The notes under the pieces are model-generated. The model saw only the letters and a program-made list of their open reading frames with translations, was not told the DNA's origin and did no database searches. A stretch of DNA of 64,000 nt from Xiphydria camelus (taxonomy: Eukaryota; Arthropoda; Insecta; Hymenoptera; Xiphydriidae), in NCBI GenBank assembly GCA_963678675.1, contig OY783194.1:18438778-18502777 (forward strand). Reading direction: 5' to 3'. The translations under genes were made by a program, and so were the position numbers. The number at the start of each line of letters is the position of its first letter. The first letter of the stretch is position 1. This document shows, in pieces, positions 1 to 64,000 of this stretch.

Positions 1-2288
<2,288 letters not shown>

Positions 2289-3960
2289 CTTTTCCAAGCT
2301 ACTGTCACCTTTAGTCATTTCTTTACGGGCGTTGGAACCTTTATCACCTTTTCGCCTTTTCGTTTTCATTTTTACAATCTAACAATTCATTTTTTTTCTA
2401 ATTACTTAACAGACTGCATACATATTTACGTGATTCCAAACTATTATCGACGGTCATTTAAGGTAGTTCCTCCGCGACGACCTCAACCAAAAGTTACATA
2501 CCATATTCATGTTTAAAATATTGATAATTGGTTTAATTAGTAGTAAATAAAATTAAAAACTACGCAATATTAACTCGGTACTAATAGATAAAACGATGGA
2601 TATCATTTATTGCCGTAAAATATATTCTATATTGTGTTTTTGATCTACCATTGCCAGTAAACTTTTTGCCGGGATTGTCCGGGCTTTGCCCCAATACACG
2701 AAATAGCTTGTATATACAGACGACGCACTCTTCTGTGTGCGTATGAGCGACGATCGTGGCTCGCTGTTCCGTTCCCCCTCCACGCACTCGTTCGTTTGCA
2801 GGCCTTGCAGATATATGCTATACGACCAAAATTGTGAGGGCTTCTCATGGTTATATCTTGGAAACTAGATGGTGAATCATTTTCATTTTTTTCACATTAT
2901 TCGTGATATCCTATTCTACCTTATCCTCGTTTTTTATCAACTTCTTAATTTTAGTTTTGGCGGTAGGATTAATGACGTATTGTTTTCCCCATCATAACGT
3001 ATCTGTTACGTGTAAATCAAGCCAACTTCAAGTGTAAATATCTCAGGTTTGGGGTGGTCGCACTTATTTAAATTACACAGATGTTTGGATAATGCATTAA
3101 ATAAAATATATGTCAAATTTCAACCATATTCCTTAATTCAACAATCTCGTGGAGGTACTACCTTAATAGTTATAAGAAATGTCGCGTGATAGCGGTAGGT
3201 ACAATTTATATTTTCTACTTAGACGGCGGTATAGGTTATGCGTACATTTTAATTTATGGCTATCGGTCAGCTATTGAAGAGACAGAAAAAGAAAGAGAAC
3301 GAATCTATCTTTATCTCTCTACCATATATATTCAACGTCTTACTATGCTTACTTCAATCTTCTCATAAAAAAATATAATCAATTGGGATGTAGTAGGTAC
3401 CTACACTTAAACTTTTCCTGATGGAAAAATTCTCTGACAGATTTTTGAAAAACTCGGACTTTTTCCGACTCTGTAGTAATTGGAATATTGGAACATAGAG
3501 GTACAATATCATTTAATATTTATCGTTATTCGTTAGGTTCCCACAATGACACAAGTTCGTGGTATTCACTGACTGCTTCACCGGACTCTCCGTGGTTCCA
3601 GGAGGGATACCAACATCGAAGACACAAGTTTTATCGTATTACAATAATTTTAATATCTTCTTATTAAATAGGAATAACATTGTCTCGAATAGTATTACGT
3701 ATTCCTACAATGAGCCTGTATACTAAGCAATAAGTTTTTCCGGATGACAACACTTCTTAAGGGAAATGCCACTTTTATTACCGAAAGCCACGTGTTCAAG
3801 CACGTGATCGTGACTAGGGATTATATGTATATTTTCCGAGCTGTCATTTTTTAAGTCTTATGTCGCGAATGGACTATATTTTCAGAGAAGTATCAGAATT
3901 TGTCAGAGAAAGGCAGAAAATGTCGAGAAATATCTACTTTTCTTTCATGCACAAACAATA
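2289..3960. other. AT-rich probable intron, no gene seen
   Basis: AT-rich sequence with no convincing coding signal. I looked for the Csp J-domain (HPD motif) exon here and did not find it. Short open frames at 2581-2848 and 3186-3368 have no recognisable composition. Confidence 0.6.
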
Positions 3961-4414
3961 GGGTCATCCCGTCAATTTTTTTTTCTCGGATTATGAAAGT
4001 TCAGGAAAAATTAAAATACCCCTATTTTTTTTTGTTTTTCAAATTTATTCCTCCTAATACGCGAAAAAAATGGAAATTAATAAGAAAATTAAAAAGTGCG
4101 CCTTCATATGACGTCTTATATCCCGCCCCTTTGATTGCTTAGAAAGCGACGAAAGCCGTGATTGGTTACGAATGTAAACAAACGCCAAATACCATTCGAC
4201 GCTTGCCGAAAACACATGCGCGCAGTGCGTTCGACGTTGGGATATATCACGTCACATCCGGTGCGAAATTTAAGATTGAAGATTTTCATATTTTACGCTC
4301 TCCTACTTGCAACAATCAACAAAATCGTTTTTTTTTTGATGAGAGAATCTTATTACGTTTCAGTTTCCGAATGCAATTATTATTTTTATAAAATTGTGAT
4401 GGGCGGGATGACCC
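3961..4414. mobile_element. Putative MITE with GGGTCATCCCG terminal inverted repeats
   Basis: The ends at 3961 (GGGTCATCCCG) and 4404-4414 (CGGGATGACCC) are exact inverted repeats of 11 bases. The flanks on both sides are a different, A/T-rich sequence with repeated 'cagaat' words (tcagaatttgtcag), which looks like one older repeat split by this insertion. No clear target duplication is visible. Short open frames inside (4158-4434) are not recognisable. Confidence 0.45.
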
Positions 4415-5210
4415 CATTTTCTGAAAAAGTTTAATAAACACTGACTAATAAATATCAGGAAAAATCTGTAAAATAATTTTCAGAAAATGACCGAATTTTA
4501 GTTGGTCAGAATTTTTCCAGAATTTGTCAGAATTTGCTCAGATGTTTATCAGAATTTTTTAACTCGAGTTTATCACAATTTTTTACACTCTGTATATATC
4601 TATTCACATTCGGACGAATATATTAGGGTTACATAAAATCGTATTAATTTTCAATGCAGCAATTCATAAGGCCGTCATTCACCAATTGGTAATTCGTTCC
4701 TTGGTAGTCACTCTAATCATATCTAATAAGGATATTCTTCATAGGCACTTTTTAGTCATTTTTCTGACTACAACTACTAAATTCACTTTTTTGAATACGG
4801 TAAATCACTACTAGCCCTGCAATCGCAAAAAGCCTGCACAATAATACGTGCGTCCTCTAGATTAGTGTACCTATTAATGCATCCGTAAATACGATTTGAA
4901 GTCATAATAATTGTATTCAAATCATTATTTTTAATAAAATCTACTATTCGGCAGATTTTTACGATGATGTCGAAAAGAAACCCGTTTCACAAACAAGCGT
5001 CGAGCAGTATCATGTGCGTGAAAGCAGTAAAATCTAGAACCTCGAATAGTTCATTCGAAAATGAAACCAAATTGTTAACTCTTACATAGTCTATTTCTTT
5101 TCAATTATATTATTTAATCATATTAGTTACATTATAACTTATTCCTGGTATCAGATGATCATACATTTTTAATAAATGAATAATTAAGTTAAAGCGCAGT
5201 AATAGGTGCA
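4415..5210. other. AT-rich probable intron, no gene seen
   Basis: The first ~200 bases are rich in 'cagaattt' words and mirror the sequence just left of 3961. The rest holds no recognisable feature. Confidence 0.55.
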
Positions 5211-5212
5211 TA

Positions 5213-6289
5213 TGGGTCATTCTCACGAAAAGCAGACCTTTCTTGTCCGCCCATACAGAATTCAACACTGTTATATGTATTATAGAAAACTAAAAACCAA
5301 TTATCAATTTTAGGATATTTGCAAAGTAAGTAGAATAATGTTTAATTGCAATCACTCAAAAATTTTTCTTCAATCTTCATGAAAATTAAGGAATTGTACT
5401 AACTCGTCTTGTCCGCCAAAACAATCTCACCTCCGTTACTTTCTTGTTAAAATACTATAAATCTCGTAAATACTGCTCCATCTATTCAGGATGTGCGAAA
5501 AGGTATCAATTTATATGTATTGACGATTCAGTAATGTTAAAATTATTGGTAAATCTTGAAATGGTTTGTGATAATTTCATAAAACAGGTTTAGGAAAGAT
5601 ATTTGTTCAAGATCATTCCTCACTTCCGTTAGTACATTATAAGAAGACATTATTTATTTAATTTGCTTGTTGACCTGGAGATAAGTAGAACACATCTACA
5701 AGTTTCTTTAACACCACGCGTACTTTTGATAACCTCAAAATGCTTTACTGTGTAACGGAAATTATCAAAATTTCTCACTTCCGTGAACCTCACCTCAGTG
5801 AGTACTTCTGTTCAAAAATGTTTAACTGACCAAACTCTCTCCAGTGCAGATCGAAGCACTTAATCTTAATGATACTCCTAACTGCTGGATCCTCCTCGAG
5901 CTCTAGAAGTAGAGTAGCATGCGGCAAAAAGATTAGAAAAAAGAATAGAGCCAAACTAAATTTACAAATTAAGTATCTTCAAAATAAATTACGTAAAGCA
6001 GAAAGACGAGCAAGAAAATATAAAGCAAGAGCTGAACGACTAAAAAAACCATACAAAAAGATAATTCCACGAACAAAAGTGAATAATTTGGTCAGTGTCT
6101 CATCTCCGTGAAATTCAATTTTAACTTTTTTGTTAATTTGTGCTTAAATATTATCTACCATCTCGGAAATGTAGTTGTATGATGAAAGATTAATTTTACG
6201 GATTTGAAAAAGGAAAATCTAAAATTTTTCCATGAAATTTTTTTTTTTAATTAGAACTGAAATAGTCTGCTTTTCGTGAGAGTGACCCA
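5213..6289. mobile_element. DNA transposon remnant with ~25-bp TIRs and TA target duplication
   Basis: Terminal inverted repeats read TGGGTCAYTCTCACGAAAAG at both ends (5213 onward and, inverted, ending at 6289) and extend five more bases to GCAGAC. Both ends are flanked by TA (5211-5212 and 6290-6291), which fits a TA duplication. The element is 1.08 kb and holds one short lysine/arginine-rich open frame (5869-6111). It is too short to encode a full transposase, so it is probably a deletion derivative of an unidentified superfamily. Confidence 0.75.
5869..6111 (+). CDS. Short basic coiled-coil-like ORF inside the TIR element
   Basis: An 80-codon open frame lies in the 5213-6289 element and ends with TGA just before AT-rich sequence. 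After a serine-rich start the protein is very basic, with leucines and lysines/arginines in a heptad-like pattern at about residues 28-60, which suggests a DNA-binding or coiled-coil segment. I do not recognise the family. It may be an exon or remnant of the element's transposase; the serine-rich beginning could equally be out of frame. Confidence 0.35.
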   Translation: MILLTAGSSSSSRSRVACGKKIRKKNRAKLNLQIKYLQNKLRKAERRARKYKARAERLKKPYKKIIPRTKVNNLVSVSSP

Positions 6290-6622
6290 TACGCAATAAT
6301 ACCCACACTCACATCTTTTACGCAATTTCAAAACTGCTCCTATTTTAGGCAAAATCAAATACACAGTTTAGCTCCTTTAATTGAAAAACTACGCTGCGTT
6401 AAGCGATCCGACGATATCGATACTATCACAATATTGGATTGGGTATCGCGAGTTGTTTGAAAATCCTTTTCACTTTCTCATATGTAATTAAATGTAATTA
6501 TAATGAAAAGCAATTTGTTTCTCATTTTAGAATATCTCATCATGTATTACTTTCCCTTATATACGATAGTCCACTGCATCTATACATATAATCGATATAA
6601 ATTTGTATTTGTTGTATTTCAG

Positions 6623-6775
6623 TTTAAGGAGATAAACAGGGCACACACAATACTAACTGATTTAACCAAACGTAACATATATGACAATTATGGATCCCTC
6701 GGCCTTTACGTTGCTGAACAATTTGGAGAAGAAAATGTCAATGCTTACTTTGTTGTTACTTCAACCTGGTGCAAG
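6623..6775 (+). CDS. Csp: Cysteine string protein, exon covering end of J domain and linker
   Basis: Csp (DNAJC5) is a synaptic-vesicle DnaJ co-chaperone that works with Hsc70 in presynaptic protein folding. This 51-codon phase-0 exon lies between an acceptor (ttgtatttcag) and a donor (AAG/gtatga). It encodes the conserved stretch after the HPD motif: FKEINRAH, then [20 protein letters not shown], then [10 protein letters not shown] and a tryptophan-containing end, nearly identical to known animal CSPs. The reading frame continues without a break into the cysteine-string exon at 7107. The upstream exon with HPD is not in the window. The exon is unbroken, so the gene is probably functional. 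Confidence 0.93.
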
Positions 6776-7106
6776 GTATGAGCAATTTTAAAAAAAAGTA
6801 TATAAATACATTATCAAACGGCATATTCGAGTATTAACCACGAAAAATGGGCGTAATGTCACCGTAACGCGTTATCCAATAATGAGTCGATTCCAATACA
6901 TTAAGTTCTCTTTCCACTATACTACCACTTCGTTTGATTTTCTTTAAAGTCAAATATGTAGAAGTGGGGAAAGGGGGCACGTCTGCAAGAGCCGGCTCGA
7001 TATTGGCTGTTGAATTCTGGGACGATCACGCGTATTTCCCTGATCGATGCTTAAATACGCTGTATAAACGAAAGTATATTTCCTGATGGCATAAAATATT
7101 TTTTAG

Positions 7107-7238
7107 GTACTTTTGTTAGCCTGTGGGCTACTAAGCGGATGTTACTGCTGCTGCTGTTGTTGCTGCTGCTGTAACTTCTGCTGCGGCAAATGCAAACCAA
7201 CACCACCAGAGGACAGTGGCGCGTATCATAATCTACAG
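7107..7238 (+). CDS. Csp: Cysteine string protein, cysteine-string exon
   Basis: This is a 44-codon exon between acceptor (attttttag) and donor (CAG/gttagt), phase 0 at both ends. It encodes a hydrophobic [11 protein letters not shown], then the diagnostic cysteine string (a run of nine cysteines after CY), NFCCGKCKP, and a tail ending in SGAYHNLQ. In CSP the string is multiply palmitoylated and anchors the protein to vesicle membranes. Length and order match the family. The next exon found is about 34 kb away at 41169. Confidence 0.95.
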
Positions 7239-7701
7239 GTTAGTACCTATTTTATTTCACAATTCAGATTCTTTATGGCGGGGTCGTAATCATAAGCAAT
7301 GTCACTATTAATTGAAAAATCTTCAGGCGGTAATCCGTTATTTTATATTTAGTTTATGGCTAGTAACTATTGAGAAAGCGCAATGATTTATTAATTTGAT
7401 TATTAAGGTCCACATTCAAAAAGTCTCATGACTTTCGGTCATTCGAGTTCATCGACCGAGTGTAATTACAATTTTTATCTTTGCTGGTGGCTCGATCTCG
7501 TCGTTAAATAAGTTTATGGATATTCTCTAGGTATTATCAGGGTATCTAAAACTATCGAAGATATTGTAAAATACTGCACATTTGTGGAATTTTTATTTTC
7601 CTTACTAGAATTGCAGTTTTTAAATCAAAATCTGACTTAGGAGACCTTGATTCTATAAGAATGTTGTTCTGTAGTGTAATGTGTAAATTATAATATCCTG
7701 T

Positions 7702-7766
7702 AAAGAGACACGGGTGCTGCGATGCTGCGATGAACGAACATGCCGCGAGACACTACCGTGTCTCTT
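7702..7766. repeat. Short hairpin repeat, AAGAGACACGG family (copy 1)
   Basis: A ~65-bp inverted repeat with ends AAGAGACACGG and CCGTGTCTCTT. A second copy with an extra GC-rich middle is at 52054-52141 and shares the inner words 'gaacatgccgcgagacacta'. This is a small MITE or hairpin family. Confidence 0.6.
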
Positions 7767-7806
7767 GATTTCACGTTCCCAAAGTTCGGTTTTCAGGTAT
7801 ATAAAG

Positions 7807-8736
7807 GGTGTATCACGTAACTTAATCACCTCAAATATCACGGCAGTTTTTGATGATACGAAAAAGTATTGAGAGGAAAAATTGTTCGATACAAAGGGGC
7901 AAATACTGTTATTAGAAAAGAATTATTTTCTAATTAGTCTTTTTCAAGATATCAAGGTCATCGATATTATTTTAAATGGGTCGACATATTTTCATTACCA
8001 TAGTCTTGTAGCTTATAAGAGGACAAATTCAGCAAGTGTTAATATGATGACCTTCACTTGACCTTGAACGAGAAGAATCACGAAATGCGTGCCATGAAAT
8101 CTAATACTTATCGAAGACGATAAATGAATGAATTTCAATGTCATTGGGATTGTGTGAAATGTTATTGTTTCTGATGCTTATAAACAAACCTCCGAGGTAT
8201 CTTGTTCCGTCAGGAAGGAAAAAGTAAGGATCGGTCCGGTTTGGAAACTCGAGAGAGTCGAAACTCTTTGAGCGCACGTGATCACAGAAAATCTTAAGAG
8301 AACTAAACTTAGAAATACGCGTGGTTTACACTATTCGATGCGCACAGAAGTTAATGGCGCTCATTTTTAACACCTTTTAAAATAAATGTTCTGCACTAAA
8401 GCACAAAAATCATTCATTTATCGTCTTCGAACAAGTATTGGAATTCATGGCACGCATTTCGTGATTCTTCTCGTTCAAGGTCAAGTGAAGGTAATCATAT
8501 TAACAGTTCCTTAATTTGTCCTCTTATAAGCTACAAGACTGTGGTAATGAAAATATGTCGACCCATTTAAAATAATATCGATGACCTTGATATCTTGAAA
8601 AAAACTAATTCGAAAATGATTCTTTTCTAATAACAGTATTTGCCCCTTTGTATCGAACAATTTTTCCTTTCAATACTTTTTCATATCATCAAAGACTGCC
8701 GTGATATTTGAGGTGGTCAAGTTAGGAGAAACACCC
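7807..8736. mobile_element. Foldback element with long arms (AGGGTGTNTC ends)
   Basis: Arms of about 240 bp at ~7807-8060 and ~8480-8736 are near-perfect reverse complements; both include the words caaatatcacggcag and gtcgacccatttaaaataat. The tips read AGGGTGTATCACG and AGGGTGTTTCTCC and sit one base inside TA on each side, which fits a TA target. The middle (~8060-8480) also holds inverted copies of a sequence on caring 'cacgaaatgcgtgccatgaa'. No open frame is present, so it is non-autonomous. Confidence 0.8.
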
Positions 8737-8739
8737 TGT

Positions 8740-8938
8740 AGAGTGTCCATTCAGCTTTTAAGCTTTATTCGACTTATGTGTTTAGTGTTAGCGTGGGTAT
8801 TATTGAGTGTAGCAATTTACGCTTTGGATATTGGTATATAGAGTGTCCATTCAGCTTTTAAGCTTTATTCGACTTATGTGTTTAGTGTTAGCGTGGGTAT
8901 TGTTGAGAGTGTAGCAATTTACGCTTTGGATATTGACA
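8740..8938. repeat. Tandem duplication of a ~99-bp unit
   Basis: The segment starting 'gagtgtccattcagctttta' at about 8740 is repeated from about 8840 with only a few differences (one inserted 'ga' in the second copy). It abuts the right tip of the foldback element. Confidence 0.9.
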
Positions 8939-9780
8939 TTAAGGAGAAGTATGGATTAATAAAACACAAGATCACACGAAACTATTCGACAGGATGAAAA
9001 CGTTTTTTCACCTCTATGTTATTGTGGGCACTGTGCCAAGTGTCTACAGTATACAGGGTGAGTCATCTAAGATCCAGGATTCGTATAAAACTTAAAACAA
9101 CCAATAGCAAATTACCTCATTAATTTCCCTCTGTGTAGATACATTTCTCTCTTTATGGGATATCCAACGGCCTTCCGCTCACCTCGGTCGAGTTGTGCTG
9201 ATAGATGTCGGTTGGTTGGTAGCCTGTTATTAGTCTCTTTAAGCTGCACATTAATCCTGCATCTTAGATTACTCACCATGTATATAGAAGTACTGGTTAA
9301 AAGTGTTTCTGATGTCTTATATGTTAAAAAGAGTGCACTTAAAGTCTACCCCAGTCCGCGCAGTGCAATGTGATCATTTAAACTGTGTAGAATTTAATGG
9401 GCTTATGCAGAATGAAATCAAAAGCTAACGAGAGAAAAATATGTTTTCCAAGCAAGGTCGATGATTCTCGCGGATCAGTTTTATGACTATAAATAACACA
9501 GCCCAACAAAATAAAATTTTTGTTTTGGTGCCGAAAAACTGAAACCTAATTTTGAATATATTTGATGCGCTGATTCCAAAAATACTTGGCTTTTTTCCAT
9601 AACAGCTCTAGTTTTTGAGATACAGGCTAATAATTGATTTTCGTTTTGGTAAAAGGCACAAATAATAATAATTGCAGCTTTACAGGTCTAAATTGAAAAG
9701 TATACCTACCTAACTACATTAACAATTAATTAGGTAAACAGAGTTTTTGGTATTATTCTTCGTGACCGTAAATTTTAGGC

Positions 9781-9784
<4 letters not shown>
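8939..9784. other. Intronic sequence, no gene seen
   Basis: It contains a single repeat-end-like motif 'tacagggtgagtcatc' near 9053 without a visible partner. The open frame at 9155-9373 is not recognisable. Confidence 0.5.

Positions 9785-9858
<74 letters not shown>
9785..9858. repeat. (CA)37 microsatellite
   Basis: An uninterrupted dinucleotide run of CA. Confidence 0.98.
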
Positions 9859-9859
<1 letters not shown>

Positions 9860-10034
9860 CATACCGACCTAACCCCCACCACGAACTAACCCGCCCCTAT
9901 TACGTCGTGCCGAATAGCCATACCTGGTTCAGTTTACAATTATTGTGTGCATCTGTGCACTTGTGGTCTCAGTGTGTTTTCGTTTTCATCGTTCTGTAAA
10001 ACAGTTAATTAAGACAATGGCGTCCACAAGCAGA

Positions 10035-10433
10035 CGTAGTTGTGTGAATCACTCCGACGTTTTTTGTTATACAGGATCTTTAATCCCAAGCGCAACAGAT
10101 TTGAATTTCCCTGACATTTGATTTCGGTAGTGTGTGGATGGTGCTCGAGTCATTTAGGGCCGAATGTATAAACGCGGTGAACTGTAGTTCAGCTTGAAAT
10201 GTGGATCGAGCGTTGTTTTTTTATATTTTGTGTGACACAAAATATACCAAAACGACGCTCGATCCACATTTCAAGCTGAACTACAGTTCACCGCGTTTAT
10301 ACATTCGGCCCTAAATGACTCGAGCACCATCCACACACTACCGAAATCAAATGTCAGGGAAATTCAAATCTGTTGCGCTTGGGATTAAAGATCCTGTATA
10401 ACAAAAAACGTCGGAGTGATTCACACAACTACG
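10035..10433. repeat. 399-bp near-perfect palindrome inside a coding fragment
   Basis: The left arm starts CGTAGTTGTGTGAATCACTC and the right arm ends with its complement at 10433. Pairing runs nearly unbroken to the centre near 10234 (tgtgtgacaca). The left arm begins within codons 7-8 of the broken gene at 10017, so the right arm is a mirrored copy of that coding sequence. A hairpin with GGGCC tips (10157-10311) lies at its centre. Confidence 0.92.
10157..10311. mobile_element. Central hairpin MITE with GGGCC tips
   Basis: The hairpin with ends GGGCCGAATGTATAAACGC and complement is flanked by TTA on the left and TAA on the right. These flanks are mirrored, not directly repeated. The tips match the GGCC-type hairpins at 17037, 17167, 33159, 44975, 58089 and 63457. 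Confidence 0.6.
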
Positions 10434-11479
10434 ACTTTGTAAAACGAAGTTATGTTGCGTATTTCGGCGTGCACCGTGGGAGACCAGGATAAAGCTTGGG
10501 CTCCACATGTGGTGTATAAAACATGCGTTGAACATTTGCGACAGTGGATAATTGGAAAGAGAAAGTGCCTAAAGTTTGGAGTACCAATGGTTTGAAGGGA
10601 ACCAAGGAACCATTACGACGACTGTTATTTTTGTGTCGTAAATATCAAAGGCATTAATCTCAACAATAGACTCAAATGGACATATCCTGATCTAGATTCA
10701 GCAAAGAGATCGGTACCGCATTCGGATGAAATCCCCATTCCAATATTCACCAATCTGCCTACACGTTTCAATTAACAAGAACTGAATGATCTCAGTAGAG
10801 ATCCGAACCTCTCTAACCTCTCTGAGTCTTCAGAATTACTTGCCTCCAGATGAAAAGAAAAAAACCTGCTTACACTCTAGGTTCTAATATAACATTCTAA
10901 CAGTCATGATTCAAGGACAACAAAATGTAATTAACGAACCTCTGGTTGCAAGAGATGAAATCATATTTCCACCTTTGCATATGAAGTTGGGACTTATGAA
11001 ACAATTTGTGAAGGCATTAAATCGAGATGGACCTTGTTTTCGATTCTTAACACGTAAATTTCTTGGACTTAGCATAGAAAAATTGAAAGTAGGCATATTT
11101 GATGGTCCTCAGATAAGAAAACTTATAAACGAGCCTCAATTTATCGAATTAATGAACGAGATTGAATCTAATGCTTGGTGCTCATTTGTTAAAGTCGTAC
11201 AAAATTTTCTTGGCAACCATAAAGCAGAGAATGACATTGAATTAGTGGAAAATATGCTGTCTAACTTTTATATTCTCGGTTGTAACACATGAGCATAAAA
11301 GTTCACTATCTCCACAACCACTTAGATCGATTCCCACACAACCTAGGTGATTATAGTGAAGAACAGGGAGAAAGATTTCGTCCTACTAAACGCTATGTTA
11401 GAAAGTCTTACAAATGAAAATTTTTAAGTGATATACCTTAAATGTATATTTATCTACTTTATAATTAAATACTTTACTT

Positions 11480-12242
11480 TGTATTCTTTGAGGGCTGTAG
11501 ACTTCGAAAAAAGAACAGAGAAGATGGAGGGAAAGGTACTGTTGAAAGAATGCATAAAAGAGAAAAGAGAGGGAAAAATTAAGACGAGAACGGCTGGAAA
11601 ATTAGAAATGAGTACCTGAACAGATATGGCTTCAGCCAGGAAGGTCTGGATTGGAACAGAGAGCAAGGAATAGAAGGGGGTGGTAATCTATGGAGGCGAG
11701 ACGAAGATGTACAGAGAAAAACGCAAAGAAATAAGATACGGAGGGCGAGATACAACTGTTCTTACGACGAACTGGGTGCGGACGGGCTCCCGACTTACCT
11801 CCGGGTGGCAGGCAGGGGGGGTAGCCAAAAACTAGTAGCGAGGACGAGGTGCGGGAACCTGGAGACGGTAAACAGGTACTGGCTAGAAGAGGAGGGCAAA
11901 ATTTGTGCAATTTGTAAAAAGAAAGAGGGAACGATAGACCATCTAAGAAGGGAATGTACAGAGCTGGAAGTGACAGAGTTAAGTAGGACGGTGCTATTAC
12001 GGGAGGATGGAAGCACGAAGCAAGTATTATAGATTGGTTAAGGAAAGTGGAAAGAAAGCTGAGAGAAAAGATAAAGAAAAGTAGCATAGGAAAGCAGTGA
12101 GGGTATAGGAGGAGTGAATGCGAAGAAGTAGCATGCATGAGAGGTTGTAATCTAAGAATGACAGAGGAGTATGTAAATAAGTTGCTTGTAAGCAACCAAG
12201 TCCTATTCACGGCCACAAGGCTGAATAAAGATCTATCTATCT
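11480..12242 (+). pseudogene. 5'-truncated LINE, 3' end of reverse transcriptase ORF
   Basis: The plus strand encodes the C-terminal tail of a LINE ORF2: 'YDELGADGLPTYLRV' before 11805 and then, in 11805-12032, a CCHC-type knuckle with spacing C-x2-C-x8-H-x4-C (around CAICKKKEGTIDHLRREC). The element ends in a polyadenylation-like AATAAA followed by GATCTATCTATCT, a simple-repeat tail typical of some insect R1/I-related LINEs. Frames are broken upstream. The 194-aa frame on the minus strand (11632-12216) is an antisense shadow. The RT and endonuclease domains are missing, which fits 5' truncation during target-primed insertion. Confidence 0.72.
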
Positions 12243-12798
12243 AAAATTAATCATTACATTTTGTCCACACGACCTGCTTCACATAGAAAGTGTACATATA
12301 ACTACCGTAAGAATGGGCGTCAGCTTTCCCGAATAACGCTAGCCAATGGTAGATCGGTGGGTTTAATCATTGTTACCCATGAGGAAATGGAGGTCCGATG
12401 CGAGGGAAACAGAAATGGAGCTCGTATAGTCGGATTTAGTAACCAAGTCTTGGCTTGCGTATATCCCAGAAAGCCTACATCCATCCTTGTGGCAGGTGTG
12501 TGTGTGTGTGTGTGTATTTTAAGTACATCTCTCCGTTATTTAAATGTTTTCCATGAAGTATTTCTTTTGTATTGAACAAGCCTTATAATCTAGGCGAGCT
12601 TCCAAAATTTCGTGTTCTTCAACTTTCATCATTTTATATTACCTTAATGCTATAAGCTAACAAAAAGGTGTTGTATATAAAACAATTTCTTATTTGATAA
12701 ATATCGAGAGAAACAATTAATTTTTATAAAAATTATTACTTACACAACATTGCGTTATATAATTTGCATTTCTCAAAGGATGCCATTTTTCATTTTGA
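12243..12798. other. Intronic sequence with short GT repeat, no recognised gene
   Basis: An open frame at 12261-12575 is rich in Arg/Asn at its start but not recognised. A short (GT)n run lies near 12498-12516. Confidence 0.4.
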
Positions 12799-12965
12799 TA
12801 CACTCTTGAGCACATATTGTTGGATCCTATCCATAGTTTACACCTTGCGTCAATCATTCTGATCGACCATACACTTTTGAGCACATATTGTTGAATCCTA
12901 TGTATATTCCGATCAGCAAGAGTATATCCATAGTTTACACCAAGCGTCAATGATTTTGATCGACC
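12799..12965. repeat. Imperfect tandem duplication (~70 and ~97 bp units)
   Basis: Two units share 'gagcacatattgttg', 'atccatagtttacacc' and 'gcgtcaat.at..tgatcgacc'. The second carries a ~27-bp insertion. Confidence 0.8.
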
Positions 12966-14627
12966 CGTTTATGCCCAGGTTGTTAAATATCCTGCTGGCT
13001 CAGTTATAATAGAGCCGGTACTGATAGGCTCTACAATCCAGTAAGATAGCATGGAGGGAGCCAATTAAACGGAGACCCGCAAGATAAGAAACGGATAAGT
13101 TCTCGTTCAATCCGTAGATATCTTGTCGCTGAACGAAGAGAGAGAGAGTGTAGAGATTTCTTAAGGTTTCTCGAGCGGTACAGGGGCTTTTTCCCTGCTA
13201 AAAGTTAGTCAACTGAAGTGCAGTAACACTCTGAAGTATGTTCTTTGTGCAATGTGGCAATAACGTTTGACGTACAGTAGTATGTGTGTATCTGTGAGTT
13301 CAAAAATGGAGCCCAAAACATCTGGTCATGCATCTGTACGTCATGCAACGTTGCCACATTGACTTATCAAAGGTTAAATTTATAAAGAACAATTAATAAA
13401 AAAAATAACGGGCTTCTTAATGAACGTGAAAATTGGTATAGGTGATTTTAGTTCATTAAATTTGCTGTTCAAAAAATTGCAGAATTTTTTCACTATTTGT
13501 CTCAGAAATATCGCGGTTTGTTGGTTATAACCCATAAGAACGTACGTTATTTTGTTATTCAAAAATCTTTGCAACGAGCTTCTTAAAAGACTTGAAAATT
13601 TAACTGAATTTTTTTTTCATTCCATTCTACCGAATGCAATCATTTTCAAGCATTTCTCACTATTTTTAGTATAATGCTCGAGAAACCTTAAGTCTCCATC
13701 TGTATTGAGATCTGAGTCGTAGATTTTATATAAATAAAAAACATTAATCCGAAGAAAAATACTGGATTAATTACCTAAAAATAGACGGTAATCTATTTTG
13801 TTTACCTTGCATGGCTCGTTAATTTTTCATGACCCTTCGCCTCCTTTTTATTTTGACACTCGTTCCCTCCTATCGGTTGAAAAAGAATTTATAGGATGGT
13901 CTCTATTTTAAATTACGCATTTTGATTACCACATTTCTTCAAATTCGCACGATCTTTTATCGATTAAAATGCACTTTACACGCATACTCATTTATCAATA
14001 TACTACGTTCTATATAAAAATTGGGACTCTGATATAAGTATCAAAAACTTCCATTCCCAAGAGTAAGAAAATATTTGTATACGGCACTGATGAGCACATC
14101 CTACGTCATTTCCTTTTTATATTCCGTTTGAATTCACTGTTATTAATTCGTTAATAACTATAAAAATAAGGATCTTTAAGCAAAATCCTCTTACAAAAGT
14201 GTCAATCTAGATATAAACTATTTTTCCATAAAAAAAATCTTCATGTCACAACCCCATTGTAAGTAGCACTTTAACCCTTCGTTGAGTGCGGCGCCGCCGT
14301 TTTTAGATTTCAAGTGATTCTGTATCTTTTTTACTATTAGAAAAATTTTTAAAAAATAAAAATGCTTTCTTTAAACATTTTTGAAACGGCCCGTGGCTAT
14401 AATTTTTCAAAAAATACACCTGCGCAACATAAAAAAAATGATAATTGTCCGAGCGAACGGAAAAGCGGCGCCGAGCCGCCCAGTGCGAGTAGCTCTCCGA
14501 CAAACGCTCCAGATACAGTGTTGCCACGACGCACTTACATTCGTCCTACTCGCGCGCATCACTAAACGTCAATGTGGCAACAGCGTGCTCTGTTTAGCAC
14601 GGCGCCTCAGCGCTCGCCATGCGACCA
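12966..14627. other. AT-rich intronic sequence; one small inverted repeat
   Basis: A ~110-bp segment at 13251-13360 has inverted ends (AATGTGGCAA... and ...TTGCCACATT, with GACGTACAG/CTGTACGTC inside), possibly a small MITE. Nothing else is recognisable. Confidence 0.5.
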
Positions 14628-14832
14628 CCTAAGGATGGTGCGACTTTCCTGCGACAGCAGTGCGACAAAACGGTCGCACTCTGTAGAGAATAGACGGAGA
14701 CGACTTTCGTCGACGAGTCGCACCGTCTGAGTGCTTTACTCCGACTCCATGCTGATTTGCCGCGTCTCCGCTACTCTCGGTAGCAGTGCGACAAAACGGT
14801 TGCAGGAAAGTCGCACCGTCTGAGTTAGGCCT
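14628..14832. mobile_element. Putative MITE with GGTGCGACTTTCCTGC ends
   Basis: The left end has GGTGCGACTTTCCTGCGAC and the right end its complement (GCAGGAAAGTCGCACC). The words GCAGTGCGACAAAACGGT occur near both ends in direct orientation, so the internal organisation is complex. The region is GC-richer than its surroundings. Confidence 0.55.
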
Positions 14833-16052
14833 AAGGTCGTAGGTTTCTAGCGAGCAACGAAGAGTTAATATGATTTTTACAATTTTTTCAAATGAAAATT
14901 GAGAAATTTAGTCGTACAAAAGGTGTAGAGCTTGTCGAGTTGTCGATACTAAAAAAAGGTACAAAGTGAAATACCCATCTGTTGAACCATTTGTAACATA
15001 TTGAGCATTTAAAGTATACCTAATAGAAAAGTTAGTAAATTACATTGCGTATGCGAGACATACTTTAGAATATATTGTCGCGGGTAGCGTAACTTATTTT
15101 TATATTTTGAATATCAGTGTCTGACAAACCGTTCAACAGTGGGGCATTTCACTTTATATATTTTTTTTATTAGTCTCCTCGAGAGACCGTAAAACTTTTA
15201 TAATATTTTTTTCTAAAGTGGATACTCTTAAAGTAATTAAAATGCGTCATTTAAAATATAAGCCCTACTTTATATGAAGATCGTGCCAGAGACACCAAAT
15301 TTTGGATGATCAGCTGGACAAAAAGGTACTTTATGGAAAGCGTTTAGCTAGGTAACTGAGATAAATTTGAACAAAATAGCAAATCGTGAACTCAAGGTTT
15401 TGAACTTTTGCGAGTTTAGATGGAATGCCCCATACGCAAATTGCTTGCTTCATTATACGTTCTGGACTTTTCTTGAATTTATTATATCAATATGGCATAT
15501 GATGACTCTAAAACGCCGTATATTCTCACAACTTGGTTGCCCTGCGAAATCATAAAGAACAGAAGGTAGGTTTTGGCATTACATCACGTTCTATATTTAA
15601 TTAATGAAACTTTTGTACCTACTTCGATTTTCATAATTTATTATTTGAGTAGTTTTAATGATTGAATATAAAGTAGAAAGAATTTTGATGACATTTAACC
15701 ATTTCGCGTGTATACTTCGCCAGATATCAAAATCATGCTTTTTTTCCTTCAAAAGCTGTATACGAAAGATTTTGCTAACTAAATAATAATTTTGGTTTTC
15801 TTTTAAACTCTTCCTGTATTAACTTTTGATCTTTCGAACGTTATTTTCATATCTTGTGAGTAGTAGTATTGAAAAAGATTCCATCAAATCTTTTCTTCTA
15901 CTTGGCGATGTTCCTTTTCTATAGAGATCCAGCGGGCCAATAGCATACTATTTTTATTGACCAATAGATTGTATAGCTGTATTCACTTTAATCTCTATGT
16001 TAAACTCTATTGAAGTACAGTCTAGAGTTTTTTGCTTAACACTAAGCTTGAT
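14833..16052. other. AT-rich intronic sequence, no gene seen
   Basis: No recognisable coding or repeat structure beyond A/T tracts. The open frame 15367-15555 is not recognisable. Confidence 0.5.
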
Positions 16053-16592
16053 AATTGAGGAGCTCGCGTGCAACACCGGATATGTCCACTTTTACAAATT
16101 TTTCAGATGAGAAAAATACTCTACATATTTATTTTTAAAAATGGTATAATTTTGAAAAAAATACCTGCTTTTAATTTAATGGGTTTGACCAACTGGTTGA
16201 CGTATATTTTTTTGTTAAAAAAGTAAACAACTCGGCGTTATAGGCAAAAAAACATTGGATTTATCCGGTTTTGCACACGAATGAGACATTGAGTAAAAAA
16301 TATTTATTTTTTTTAAATAAACGAAACAAGTAAGTTATTCAAGTAATAGTTGCAAAAAGAACAAAAGAAATTAAATATGTATTGCCGTCTCTTCGTCCAG
16401 GCGAAATTTGGATATAACCGGTTTTGCTCCAAATGTCGAAATTCATTTAACAATATTAAAGGGATTTATACGGTTTTGATTGTAGACGAATATATGCACC
16501 TACAGATATCACGACCTACACTCGGAAACCACCAAAACAGGATTTTTTGTAAAAAGTGGATATATCCGGTTTTGCACGCGAGCTCCTCAATT
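16053..16592. mobile_element. MITE with ~45-bp terminal inverted repeats
   Basis: The ends share AATTGAGGAGCTCGCGTGCA, then CCGGATAT and GTCCACTTTTACAAA on the left, and the reverse complement on the right. Inside, the word 'ccggttttgc' recurs (near 16265 and 16418, and as part of the right TIR), so the terminal sequence has internal satellites. No open frame is convincing. Confidence 0.8.
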
Positions 16593-16917
16593 GTTTTCTT
16601 TTTAGGTTTTCGACAGTCATTACACTAGTCGATATTTTAAGACGGTTACTCTGACGATTAGATTGGACCTACCTTATTTGATTTACCTATCTTTCTTACG
16701 CTTGAAACGAATCTAATAACCAAATTCTGCCATCACATAAGATTTCTGAGAAAATTTAAGTCAAATCAATATGTAATCATAATGTTAACGATTTTTCTTA
16801 CCCTGTAAAGATTGAAATATTTGTTTTCCTTTTTTATCTTACACCACGTTAAAGCCTTAAAGCACATTATTTTGTTTTCAAATTTCTTTGCTTTCAATCT
16901 GGTAAGATTTTTCTTAA
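16593..16917. other. AT-rich spacer, no feature seen
   Basis: About 320 bases between two elements. It ends in the TTAA target of the piggyBac element. Confidence 0.5.
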
Positions 16918-17036
16918 CCCTTTCGATCCGGGGAAAATCGGAACTCAGTGCGCCCCATTACCGGGAACAGTTATTTTTCCTTCATATAATTATTACGATG
17001 AAATAACTTTTTTTTTGTCAAAGTCTGAAGGTCTAA

Positions 17037-17163
17037 GGGCCGGTATTATAAAGCCCGTTGACCGAAGGTTGAGCTTGAACCGACGGTTGGCGTATTCCCA
17101 AACTGCAGGCGAACCACCGGTTGAAGCTCAACCTTCGGTCAACGGGCTTTATAATACCAACCC
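17037..17163. mobile_element. GGCC-type hairpin MITE (first of a pair)
   Basis: Inverted ends GGGCCGGTATTATAAAGCCC and complement. Flanked by TAA at 17034-17036 and 17164-17166. Most of its length forms a hairpin. Confidence 0.88.
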
Positions 17164-17166
17164 TAA

Positions 17167-17294
17167 GGACCGGTTTATTCACCTCCTGTTAAATTTATCT
17201 GAAAGGTAATTTCTATGGAAACAATTGTCAGCACAATTGTATCCAAGGTAATTATCTGCTGGGTAAATTTAACTGAAGGTGAATAAACCGGCCC
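17167..17294. mobile_element. GGCC-type hairpin MITE (second of a pair)
   Basis: Inverted ends GGACCGGTTTATTCACC and complement ...GGTGAATAAACCGGCCC. Flanked by TAA at 17164-17166, shared with the first MITE, and at 17295-17297. Confidence 0.88.
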
Positions 17295-17363
17295 TAAGAG
17301 ACGTATAAACGACCCCATAACGACGCATGAACAACAACAATGATGTTATATAGCTTTATTGAT

Positions 17364-17468
17364 GGGACAGCATATGTCCCGCCGTAAACCCAGAGTACCC
17401 GAACGCCGGGACAGCGTATGTCCCGGCTGTAATCCTAGAGTCAATAGTGCTGAGACAGCATATGTCCC
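17364..17468. repeat. Three 44-bp-spaced palindromic sites, left subterminal
   Basis: GGGACAGCATATGTCCC at 17364-17380, a one-base variant at 17408-17424, and GAGACAGCATATGTCCC at 17452-17468; start-to-start spacing is exactly 44. These are likely transposase-binding repeats of the piggyBac element (inference). Confidence 0.85.
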
Positions 17469-17742
17469 ACTGCTGCTGCTGCTTTTTGTTGATTGCGAAC
17501 TTACAGCTACTACTAGACCACCCCTATTTTCTCCCCACTACTTCCACCCCATCTCAACGTGATAATAGTCGTTGGGTCTGTAATTTTTACCTTCTGAATT
17601 TAAAAGAACAAGTCGCAAGTTTGATAAAATCACTTTTTTATGAACCTTATTTTGTAATGAGTACATATAAAACAAGAACGGTGACTCATGGAAAGAAATC
17701 TCATGGACAAAAATATTGACATTGGAGGAGAGGGGGCAGCAT

Positions 17743-17931
17743 CTAAAGTCTGATTTTCTTGACGGTGTGATAAGGCTTGAAACACTTCTTGCACAGTGCC
17801 ACATTGCAAGAGGTGGACAGAATTTTTGAGCGTGCCTCTTTTTTGTTTTTTTGCGCACCACGCACGTCTTCTTCGCGATTTTCCCTTAGATGCGAAATGC
17901 TCTCCAACATTAAATAATCTTGTTTGTTCAT
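17743..17931 (-). pseudogene. piggyBac transposase C-terminal Cys-rich tail (remnant)
   Basis: The minus-strand frame ends in CNVALCKKCFKPYHT, the cysteine/histidine-rich domain that closes piggyBac (PGBD) transposases and contacts the TIRs. Upstream in the same strand an adjacent frame carries AWCAKKQKR, the start of the same domain, so at least one frameshift is present. The catalytic DDD core is entirely missing. The stop lies near 17743. Confidence 0.72.
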
Positions 17932-18516
17932 TATACGATCGCGATGACGATGAATTGAATTCGGAGGAAGAGTGCCTTTGTGTATTCACTCCCTTGCTTG
18001 CACTTCCAACTCCCAGGAGACTTTCAGCAACAGAAACGATGAATACTTAGTAGTAAGGGACGTCTTCGGCCAGAAACGTCTTGTCGAATAACATGGGCAT
18101 TTATAATCAAGGTTATCAGTAATCTGTAGAATACCTTTTTCCACCACTTGTTGGATCTGCGATCCAACTCGTAGGTATTTAGAATTCCGACGATCGTTTG
18201 TCGATGGCGAGATTAGTTCTAATTAGTTTTACCTAGATCGAAATGATACTGAGTCGTAAGAACCGATATTCAGAATTTGGACTATCGTTTGTCGACATAG
18301 AAAGAAAATGGGAAAAATATCGAAAAAATTCGGTGCAAAAATGCAAGGGGTAACCGTTGGAATGGAATGAATAAATCGGCGTAAGTGTCAACAATTGAGC
18401 AATATTGGTGGTTGTCACTTGTTTGATCAGCTGGGGAACGATTGAGATGAGAATTCATGCGTTTTTGGAGACGCTACTTGGTGTTATTTTTTATTCCTAG
18501 ATACTTTTCAGTAACT

Positions 18517-18576
18517 GGGACATGCTGTCCCAGCTCTAAACTCAGACATTTTCCCGCCTGGGACAGCATATGTCTC
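18517..18576. repeat. Palindromic sites, right subterminal copy
   Basis: GGGACATGCTGTCCC (18517-18531) and GGGACAGCATATGTCTC (18560-18576) lie just inside the right tip, with start spacing of 43, matching the left array. Confidence 0.8.
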
Positions 18577-18988
18577 GCCCGGGTCGAAAGGGTTAAATCG
18601 AGTTGTACGATTTTGAAGAGATTGACATGGATTCATTGATTCGGAAAGGAGTCATTTCGTAAAGATTCTTGCATGCTATATTCATATCGTGATTTATTAC
18701 GGTGTAAAAGTATTATACTTACTACTCTCTTTATTTGTTTAAATGCTTCCTTTTGTCATAATAATTTGTAATATTTGTTCAAGTAACACAAAATATTTGG
18801 AAATAAAAATGTCAATTTTTACTACAAAGAAAGCATCGAAAACAAATAGAGCAGTATCTTATTTCTTTCATGGGCTGATGAAACCAGATTTAGATTGAGT
18901 GTGCAATAATCTGTGGGGATTAAGTCGTTATTTTGAGGCATCCAAGCTACATCAAACTCTTTCTTCAATATTGCATAAATCTATATAT

Positions 18989-21644
18989 GAGTCGTATATT
19001 TTCAAAACTCACTTTGCTGGTAATGTCGTTTTGAGATATTTACAGAAAACTGTTTGAAAGCATTCTAAGTTTACGGGAGTGTTAAAAATGTATCACTAGA
19101 TTACACTACAAAACCTTAATCACTTGACAATAGTTTCAAAAATCATTGGTTAGTGAAACAGTCATAATTTACAATCTGTAAATAGTAAAGAGTTACTTTT
19201 GCACCTAAGTAAATCATTGAGTTAGTTTTGCACCCGATATGATGTAACGAATAGTGAAAATAAAAAAAATGTTAGTATGAACAACTGAGAATAACTTTAT
19301 TAAGAATATACAAAAAATAAATATTATATTCTTTTAATCGTGACTCCGCACATGGACCGGCCTTTGCCAATCTAGAAATTAAATTTCGAAGTCGCCATAC
19401 GCTGGATTCCTGCATTCTTCACCTTCCAAAGCCACCTCATCATCATCACTGTTGTTTTCGAGATTATCTTCGGTTGATGGATATAAGACTTTTTTATACA
19501 ATGCAAGCTCCTGCTTGTCCTGCCAGTTATCACCGAAGTGAGCAGTCAACAACTTATCAATTGAAGATTTATCTCCTTTTAGAGTTTTTCCATAAGGAAG
19601 AAGTTTCGGTGAAAGTAAGGAGACGTTCTTGCCTCTTTTGCATACCCCTTTAAATACTCCAACATCAGCACAATAGTTAGTTTCTCCGCGTATTTGAACA
19701 TTGACGTTTCCTTGTCTGGTAAGAATAAACCTTTTGCTTTTGTTGAATGCAAAATGCCATCCCCCAGGTTTTTTAAAAACTTCAGACGTTACACCCCTCC
19801 AGTCAAAAAGACTCCATTTGTCAGTTCTTCTGACAGTTGCGTATTTTTCTATCACTTCTTCGTATTGCTGAGGAGTAACAATAACAGTTTCTTTCTTCAA
19901 ATATCTTTCCACAAGACCAAAAACTCGATCTGGTGGCATGTAAGAATGGCCCACCATTGGAAAGATGAATTCGAGCGTTTCGATGGTTTTAGGTGCATCT
20001 TTAAGGAGCCATGAGGAAAGCATGGCCATAATAATTGTATTTTTATTTTGCCCCCCGCAACCATCTGCAAACAAGCGTACTTTTGTTGTACCTTCAATGA
20101 AGTCAAATCTCTTCAAAAGATGATACATTGCGGAGGATATTGTATTAGAATCCTTGGGTGCATCCGTTTCTAACCAAACATAGGAAAACACATAAGGAGG
20201 ACTTAAATTTGACCTTTGTTTATCGCCGTGTCTAGCTACAACAGCTAGGTGATTAAAATTTAATTGTTGGCTAAAGTAACAAGTTTGGTCTGGTAATTTT
20301 GGCAAGGCCAAATTTTTTTGACAGTCAAAAGAAAAATTTTGTACACATGGATCTTCAGTTTTCAGTAATTTATAAAAAGCTTTGGCCTTTAATTTATGTA
20401 TTCTTTGTTCAACCACATGTGTCTTTCTGTCGTTTTCGACTTCAATGGTTTTCAACATTTCAGCGGACCTTAAGCAGGTAGAGCATACGTCACTCTTGGG
20501 AGAGCCAAAACCCAAATTATAGTTTTTTTTCACGTAATCACGGAAGTAGCTCAATCTTACGCAGTTCTCTTGAATCTTTGATAGATACATACCATATAAT
20601 TTTTTAAAATTTAATTCACATGGTAAATACCGGCGCTCAGAGGATTTACTTCTACAGTAATGTGACTCTACACATGTTAGTGATTCCATGAACTGCTTAA
20701 TCTGATTTTTCTTATCATTATTCTTGTTTCCCACCCGATCACCACCTCTTCTCTCTTTTGGAATTTCGTTCTTTATCACAAAGTTTTTAACTATTTTTTC
20801 AATTCGAAACCGACTTATACCAGTTATTCTCAAGAACGCATTTTTGCATACACGTACAAAGTTGCCCTTGTCATCAGGAATATTGTATTCAATCGAGACT
20901 TGGCTATTTATTCTTTTATTTCTATTTGTTCTTTTTGGATTTTTCCCAGTGCAGCATTTAAGAATAAATGTATCTTGTTTAACTTTATCTGCTGAAGAGT
21001 ACAGAATTTCATGGAAACGTTTTACTTGCTGCATCTTTAAAGTTGAACAAAAGTATGGCAATATCCAGGTTTCCCACTGTGTCCACAATTCGGAAATAGA
21101 GGTAATTGTTTAGCGCTATATCTATAAAATAAAAGAAATACTTACTTAGGTGTTTAACAAAATTTGGTCGTTTATTCAGTTTACCTTGCAATTTTTAGCT
21201 TTTCCCTTTTAGACTGTTTTCGGATTTTCTTTCTACCTTTTCCAGGAGGACAGGAAACAATATTTTGTTCTGCATCCATTTCAGAACTTTAATATTTAAT
21301 TTAATTTAATTATAAAACACAATTAAACAAGACAATGAAATCGGCGCACTAGACTAACCCAACGAAACAAACGAATAACGGAGGCAGCTGATATGGTCAC
21401 GTGACAATATGTTGACATTTTAATAGGCTGAGAGTAAAGAGTGACTTTTGCATCCAAATATTGAAACCAACGAGTGAGTTTTGCATTCAACCTTATATTT
21501 TCAAATCACATTGCTATTCAAAGAGCGGATTTTACACCTGGAAAATATGCTATGAATGTTCCTCTGCATATTCTGAGACAGATGGCGTATATATCTCGAT
21601 TTTTTAATTTTTGTCGAAGAGTGAGTTTTGCAAATATACGACTC
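18989..21644 (-). mobile_element. Sola-like DNA transposon, nearly full length
   Basis: Inverted tips GAGTCGTATATTTTCAAAAC (left) and GAGTCGTATATTTGCAAAAC (right) are flanked by ATAT on both sides (18985-18988, 21645-21648), consistent with a 4-bp target duplication. Short repeats of the form GAGTnAnTTTTGCA occur inside both ends (for example 19187-19235 and 21435-21490). The element is 2.66 kb and carries one transposase gene on the minus strand. Sola elements are known for 4-bp duplications; the superfamily assignment is inferred from that and from the protein and is not certain. Confidence 0.78.
19379..21279 (-). pseudogene. Transposase (DUF7869/Sola-like), intron plus one frameshift
   Basis: The main frame runs from ATG 21034 to the TAA at 19379-19381 (551 aa). 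Features: a basic N-terminal region with a motif ending KERRGGDR, a Cys pair (SDVCSTCLRSAE), then the conserved LFADGCGGQNKN (first acidic cluster) and FPMVGHSYMPPDRVFG, typical of a repetitive insect transposase-like family (DUF7869, from memory), and an acidic C-terminus. An upstream exon on the minus strand (21279 to 21185) starts MDAEQN, is lysine-rich and ends in a donor GT. Joining it to an acceptor at 21122 gives ...KIARYSAKQLPLFPNCGHSG..., which hits a stop near 21037, one base out of frame with the main ORF. So the copy is either frameshifted by one base or starts at 21034. Otherwise no stop interrupts it. Confidence 0.75.
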
Positions 21645-21648
21645 ATAT

Positions 21649-21659
21649 ATAAAAATGAA

Positions 21660-21690
<31 letters not shown>

Positions 21691-22357
21691 ATGTCTCTTA
21701 TGCCTTCCTAAACCGTTCATCCGATTGCGATGAAATTTTGGGAAATGGTTGGCCGCATGCCCGCGATAGTTTCTGAGTTAGTAAATCTTATACAGGGTGT
21801 TCAAAAAGTCCCGGTACGGCCGATTATCTCAACGGGAAAACATTTTAGAGAAAAATGTTTAATACAAAACTTTAAGGATTTTCCCTTGGCTACCCAGTGG
21901 TCGTATTGGATTTGACCTTGACCGTGACCTTTAAGGTAATATCAAATGCCTTCGTAAACCGTTCATCCGATTGCGATGAAACTTTGGGGAATGGTTGGAC
22001 GCATGCCCGCGAAGGTTTCTGAGTTAGTAAATCTTATACAGGGTGTTCAAAAAGTACCGGTACGGATGATTATTATGCCTTCCTAAACCGTTCATCCGAT
22101 TTCGATGAAAATTTGGGGAACAGTTGGACGCATATCCGCGAAGGTTTGAGTTAGTAAATATTATACAGGGTGTTCAAAAAGTACCGGTACGGATGATTAT
22201 TATGTCTTCCTAAACCGTTCATCCGATTGCGATGAAAATTTGAGGAATGGTTGGACGCATGCCCGCGAAGGTTTCTGAGTTAGTAAATCTTATAAAAGGT
22301 GTTCAAAAAGTACCGGTACTGATGATTATTATGCCTTCCTAAACCGTTCATCCGAAA
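21649..22357. repeat. TGTC-tailed repeat with four ~125-bp tandem units
   Basis: It begins 'aaaatgaatgtttgtctgtc', with six TGTC/TCTG units at ~21662-21690, followed by 'ccttcctaaaccgttcatccg', a sequence common next to GTCT repeats in insects. The block 'accgttcatccgattgcgatgaaa ... gagttagtaaat ... acagggtgttcaaaaagt' repeats from ~21699, 21953, 22077, 22201 and starts again at ~22330, where it breaks into a transposase fragment. Each unit ends in the tip of the foldback family seen at 35546. Confidence 0.82.
21795..21943. mobile_element. Fragment of the GGGTGTTCAAAAAGT foldback family
   Basis: From 'agggtgttcaaaaagtcccg' this segment follows the left arm of the element at 35546 ('attttagagaaaaatgtt', then 'ggatttgaccttgacc') for about 150 bp, then reverts to the tandem unit. 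It is embedded in the first unit only. Confidence 0.8.
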
Positions 22358-22620
22358 AATTTTGTTCTTCCTGTAAGATTGCATTCGTGCTTCCTCAGGA
22401 ACTACAGTGATATTGTTCGTGGAAAACCATAAACAACAATATTTATGAGTAGCAACCGTTCTTTCAATCGGAATTTCAACGTACTCCTCAGTTTCATTTG
22501 TTTTAAGCGTTACTTCGAATACTGATCCATCAGACGATGATACGCTTTCTGAATCTGAGTTCTTTTTTTCCTGTTTCTTGTAAATAGAAATTCGACATTT
22601 ATTACATAACATAACGTATC
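22358..22620 (-). pseudogene. Fragment of a transposase-like N-terminal region
   Basis: A minus-strand frame with CNKC near its start, an acidic/serine-rich linker, then IPIERTVATHKYCCLWFST and VPEEARMQSYRK. This resembles the Cys/His N-terminal part of insect IS5-like/DDE_4-type transposase proteins (from memory, uncertain). It is cut at 22357 by the tandem repeat block, so no catalytic domain remains. Confidence 0.45.
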
Positions 22621-23028
22621 GTGAGATGCGAGCTCGTTCATGGTAAAGGAAGCCATTGAAATAATAATAAATAAATAAATAATATCATTGAAAGACTGTT
22701 CCAAAAAATTAACAATTATCATATGCCGAATTATCATAAAAGTGGAAAAATTCCTTTGTAGTGAGTGTGTACAGTGTATATCATATATACAATATAGAAG
22801 GTAGGTGATGAGCCGTGTACATTTGTTAATATTTTTCAGTGGGGTACATTTCCGATGAAATTGGAAAAATTATATGTTATTAAGGACATTCCAAAGAAAA
22901 AAATGAGAAAAGAATTGGAGGTGTTCTGATTAATTATAACATAAAAAAAATGGTTAAAAACTTCATAAATATTTTTTTGGGCGAATTTTCAAAAACAAAA
23001 TTCAAGATATTTTTTTAGGAATTGGCTC

Positions 23029-23063
<35 letters not shown>

Positions 23064-23516
23064 ACATATATTTTTTTCATGAAAATCGGTCGAGCCGTTC
23101 CGGAGAAAAAGCTGTTTTTCGATTTTACTTCCCCCCTTCATAACTCCCCCCCTATAGCGATTAGGGGTCTAAAAATTGAGGAGATTTAGTTTCTCATAGA
23201 TGCCTATCGATCATATAAATTTGGTGCTGATACACGTGGGGGCAGATTTTTTATGCTTATTCCGCTAGGCCCTTTCAGCATTCAATTAATGTACGACACT
23301 TGATACTTTTGACACGTGTGAAAGTGGAAAAACAACTGCGAACGACATCTGTCGGGATTTCGCTACGGAATCATGCATAGACTCAATACATCAAATACGG
23401 CTGATCCGATCAAAGCAATAAAAACCATGTCGATTATTATTAATCTTTCTTTAAGGTGGTTCAGTTTCTTCAGTAGATTATCTGGTTCTAAAATCATAAA
23501 ATTGTCTTGATTACTA
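22621..23516. other. Intronic sequence with (AG)n microsatellite
   Basis: (AG)14 lies at about 23034-23062, flanked by 'atgaaaatcggtcgagccgt' and a C-rich 'cttccccccttcataactcc'. No gene is recognisable. Confidence 0.6.
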
Positions 23517-23518
23517 GT

Positions 23519-23796
23519 GAGCTTATCACGGGTAATTTATGATTTGGATAATAATAGGATGTTTGTTAAGATAGCAGTAGTTCTTAACAAGATGGACTAT
23601 TTTAATAAACTAGAAAAATTTCTAGCAAGTAAAAATTATAGAAAAATTACTAAAGATTCCAACTATCACGTTAAAAGACGGATAACGAATCTGATGAGAA
23701 ATTTCCATGTAGCGACTGATTTTAAAGAAAAAATAATAATTCTTCCCGAATCCATTCCACTGAAATTTTATGAATGGGCATGTTCACGATTTTTTT
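23519..23796 (+). pseudogene. Possible Penelope-like or LINE RT fragment
   Basis: The open frame gives a lysine-rich protein with KLEKFLASKNYRKITKD followed by a basic stretch. Its spacing resembles the segment just before the reverse-transcriptase core in Penelope-like elements (KDPT region). The frame ends in a poly-T tract and no RT catalytic motif follows. The assignment is weak. Confidence 0.25.
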
Positions 23797-23799
23797 TTT

Positions 23800-24537
23800 T
23801 TTGATCATTCGTTAATACTTTCTGTGCTTATTAATAAGATGTGTTTGTTTTTTTTCTCTGAGCACTAATTTCTTTTTTTTTAATGTTTAAAGTTTGACTT
23901 CGATTCAAACGAAATCCTTAGTGACGTCACTAAAGCCATTGGCAAGAGGCCAAACCCAGGTTTGTGAATGGTGGAGAATCTGTTGCCCGACTCTGATTGG
24001 TCAGTTAAAATGGCGGTGAAAGTGCGACGCTTTAAAACGAATGCCTTCTTTAACATCTCAAAAATAATGGAAAAACATTTTTTTAATGACCCATTTTTTA
24101 CCTACATTACTTTAATACCCTAATCTTCCGATTCATGCACTTTAAACAGTTGTACAAAAAGTTGTGAACATGCCCATTACTAAAAACATAAAGAGAAAAT
24201 ACCACTAATATATATATATATATATATGATTTCCAACCGATAATTTGGCCTGTTTTGGGGTTTGATAATTTCAAACCTAAACGGGAAGGTTGATGATTTT
24301 CTAGAAAATTTAGCATACTTTGTAAAGAAACTAAGAAATATGACCATGGCACCAAAAATGATATCAAGAGACTCGGTAGAATCTCGCGCCAAGGACTAAA
24401 AAAGCGTAGCTTTAGTCCGCTGATGAAACCCACCGAGCCATAATTACTCTGCGTATCGTTCATTTGTCTAAAACGAGTTAAATGACTTGGAAAATGGAGT
24501 ACTCTGATACTATTTCGGAATATCAGTGCATCATTTT
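23800..24537. other. Intronic sequence with a TA microsatellite
   Basis: (TA)n lies near 24207-24228. The segments at ~23772-23790 and ~24160-24178 are inverted copies of 'gggcatgttcac'. The open frame at 24107-24541 (minus) has no recognisable domain. Confidence 0.45.
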
Positions 24538-25320
24538 TCAATCGCAGTTTTGATTAAGCCTATTTGTCAGATACTCTGCTGGTGAATAAACCGCCTGACA
24601 ATTTTCAGTAAATTTGTCAACAACAGCTCTTATACGAGCTAGTTTGTCAATATTTAGTCTTTCCTGGCGGTTGTCTTTGTTATCAAACCGTAAGCAAGAA
24701 ATTAAAAACTCAAAGCTTCTTTGGCTCATAGTGCATCTAAATATATCCATCCCGGTTCCATCAGTGTTCCACAATTCATGGAGATTTCTGTGTTTATTCT
24801 TGAAGACGCCAGCTAAATAAAGAAGACCAAAAAGAGCCTTCATTTCTACAATCGTGGTTTCCCCATAATGTTACTACTTTTTCCATGTTTCTGATTATTT
24901 GGCAATTCTATAATTTGTGTTCCTCACAATATCAGTCATCATCTGTCCATCTATAAAAAGCTGAAAACATTCTATTGGTGTTTTAGCACTTTTTCCATAA
25001 GCCCTGATGTTTTTAGTTCGTCCTCACATTTTTATTTGGTGTTTGTTTAGACCATTTTGAACTATTTTTTCCCAGAAAAGATGTTTTCAATTTTTCCTTC
25101 CCGGACTCTTTCCTTTTCTTCTTGTTCCTTTTTGTTCTTGTATCTCTCCTTGTCCTTCATCTCCTGCTTCTTGCTCTTGATCAGGATAATCGCTTTGGAT
25201 ACTAAGATGGTCGACTTCCTGTTCTTCTTCTGAGTCTTCTTCATCAACAAAAGGTTCGATGGCTTCAGACTCCCCCAAAGTCTCAAGAGAGCATCTTGTC
25301 CCTTTTGCCAATCGCATCTT
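24538..25320 (-). pseudogene. piggyBac transposase, N-terminal half, frameshifted
   Basis: Read on the minus strand from about 25317: an acidic N-terminal segment (EEDSEEEQE), then after a frameshift TKNIRAYGKSAKTPIECF and a segment before 24843, then ALFGLLYLAGV, ELWNTDGTGMDIFRCTMS, FEFLISCLRFD and NCQAVYSPAEYLT. These are diagnostic DDE_Tnp_1_7 (piggyBac) motifs in family order. The protein stops at the point where the family continues with the conserved catalytic core, so only the first part remains. At least two frameshifts are present. No TIR was recognised for it. Confidence 0.85.
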
Positions 25321-26116
25321 TCTATAAATGAAAAAGCATTGAAAACTAACTAAAAAAAAAAACTCAGAAAAATTGCTCTTACCTTGCTAATTGTAAGTAG
25401 GCTAAGTAAAAAATCAGAAACGGAAAAAAAATTTTTAAGAACCCACCCGTTCCACCATTCCACCATTTCGTTTATTATTATTTTTCTCGAAAACGGTCCA
25501 CTTTATCGACAATAAAAAAGAGTAGCTTTTTTTTAGTGTAAGGTTCAAGCTACCTGATTTTTATTATTTTAAGACCTTATCACACCGGGTGTTAAAAATT
25601 TAAGCATTTTAAGTTGTACAACTTAGTCCGCCACTGGCAAACTAAACAAGCTAATAATGTGTCAAGGACATCATTTCAAGCGGTCCTTAGTAGTGTCTAA
25701 CATGTTCAAATTTTATAAAATTCTATTAAGTATTTTGAAAGTTATTCAAGAAAAACAGATTTCCAGCAACGTCCTTCAGGGACAAATATCTTCTTGTCAT
25801 CTTATTTTTTCATGCTCTACCTGAATCCGAGAGATTTCCCACATTTTCCGGAACACCCTGTATTTTGTGTTTATATATAAGTAAGCTCTTAGTAAATTTA
25901 TAGATCAAAATATTGATTTAATCAAAATTTATCGTCATAAAGCTAAAAAAAGAAAAAATGTTGTATATAAGTGTTAAAAACTATGTCTTCAACATTCATT
26001 TTGAAACCGCTGACGTTTCTGGCGTCTGCTCTGGAGTCTCTTCTGGTAGCCTATAGACACCACGGTTGCCCAACCAGTCGCGCAACCGTGGTGTTCCGGT
26101 GAAATAGGGCCCTCAA
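25321..26116. other. AT-rich intronic sequence, one repeat copy
   Basis: Bases ~25861-25945 ('attttgtgtttatatataag...') are an inverted copy of ~32741-32822. No gene is seen. Confidence 0.5.
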
Positions 26117-26353
26117 CACTAGAACTACCGAATGGTCGCGCTTTATAAGACGGTCGTTTTGGCGGGTGATTATCTCGTTATCCGTGGATTTTTCGCCACA
26201 CTGCTATATAACTTTTTTGTAGACTGAAATGTGCTCTACAAAAAAGTATTCTACCAATTTCGACAAAAACCTCACGGGTTACGAAATAATCGAGGTTGAA
26301 TGGAACTCTGAATGAGAGACCAGTCAAATTGACTGCCTGCGGTAGTTCTAGTG
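26117..26353. mobile_element. piggyBac-type MITE, CACTAGAACTACCG ends
   Basis: Tips CACTAGAACTACCG and complement CGGTAGTTCTAGTG are flanked by TCAA (26113-26116) and TTAA (26354-26357), which fits a TTAA target with one mutation. It is 237 bp and non-coding. Confidence 0.8.
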
Positions 26354-26357
26354 TTAA

Positions 26358-27225
26358 AGAAAATCAAGGACTATTTTAGTGAAATGTAAAAAAATGTTTA
26401 ATTTGGTCAGTGTAGTGCATTAAAAAACCGCAGAAAGGTTTCGTTGATTCATTCTGAAACGTGATGTTCTAGCTTAAAAATTAATTGTTTACAGATGGCG
26501 TGCGATTATTTTCGACCACGTTATTGAACTATGAAGTCTAAACCACACTTTTTCTTTGTTATAGCAGATATATTGACTTCGAAATCCAATTGAAATTACT
26601 TTTCTCAGTTTGAACAGATAAAGTAGTGTTATCATCAGAAAGGTCGGATTCTGTGTCAGTTTCTTTTTTATATTGTAAACTTTAGGTTTACACGTATACA
26701 GGTCTTATCTCCAGAAAATATTTTATCATTCGAAAGAGAGAATCGCAGGTAGTTCCTTTGCTTTTTCTTCTATCGCAATTGTCTGTTTCTTACAACGAAA
26801 TAATTATAAATAAATACTATTACTTTTGTAAAGTAATTATTTCTATTCAAACTGTTAAGGTACCTATTATTAAGGACTATTATTATACAAATTTTAGTTA
26901 TAAGAAAATATAATAACAAATTCGAATTTACGTTCGTATTGCATAAGTGGGGTGCAAAGAAATTGGGATAAACGAAATATTTTACCAAAAGACATGAATG
27001 TGTTAATATAGAAAAAAGAAATGGTTTTATTTTCATTAATTTTTTTCGACTTGTTGCACCATACCAATCATCTTGTAAAAATTATTTGTCATAGTTTAAT
27101 CATGCTTGAATCTAGGTATATTAAAAAAACGGCGGGGATGTGATTTTTAATATGCAAACAAAATTATTGAAAAATTCAAAATTACTTTATGGGCGAAACA
27201 ATCCAATACTTTTTTTTATAATATA
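26358..27225. other. AT-rich intronic sequence, no gene seen
   Basis: No recognisable structure. The open frame at 26770-27036 is low-complexity and not recognisable. Confidence 0.5.
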
Positions 27226-27460
27226 CTGCCCAACTATGGAGAAAGGCAGTAACTGCTAACCGACAAACTTGTGGAAAATCAACTGTAACTTTGATGCCTT
27301 TAGCCGAAGGGTTTCCAAGACAGATTACTAATGAAACCTAGCTTTAACATTAAAAAAGGGTACAAAATTTGGGTACAAAATGATTCAAGATATTCAATGG
27401 CACCAAAAAACGCATCTCGGTTTGTTTTGCTAGTTACTGCCTTTCTCCATAGTTGGGCAG
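27226..27460. mobile_element. MITE with CTGCCCAACTATGGAGAAAG ends
   Basis: Inverted ends CTGCCCAACTATGGAGAAAG and complement, extending through GGCAGTAACT. Flanked by TATA on both sides (27222-27225, 27461-27464). It abuts the left tip of the long element at 27463. Confidence 0.8.
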
Positions 27461-28578
27461 TATAGTGCAGGATAAGTAGACATTGACCCGGACATTTAAA
27501 ATAACAAGGTAAATATTGGTGAAAATGTTGAGTATAGTGTTTTGATTGATATCCCAAAATTCCCCAAAAAATTCATCTTGGGGAAAATCCGCCATTTTGA
27601 AAAAATCACCGTTATCTTGGATTTGTCGAGTTTTAAGCATAGCGACTGAACCGATCATCAGATTATATTCGTTTTTGCGCCAAATTACTTCATTTAGGCT
27701 ACGGTATCTTCCAAAATACTAAAATTCATAAATATAGAACAATTTTGGTGCTCGAGAAAGAATAATATTTATTTAAATGCTATTAACGTCGACTGCTGCG
27801 CCTTTCTGCATATCTCCACGGCGAATAGAAGACAGGTGTAAATCGTAGTAGGATTGGAAGGCGAAAGGTTGACAAATGGCAATGGAAGAACTTTAGCGGT
27901 CTTGAACTCTTTTTTAGAAGTTACTGCGTCCATAAATCCATTCCAGCTAGGCCCTGGAGTTTCTTGGAGGTGGTATCCCCACATCCACAGCATATTAATG
28001 AGATTGGCTTCCTTGGCTGAGGCAGGTTCTGGAAGAGCAGCGCTAACGTCTTCCGCAACGATAAGTGCTGTACCGATTCTGGGTTTTTCATAAGGTACCA
28101 ACTCGATTGTACCTAGAGACCTCAACTCTGTTGTCGGAAGTGATTGGTTAGTTCTTGAAATCGGATCGCTTGCCTTAATGGCTTTTGAAGGCGTTATGCA
28201 CCTTATCCCTCCCATGGCGTGAAAGGTGCCAGGACCATCTAAAGTCCTCACGTTGTAATCAGCATTGTCGAATACAAACTGTACAAATGCACCTTTGTCC
28301 ACTGATGGCTCAGCGTTCTGTGCAACTGCATCCTCAAAACGAATCGTTTCCGAGTACGACGCACATACACCAAGTCTGGAAAGCATATCAAGTAACAGCC
28401 TCGAGCCATATCGTTGGTGAAAGGTGACTCCTACTCCAAGTTGTAAAGGAGAAACGAACGAACGTTGTCGGGCAGCAGCAACTATCGAATATGCGATTGT
28501 TGTGGCTTTTCTTTTTGTAACGGTGTCTTCATCGAATGATTTCCGAGTTTGAAGAACAGTTTTCAGAAAACGTTGTAG

Positions 28579-30853
28579 TAGTCCAGTCATATCGTACATC
28601 CAACCTTGCAATAATTAGGGTAAACCTAATTTTTCTATATGTTGTTAGGATCCACCTGGGTTGTATAAATCCAGATTTGCAACCCTGAAAAAGTTGTGCC
28701 ACCTGAGATATAACCAAAAAACCGCGATATTTTTGGACTTTTTTCAATTCTTTGCCAAGAAGACACTAAAGGGAACTTCTGACGAAAAACGTCATTCTTA
28801 CCTTTTCTAAAGTAGATAAACTTTGCTACAATTTAAGCTCTAGCAGAGCTCAGTAGCTCTCGTAGTTGATGAGGTACAGCTTTGCAAAGATGACAATTTT
28901 TTTCTAAAACGGGCAGACTTTAGCTTACGCTCTACTTTCGAGTGAAATATTTTCAAAAGTACTAATCCTACATAAAAACTTCGAGAAATAAAATTTTAGA
29001 AAATTTAATTACCTTCCATTTAAAAAATGGCCAAAAACCAAAAAAGTCACAGTGAGATATCGATAGAGGCCTAAGGCGAGGGGAGCGGGATCGGGCAAGA
29101 GGGAAATAATTATTACATTGGACAACAGTGATTTTGTTACTTGAACCAGACCAGGTGATTCTTATAGATTTATGTGTCTTAAAAACGAATTTGACTCTTA
29201 AATTTGTGACGTTAGTCAGGATTTCGAGATACTTGAGGTTAAATATACGAAAACGGGCGATCTTGGCCATATTCACGGGTCTATTACAATGGAACTAAAC
29301 AATTTTTTTTAATTGCACTTGTGTCGTTTTTGAACTTTTCCATACATTACTTAATTATTCCTAAATGATTTTACAAAGCCAAATTTCAATACAAGTCGAT
29401 CATGTAGGTCCACCGCACCACGCGTCTGATACATTGAGGCCATATTCACGGCTCTATTACAATGAAACTAAAAAATGTTTCTTCATTGCACTTACAGCAT
29501 TTGAAAGTGTCATTTTTGAACTTTTCAATACATTACTTGATTGTTCCTAAACGATTTTATAAAGCCAAATTTCTGTACGACAAGTCTATTGTTCATATTC
29601 ATTTAGGCGTGTGGCGCGGTGAACCCGCACGATCGACTTGTACTAAAACTTAGCTTTATACAATCGTTTAAAAACAATCAAGCAATGAAGTGGAAAATTA
29701 AAAAATGACACTTTCAAATACTCTAAGTGCAATTAAGAAAAATTTTTTAGTTTCATTGTAATAGAGCCGTGCATATGGCCTAAATGTATCAGACGCGTGG
29801 TGCGGTGGACCTACATGGTCGATTTTTCGTACTGAAATTTGGCTTTGTGAAATCGTTTAGGAACAATCAAGTAATGTATTGAAAAGTTCAAAAATGACAC
29901 TTTGAAATGCTGTAAGTGCATTAAGAAAAATTTTTTAGTTTCATTGTAATAGAGCCGTGAATATGGCCTAAATGTAGCGGACGCGTGGTACGCTGGACCC
30001 ACATGATCGACTTGTACTGAAATTTGGCTTTGTAAAATCGTTTAGGAACAATCAAGTAATGTATTGAAAAGTTCAAAAACGACACTTTCAAATGCTGTAA
30101 GTGCAGTTCAGAACAATTTTTTTAGTTTCATTGTAATAGACCCGTAAACATGGCCAAAATCACCAGTTTTCGTATATTTAATCTCAAGTATCTCGAAATC
30201 CTGACCAACGTCACAAATTTGAGAGTCAGATTCATTTTTAGCGCACATAAATCTATAAGAATCACCTGGTCTGGTACGAGTAACAAAATCACTGTTGTCC
30301 TATGTAATAATTATTTCCCTCCTGCCCGAGCCCGCTTCCCTCGCCTTAGGCCTCTATCGATATCTCACTGTGACTTTTTTGGTTTTTGGCCATTTTTTAA
30401 ATGGAAGGTAATTAAATTTTCTAAAGTTTTATTTCTCGAAGTTTTTATGTAGGATTAGTACTTTTGAAAATATTTCATTCAAAAGTAGAGCGTAAGCTAA
30501 AGTTTGCCCGTTTTAGAAAAAAATTGTCATCTTTGCAAAGCTGCATCTCATCAACTACGAGAGCTACCGAGCTCAGCTAGAGCTTAAATTGTAGCAAATT
30601 TTATCTACTTTAGAAAAGGTAAGAGTGACTTTTTTCGTCAGAAGTTCCTTTTAGTGTTTTTTGGCAAAGAATTGAAAAAAGTCCAAAAATATCGCGGTTT
30701 TTTGGCTATGTCTCAAGTGGCACTACTTTTTTAGGTTTGCACAAATCTGGATTTATACTACCCAGGTGGATCCTAACAACATATTAAAAAAATTAGGTTT
30801 ACCCTAATTATTGCAAGGTTGGGCTCGTTTTTATGTACGATATGACTGGCCTA
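28579..30853. mobile_element. 2.3-kb foldback element inside the GCDTTS gene
   Basis: Long inverted arms (28579-~29280 and ~30145-30853) are nearly identical in reverse complement. Tips are TAGTCCAGTCATATCGTACA and TAGGCCAGTCATATCGTACA, flanked by TAG (28576-28578 and 30854-30856). The centre contains ~165-200-bp repeat units ('tttcattgtaatagagccgtg', 'tgatcgacttgtactgaaat') arranged in opposite orientations. No protein motif is present. Its removal restores the reading frame of the surrounding gene, which proves insertion and fixes the boundaries. Confidence 0.9.
29276..30145. repeat. Central repeat units of the foldback, two orientations
   Basis: At least five imperfect copies of a ~170-bp unit. 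The two on the left are in one orientation and the three on the right in the other, meeting near 29640. Each contains 'ggcctaaatgta', 'acgcgtggt' and 'tacaaagccaaattt' words. Confidence 0.75.
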
Positions 30854-32566
30854 TAGATCGATCGGGATCAAATTCTCATTTCCAGAGGATATTTGTTCTG
30901 CTGTTGGATAGGTGGAACAGTCGTAAACTTGGGACCGTATTTCTTGGCGGATGATTCTCGCCGCGGTTTCCACAATTCTTATCTTTTCTTCTGTTTCATC
31001 GTTCTTCCTCTCTCTGTACCACGCTTCATTGATAACTTGATGAGCTTTTCCTGTGAAGCAAGCGACGCTACCCTTTCCAATTTGCTCGGTAATAAAGCTC
31101 CTTTCCCCGTAAAAATTCTGTAGTTTTCTCTTTAGATGCTTTTCACTATACGGTTCCTCTTCAGGGCAGGTGTTTTTCATGAAGTCCATAAGTTCCCGGA
31201 ACGTGTACTGGCACTCTTCATTGCTCTCAAGGTAATCACAAAGCTTTTGAAACCCCTTTAGCTTGCCCTGGTCTTCAAGGCGTCCACCACGACATGACGA
31301 TTTACCTGAAGACGCCCTTGAAAACGCTTTTGGTTGGTAGGTAGGTCGACGCGAGCCTATCCGGCAAAACGTCGCGTAGCAGTCACGGTGGTATCGAGCC
31401 TCAGCAGCCACTAGATCGTTCTCAGTGCACAGTCTTCGAGAAACTTCTTCGCCCCATGAATCAGCTCGGTCTGCAGCTATTGCATGTATAGTATCTATTA
31501 TGTATACACCACAGCCAATTCTAAATGGTACTTGGCGGTCTGGATGCTTTTCCTTCTCGTAAACGTCAATGTTCTGTCCACAAAATATGCATTTTTTTAA
31601 AATCAAACACGTCACTCGCGCAGCTCAGGCGACTGCTTCGTTTCGGTTGCTGTGCACCTTCACCATCAGTGTGTGTAGGTACGCGACGCGTGTAAGCCTT
31701 CCTACAACTCTCATGCACTTTAACACTTTTTTCCCCCTCAAGTAACACCGCAATGTCATCGTTTCTTTCTTTACTCGTCCAGCGTAAAGTGTCCAGGCCC
31801 CTATTCACATCAACAAACTCACCACTTTTAAGACCTTTGCACAAAACGCACACGATGTTGTCCGACGTGGTTATTCCATAATAAAAAAATAATAATTTTC
31901 ACAAAAAATTGATAAATCGCGGCACTAAATGCAGTTTTCAGTCCTGAATCCACCACTTCGAATGTGTATTTTATACAGCAGGACACATAAATAACACACA
32001 GCGGCACGGCGCCGCGCTATCGGTTCTTTACGCTGACAGAACACAGCTATTTTTTTACGATATACAGCAACGGCACTTCGCGCTCCTCGGACAACATACA
32101 ACCGCAAACGACGTAAGCAAACTGTCGTCGACTCACCGAGCGACAGCCGGGATAATTACATGGTGAGTTTATCCCCCCACAATGCATGCCGCTTAGCGTG
32201 GGTAATTTAACACTTTCTCATCGTCGCGTCTTGTTTTCTGTCCTGAAATTAAATTTTAACTAAGCATATTCCATTATAAGTACTATTATCTCCAAACTTA
32301 TTAATGTTGTCAAGTATAATAGAGATTATAAACAATTTGGAACATAAATAAATAAAATTGGACGCTCGGTTGACTCGCTATGCTTAAAATTCGAATACTC
32401 CAATATGGGGCCAGTTTTTCCCAGATAGCGGATTTTCCAAGATAGATTTTTTGGGAATTTTGGGATTTCAATTAAGACATTTTATCCGTAACATTTTTAC
32501 CAATTTTTAGCTTGTTATTTCAAATGTTCGGGTTCGGCCAAATTTTTGTCTTATTTACCTACACTA

Positions 32567-33158
32567 GTATAGCTACATGGTGCATAACATACATATCGAT
32601 GGCCTCAAGTCAGAGGGGTCTATGAGTATACGCGTATAATGGCGTATACGCCTCTCTGACTGGAGGCCATCGATATGTTGCTGTGTAAAATCAGTCGAGT
32701 AGTTCTTGAGATAAAAAATATTTTCGTTTCTTGGCTTTTTGACGATAACTTTTGATTATAAATCAATATTTTGATCTAAACATTTACTACGAGCTTATTT
32801 ATATATAAACACAAAATATACCTGAATAGGAAACAAATTCAAGCGGGGGCAGTTTTCATATGGATACCCTTTAGGAGTTTCATGAAGGGGGTCGAAATTT
32901 CAATCGCCGTAGTATCACCGAACGGAACGAGTCGATAATTATTTAAACAAGAAACTTATAGAAATATCTTGGAAACAGCGAGAGATACGATGAAGTGAAC
33001 AAAATTGTTAAGATTTTGAATGAAATTCAAAGTTCACGTGACTGGATTACCAAACAACCTGAGTCGATAATTTGTTTAAACAATGATCTTATGTAAATAT
33101 TTCGGACACTGAGAAATACGACGAAATGGAGGAAATTTGAAGACTATGCGTAGACTTA
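32567..33158. other. Intronic sequence with a ~78-bp palindrome
   Basis: At ~32600-32680 'gatggcctcaagtcagaggg' pairs with 'cctctctgactggaggccatc' around 'gtatacgcgtataatggcgtatac'. An inverted copy of ~25861-25945 lies at 32741-32822. Confidence 0.7.
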
Positions 33159-33295
33159 GGCCCACTTGTTCAATGTAAGTTCAAGGCTGGTTCAGCTTGA
33201 ACCGCCGTTCTTGCTATATTATGTGTGACACGAAACATACCAAGAACGGCGGTTCAAACTGAACCAGCCTTGAACTTACATTGAACAAGTGGGCC
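33159..33295. mobile_element. GGCC-type hairpin MITE
   Basis: Ends GGCCCACTTGTTCAATGTAA and complement, nearly perfect hairpin. Flanked by TTA at 33156-33158 and 33296-33298. Confidence 0.9.
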
Positions 33296-33518
33296 TTAGT
33301 GGGTCAAATGTTCAACCGTGACGACATTATTGAAGAACGCGAGTTCATTGTTTATTTGAACAATGAGTTGATGCAATCTTCTCGGAATTGGTTTTAAATG
33401 GGTTAAAATTGTTGAAATTTTGACGGTGCAAAAGTATATTAAATTGTCAGAAGGTATAAAAATGGAAAAGTCGATTCATAAATTGTAAACGATTTTCAAA
33501 AAATTAGTTATATCCCCT
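33296..33518. other. Short AT-rich spacer
   Basis: No feature seen. Confidence 0.4.
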
Positions 33519-34965
33519 AAAGTACATCGAAGATGTAAAAAAAAGCCAAGTACTATATAGGGCCACTTTAAAAAAATGCACTAATAATCGTGTCGACAAA
33601 AATCCCAATAAAAATTGCTCGCTGTATTTCGTCCTTTCCTCCCTTCCAAAAAAAAACACGTAGAAAAATATTGAGATATCCGAATTTAGTGCCAAGAGCC
33701 TGTACCAAGTTTATTTTTCATGGTGGGCTGTATAAGGGGCGCATAAGTACGAGTGAGAACTTCGATTAATCCTTCACACATCGCCCACCCTGCAAATCAT
33801 TCGGTATAATCAATATTAACAAAAGTAACCAAGATCGAAATGACAAATGACTATATCAAAGCTGGCTACCAATGTTCAAAATGCTACTTAGCTGGCTCGT
33901 GGCAGAAGAAATATTGGTGAATATTTGGCATCAGATTATTATAATATTGAATTGATTCTAATAATTTATTGGAAAATACAGAAGTCAATAAACACAAAGT
34001 TAGAAATGGCAAGTATATTAAAATCCTTCAGAGTTACACTGTATAAAAGCGGACATTTTAATTTATTTACTACATAGGTAACTTATGTTTTCCATTTGAT
34101 AGGTATTAGTTCTGATATTTACATTGCCTATGCAACGTATAACAGTTATATATGGTGTTCCACTCAAGAGTTTCGTACAGAATATATTTTAATAATAAGT
34201 ATTTTGCGAATATTTATTTTGTCAATAAATTGAAAAAACCTTACTGAATGACGAATTAAGCAGTGATTAACTGGTCCTGAAGCTGGCCAATAATTTATTC
34301 CAATGACCATTGTAATCTTGTTATTTGTCGACGAAATAAATATCGTCAAAATGAAGTGTATCTTATACGAACCTCCTGAGCGAATTACCTTGCGCATTTC
34401 TTATTTTAAATAATTCCGTACTGCTTTTTAAGAAGTTAGTTCAGACCGGTAACTGCATTATAGTTATAAATATCACGCATCCAGCAAAACAGCATTGATT
34501 ATATTCAACTCTTACTCTAACTGATTTAATCTGAATTTAATTAACGCGCGTTTAAGAATAACAATTTCTTCAGGCACGGGCCCGCGAAGTAGCATTTTGA
34601 ACATTGGTGGTATAGTCATTTGTCATTTCGATTTCGGTTACTTTTGTTGGTCTTGATTATACCAAGTGATTTGCAGGATGGGCGATGTGTGAAGGATTAA
34701 TCGAAGTTCTTACTCGTACCTACGTATGCGCCTCTTATATCGCCCACCCTGAAAAATATACTTGTTATAGGCCCTTAGCACTACAATAATATCAATACAT
34801 TTTTTAATGAAATTGTTTTTGGAGGAGAAGGAAGAGGGTGAAGCACAGCGTGCAATTTTTGTTGAGGTTTTTGTCGACACGATTATTAGTTGATTTTTGT
34901 TTTAATGGTCCTATATAGTCCTTGGCGTATTTTTTTTTACATCTTTCATGTATTTTGGGGTTTCT
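33519..34965. mobile_element. Divergent foldback with mirrored coding fragment
   Basis: Arms 33519-~33895 and ~34590-34965 are imperfect inverted copies; the conserved parts include 'ctaataatcgtgtcgacaaaaa' and 'acttcgattaatccttcacaca'. On the minus strand the right arm can be read as a short Cys/His-rich protein start (VGERRNPKIHERCKKKY, 34995-34804), and the left arm keeps a degenerate mirrored version. This resembles the zinc-binding start of transposase-like proteins, but the family is unknown. Confidence 0.6.
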
Positions 34966-35388
34966 TCTTTCTCCTACGCAAAACTTGTTGGTCACAGGAT
35001 AATTTGAATCACATATTCGAGATCTAATTTCTCATGAATAAAGAATGCAGTCACGTGTATATGTCATACACTGGGTGTCACATTAGCCAGGATGTGTCTG
35101 GTCTACGCTGTCCGACATCAGCCAGTAGCAAGTCGCTACTCGACCAAGGGCAATCACAGCGCCGTGCTCCTGTCTAAATATTTATAAATAAGTGATATTC
35201 TTTCCCTATCCTCTTGTTAGATATATTTTGTGACTGTTGACTTATACAAAAGATCAGTTATGACGAACAAGAATGCTATTGTGGCGACCCATCGCGCTAC
35301 GGCGCCTTCGTAATCAACGGGGTTTTTGACGACACATTTATTCGAAAACTATTTTATATAATAGAAGGAAGAAGGAAAGGATATCGGG
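34966..35388. other. Intronic spacer, no gene seen
   Basis: Slightly GC-richer than average near 35095-35170 and 35285-35310. I see no tRNA or coding signal. Confidence 0.4.
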
Positions 35389-35533
35389 TGCGTCACGCAA
35401 TACACGCCAGCGTAACGGGTTGCATATCGGTTGACGCATCCGATCCGCTGCAGGGGCAAGCGCCTGTGTACGGTGCCAGGCGGATAACCGATATGCAACC
35501 CGCTACGCTGGCGTGTATTGCGTGACGCACCCT
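35389..35533. mobile_element. Hairpin MITE, GGGTGCGTCACGCAATAC ends
   Basis: Near-perfect inverted arms GGGTGCGTCACGCAATACAC...GTGTATTGCGTGACGCACCC, about 60 bp each, around a GC-rich loop. The right side continues 'tgtatac', as with other GGGTG-tipped elements here. Confidence 0.85.
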
Positions 35534-35545
35534 GTATACATATGT

Positions 35546-36753
35546 AGGGTGTTCAAAAAGTCCCGGTACGACTGATTATCTCAGTGGGAAATCATTTTAG
35601 AGAAAAATGTTTTATACAAAACTTTTAGGATTTTTCCCTGGTTACCCAATGGTCATATAGGATTTGACCTTGACCATGACCTTCAAGGTCATCAACGTCA
35701 AATTGATTTTTTTTAACGCAAACCCCTATTTTTGATACCGGAAATGAAAAGAGCGGGAAATTTCACGTTCAAATATGTCCTTGACTATTTTTTTCATGTG
35801 ACCTTTATGGTCAGCGGAGCACAGTGGGAAATTTCCTTGAATTAGGACAACATTCTTAATGGCTTATTCAACTTAATCCAAATTCGGTATAGGGGGTATT
35901 TTGGGTCGCTAATCACGAATCTGAAGTCAGATTTCAAAAATTAAAGATGGCGGATCCAATTTGGCGGACGAGATTTTCGAAAATCGATGGATTCACGCCA
36001 AATTTGGAAAATTTTGATGAAATCTGACCAGATTCGTGATCAGCGACCCAAAAAACCTACCATATGTTCCACTCTGTACGGGCCAGTTTGAAAGTTACCT
36101 TCAGGGAGGCTTGGTCGGTAATCGAAACATTTAATACCGGTAGAAGTCGAGTCGGTAGTTAGAGTTGGTGTCAATTCGGGAGATCGAAGCGTCTAACCTC
36201 GAAATTATGGATTTAAATGGAATGGAAATTACTCAACATTATTCACAAATTCATAATTTCGAGGTTAGACGCTTCGATCTCCCAAATTGACACCAACTCT
36301 AACTACCAACTCGACTTCTACCGGTATTAAATCACTCAAGTACCGACCAAGCCTCCCCGAAGGTAACTTCAAACTGGCCCGTACAGAGTGGGACATACGG
36401 TATACCAAATTAGGTTTAAGTTGAATAAGCCATTAAGAATGTTGTCCTCCCCTAATTCAAGGAAATTTCCCACTGTGCTCCGCTGACCATAAAGGTCACA
36501 CGAGAAAAATGGTCAAGGACATATTTGAACGTGAAATTTCCTGCTCTTTTCATTCCCGGTAACAAAAATAAGGGTTCGCATTTAAAAAAATCAATTTGAC
36601 CTTGATATGACGTTGAAGGTCATGATGAAGGTCAAATCCAATATAACCATTGGGTAGCCAGGAAAAAATCCTAACAGTTTTGTATTAAACATTTTTCTCT
36701 AAAATAATTTCCCGCTGAGATAATCAGCCGTAACGGGACTTTTTGAAGACCCT
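35546..36753. mobile_element. 1.2-kb foldback element, AGGGTGTTCAAAAAGT family
   Basis: Inverted arms of ~500 bp or more (35546-~36240 and ~36240-36753, with mismatches and a skewed centre): both include 'attttagagaaaaatgtt', 'gaccttgacc' and 'ggaaatttcc'. The centre pairs 'gtctaacctcgaaattatgg' with its complement near 36190-36270. No ORF. Partial copies of its tip lie at 21795 and in the tandem units there. Confidence 0.85.
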
Positions 36754-36843
36754 GTATATACATATATTAGGTACTTGAATAAGTTTCTGCCGTTTTTTTG
36801 TTAGAATTTAAGAATTTATTAAAATAGAAAAACAAACAATTTT

Positions 36844-37120
36844 TTAATCAAAGTAATTTCCATCGTTAGCAATAACATTTTGCCATTTTTGAGGCAGTAA
36901 ATGAATTCCGATATAAAAAAAATTCTCTTTTTTTTGGTGATATTCACTCATCAGGCCACTTTGTGATGTCTTCATAAGAAGTAAAATGCTGCTCCGAAAG
37001 GCTATTCTGCATCGATCGAAATAAATGATAGTCCGACGGGGCAAGGTCTGGTGAATACAGCGGAAGTATTAACACTTCCCATCTCTAAGTTGTTCTAACA
37101 CATTCTTGACTGATTTCGCT
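36844..37120 (-). pseudogene. mariner transposase, C-terminal part
   Basis: After the insertion the minus strand reads AKSVKNVLEQLR, then SPDLAPSDYHLF (third catalytic Asp of the DD34D set), a segment with SEQHF and KKREFF, and ends YFD at 36844. The frame is broken by small indels; the C-terminal 66 codons are open (37044-36844). It belongs to the 40022-40410 part on the other side of the foldback. Confidence 0.85.
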
Positions 37121-37123
37121 TAG

Positions 37124-40018
37124 TAGTCCAGGCAATGGGTCATTTCTATTCGGAAAAGGTCTGAAAGAAATGAAATTTGGTGGGATGGTAGATATAGGTC
37201 CCCTGATAGTACACCTGAGTTTGCGACCTCGGGGGGTTGCCGCTCGAGGGGTGGGGGGATGAAAACTCTGCGTCGCGACGCTTTTCGGAGAATAGCGCCG
37301 TTATGGTAAGTGCTATCGAAAAAAAGTTCAAATGAAATATGTAGAGAACAAAATTATACGTAATTTTTGTCTGTGCATTTTTCGTCTGCGACCAATAGTT
37401 TCTGCTCCACGGCGCGCCAAAGTTAGGGATTGATTTGCAATTTTCAACAAAATCAGAATTTCATCGCGGATTAAGGCGAAGGTCGCTACCAAACAATTTT
37501 GTAACATTTTTTTTCTGAAAGAGTAATGTTTTCTGAGTCTGTAGATGCTGGATTTCATACATTTGGTCGTATATAAAAAAACATGTGATTTTTTGAAGCG
37601 CGCCCCTTAATACTCCGATATGAGCATTTTTTAGTTATCATTGTCTACGGTAAATATTTCCTTACGATTGTTGATCTAGGCGTCAAATTTATGCTTTTTG
37701 TGCATCATACATTATACAAGAAAATATAATTTTCAACTTGTTTCCAGACCACCCTTGAGGTAGAGTTGATCGGTGCGTTTTTTTAATGTGGTATCCCCAA
37801 GAAGCCTAATCCACGGTCGATATCGGGGTTTATTTCACTTTGAGTCGCTTGCGACGTTTTAAAGCTGACTCGCCTTCGTTGTCATCATTCTCAGACATCA
37901 ATTCTGAGCCATAATCGGTAAACTCGGCGTTGTCTGTTTGGTCCTCATCGTCCTGTATCTGAACGGGCACGTTTTCGTCATCTTTTGCATTGTCGTCGTC
38001 GTCGTCGTCTAATGCAATCTGGTCGGGAATGTTTTCGCAGGACGTCCCAGTACAGTATAAACACAGAACCGAACATTTTAATCCTGCTTTACGGCAACCA
38101 CAAGCAGATCCACAACTTTTCTGGCATCTGCACGAGATGCTCTTAAGTAAAACCTCTGGAGCTGGTTCCTTTGCGATCCGTATTGCGTCGTCTTGTGGTT
38201 GTTCTTCGCCATCCATGATCTTCTTGAGGTTTCTCAACTCCCCGCCAGCTCTGTACTTGACAATAAGTACGCAATGAATGATGATGGCACGCATCGGATG
38301 TTGGTGGCAGCGCCGCGAGATTGGATGAATTTTTGGAGACGGCTCGTACAAAATTCGTATACCGCAGAGTCCAACTCACGATGTTCGCTTCCTGCACCAT
38401 ACTGCCTCAACATAAACAGTTCGCCAGCAGCAACGATTTCCGTTAATTCTGCATTGGAGTCGTCAAATACCTGAATCGCGTCTGTTAATATTGGATTTTT
38501 TTTCTAAAGTTTTGATGAATCGAATCTTGCCTTGATTGAATAATGTCGATGTAGTATCACACCCACTGAAAGCATGCAGAAATAAAATATTTTTTGCAAC
38601 AGCATCGCTATATTGCAAATTCTGAGGCGAATAGAATATATCCTCCTTGTTTCCTCTACCCGGCTCGCGCAAATAAACATTCGGGATCTCTCTCGCTTTA
38701 GCAGTCAACAATACAAGCAAATCTACGTCTTCTTCAATAACAAATACTGAGAAAAAAGAGAGAGCAGGTTCGATGGCAGCTTGCACAATTAATGAATCCG
38801 CGTCTTCGACCGCCTGCTTAACCGTGTAATTATGTGCTTCCAACTTTGTGTGTAGCAATGCGATGAGGCGCCTTTTGTTGAATCTGGCTACTGTACCTGG
38901 CTACGTGTACTCCGGTCGAAGGATACCGTTAAAACGGACTATTCGCGAATAAATAGCTACGGTTCACGGAACATATCGCCCGCCTTGCCATCGGGATTGA
39001 CCCTTGATCGCGGTAATATTAATTGCTAAGAAACGACGTAAATACTTCTGAATTCCGACCATCGTTTGTCGGAACACTACAGGAATAATAAAAAGTAAAT
39101 ATATACACTCTCTCTCTATACGCAACAAAATTATCGCAACAACTTATTTTACTCTAAAAATTGTCAAACTTCGGAAGCCCGTAGCACAGCGAAAAATCAT
39201 CGTATCCCTATCTTTTTTTTTTTTAATTAAAGCTTAAAATCTCAGCTTTACTATCCCAAAGTTTATTTTTCGATTTAAAGCACCGAGAGATTAAGAGACC
39301 CTGAAAATCAAGGTCATCTTTTGAAACTTAAATTTTGCAAAGTTTGCGCATTGACACGGAGTTACAAACATTTTTTTTCAAATTTTGATCACAGAAAATG
39401 AAAGTTCAACTCTTAAATAATATATAATAAATAATAATAAATAGTAAGTTGAGGCCGATCAGGGGGCACATATACCTCAATCATGATATTTAATGATACT
39501 TAAAAAATGCCCATATCGGAGTATATAGGGGCGCGCTTCAAAAAATCATGTTTTATTATATACGACCAAATGTATCAAATCGGGCATCTACAGACTCAGA
39601 AAACATTACTCTTTCAGAAAAAAAATGTTACAGAATTATTTGATAGCGATCTTCGCCTTAATCCGCGATGAAATTCTGATTTTGTTGAAAATTGCAAATC
39701 AACCCCTAACTTTGGCGCGCCGTGGAGCGGAAACTATTGGTTGCAGACGAAAAATGTAGAGACAAAAATTATGCACAATTTTGTTCTCTACATATTTCAT
39801 TTGAACTTTTTTTCGATAGCACTTACCATAATGGCGCTATTCCCCGAAAAGCGTCGCGACGCAGTTTTCATCCCCCCACCCCTCGAGCGGCAACCCCCCG
39901 AGGTCGTAAACTCAGGTGTACTCTATCAGGGGACCTATGTCTACCATCCCACCAAATTTCATTTCTTTCCGACATTTTGCGAAGAGAACCCGTTTTTTTC
40001 TACCCATTGCCTGGACTA
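37124..40018 (-). mobile_element. Long-inverted-repeat element with GCDTTS/CXC gene (copy 2)
   Basis: Arms of ~500 bp (37124-~37640 and ~39505-40018) are inverted copies with ~10% differences; both contain 'ggcgcgcc', 'gcgtcgcgacgc' and 'cctcgagcgg' or its complement. Tips are TAGTCCAGGCAATGGG on both sides, flanked by TAG (37121-37123, 40019-40021). It is inserted in a mariner. The interior carries the C-terminal part of the GCDTTS/CXC-family gene on the minus strand. Confidence 0.88.
37830..38885 (-). pseudogene. GCDTTS/CXC-family gene, C-terminal part
   Basis: The minus strand starts ~38885 with NKRRLIALLHTKLEAHNYTV, then DADSLIVQAAIE and IEEDVDLLVLLT, spaced acidic motifs that recall PIN/FEN-like nucleases (inference), then NILFLHAFSGCDTTS and QGKIRFIKTLEK. 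A frameshift at ~38490 leads to VFDDSNAELTEIVAAGE and RQYGAG; a second at ~38240 leads to a C-x-C-x3-C-x3-C-x-C-x6-C-x3-C-x2-C-x4-C array (CXC/tesmin-like), an Asp/Glu-rich tail and a basic end at 37830. Two frameshifts show the copy is dead. The N-terminal half is absent here but present at 27769-31853. Confidence 0.8.
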
Positions 40019-40021
40019 TAG

Positions 40022-40410
40022 TGCGGTCCAGCATTGTCGAACATGTGGCACCCAGTAATCTCGCTTGTTAATGAATCCTAGTGCTTTTAAACGCTTACTT
40101 ACACTCTATTTATCAACCTTTAATGCTATTGACAATTCCTTTAGTGTTTTATGTGGATCTTCGTTCAATAATGTTTCCAACTCCGCCTCTTCAAATTTTT
40201 TTGGTGCGCCAAAGTGTTCTTTGTCTTTCACGTCGTAATCGCCGTCTTTAAATCGTTGGAACCATTCTCTACAACTTCTTTCAGATAGAGCATTATCACC
40301 ATAGGCTTCCACGAGTAAACGATGACTTTCAGCTGATTTTTATTTAAAATAAAATATTGGAGTAAGACCTCCCGCATGTGCTGTTTTGTAGGTACGAAAT
40401 GCGACATTTT
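40022..40410 (-). pseudogene. mariner transposase, N-terminal part
   Basis: The minus strand begins near 40408 with MSHFVPTKQHMREVLLQYF. After a one-base shift it continues with the HTH region (YGDNALSERSCREWFQRFKD, DVKDKEHFG) and ELETLLNEDPHKTLKELS, stopping at 40106. Downstream, just before the insertion site, FDNAGPH (second catalytic Asp) is readable, followed by a stop codon. The region between, with the first Asp (GDEKW in the family), is deleted. Confidence 0.85.
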
Positions 40411-40579
40411 CAATGTAATAAAAAAAGTTGCTATTAACACTGCAATGAAATGATGTATACCAAATCTGAAAGCTTGCTTTTAGTACATGTAGATGTATGG
40501 TTGTACATTTAAAATTGAATCCTCGTAGTCCTAGAACGACACCTATCAGTAAGAGGCGGAAACTTATTCAAGTACCTAA

Positions 40580-40825
40580 TGCGAGCGCGCGCGTGTGTGT
40601 GTGTGTGTGTTAACTGATCATTCTCTTCATCAAAATTACCATGAACTATGCAAAAGAGGTTGTAAGTCATACTACGTAAGGTTACAATTAAAACTGAAAC
40701 AAGAAAACATTCACTACGTTCATTCTGATCTCTTAGTTTAAGAACTATTAGCTAAATTATCACTTGCAATGTCTTATTCATATTGCTTTATTACCCTCTA
40801 CCGAAAAAAAATTGTACAGATTATA
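40580..40825. other. Spacer with short (GC/GT)n repeat
   Basis: 'gcgcgcgcgtgtgtgtgtgtgt' at ~40584-40610; otherwise no feature. Confidence 0.6.
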
Positions 40826-41064
40826 CAGTGAGGATTCAGGAATTTGGGCATCCTCTATTTTCGTACCTTCTCTCTGTCAACATTCAAACGAGGGGCACAA
40901 TAATTGGGACGGCCCACTGTAGTATGTACACTTCTATTCCGAAAATGTCTGCATACACTGGAAATATACGTGCAGTATCCCCACCATTTATGAGTCACGC
41001 CTACAAGTGCAGGCTTAGAAATTTGGGCAGTCCCGAAGGTACCCAAATTCTTGGATCCCCACTG
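40826..41064. mobile_element. Tc1-type MITE just upstream of a Csp exon
   Basis: Inverted tips CAGTGAGGATTCAGGAATTT and CAGTGGGGATCCAAGAATTT, flanked by TA (40824-40825, 41065-41066). CAGTG tips with TA targets are typical of Tc1-like elements. 239 bp, non-coding; the open frames on both strands are not genes. It ends 104 bases before the Csp exon at 41169. Confidence 0.85.
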
Positions 41065-41168
41065 TAATCTCGCGGATGCACGCGAATGATTTCATTGCCA
41101 AGCATGCGCTACCTTATTTAAAATGCGAATAGTTTAGCGGTTTTGTTTATGTTGTTGTTATATTATAG

Positions 41169-41225
41169 CGGAACCAGAACCAAGAGGGCGACGTTGTGAC
41201 GAACCAGCCTCGAGGTTCCCGTAAG
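41169..41225 (+). CDS. Csp: Cysteine string protein, short C-terminal exon
   Basis: A 57-base open segment with acceptor (gttatattatag) and strong donor (AAG/gtaagt), phase 0 on both sides, so it joins in frame to the exon ending at 7238. It encodes RNQNQEGDVVTNQPRGSRK. Insect CSPs have a similar stretch ending in a 'VTxQPR' motif in the variable C-terminal tail, so the match is by family knowledge. Alternative splicing is known in this part of fly Csp; this exon could be optional. The terminal exon with the stop codon was not found downstream to 64000. Confidence 0.75.
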
Positions 41226-41790
41226 GTAAGTGTCCCAGCATTAATCCTTCTCGTCTTTTTTATTAGATACTTATGTTACATTTTTCTCAGTTTTTACTAT
41301 TTGTAGTATCTCCTAATAACTTCAGTGCCATATCTTCACGCCAAATCACCTAGTATGCATCATAAATATAACTCCCCCTTTTCATTCTGTAAATAAATAC
41401 ATTTAAAGTCTGTAAAGTTTATTGTAAAGTTTTCGTAACGTAAGAGTATCGCTAATGAGAAGGCATATAATTACCGAGTCATTAATGGATCCTATACGTC
41501 ATAGAAATAGTTTTTAAGCTTTTCATTCGGCCCAGAACTAAAACCCTTTTTACTATAACTTAATACCTTTGTGAATATGCGCAAAAATGATTGAATCGAA
41601 GGTCTCAATCTTCATTTTCACCATGTTTCGACGAATATATAATGGTAAAAATAATGTATAAGGAGGTAGGAAAAAAGTTCGTTTCATTCTTCACTTTTTT
41701 CTGGACAGATCCAGTCTTCATACTTGCGTAATTCCATTTTCAGCACGCTGCACGTGATGAGTATGCCTTTTTTTAAGGGAAGGGGTAATC
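41226..41790. other. Csp intron, no other gene seen
   Basis: No recognisable feature; the terminal Csp exon was looked for and not found. Confidence 0.5.
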
Positions 41791-42760
41791 CACGCTCAGC
41801 AATATTTCCAAAATATTACAAACATCCCATTTCAAATATTTAGTTAAAATATTATGATAATATGTTCTAAAGATACGCATATAAAATGGAATATTTCGAA
41901 TAATATATTCTGTAAATATTTTTCGAAACACTACATTTGAATTATTCTAGCAATATACTGAAGTTATCTTGTTCAAATTGTTTTAGAATGTCTCAAGTGA
42001 AATATGTTTGTGAAATTTCATTCGAGAGATTCTAGCAATATTCTTCAGGTGTCTGATTCGAAATATATCAGAAAGTTAAATGAAATATTTTGAAGATTTC
42101 ATTTTAAGCACTACATTGAAAATATTCTGACAATGTACTGAAGATGCTATGATCGAAATATTTCTGAATGTGTTAAATACAATATTCTGAAGGTATTACA
42201 TCTGAAATATTATATTCTAAATATTATATTTTGGCAATATTCGTATCGTACTCATCATTCTTATGTTTAGCATGGTAGATGTTTCATTTATAATATTTCA
42301 AATTGTCTTAAATCAAATATTTTTGAGATATTTCATATTTTAAACGCTGTATTGAAAATATTTTGATAGTATTCTGGTGATGCTTCGATTATAATATATC
42401 TGTATCTTACGATATCTCATTTGAAGTATTATACTTGTATTGTTCTAGCAAAACCTGCGACTTCGTTCGCGTGAAACGTTTCAAAAAACACTAATAGTTC
42501 TTCCCATAAATGATACTCTTCTTGGAACATTTTTTATACAACATCTCCAGAATATTTGACGCATACATTTTAACTACAGAGTATTACAAAGATATTTCAG
42601 ACTGTTTCTCTCCACAATATTTTAACCTTGTGCAACAAACATTTCAACCTTATTTATATGAGATATTGTAAAAGCATTCTGGAAATGACCTTAAGATCGT
42701 CCCCAGAATATCTCACATTTCAAATGTAATATTCTGGAGATATTGTTGAGACATTTCGTG
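41791..42760. repeat. Degenerate AT-rich minisatellite of AATATT words
   Basis: About 1 kb of irregularly spaced variants of 'gaaatattctgaagatgtt' and 'ttctagcaatatt...', roughly every 40-60 bp, with heavy divergence. It looks like an old tandem array. Confidence 0.6.
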
Positions 42761-43175
42761 CTGTATGGGAATTTGAACTGTTGGATTTTGCATTTCTTAT
42801 ATAGGTACTAGTTTTATCGCATGAATACACTTCTGAACAGATTTTCAGCGCGAGGACCTTCTGCTCTTCTGGTGAAAAATCTAGGAGTTTGGATCCTCTA
42901 TATCACTTCTCTTACCGTTAATTAAATTTTTACCACTCTCGCTCAGGCTACAAGAATATTTGACAGTTTTGGTGATCAGTTTAGTAATTCACATATTAAT
43001 AAGTTTCTTTGCACAGTCGCTTACTCATCCTAAATACCACATTCATCTACATATGAAGAATGCATGTGTCGCTTGCTTTGGTATCACATTCAGCTGACAA
43101 CCGAAAGGTAAATGCAGAGTTACGTGTTTTCGGAATAATCGCTTTCTTGTTGAGAAGTTGGTTCGTGACATTTAA

Positions 43176-43791
43176 CACGTTGGCTGCCATGAGAAGCAAG
43201 TGTGCTTCACAGACCTTGGATATACCTGGGCCGTGAAAAGCATTGTTGCTTCTCAAGGTTTGATGAAATATCGACGTGCGTGGTACAGCGATGCTTCTTG
43301 GTTACGGTATAAGCTTATGGGGTATGTTTTTTGGTGGCCTGGAGAACTATTTTATGTATGTAGCCAATGTATTTGTCGTACCTATGTCGAGTAAACCAAC
43401 ACTGATTCTGGATGAAAATTTATTTGTTTTAGACTGTTATAAAATAACTAAAAAATAAGAAAACGTTATTGTCTGAACGTTGTTATTTTAACGTTGTTGA
43501 AAACGTAGTCTTGAAGAAGCGAAAACAAACAAGTCCTGGACGCGATTATGCTTTGTTTACGTGAAAAGCAAGTGTGCACCACACGGCCCTCTAAAGTAGA
43601 AATTCTTATTTGGGCCATATGGTGCAAACGTGCTTCTCAAAAGTAATAATGCTAAAAAATACCAAAAACCGAAAAATGAGGATAAGATTGGGATAACATC
43701 GATTTTAAATGTTAAAGCAGACATTTTAAACTTATTTTTGAATTTGGCCCAAGAAACTTTTCTTTTTTATATTATGGTGGCAGTCAACATG
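43176..43791. mobile_element. piggyBac-type MITE, CAYGTTGRCTGCCA ends
   Basis: Tips CACGTTGGCTGCCATG (left) and CATGTTGACTGCCACC (right, inverted) are flanked by TTAA at 43172-43175 and 43792-43795. Subterminal words 'agaagcaagtgtgc', 'aaaagcaagtgtgcaccaca' and 'gtgcttctcaa' recur inside. Non-coding, 616 bp. Confidence 0.85.
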
Positions 43792-43795
43792 TTAA

Positions 43796-44274
43796 TTCAA
43801 ATTTATTTGCGATTGCCATGCTTTGCACAAAAACGGGAATTCACTATACAATAATGTTGCAGTGCCAAATGACAGAAGACTAGATACTTGAAAGTTTTAA
43901 AAATATCGGTTTTTGTTTACATTTTCTGTTATCTTATATGTTTCAAAGTTCTTTATCATCAGTTTTATCGGCCTTGCAAGCATAAGATTGTGTATAAAAA
44001 CCACCACACTTAATTGTTAGCTATTTTTAATCCAAACTACCTCTGAGCAACTATTTTTACTATGAGTAATCTTAATTGATTTTAAAGAAACTAATACCAT
44101 CGATGTGACCCCTTTACTCGATAAAAATAAAGTTACTAACTCATAAGTATAATATGTAAGTCGTATGGTCTTGATGCTATTAATAGAATATAAATACTAT
44201 TGACTAAAAATTACTTAAGGTATTTGGAAATGTTGAGAAAACTGTTAAACGTGCGTATGACAATTTATTCAAAC
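43796..44274. other. AT-rich intronic sequence, no feature seen
   Basis: Nothing recognisable. Confidence 0.4.
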
Positions 44275-44277
44275 TAA

Positions 44278-45850
44278 CAAGGGAAGTTAGGGAACCCGAA
44301 AATTCAGAACATTCCGCCATTCCGTGTGCAAGTAGAGTAGTTCAAGCGTAATACAAAAATACATTTCATTGGTGCGGAATTCCAGTTTTAAGGGGTGAAA
44401 TCATCCCTTGAAAAAAATGCAGATTTTTCTTCTTCACGGAATAACTCCCGAACGGTGAAAGATAGGGGAAAAAAGTTGAAATAAAAGTTTTATGGTTTTT
44501 TCCGATCAATAAAATTGGGGCAAAAAAATTCTGGAAAAAATTTTTTTTAAGTTACCCCCACCACCGACCCATAAAATTGGATTTTTGGATTTCTTAAGTC
44601 TATGTAAAAATACCTCTTAATAACCTCTTTCCATACATCCGCAGTCTATTATGTATCCTTTTTTTTTTTAATTTAGAAAATCTCGAACTTTAAGGCCCTT
44701 TTAACTTAAACAGTGAAACGGTCTTATGAAACGATATCTACATTTTTATTTACATACATTTCATACAGTTTTTAATTATTTTAGTAAAACACGTACTTAC
44801 AATTACATGAAGAATGAAACTTATTGAAATGAATCAATGACATGTATTTTTCAAACTACACAAATCAGATATCGTATGAACCTCAATGATAACGTTGAAT
44901 GACGCAGGATCTATGTTGACATTGACGCCGATAACGTTTTGCATAATAGGAATGTGTTTGACTCGTGACTATAAGGCCCGCTGTACACATCCGCCTTTAA
45001 AAGGCTGCGGCGCCGGAATTGCGGTCGGCGATACCATAGATAGAATGTGTGTAGCGCTGCACACATATCTTCGGTGACGTGCCACAATCTATCCATGGTA
45101 TCGCCGACCGCAATTCCGGCGCCGCAGCGTTTAAAAGTCGGATGTGTACAGCGGGCCTTATAGTCACGAGTCAAACACATTCCTATTATGCAAAACGTTA
45201 TCGGCGTCAATGTCAACATAGATCCTGCGTCATTCAACGTTATCATTGAGGTTCATACGATATCTTATTTGTGTAGTTTGAAAAATACATGTCATTGATT
45301 CATTTCAATAAGTTTCATTCTTCATGTAATTGTAAGTACGTGTTTTACTAAAATAATTAAAAACTATATGAAATGTATGTAAATAAAAATGTAGATATCG
45401 TTTCATAAGACCGTTTCACTGTTTAAGTCAAAAGGGCCTTAAAGTTCGAGATTTTCTAAATTAAAAAAAAGGATACATAATAGACTGCGGATGTATGGAA
45501 AGAGGTTATTAAGAGGTATTTTTATATAGACTTAAGAAATCCAAAAATCCATTTTTATGGGTCGGTGGTGGGGGTAGCTTAAAAAAATTTTTTTCCAGAA
45601 TTTTTCTGCCCTAGTTTTATAGATTGGAAAAAACCATAAAACTTTTATTTCAACTTTTTTCCCTTATTTTTCACCGTTCGGGAGTTATTCCGTGAAGAAG
45701 AAAAATCTGCATTTTTTCAAGGGATGATTTCACCCCTTAAAACTGGAATTCCGCACCAATGAAATGTATTTTTGTATTACGCTTGAACTACTCTACTTGC
45801 ACACGGAATGGCGGAATTTTTTGAATTTTCGGGTTCCCTAACTTCCCTTG
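44278..45850. mobile_element. 1.57-kb near-perfect palindromic element
   Basis: Tips CAAGGGAAGTTAGGGAACCC are exact inverted repeats, flanked by TAA (44275-44277, 45851-45853), a 3-bp target duplication. The arms (~700 bp) match with few differences. A GC-rich hairpin (44975-45157) is at the centre. Mirrored open frames (44886-45077 plus and 45246-44911 minus, both starting MITLNDAGSM) are the two arms of the same sequence and are not evidence of genes. Confidence 0.9.
44975..45157. mobile_element. GGCC-type hairpin at the centre of the palindrome
   Basis: Ends GGCCCGCTGTACACATCCG and complement; about 183 bp with a short loop around 45045-45075. The flanks are 'actataa' and 'ttatagt', that is mirrored, not directly repeated. 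Confidence 0.75.
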
Positions 45851-45853
45851 TAA

Positions 45854-46356
45854 GTCAGTTTTTGTAAGTTTTGACTACAATCAATGCTGTCTTATTGAGC
45901 AAGTGATATATACATACATATACTGTGACTGGGAACTCGCCCTCGGTCATAAAGAGTCGCATTCACCTCTTCTGCACGGGCGAGCGGAGATCGAGAGGTT
46001 ATCTGTTTGGCGGTCGAACCGAGCCGCGACCCGGGTACACCCATCCAGGGTGACCCAGCGAGGCTCGGAAAGACCAAGTGACGATAAACAGACGCCTCTT
46101 CGATTTTCGACTGTATGCGAGACGCAGCAGCCGAGCGTCATTTTGAGGTAGTCGGGTTCCGAGTAGGCCTTTGAGCAGAACGTTAGTAATTCTCGCGTTC
46201 TCGTCCTGTTGAAGTGCCCCGTGGCACCATAACGCAATGAGCGTCGTTTTTGATCGCGGTGTAGCCCGTGTAGTTCGTCCCAGTGATCGACCGGCGAATA
46301 AAGAGTGGTTCTTCCCAGTGTCTACTCCCTTCGAACCGCCCCTCTACCGCGTTTAA
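45854..46356. other. GC-rich block, possible solo LTR (unproven)
   Basis: From ~45925 to 46350 the base composition is much more GC-rich than around it. It begins 'tgtgactgggaactcgccct' and contains 'gaataaagagtggttcttcc', a layout reminiscent of a retrotransposon LTR (U3, then AATAAA). No matching second LTR, primer-binding site or target duplication was found. The open frames on both strands look like by-products of composition. Confidence 0.25.
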
Positions 46357-46505
46357 GGCTCTAACAAACAGAAAGCGGACTATCCGCCTGGACTGGGGCG
46401 CCTGACTCCTGCGAACTTTGTACTGAGTAATGTTGCGTCATCCTAGTCAAACAGAAGGCGGCCTGCCGCGGTGGACCAGTAGAGTTCGCGGCGGACAGAG
46501 GCTAA

Positions 46506-48504
46506 ATGAGTGGTGACAGTGAGAAAAATAATGAAAAATTGATTGATCTTGTGCGGGAGTGCAGTTTTTTGTATGATTTGCGTCATCCTGACTATAAAGA
46601 TGCTGTCAAGAAAGCACAAGCATGGAAGGATATTGCGGAGAAACTTCGTCAAAATAGTAAGTTACATTTTATTCAAAATTATTATTATTATAAGGTTTGA
46701 TTAATTTAGAGTAAGTAATCGATATGTACATCATTCATGAACTTGATTGTTGAAGTAACGAGCGAAATAATTTCGTGCTGTTCGGGCTGCTTCATTTGAT
46801 CTTTCTCTTGATGGAGCAGTGGCTGAGAAAGCATTGGTGAGTTGATTTGTGGCGCCTTCCTCTAATTCTCTCTTATTTTCTGTTCCGATCTGATCTGATC
46901 TAACATAATTGTGGAGAAAACAAGCAGCTTTTACAACATGTACAGCAGTATCAACATCACCCTTGATAGGCTTAAAAAATATACGCAACTTTTGAGCTAA
47001 AATGCCAAAGGCATTTTCAATGATTCGTCGAGCTCTGCAATGTCGTTTATTGTACGTTAATTTTTCGATATCACCAACGACTGTACTACATGGGCAAGGA
47101 CGCATTAAATAAGTTTCTAACTTGAACCCTTCATCACCTACAAACACATGAGGGAGGGGGGTGTCCGTCCCAGGTAATGGCTTTGGAGGCAGAATTATTT
47201 TTTTATCGATATAATCGCGATAGAAGGAGGAATTTAGGAAAATGGCACTATCACTGTGCCGCCCATAACTGCCAATGTCGACAACAGTGAAATTGTAGTA
47301 TGGATCCACTATGGCCAACAGAACAATCGAATAATAGTTTTTATAACACAAATAACTTGATCCACTCCTATTAGGGCATTTAATTCGCACGTGCTTCCCA
47401 TCTGTACTCCCGATGCAGTTGGGGTAGTTCCATCGTTCTCTATATCCAACTTTGAATTTCCTCTAAACTTCCGTTGGGTTGGGCAAATATAGAGGTTGTA
47501 GAGCATTCCATATCTCCATACAAACTTGTTTAACTGTGCTGGAAACAGTAATGCGTCCAACTTGGAAGGAGAAGGCTATCGTCTGATGGGAATCACCTGT
47601 TGCCAAATACCTGAAACAATGAAAACAAAGAACATGAAGAACTACAATAAACCAAAAAAAAATCAACAGTGCCATTTAAAAACCAATTTGAAACTACTAA
47701 GTAAACATAAAAATTATAGTGGTGTTGTGGTGTTATTGTATAACTATGTTGATAACTTTTTTTTCTAATTCGTTACTGCTATATTCTGTTTGTTACAGTT
47801 TTCACCGTGAAGATGAAATGGAAAAACTTGAGGGATTCATATGTGAAGTATCTCAGGTACTTGAAGGGAGCTACTGGTTCGGCGAAGAAGTTCAAAAATT
47901 GGCCCTGGGCTGCACGTTTGGATTTCTTAAAAGATAGCGTCACTCCACGGTCTACGGTGTCAAATGTACCTGAGTCAAGTAAAACAGGAGTTGTTCAAGT
48001 GGACGAGGACACCAATGATGGTAGTTCGGTGACCAACAATGGAGGCACTATGGCCAACGATGATTCCCTAATGCCACCGCCTCCAAAAAAACCAAAGCCA
48101 AAGGAAGTCGTGGGGGATATTGATAAGATTTTGAATTACTTACAGAATAAAAAAGACAAGAAACGTATACCCCATCTCGACCATATCGATAACCTTTTTT
48201 TGAGCTGCGCAAATACGTTTAAGAGGTTGTCACCCAGATCACAAGCTCTTAAAAAATTGAGATGGCCCAAATGTTTGGTCGCGCTGAACTTCGCAATATG
48301 GGTGCTCAAACTACCCCTCCATTTTCTCCGTTATCTCAGTCAAATAATGCATCGTCGCAAAGTTCCGGTGGTTCTCAGCATTCCTCCGAAGGATCCATTG
48401 ATCTGACTTACACAAACCAGCCGCGAAGTGTTGCACATCTCGACTCCTCAATGGATTCAGCAAAAGGTTTGTACGAAACCTTCTCAGGAGAGGAAATGAA
48501 CTAA
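46506..48504 (+). pseudogene. MADF-BESS protein of the Harbinger element (one frameshift)
   Basis: Exon 1, 46506-46656, starts MSGDSEKNNEKLIDLVREC and holds the first MADF half (LYDLRHPDYKD, WKDIAEKL). A donor gtaagt and acceptor (tttgttacag, 47798) join it in frame to exon 2 (47799-48504), which continues VKMKWKNLRDSYVKYLR (second MADF half). A proline/lysine linker and a BESS-like motif (DNLFLSCANTFKRLSPRSQ) follow. A one-base shift in an A run near 48253 is needed to continue KIEMAQMFGRAELRNMG and the serine-rich C-terminus to the stop at 48504. MADF proteins bind DNA and bring the Harbinger nuclease to the TIRs. Exon 2 is otherwise intact, so the inactivation is recent. Confidence 0.82.
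46731..47610 (-). pseudogene. HARBI1-like DDE nuclease of the Harbinger element (5' truncated)
   Basis: An acceptor (tgtttcag) precedes the exon start at 47610, which reads YLATGDSHQTIAFSFQVGRI, the conserved middle of HARBI1 proteins. A stop/frameshift follows near 47460. After it come the three catalytic blocks: CIGSTDGKH (first Asp), a segment with DIGSYGRHSDSAIF, HVFVGDEGF (second Asp) and RARRIIENAFGILAQK (Glu), ending at 46731. These are the DDE_4 signature. The upstream N-terminal exon is not found. The whole gene lies inside the intron of the opposite-strand MADF gene. Confidence 0.87.
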
Positions 48505-49324
48505 TAGTTTCAACTGTAAAAAGTCGTGTAAAGTTGTTTATAAAAATAATATTTTGTAAAAAAATATAAAACATTTTTGTCAAAAAACAATGTTTTCACT
48601 TACTTCAGTCAAATTGCTAGTATTTCCTTCGTCGGAATGGGTTTCCTCCAATTAGTGGTAAGTTTTGATATTTTCGGTTCAAGGAGAGCGTGTAAGTTTT
48701 CGAACTGTTCTTGAGACAATTGAAAATACGTAAAAAACGGTCCTCGAATGAACTCAATTCACGGCATAGCCGATTAAATTCGCCGCACTCCTCTCTTTTT
48801 TTCATTGATCTCGTGTAGGTACCTGATATGAGTGAAATCCGAAATTATACATAGAATCTCATATAATGCCAGTCTAAACTATAGAATTCGCTTCAATAAG
48901 AATGGCTCTTGGCAATCTCAGAAACTTTTTATTGTACAAGCTCGGGAAAAAAAATTGTACGATAAATGTGGCCAAAAGAAAATGCTGGAAATATATTTGA
49001 AGTTTCTAAGATGACCGAAAGGGGGTGTGACACTACTTTCAAAGTAAAAAAATGTGTTTATTTTCGAAATAGTTTCTGAAATATGACCGAGAGCCATTAT
49101 TATCGGACCACTCTGTAAATTGACTATGACATACCCATTTCCTTTTCCGTCTTGTTCCTGAGCTGATAGCTAGCAGAAGAAGCAATTCCTCTTCGTCCGA
49201 CGAACTGCTGGACATGAGGAACGTTCTTGATGAAGGAGAAATTCACACTGGTTCGCCGTCACTTTCGCGTTTTATTTGACCACCCTAGTCTGCGTCGGGC
49301 TGCGGTCATTCCGCCCGCGGACAG
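48505..49324. other. Harbinger 3' region and spacer
   Basis: AT-rich sequence after the MADF stop; open frames at 48617-48805 and 48832-49014 are not recognisable. Becomes GC-rich from ~49255. Confidence 0.45.
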
Positions 49325-49357
49325 TCCGCTTTCTGTTTGTCAGAACAGTTTTCTGAC

Positions 49358-49640
49358 TAGCCTCTGTTTTAGAGGCTAGTCAATACCGTCGCGGATCCTC
49401 GTATCCGGAGGATCCTCCGTTCAAGTCGCCTTGAACGTCGGCGTCGTTCTAGGTCCGCGGCAGACTGTGATCTGCCTTACGTCACCGTTTCCATCCGGCT
49501 CCGAGTGCCAGGTCATTATGACTGAGATTCGGCCATCGACGGAGGCCACCAACGAATCGCACGTCACAATACACTGCCGAACATGAGTATTGGCACAGTG
49601 AGATGATTCAAGAGAAAATGCTGCCAATCATGAAATAAAT
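49358..49640. other. GC-rich block with a small palindrome
   Basis: 'gactagcctctgttttagaggctagtc' (49354-49380) is a hairpin at the possible right end of the Harbinger element. The rest is GC-rich and not recognised. Confidence 0.4.
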
Positions 49641-50960
49641 GATAATCTTGAACAAGTCACTGCATGCAATATAAGTCTATTCTATCATAAATGTATAAAG
49701 CACAAAACCGGAAGAATATAGAGAAAAAAAAACGAATCGTATAAATATAATTATATATCATCGGTTTAGATGTGATACCTCGTAACTGAAAAATCAGGGA
49801 TTTTTTTTTTGGTATACATGTAATTTGGAACACCCATCACCCGAGCATAATCATGATTACGTTAACGTTAATTGCAGAGTAGACCGTGAGCTTGGGCATA
49901 GTATCGCAGTAGTACTTCGGCACACTTGTCTACGACGAGTCGCTATTATTGATCGCTGCCTCCTACCACGAACAGTTCATAAAAGTTTATTAGCTTGGAA
50001 GAAGTAAAACTTATTTAACGCTGGAATAGTTGAAACGAGAAGCGCGTATTGCAATTAATGTACCGTGGGTAATAGACGCTCGGTGACAAGTCTGACATTC
50101 TCCAATGTCCATCGAGTCATTTTTTTACGGACAGGACACGAGCTAGATCCGCTTAAGTGGCACCTGTACGAGATGACATGTCAGAAAATCATGAGTCTTC
50201 ATGAAAATCTTCTACTCTACTCATTCTGCAGTAATACTCAATAATATCACTGGAAGTTGAAGCAACAGATATTGGCAAAAATCATACACCGGTTTTTAAT
50301 CACTTAGGGAATATCATCGAAGAAACCCGAATGATTATTTCTTACCACTTCTACATATTAGTAATCATTAATTACAAATTAACGATTTCGATCTCCCGAA
50401 TTGACAGCTACTGGGAGATCAGACTTTTGACACTTTTCGCTCAGCTCGTAAGACCGCAGCGCATTCTCCCGAAGCCAACTCTTAAAGCACCGAGCCAACC
50501 ACTTCCAGCCAAATGTCAGGGAAATTCAAAATCAGGAGTTTTTGCCAGAGGACATTCGGTATATGTTGTTACATATATTAACTCGAGACGTTGGAATAGT
50601 GTTAAAAAATCCTTTTGCATGCACCGCTGAAATTTCGCCCTTACTCGTAAATAAATTTAATTTAATTATTACCACATCATTTACAGCTTCGACCTGACCT
50701 TGCGACTCATTTCAGTCCGAGTAGAACATTCATTGTAAATATCATCATAAACATGCCAATGCGAATAAGAATCATCTATTAACTGCTGCAGAAGAATTGC
50801 ACGCCCATTTGAAAGTAATGGTACTGACAAAGTATATGTATTAGATGTATTAGATGTATTTTTAAATTCTTAAACGGTACGTGTACTTATTAACATTTTA
50901 ATATTGCGATTCGCAAGATCAGGCTGCAAACCTTAAATATATTTCAATAAATGGACTATA
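49641..50960. other. Intronic sequence with one dispersed repeat copy
   Basis: A repeat at ~49722-49815 ('cgaatcgtataaatataat', 'gatgtgatacctcgtaactg', 'aaaaatcagggattt') has further copies at 52248-52345, 53590-53690 (inverted) and ~55500-55580 (inverted). Nothing coding is recognised; 50331-50630 is an unexplained open frame. Confidence 0.5.
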
Positions 50961-51040
50961 TTAGGTCTAAAACTTTGCTTCCGCTGTTTTTTACATTAAA
51001 CTGGTTTAGGAAAACGGTTGAAGCAAAGTTGTACACCTAA
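50961..51040. mobile_element. 80-bp mariner-type MITE
   Basis: Ends TTAGGTCTAAAACTTTGCTT and (inverted) TTAGGTGTACAACTTTGCTT, about 30 bp each with only ~20 bp between. Flanked by TA on both sides (50959-50960, 51041-51042). The TIR matches the right end of the mariner remnant at 57311-58036. Confidence 0.85.
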
Positions 51041-51042
51041 TA

Positions 51043-52053
51043 GAAATTAATTGGTACAAAATAAATATGTGTTATTCTTTTCATTTATAATTATCATATA
51101 AACAAGCAATGTATGAACAGAAAATAAATAATGTATAAATGACATTCTCCTCTGGTATATCATCCTATCACACTTTTCCAAAGTCTTCTAATCTTGTTAA
51201 CTGCCTTTAAAAGGTTTACCTTTATTTTCGGTGAAGACATATCTATACTTAGCTCTAATGGTGTTAAATTTCTAAGCAGAATTTTCGTTTAAGAAATGTA
51301 TATAAAGGGATATAATATTTAGTACGGAAATTATTAAGCTATAAAATAAGCCATATCACAGAGCATCTCACGAGATATGTCCAGAAATACCAATGCAAAT
51401 AGAAACAATAATTATTTACAACATATCGTATATTCGTTATTTTCACTGAAAGCAGTATGTAGTATTTTGGAAATGGAAGAAGAATTTAAATAATTTCATT
51501 GAAACAATATATTAATCTTAGGAAAATGATTGTCTCGTAATTAAATGACAAAGAGGCACTATTCACTCCACTCGCGAAATGGCAGATCCGAGCCCTGGAG
51601 ACGTTCCTCGGGTGCACTCGCGCCTATCGGTCGCATTTTTGTACGCACTTTCATCGATCATCGCTGAACAGTCGATCGACGATGGAAGCCGAAATATATC
51701 CCACACATTTGATGGCGCTTGTATGTGTTTGATGATCGCATCATCTGTGTACAAATTTCCGATCATGGCCGACTATCCCCGAAGATAGGCGGAATTTTTG
51801 TGACATTTTGACATATATATATCGCGGCCGAGAAAAGAAATCCTCAACTTTGAGGGGCAAGGGGCGTGGCTTCGCGTTTCTAAGGAAAAATCTCTGTTAA
51901 TATGTAACTTACAACATTTACTCTGGTCTCTATCGATAGAGAATAGTCGATTTATATGGCGTAACTAAGCATAGTTTTGGTTATAACCGTATATTTATTG
52001 AGAAAATTCGATGTTAAAATTGAGGGGTGAAGGGGGCAGACATTTTTCCTGTA
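51043..52053. other. AT-rich intronic sequence, no gene seen
   Basis: No recognised feature. Open frames on both strands at 51563-51788 reflect a locally symmetric sequence (tcgatcatcgc...gcgatcgacgatg-like words). Confidence 0.4.
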
Positions 52054-52141
52054 AAGATACACGGGTGCTCGCGGCGACAGCGCTGGCGGCGTCGTTCTAA
52101 CGACTTGAATGAACATGCCGCGAGACACTACCGTGTCTCTT
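52054..52141. repeat. Short hairpin repeat, AAGAGACACGG family (copy 2)
   Basis: Ends AAGATACACGG and CCGTGTCTCTT; shares 'gaacatgccgcgagacacta' with the copy at 7702. The middle has an added GC-rich stretch (gcggcgacagcgctggcggc). Confidence 0.7.
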
Positions 52142-54729
52142 GATGTGTCTATGACATTACATGTACGAGTAAACTAAAAACAAGAAATCCCTGATTTTAT
52201 CACATAGTGATGACGCGTAAGTGTATGTTGGCGTGAGGTACGACATATGAAAAAAAAACGAACCGTATAAATATATATATCGTCGGTTTAGATGTGATAC
52301 CTCGTAACTGAAAAATCAGGAATTTTTTGTTTTTGGTATATATGTACATACATGGGTGAATCTCACAAAAATGTACTCCGGTGGAGCTCATTTTGTACTT
52401 ACATTTTTTTGTGAGTAAGGATAATGAAAAATTGATAAAAGGAGTCTCAGAGTGGTTTATTAGCATGGCCTATACATGAACCAGTCTAATTTTACATATT
52501 AATTGAGATTTTCATGATTTTAGAAAAATAGGTATCACGCGAATGACAGGTTAGCATGGTAAAGACGCAAACTTGATTTTTAATTAATATAAACATTTAT
52601 TTCCTGTTCACAAATAACACAAATACCAGATTTCAAACATAAAACTCTTAATAGAAAATATACCAGAGCAAAACAAAATGTTTTTGAGAACGTATAGTCT
52701 AACGTTAACACATTATAACTGTAGGAACTGAAGTACCTATTTTTTTAACAATAATAAAAACAGCTTAACGCTAATAGTTTCTAAGTAAAAAATTACTAAG
52801 TAGAGATCAATAATTATTAGCCTTTCAGGGGAATGATGGCCACGGAAATGATGTTTTTGAGATTTTCGTGCCATTATTTCAGCGATTTTCCATTAAAATA
52901 CAAAATTAATATGTTGGTGAACAAAATAAGATTATAGAAATAAAATAAACAAAGAATCGAATTATTTAATTGATTTTTGAGGTAAAAAACACTTACCATG
53001 GGAATGATGTTGAACTAGTTACATCTACAAAACTCACACAGAATTGCTACGTATCACACGAATTTAGAATAAACTTTTCCCTTTGACTGCCTGAGCGCGA
53101 CTAAACAGGTCTTCCCACGCCTATTAAAGCGGTTAGCAATTCGTTGCATGTTATCCCCACCATTTGATTTCATTTTAACGATTGCAACACGGGAGTGACG
53201 ATATATCCCAGGTACGAACTTGGAATTAATGTACATTTTTAAAAATGATAAAAAATTCTGTTCTCTGTGGCTTGATTGGAATATTTGGAGTTTGCTTCTC
53301 TACTCCCATCAGAAAATAGTTGAATATACTCACTTTCTACTGAACTGTTCCACATTATTGCAGATAACCCGCTTTAGGGACAAAGCACGGGAATGATATT
53401 TGGAAGCAAATCTGAGAAAAACATAATACAAAATAATAAAAACTAAAAAAAACTTACTGAATATCTTCAAAATTTATTTCTGCTAAACTGAGCGTAGGAA
53501 AGTTATACAATTCTGTATTTTTTAGATATTTTTCTTATTGAGTACAGACTAATGCGCGTTTTTGCGAGATTCACCCACATGTTTATTACATGTACGAGTA
53601 TACTAAAAACAGAAAATCCCTGATTTTTCAGTTACGAGGTATCACATCTAAACCCCGACGATATATATATTTATACAATTGGTTTTTTGAAGTGAAACTT
53701 TTATGCTGAGGGTACTAAAATCGCGCGCCCGACACGAGGTCCGTAACGAAACCCACACACTCCAGCGCTTCCGACCGTGACTCACTCATACAGCGCTCTC
53801 GACCCTGCCCCAATACACCGCTCTCAACTCTGCCCCATTCCACCGCTCTCTACCGTACGTAGACTATCGCCTTTGCCAGGCAAGCCACATGCGTCGATTT
53901 TCCGAGGCTGGAGCGCCAGGCCGCCGTGCGACTATCATTCACGCGACGAGGCTCACTATTATCGCAACCTAAGTAAAACGCACTAATCTAGATATCATCT
54001 GTACATCGGTCGCAATAGCGAGGTAGGCGGTAGATATGTTTTGGTGAATGGGGGTTACGAATGCGTTTGCAGTCCCACACATTTCCCTCAAAACTACCTC
54101 TCAGTATATCTAATTGTAAACCACGGCTACATCACGGAATTACTGTATCTCTTTGAATCCAATATAATCACCAGTAATATTGTGTGTGTGTGTGTGAGTG
54201 CAGTATTAAATCATTGCAACTAACCGATGCGGTTTAAATCCACCACTCTACGTTTTCGGTCACTATTCGTGTCACGCAGTAGTGCCTTCGGGATTTATGA
54301 CCTCGAGGAGATCTATTCTTGATCGCACATGTTATAGTTATTAACTTGAAACTGAAGAAAAATGACGCAAAAATCAATCGCTGTTTAGATTGTGCAGAGG
54401 GCGTCTGGTTTGTGTTGCTCGAGAGGGTTTCTTCGGGCGATGAAAGCTATTGTTCGTATTATGAGGCGGCGCAGTGTCGCACCTCTACTAAGAGGACTGT
54501 TTAGTTTCACCATAAATCTAGCGTTTAGGTCCCTTTTTTGGACGTATCCGTAAGATGACATCAGAAGCCAGACGAGAGAGAGCGCAGAGTTATAATACTT
54601 GTGAGTTGTTTGTATTTCGTTTGTACATTTTTAGTTTTCCGGATTTTACCGCGTCGAATGGCCGGCTATACGGAGCTCGTGTAGTCTGCGATCGGAGTCG
54701 TGACCTTTCTCGAGTAACCACCATGCATT
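52142..54729. other. Nested dispersed repeats, no gene seen
   Basis: Holds copies of the 49722-type repeat at 52248-52345 and (inverted) 53590-53690, with ~1.3 kb of AT-rich sequence between them, so they may be the ends of one ~1.5-kb inverted-repeat element (52142-53690). At 53775-53860 'ccgctctc.acc.tgccccat' words repeat three times. A short (GT)n run lies at ~54178-54198. Confidence 0.5.
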
Positions 54730-54965
54730 ACTGTACATTCTTTCATGTGTGTGTGTGTGTGTATTAATTTATAATTATTGTTGCCAAAAAAACAACAGAA
54801 CGGTCAAAAGAGTACAGTGACAGGCAACGTGTAAAATAAACTTTCAATTTCGTTAACGTCAATGAACACTGAACATTCTTTCGCGTGTGTGTTATATTAA
54901 AATTATTATGGCAAAAACAGGAAAACAACGGGCAAAAGAGTTTCGTGACAGGCACCGTGTAAAGA
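54730..54965 (+). repeat. Diverged tandem duplication covering an ORF start
   Basis: The segment ~54738-54830 ('cattctttcatgtgtgtg', 'aattattgttgccaaaaaaac', 'gtgacaggcaacgtgtaaa') is a diverged copy of ~54873-54965, which contains the ATG and first codons of the frame at 54908. Confidence 0.7.
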
Positions 54966-55345
54966 AAACAATGACGAAGATACTACCTAAAACTGATGCA
55001 GAACGAAGTCGAAAATGGAGAGAGAGAATTAAATTAACACAATCAAATATTGCTATATCTGCTAATGCAGATCAACACCAGTCCCAAACCCTGGAGAATG
55101 TAATAGATTTTCAAGTTCCTGGAGGATCCAATATCGGTGAAAATACATCCAATGAATATGATATTCCTTACACTCTACATCTTGTGCCCATAAAAAAATT
55201 CATATTGAATTCAACAAAAAACACAAAACGTGTGGCCGCCACACGCGGAAGAAGTGAAACTTCGATATCAGTTTCTCTGAATTTGATTCCGGTGGTATTA
55301 GTTTCAATTGGCTCTATACAAGTCTTTTACAATGCTTCTTCGTAG
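54908..55345 (+). pseudogene. N-terminal fragment of a transposon-like basic protein
   Basis: The frame starts MAKTGKQRAKEFRDRHR, continues with LPKTDAERSRKWRERIK and then a polar stretch. The repeated 'KTxAERxRxWRxR' pattern is typical of the basic start of several insect transposon-associated proteins (from memory); the family is unknown. From codon ~105 the frame runs into a palindrome (55223-55436), so the C-terminal part is not the original protein. Truncated. Confidence 0.4.
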
Positions 55346-55436
55346 AGCCAATTGAAACTAATACCACCGGAATCAAATTCAGAGAAACTGATATCGAAGT
55401 TTCACTTCTTCCGCGTGTGGCGGCCACACGTTTTGT
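55223..55436. repeat. Near-perfect 214-bp hairpin ending an ORF
   Basis: The left arm begins ACAAAACGTGTGGCCGCCAC and the right arm ends with its exact complement; the arms are ~95 bp and the loop (~55319-55344) reads 'caagtcttttacaatgcttc'. No MITE tips or target duplication were seen. Confidence 0.92.
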
Positions 55437-55807
55437 TTTTTTTCGTTTGTCATGCCTCACACCAACATACACTTACGCGTCATCACTAGGTCCGCAATGT
55501 CTATGACAATACATCTGTACCAAAAACAAAAATCCCTAATTTTTCCATTACGAGGTATCACATCTAGACCGACGATATCTTTCGATGTTCATTCGAGAGC
55601 GAATGAAAGTATTGGCACACTTATGATTAAACAATAATTAATGCTTTGTTGTATAACCTTTTCTTTAAATTACTTCTTTTAGTCTCTCTAGCGCAGAGTA
55701 CACTAACTTTCATATAATTTCAGACGATATGGCATGCGTTTTATTTTGACATATTTATCGTATGATGTTATCATTCCTTTCTTTCCAATCCGACCATAAA
55801 GGTTCAA
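55437..55807. other. Intronic sequence with inverted dispersed repeat copy
   Basis: Contains 'cctcacaccaacatacactt' and 'ttacgaggtatcacatctag', inverted relative to the copy at 52200-52345. Confidence 0.5.
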
Positions 55808-56103
55808 CACGTTCGCGACGGGGTGTACCACCGATGGTCCATTCTTGTCTGTCCCATGGGATGGGATGAGCCACCAGTGGTACATACAGAATTGTCCTAT
55901 CGGGCGGGCTGGGGCAGTGTAGTTCTGACAGAGGAAACAATGTATGTTTTTATGTCGATTGTTTTATGTGCACAAAAGATAGAAAATGGTTAAACAAGTG
56001 GTATATGATTAATTTCGAATCAGCGCCGCCAGATGGGAGAAAGTACCAAAAATAAAGCCGCCCCACGGCGGAGACTCTAAATACAGGCCCCGTCGCGAAC
56101 GTG
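55808..56103. mobile_element. piggyBac-type MITE, CACGTTCGCGACGGGG ends
   Basis: Tips CACGTTCGCGACGGGG and complement are exact, flanked by TCAA (55804-55807) and TTAA (56104-56107). GC-rich, non-coding, 296 bp. Confidence 0.85.
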
Positions 56104-56107
56104 TTAA

Positions 56108-56643
56108 TGGAACTTATATCGGGAGATATAAATTATATGCAGAAATTACGGCAGTGATAGAAGTTGGTATACAGTACGGAATTTTAATCGACAGTTTAAA
56201 AGCAAAGAAAAATTAAGAAAATCATTAGCGTAGTGGCCGGCTACGTAAACTTGCCAACAGGAGAAGCAAGAAATAATGGATGTAGTGAAAGTAAATCCAA
56301 AAGTGACTTCCACGGCGATAACTATATAAATGAAGGAAGAAAAATAATGTAGAAGTACATCCGGTAACGGCACGTCAGGTCCTCAACCCTCCATGACACG
56401 CATATACGGGGAATCCCCGTTGCATATAGTTTCGTTGTGATATCTTTTGTTTCCAACAACTATCGAGTTGAGTATCCATGTATCCTCCTCTCCACTCTTG
56501 ACGTCTCAAATACAGGTCTAAGTAGTTTTGCGGCGTCAGTAGTTATAAAGCAATTAGGTGTTTCGGTCGTTTCCCCGCAACGCGTGCTATTGAGTAAGTC
56601 AAATAATTGAACATATACGCAAGTAACAAAACCGTTTTGAGTG
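56108..56643. other. Sequence upstream of a piggyBac fragment
   Basis: No gene; 'tttcggtcgtttccccgcaa' (~56561) recurs in diverged form at ~56921 (gtcggtcctttccccgctac). Confidence 0.4.
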
Positions 56644-56808
56644 ATGGATGAACGCGAAAGACAGCGACTTCTTTATTTACTTGAGAATGTCAACGATCAA
56701 GAAGCCGGACTAACTAGTTTGGAAGATACCGACGAAGAAGGCGACATAGAAAATGGGTACATCAGTGATCATGATTTTGTTATCCTTAATACTAATTTTC
56801 CTACATAA
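56644..56808 (+). pseudogene. piggyBac transposase N-terminal fragment
   Basis: A 54-codon frame starting MDERERQRLLYLLENVND followed by an acidic stretch (LEDTDEEGDIENGYISDHD), then a stop. This is the usual layout of a piggyBac transposase start (basic/hydrophobic helix, then Asp/Glu-rich tail). Nothing of the catalytic core follows. No TTAA-flanked tips were identified for it. Confidence 0.5.
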
Positions 56809-57310
56809 TACTAACTGCATTTGTCTGTTTGAAGTGTATATTATATTTGTGTTTGCTTACATAACCTTCCTGGAGGTCCTATTACAAAAATTCAGCACGA
56901 ATTGGTTGTTTATTTAATGTCGGTCCTTTCCCCGCTACGCGTTCTTTGATGTTACACAAACATACGCGTGTCATAGAGGATTAAATGAACCCATTACTAC
57001 TTGAGAATCGCAAGAAAGCAATCGTTCATTAGTGGTACAAATCGATAAAAAAACTAGACTTTGTAAATGAAGTATAAAAAGAGATATATAGCATTCTCTG
57101 AGAGACTGTACTATTCTCAGAGAAAAGTAAATTTAACATTTTTCGTTGTGGTGGCCGCATTCGAGTGTGGATATATTCCAATATTGAGTTAGACCCAAGA
57201 AACGTTCAGGCGACTGTCGAGTATAGAGGTAGTGGAGTAGTTATATAGAGATGTATGGCTTCATATGGTATAGGAGAGATAATATTCATTGATAATAATA
57301 TAATAGATAG
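56809..57310. other. AT-rich intronic sequence
   Basis: Apart from the diverged motif copy near 56921, no feature seen. Confidence 0.4.
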
Positions 57311-58036
57311 TCAGGTGTACTTAAACAAAAATATTTTAAACAATACTCTAACAAAAACACGCAAAAATTGAATCTGGGACAAAATTATTACTTTCAAAAA
57401 GATATAATGATCCGAAGCATAAAATCCCTTCTGTCTTTGCCTTTCAAGCAACTGTTCACAAGCAAATAAATGCTGTTCAACATCTCTCGATTTCAACTCA
57501 TACGGCACCCAATTTTCTTGCTTCTGAATCATTCCCATGTCTTTGAGACGTTTTGAAATTGCTTGTTGAGTCACTCCCAATGATCGTGCCAATTTTTCTT
57601 GACTTTGACACGAGTCTTCATCAAGTAATGCCTCCAATTCTGCATCTTCGAAAACCTTCTCTGAACCCGCTATGCCGATTTTCGACGTGAAAATCACCGT
57701 TCTTGGAGCGTTGAAATCACCCACGACACATTTTTTCACTAATAGTGGACTCACCATAAGTATTTTAGAGCATTCGATGAGCCTTAGCCGCGGATTTCTT
57801 CAAATTGAAGCAGAAAATTAAAAACTTCCGCAAATAACGAGAATTTGGCTTATAAACTGACACTTTCAATCGGGAATAACTTTATGATGCAGACATAAAC
57901 CTCATAATGTTTCTATGGGATTATGTTGATAGATGTTCAAGTTTATTGCATGACGTCTATGATCTATTTATTTTGACGACTGCTTACCGCTAAAGCCATC
58001 TATAGGAAAACGGCGGAAGTAAAGTTGTACACCTAA
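57311..58036 (-). mobile_element. mariner deletion derivative
   Basis: The right tip (inverted) TTAGGTGTACAACTTTACTT is followed by TA (58037-58038). The left tip TCAGGTGTAC is diverged. The 726-bp element keeps a transposase N-terminal part on the minus strand and lacks the catalytic half. Confidence 0.75.
57380..57835 (-). pseudogene. mariner transposase N-terminal half, frameshifted
   Basis: The minus strand reads FNLKKSAAKAHRML and NTYGESTISE near 57820-57755, then QRSKNGDFHVENRHSG in one frame and SEKVFEDAELEALLDEDSC, LARSLGVTQQAISKRLKDMG (second HTH) and WVPYELKSRDVEQHLFACEQ in the other. These are the two N-terminal HTH domains and linker of mariner transposases. The catalytic DD34D part is missing; the sequence breaks off after ERQRQKGF. 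At least one frameshift and one stop are present. Confidence 0.85.
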
Positions 58037-58088
58037 TATTATACTAGTATGCCTTTAAATAGGCTGACTCGTCGGAAAACCGGGGTAA

Positions 58089-58265
58089 AGGCCATCACAC
58101 ACAAAATTCCGTAAGGCCGTAAGCAGTGAGCGTAAGCGAATATACCAATCAGGATCAAGTATTCCGTTGTGGTGGGGTTACGGACAACGGCATACTTGAT
58201 CCTGATTGGTCTATTCGCTTACGCTTACGTCTTACGGCCTTATGGAATTTTGTGTGTTATGGCCT
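58089..58265. mobile_element. GGCC-type hairpin MITE
   Basis: Ends AGGCCATCACACACAAAATT and (inverted) AGGCCATAACACACAAAATT, flanked by TAA (58086-58088, 58266-58268). Nearly all of it forms a hairpin. Confidence 0.88.
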
Positions 58266-58302
58266 TAACCTAGCTAGTTGTTCCTAGGTAGTCTTATCTT
58301 AT

Positions 58303-58600
58303 AAAGGTGCGTTTATATATTCGGCATTCGGCGAATGCCGAGCACGTGCTCGCCGATGTCAACGAGGCTTTAAGCAAATGCTCGGCGAATGCCAAATGTG
58401 TAAACGGGTTGCTCGCTATTTGCCGATGGCCAAATGTAGTGCTCGTCCGAATGTTCGCCGTTCCCGTAGTTTATCGGTCTTTCGTGGCACATCAAAGCAA
58501 ACGAATAGTCGTAAACTCCTACCACTTCATTATAATCGCCAATCTAGAGTTAATCCCACCGTCGGTCACAATTACAAGGTAGGCGGTCTGTATCCGCGAC
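58303..58600. repeat. Repeat with AAGGTGCGTTTATA end (copy 1)
   Basis: Begins AAGGTGCGTTTATATATTCG and has many 'ggcattcggcgaatgcc' mirror words and 'gagcacgtgctcgccgatgt'. The inverted second copy lies at 61640-62134; the shared part includes 'tagagttaatccc'. The reading frames here (58307-58605) reflect repeat structure, not a gene. Confidence 0.75.
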
Positions 58601-58795
58601 TCTAAGCTACTATGAAAGATTCTGTATACGTTTGAAAAATGCAGTGGCAAAATCTCTGAAAGTATTATATTTTTTTAATTGAATTATATACACTAGTGAC
58701 ATTCCATCGAAAATACAAACTTTTGAATCAGATTTTATTATTTCCTGAAAAGTGTTGTTTCCACATGCATGTACTTTTTGAATTTCGATTACTAA

Positions 58796-60974
58796 TAGGC
58801 CAGGCGAAATGTCGGGAAAAAAGCCTCAATAAGGAAATAATTAGTGGAAAGCTGGAAATTGCTTTAATCGCTTTATTTGGACTCAGATATTACTCTCCCA
58901 AGTTTTCCCCCTCGAGCGAGGTCGGCGTTGGCCCTTCTGGCCCTAAGAAGGTACCATTTTTCGGTTTTTTGCAAATATCTCGCAAACCATCAACTTCATC
59001 AACAAAATACCTATTATAAAAAATAATCTAGAATAAATTTGCTACAAAAAAGTTCTGTACCGTTTGTCTCTAATGTGAACCGTTACGATGCTACGACCAT
59101 TCAAAGTGGAGCCCTTTTTGATTCTTGCGGAAAAGTTATAGAAGTCATATGCCATATTAAAGTTTCTACATGTTATACATATTTGTCAGCATTCCAGGTG
59201 CACAAGCTGTTAACTTGTTACAAGTATAACAGCTTTTCAATGTAAACAGCAGCTGTGGCAAAGTACCTACGATTAGTATTATTATTGAGTAGTATTGACA
59301 TAAAATCACTCTTTTCCACACCACCTGTAGTCCAGTCAATGAGGAGTTTTACCTTACATTAAATCGGGGAGTTTTGAAAGTTGGCATGTTAGTTCAGTTT
59401 TACGTCCTGAACAACATATTAAGTTTGCGACATCGTACTGTTGTGGGAAACGCCGCCATTTTAACAAAATGGGGGCGAAAATCAGTTTTTTTGCATTATC
59501 TCCTTTTTGGTTGCTTCCATCCAAAAAGTACCTATAATAAAAATTGTAGAGGACCAAATTCTCTACAAGTTTTGTCTGAAACATTTTTCTATTAAACAAA
59601 TGGTTTCTGAGCTATATTATATCACAGGAACCTTTTCACAGGAAATTACACTTATTATTTACGGATTATCTACTAGTAATCAATTATACTCGTTTTCACA
59701 CCACCTCATCCATGAGGTAGAGTAAACGATCGCAGAAGTAGTATCGCAGCCACTGAATGCGTGCAAAAACATTACGTTATCTACCACTGCTTGTCCACCT
59801 TGCAAACTTTGTGAAGAAAAAACTACTTCTTCGGTTTTAAGCCAAGGAAAAGTCAAGTTCTTTAATGTACAGTCCGATGCAATGCTTTGGACTTTTCGAG
59901 AACATTATAGAACTTGACTTTTCCTTGGCTTAAAACCGCAGAAGTAGTTTTTTTTTCACAAAGTTAGCAAGGTGGACAAGCAGTGGTAGATAACGTACTG
60001 TTTTTGCACGCATTCAGTGGCTGCGATACTACTTCTGCGATCGTTTACTCTACCTCATGGTGGTGTGAAAACGAGTATAATCCGTAAATAATAAGTGCAA
60101 TTTCCTGTGAAAAGGGCGCGTTTTTGCGATTTTAAGAAATATGCCCCACTTTGATATAATATAGCTCAGAAACCATTTATTTAATAGAAAAATATTTCAG
60201 ACAAAACTTGTAGAGAATTTGGTCCTCTACAATTTTTGTAATAGGTACTTTTTAGATGGAAACAACCAAAAAGGAGATAATGCCAAAAAACTGATTTTCG
60301 CCGCCATTTTGTTAAAAATGTTAAAATGGCGGCGTTTCCCACAACAGTACGATGTCGCAAACTTAATATGTTGTTCAGGATGTAAAACTGAACTAACATG
60401 AAAAATTTCAAAACTCACCGATTTAATGCAAGGTAAAACTCCCCATTGACTGGACTACAGGTGGTGTGGAAAAGAGTGATTTTATGTCAATACTACTCAA
60501 TAATAATATTAATCGTAGGTACTTTGACAGAGCTGTTTACATTGAAAAGCTGTTATACTTGTAACAAGTTAACAGCTTGTGCACCTGGAATGCTGACAAA
60601 TATTTATAACATGTAGAAACTCTGATATGGCATATGATTTCCATAACTTTTCCGCAAGAATCAAAAAGGGCTCCACTTTGAATGGTCGTAGCATCGTAAC
60701 GGTTCACATTAGAAACAAACGGTACAGAACTTTTTTGTAGCAAATTTATTCTAGATTATTTTTTATAATAGGTATTTTGTTGATGAAGTTGATGGTTTGC
60801 GAGATATTGGCAAAAAACCGAAAAATGGTACCTTCTTAGGGCCAGAAGGGCCAACGCCGACCTCGCTCGAGGGGGAAAACTTGGGAGTAATATCTGGGTC
60901 GAAATAAAGCGATTAAAGCAATTTCCAGCTTTCCACTAATTATTTCCTTATTGAACTACTATTCGCTTGGCCTA
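58796..60974. mobile_element. Long-inverted-repeat element with mirrored GCDTTS fragment (copy 3)
   Basis: Arms of ~1 kb (58796-~59870 and ~59890-60974) are inverted copies with few percent differences and small indels. Tips TAGGCCAGGCGAAATG and TAGGCCAAGCGAATAG are flanked by TAA (58793-58795, 60975-60977). The open frames at 59039-59245 (plus) and 60743-60537 (minus), and at 59374-59599 and 60181-60411, are mirror images of the same arm sequence and not genes. The centre is a mirrored fragment of the GCDTTS-family gene. Confidence 0.88.
59722..60060. pseudogene. Mirrored fragment of GCDTTS-family gene at element centre
   Basis: On the plus strand (right half, ~59935-60055) the sequence reads EVVFSSQSLQGGQAVVDNV and LFLHAFSGCDTTSAIVYST with a small frameshift. 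The left half (59722-59850) carries the same on the minus strand. It corresponds to the GCDTTS region of the gene at 38885-37830 (NILFLHAFSGCDTTS). About 40 codons remain. The halves meet around 59870-59890. Confidence 0.8.
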
Positions 60975-60977
60975 TAA

Positions 60978-61639
60978 TGCTGATTTCGTACTTTTCCTGT
61001 AGAACCCCTTCGTGGTCAAAGAGATATGTAGGGTAATCAAGTATTTCATGCGATAGGAACTGTCTCAGAACAAGTTCATGTTGTGATGCCACCATAAATG
61101 AGTGTTGAAATGTAGCATTAATGATTATGATTTTTACTTTTTTTATCTCTACTTGTAGATTGCTTTTCTTTGGCGGGTTTATAATTAAAATTATAAATTG
61201 GTTTTTTTACTAGTGGATCAAAAACGTATTTCTTATTTAATTCAAACCGTTCAGTTTGGTACCTACTCTTTTATCATCGATTCTCTAGTTTCTTTTAATT
61301 TCAGTAAACAGTTGACAGTGTTTTCCTCTGCAAGAGCTTCGGTGTAAATATTGCGAAGACCGAGATCTACATCGATATTAAATATGTTGCAACCTGCTAA
61401 GGACAAAATCAAATTGTGAATATTTTGTTCATCCTTTGCTATTCGTGCTCACTATGAAAGGAAGAATCAATGTTGCCGGTAGCGTCACCTTCTATCTGAA
61501 CGTATGGATATTGCGGAACGCGGCTCATTGCGACTCGTTAATTGCGACGTCCAGTAATTAACATTTTCGGAAAAGATTGACGGCGCTGCAAGCTCATTAA
61601 CAGCCTAGATTCACCAAAACATACCGCTCGTCTCACCAT
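60978..61639. other. AT-rich intronic sequence, no gene seen
   Basis: No recognisable coding or repeat feature. Confidence 0.4.
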
Positions 61640-62134
61640 TGCGACTGTGCGATAGCGGGATTAACTCTAAATTTAATTATCACGATAATAATGAACGGTA
61701 CGAACCAATATGGACGTTCGCTTAATGAGCGATGGAGCACTGCTATTATAAAAATTGAAAAATGTACTTGCAATATTACATCAATACATATGGGAATAAC
61801 GTTCAGCTATAACTAAAGAAGCGATGTGTAAACGCTGCATCCGAAGTATTCGTTCAGAACGCTCTCTCGACTTTTGCAAATAACTCTGAAACTCCGATGC
61901 ATTTTTAGATCATTGAAGAAGTTTGCACTTATTTATAAGCCGCAGATAAGAGCCGACCTTTTCGGAGTCCACGCTACTCGGCGTTCGCCGAGTAGAGTTG
62001 TCGCTTGGCGTTCACCGAGCGGTCGCTCGGTATTCGCCAAATGCCGAATGTTCGGGCTCGACCTTAAAGTCTCGTTGACATCGGCGAGCACGTGCTCAGC
62101 ATTCGCCGAATGCTGAATGTATAAACGCACCTTA
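61640..62134. repeat. Repeat with AAGGTGCGTTTATA end (copy 2, inverted)
   Basis: Ends TATAAACGCACCTT at 62134 and contains 'gacatcggcgagcacgtgct' and multiple self-complementary 'ggcgttcgccgag' words. Inverted relative to 58303-58600, so the pair brackets the 58796-60974 element. Confidence 0.75.
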
Positions 62135-62275
62135 AGGGCGCCCGCAGACACGGCCACTCGACTCCGCGACCGGTGGCCGCGACGAGTGGTTCATGCCGAC
62201 CACTGCACGACCACCGGTGACCACGACGAGCGACTCACACCGCCCACTGCAGTCGCTGCAAGCGGTCGGCACCAG
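62135..62275. repeat. GC-rich segment with repeated GACCGGTGGCC words
   Basis: 'gcgaccggtggccgcgacga' and 'cgaccaccggtgaccacgac' are related, part direct and part inverted. Starts 'aagggcgcccgcagacac' right after the 62134 repeat end; possibly another GGGC-type hairpin, but the partner tip is not clear. Confidence 0.4.
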
Positions 62276-62509
62276 ATGCTTTGTTTGAGCTAACTTCGGT
62301 GCAGTCCTTTTTAATGGAGTCACATGAATATAAATAATTAATGACTTAATAACTCTTCTAGTTTACGCTTTTTTGATGTGTCAATGGTACTTTTTCTTTA
62401 CTTGCAGTCATTGTTCTAGTCCCATTTTCTCCACTCCTCACAGACAAATCATCATCTAATAATTCGTTTTTAATTTTTTTGAAACACTTCCCAGTGAAAT
62501 TCCACTTAA

Positions 62510-63219
62510 GGGGTTACGTGGGTTTACTCGGGGAAAAAACGGCCTATTTTCAACAATTTTTTTTTCCATATAAAAAATATAATATTTCATTCAAACTTTT
62601 TATTGTCTTAAACATACACATTTGACAAAGAATTTCTGAAATTTTCGTAGAAAAATATTTAAAACTCCGCCATTACGACGTCATTTCCGGTGACCCCTCG
62701 GAAAAAAGGTGCGTCCGCGTTGACAGCAGAACTCATGACAGGATCATTTGAAGTGAAAAAAAATACGTGTTTTAGTTAAAACCATAAACTAGAACTTGGA
62801 CGAAGGAAAAAAAAATGAAAATTGGACTTTGGCAGACCTTTTGACAAAAAATGCAAATTTCGGTGAAATTTGCTCTACATTTTTTTAAAAATAATAGCTG
62901 TAATTGAAAAAAAATCCTTCATCCAAGTCCTTGTGAATTGTATCTAGAAGACCTGTGTAAAATTTCATCAAGATCGGTTGAGTAGTTTTTGAGAAATCTT
63001 GACAACCGACTTTGAAAACACAGTGTCGAGAAAAACGCGATATACCTGCGGCGCTCTGAGCCTCGCTGGCCTTGAGCGCGCAACTTCCCAAGGTGTATCT
63101 CCGAAACTATTACTCGGATCGACTTGAAAATTTAGGACAATATTCTAGAGATATTGTAGAAATTAATAAGATAATAAAAAAAATTCAATTTTTTGAAGCC
63201 GTGAAACCCGTGTAACCCC
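62510..63219. mobile_element. TTAA-flanked MITE, GGGGTTACRYGGGTTT ends
   Basis: Tips GGGGTTACGTGGGTTTAC (left) and GGGGTTACACGGGTTTCA (right, inverted) are flanked by TTAA (62506-62509, 63220-63223). The target fits piggyBac or Kolobok. 710 bp, with no recognisable coding region. Confidence 0.82.
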
Positions 63220-63456
63220 TTAACTTCGGTAAGAGCTTTTTGCAACTGGGCTTCTGTATATTTTTCCACGTGTGATTTTTTTATTTCACCCCTAGGAGAA
63301 AAAAGATGTGTGAAAATAGGAAAATGGATTAAAAAAAGACATTTCAGAAGTCTCAAAGTATAACTGTAAAGAAATTTGAATAAAATATGAGGTTAGCTTT
63401 ACTGAAAAAAATGTGTTCAGAAAGTGCAACATAACCTCACTAGCGTGGCCCACTAA

Positions 63457-63626
63457 GGTCGTCTGCACATGGAGCGTATCGTCATAGACGCGTACAAGAT
63501 TTGTCCTGCAGCGACGATTCCTATACGTCTAGAAAACTTTACACGCCCCGTGCATCGAATAGGAATCGTCGCTGCAGGACGAATCTTGTACGCGTCTATG
63601 ACGATACGCTCCGTGTGCAGACGGCC
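63457..63626. mobile_element. GGCC-type hairpin MITE
   Basis: Ends GGTCGTCTGCACATGGAGCG and (inverted) GGCCGTCTGCACACGGAGCG, flanked by TAA (63454-63456, 63627-63629). The hairpin arms are ~70 bp with a short loop. Confidence 0.9.
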
Positions 63627-64000
63627 TAACTGAAATGGAATTTCCTCTGTTGAATCCATTATTTCTTCACTTTTAATTAATTTCCATCAATGCTGTAATC
63701 AATTACGTACACGCACATATATCTTAAGGTAGAATTAATACTTACATGATTAAAATTATGCTATTAGAAGCACTGACAATTTTTCACGCCATGAGCGGTA
63801 GGGTGGTGGAATCTCACTCATAACCGTCGAAAGTGTGAGTTCGCCATTTTAAATCAATTAGTTTTAAGTATTTTTATATTTCGAAGATTGGCAATGCGGG
63901 GGGATCTAGATAGAACAATAAACACAGATTAAGGACAAAATATTTCCCTAAATATTTAGGAACTTTTCAATTTGAAAAATGGGAAATACTATGAAAGTGT
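63627..64000. other. AT-rich intronic sequence, no feature seen
   Basis: Nothing recognised up to the window end. Confidence 0.4.

Follow-up and report, generated by a model that had tools for sequence, protein, structure and literature searches.

The nuclease of AcademX transposons is of the XPG type, and enzymes of the FEN/XPG family have a PIN-like fold with seven acidic residues. Among other systems that bear comparison, hAT elements make a target-site duplication (TSD) of 8 bp, Galileo has long arms, and DUF6589 marks AcademH-like fungal proteins. Apart from AcademX, we know of no named superfamily that combines a DDE transposase, a nuclease and a 3- or 4-bp TSD. Academ is counted among the superfamilies with a DDD/E transposase (PMC9587614), and its TSDs are 9 or 10 bp in AcademH and 3 or 4 bp in AcademX, a length linked to the encoded helicase and nuclease, respectively (PMC10045372). 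The four inverted-repeat elements in the window, the whole 64-kb stretch of Xiphydria camelus DNA analysed here, are very probably AcademX-type DNA transposons that have decayed and suffered internal deletions, a placement made by features and compared by description. The initial annotation had proposed an undescribed transposon group, which is not supported, since the same combination is already given for AcademX (PMC10045372, PMC9587614). It had also named assignment of both TIRs and protein to a known superfamily as the finding that would speak against its proposal; such an assignment is now reached as far as features go, and membership rests on these rather than on a direct match of sequences.

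The limits first annotated for the four elements are all confirmed, as are their TAG tips, their inverted arms and the 3-bp duplications (Table 1); the arms match less closely in A (73-84%) than do the main arms in B, C and D (86-98%). The motif TAGKCCAGKC occurs seven times in the window versus 0.26 expected, and none of 100 shuffles contained seven or more. It lies at either end of B and of C, at D's left end and at the two tips nested inside D; the tips of A do not fit it. The inner tips of D have no TSD, and their flanks are mirrored. Adjoining the left tip of A is a perfect 33-nt inverted repeat (27222-27254 and 27432-27464) with a span of about 240 bp.

Table 1. Elements, tips and gene pieces in the window; residues (aa) are numbered as in the full-length relative P0048.
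Feature	Position	Strand	Description	TSD
Element A	27463..32566	-	Tips TAGTGCAGG / TAGTGTAGG	GTA
Element B	28579..30853		Long inverted repeat; tips TAGTCCAGTC / TAGGCCAGTC	TAG
Element C	37124..40018	-	Tips TAGTCCAGGC at both ends	TAG
Element D	58796..60974		Near-perfect palindrome; tips TAGGCCAGGC / TAGGCCAAGC	TAA
D inner tip pair	59328..60457		TAGTCCAGTC; nested in the arms of D	
A gene piece 1	30854..31859	-	aa 5-323, in two frames with a shift near 31595	
A gene piece 2	27790..28578	-	aa 323-586; first catalytic Asp in FDNADYN; stops just before the second Asp	
C gene piece	37968..38879	-	aa 1147-1453; latter half of the FEN-type nuclease, with EDVD and GCDTTS, plus the Cys-rich array	
D mirrored GCDTTS fragment	59728..60042		aa ~1228-1260, one copy per arm	

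As had been noted, pieces of one gene lie in three of the four elements. They cover residues 5-586 in A, 1147-1453 in C and ~1228-1259 in D, and the layout is revised: B is an insertion within the gene of A, and the piece in C is broken across three frames. B itself has no match to the gene when compared with P0048, and it sits exactly at residue 323, which appears in the matches on both of its sides, in keeping with the doubling of one codon by a 3-bp duplication. What A keeps is the Cys/His region at the N-terminus and the opening part of the transposase domain; the second D, the E, the nuclease and the CXC region are missing. All four elements are dead or non-autonomous copies; none encodes a complete protein, and their movement would require protein supplied by copies at other sites in the genome. 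Internal deletion seems to have produced A, C and D, of which A keeps the 5' part of the gene, C the 3' part and D a mirrored scrap.

Such copies are found elsewhere in the genome, which was searched over 357 Mb in 38 contigs and contains at least 151 matches to a 145-aa piece of the gene (150 of 1168 candidates scored). Twenty copies were retrieved, selected mainly for long open frames, and three have an uninterrupted frame over the whole gene (L011, 1511 aa; L012, 1478 aa; L017, 1468 aa; stop to stop), with a protein of about 1450-1500 aa in an element of 6.5-7.1 kb. Both tips were located in 18 of the 20, in 14 by pattern and in four (L014, L017, L024 and L025), with TAA or TAC as one of the tips, by inspection of the ends; L015 lacks the left tip, and no tips were found in L026. 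The inverted repeats are TAG-tipped, sometimes TAA or TAC, with TAGKCCAGTC as their commonest start and arms of about 250-660 bp. Once four loci resembling window element C (L029-L032) are counted, bracketing ends are present in 19 of 24 copies. The flanks match exactly over 3 bp in 17 of the 18 tipped copies and in 21 of 23 elements when L029 and window elements A-D are included; L029 has a 4-bp match and L016 none, and no match in the 23 exceeds 4 bp. When flanks were swapped between elements, a 3-bp match appeared in 22 of 506 pairs. One family has seven copies that are 98.8-99.4% identical at different sites, and pairs from two other families are 99.6% and 99.8% identical, which points to recent movement; elsewhere in this genome the transposon family is still intact and has apparently been active recently.

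The initial annotation had suggested that the gene encodes the mobility protein of the group and had proposed to test whether most full-length copies are bounded by such ends with 3-bp duplications; the counts over the 20 long copies agree with both. One may argue that a host gene was captured repeatedly by unrelated inverted-repeat elements, as the window shows only gene pieces, and these in differently tipped elements. However, tips of one type bracket 18 of the 20 long copies, with a 3-bp TSD at 17 of them, and the protein has a transposase core of its own, so that capture is scarcely credible and, as far as the 20 chosen copies show, refuted by the long copies.

The relatives are single proteins, typically of 1400-1570 aa, in which an N-terminal Cys/His region is followed by an RNase H-like DDE transposase, a FEN1/EXO1/XPG-type nuclease and a Cys-rich, CXC-like tail. 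A transposase fold is likely present: the best fold match of the model is Hermes/hAT, with a modest score, a second aligner ranks DDE transposases first, and Foldseek returns nothing for the transposase model at E <= 0.001. The D, D and E are invariant in 69 sequences, the last of them being E520, which sits in the expected helix. A third catalytic residue in GSGLEEL was considered and dropped, as this position is E in 46/69 and D in 14/69 sequences, whereas E520 is invariant. Hermes, the best structural neighbour, has an RNase H fold with a large helical insertion before the last Glu, and the modelled core here has the same arrangement; it differs from hAT in its TSD, which in these elements never reaches the 8 bp of that superfamily. 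DUF6589 (PF20231) gives partial matches in 9 of 30 members at E <= 0.01 and overlaps the DDE core where it could be placed (P0096 and P0131; in the latter the match covers 662-904, with the second Asp at 651 and the Glu at 900), so this domain of unknown function is probably, from the sequence overlap, a transposase domain.

The nuclease has a clear fold match to FEN1/EXO1/XPG over model residues 716-1048, with 10-17% identity in the structural alignments, and differs from these enzymes in being fused behind a transposase. Fold comparison decided its identity, because sequence searches of the PDB were weak with a single protein (EXO1, E 0.025) and yielded nothing useful with a profile of A1. 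Its active-site residues are invariant in 69/69 sequences, and one of the seven acidic residues is D in 63/69 and E in 6/69; we take the acidic residues, a Lys and an Arg to correspond in position to the active-site motifs of FEN1, and the last catalytic Asp is the one in GCDTTS. The PIN-like fold and acidic residues of the FEN/XPG family are both present, in line with the PIN/FEN nuclease core that had been suspected from the window. As for the suspected CXC end, the protein has a Cys-rich, CXC-like tail: its Cys pattern is visible, the CXC (TCR, PF03638) profile matches 1 of 30 members (E 0.0032), and some sources name members "Tesmin/TSO1-like CXC domain-containing". As regards the core of the mobility protein, the initial annotation was correct about the nuclease and missed the DDE/RNase H core, most likely the part that moves the element, because A keeps only the beginning of this core and C and D are without it.

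Taken together, the DDE core would most likely excise the element and insert it into target DNA with a 3-bp stagger, which would produce the 3-bp duplication that is seen at the insertion sites; that this core performs the cutting and joining is suggested by its fold and residues. DNA binding would probably fall to the Cys-rich tail and the Cys/His region at the N-terminus, and the fused nuclease would most likely trim flaps or resect ends at the donor or target site. The nuclease might instead be the recombinase that moves the element, with the RNase H-like domain merely structural, and the invariance of its active site would fit such a role. We consider this very improbable, as the DDE residues are equally invariant, short TSDs of fixed length are typical of DDE transposition and, to our knowledge, the enzymes described in the FEN family cleave flaps and ends and do not transfer strands. 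Since uninterrupted-frame copies and near-identical families exist in the genome, the role of the nuclease in transposition is directly testable.

The three features of AcademX are shared here: a DDD/E transposase, an encoded nuclease, which in these elements has the FEN1/EXO1/XPG fold and active site, and a TSD of 3 or 4 bp (exactly 3 bp in 21/23 elements, 4 bp in L029). AcademH differs, as it encodes a helicase and makes 9- or 10-bp TSDs (PMC10045372), neither of which is seen here: no helicase family was found at E <= 0.01 in 30 members scanned, nor any Pfam helicase domain among the 120 matches listed of 139 in a search with the P0131 transposase region. A point of contact with AcademH is DUF6589, which matches part of the transposase core in some members.

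Members of the family are found in Bemisia (P0117), Pinctada (P0132 and P0170) and Nucella, which we take to be a gastropod. That the elements form a distinct superfamily without a name, like AcademX merely through convergence on a DDE transposase, a nuclease and a 3-bp TSD, could be supported by the lack of a transposase name in Pfam, which offers only the partial DUF6589 matches, by source names, almost all of which read "uncharacterized", "hypothetical", "unnamed" or CXC-domain protein, and by a likeness to AcademX that is one of description, not of direct sequence match. The gastropod members also stand against the distribution of Academ, which in molluscs is reported to be nearly confined to bivalves (PMC10294476). 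Nevertheless, all three features given for AcademX or Academ match (PMC10045372, PMC9587614), Bemisia and the bivalve Pinctada belong to groups in which Academ has been reported (PMC9143410, PMC10294476), and curated bivalve Academ elements are of similar size, averaging 5565 bp (PMC10294476). We therefore regard a separate superfamily as improbable and retain the AcademX placement.

A few members carry other names, namely P0102 (glutamate-cysteine ligase, Oratosquilla), P0147 (a Thiodiazotropha MAG protein) and P0103 (a rust-fungus protein); the annotation may be wrong, animal DNA may have entered a bacterial bin, or the family may be spread more widely. Among viral contigs, 51 pattern matches were obtained and none encodes a relative, and no literature was found under "GCDTTS" or "DUF6589". 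The large, mostly unnamed GCDTTS/CXC proteins of animals can now be read as belonging to a mobile element whose DDE transposase and FEN1/EXO1-type nuclease form one chain, and the GCDTTS/CXC genes annotated in arthropods, molluscs and cnidarians probably represent transposons rather than host genes.

The ends of some copies are doubled. In 5 of the 23 elements, from two families, a second tip is present, about 626 bp inside the right end in L009-L011 and 316 bp inside the left end in L012 and L028 (gene orientation), and shuffled tips gave 0.00-0.05 matches per element at these sites. No second tip was found in the other 18; the nested tips of window element D (59328 and 60457) are unlike these doubled tips in sequence. 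Where two tip pairs were possible (L009-L012 and L028), the outer pair was used, as it alone gives a 3-bp TSD; among the inner pairs, only L009 has any flank match (AA). In each of the two families, the outer segment matches the inverted opposite arm more closely than the inner segment does (91-99% versus 70-80%), and the doubled ends look like one end copied onto the other. It is conceivable, if rather unlikely, that arms grow generally in this way, an inverted copy of one end being added outside the opposite end and the outermost tip then used; if true, end copying would imply a replicative or break-repair step in transposition, perhaps with the fused flap nuclease acting in it. Long inverted arms or multiple TIRs are also a feature of Foldback or long-TIR elements such as Galileo and MULEs with multiple long TIRs (PMC4168063, PMC3310237), which differ in belonging to the P and Mutator superfamilies.

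The loci L029-L032, picked for closeness to window element C, carry no more of the gene than the latter half of the nuclease and the Cys-rich end. L029 has a clean pair of ends and the 4-bp match AATT, L030 and L032 have no usable tip pair, and L031 has an inner pair without a TSD; in L031 and L032 the piece lies inside larger palindromes. The main gene match begins near the same residue (1127-1148) in all five C-type loci, window C included, which suggests one founding deletion and later spread. That such nuclease-half elements are kept by selection was considered and dropped, as dN/dS of the coding piece is 0.39-2.33 and shows no clear constraint (15 pairs from six copies, stop codons left out).

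Other repeats lie nearby in the window. When the flanks of C are joined minus one TSD copy, translation continues across the junction (DNAGPH, stop, AKSVKNVLEQL), and C reads as inserted in a copy of what we take to be a mariner. By eye, mariner-type remnants cover about 36900-37123 and 40022-40480, split by C, and 57311-57799; Pfam gives no match on 40228-40479 and only weak helix-turn-helix and similar matches on 57311-57799. At 46731-48406, a DDE_Tnp_4 transposase (minus strand, E 7.1e-26) is paired with a MADF protein (plus strand, E 5.5e-07), presumably a Harbinger-type element.
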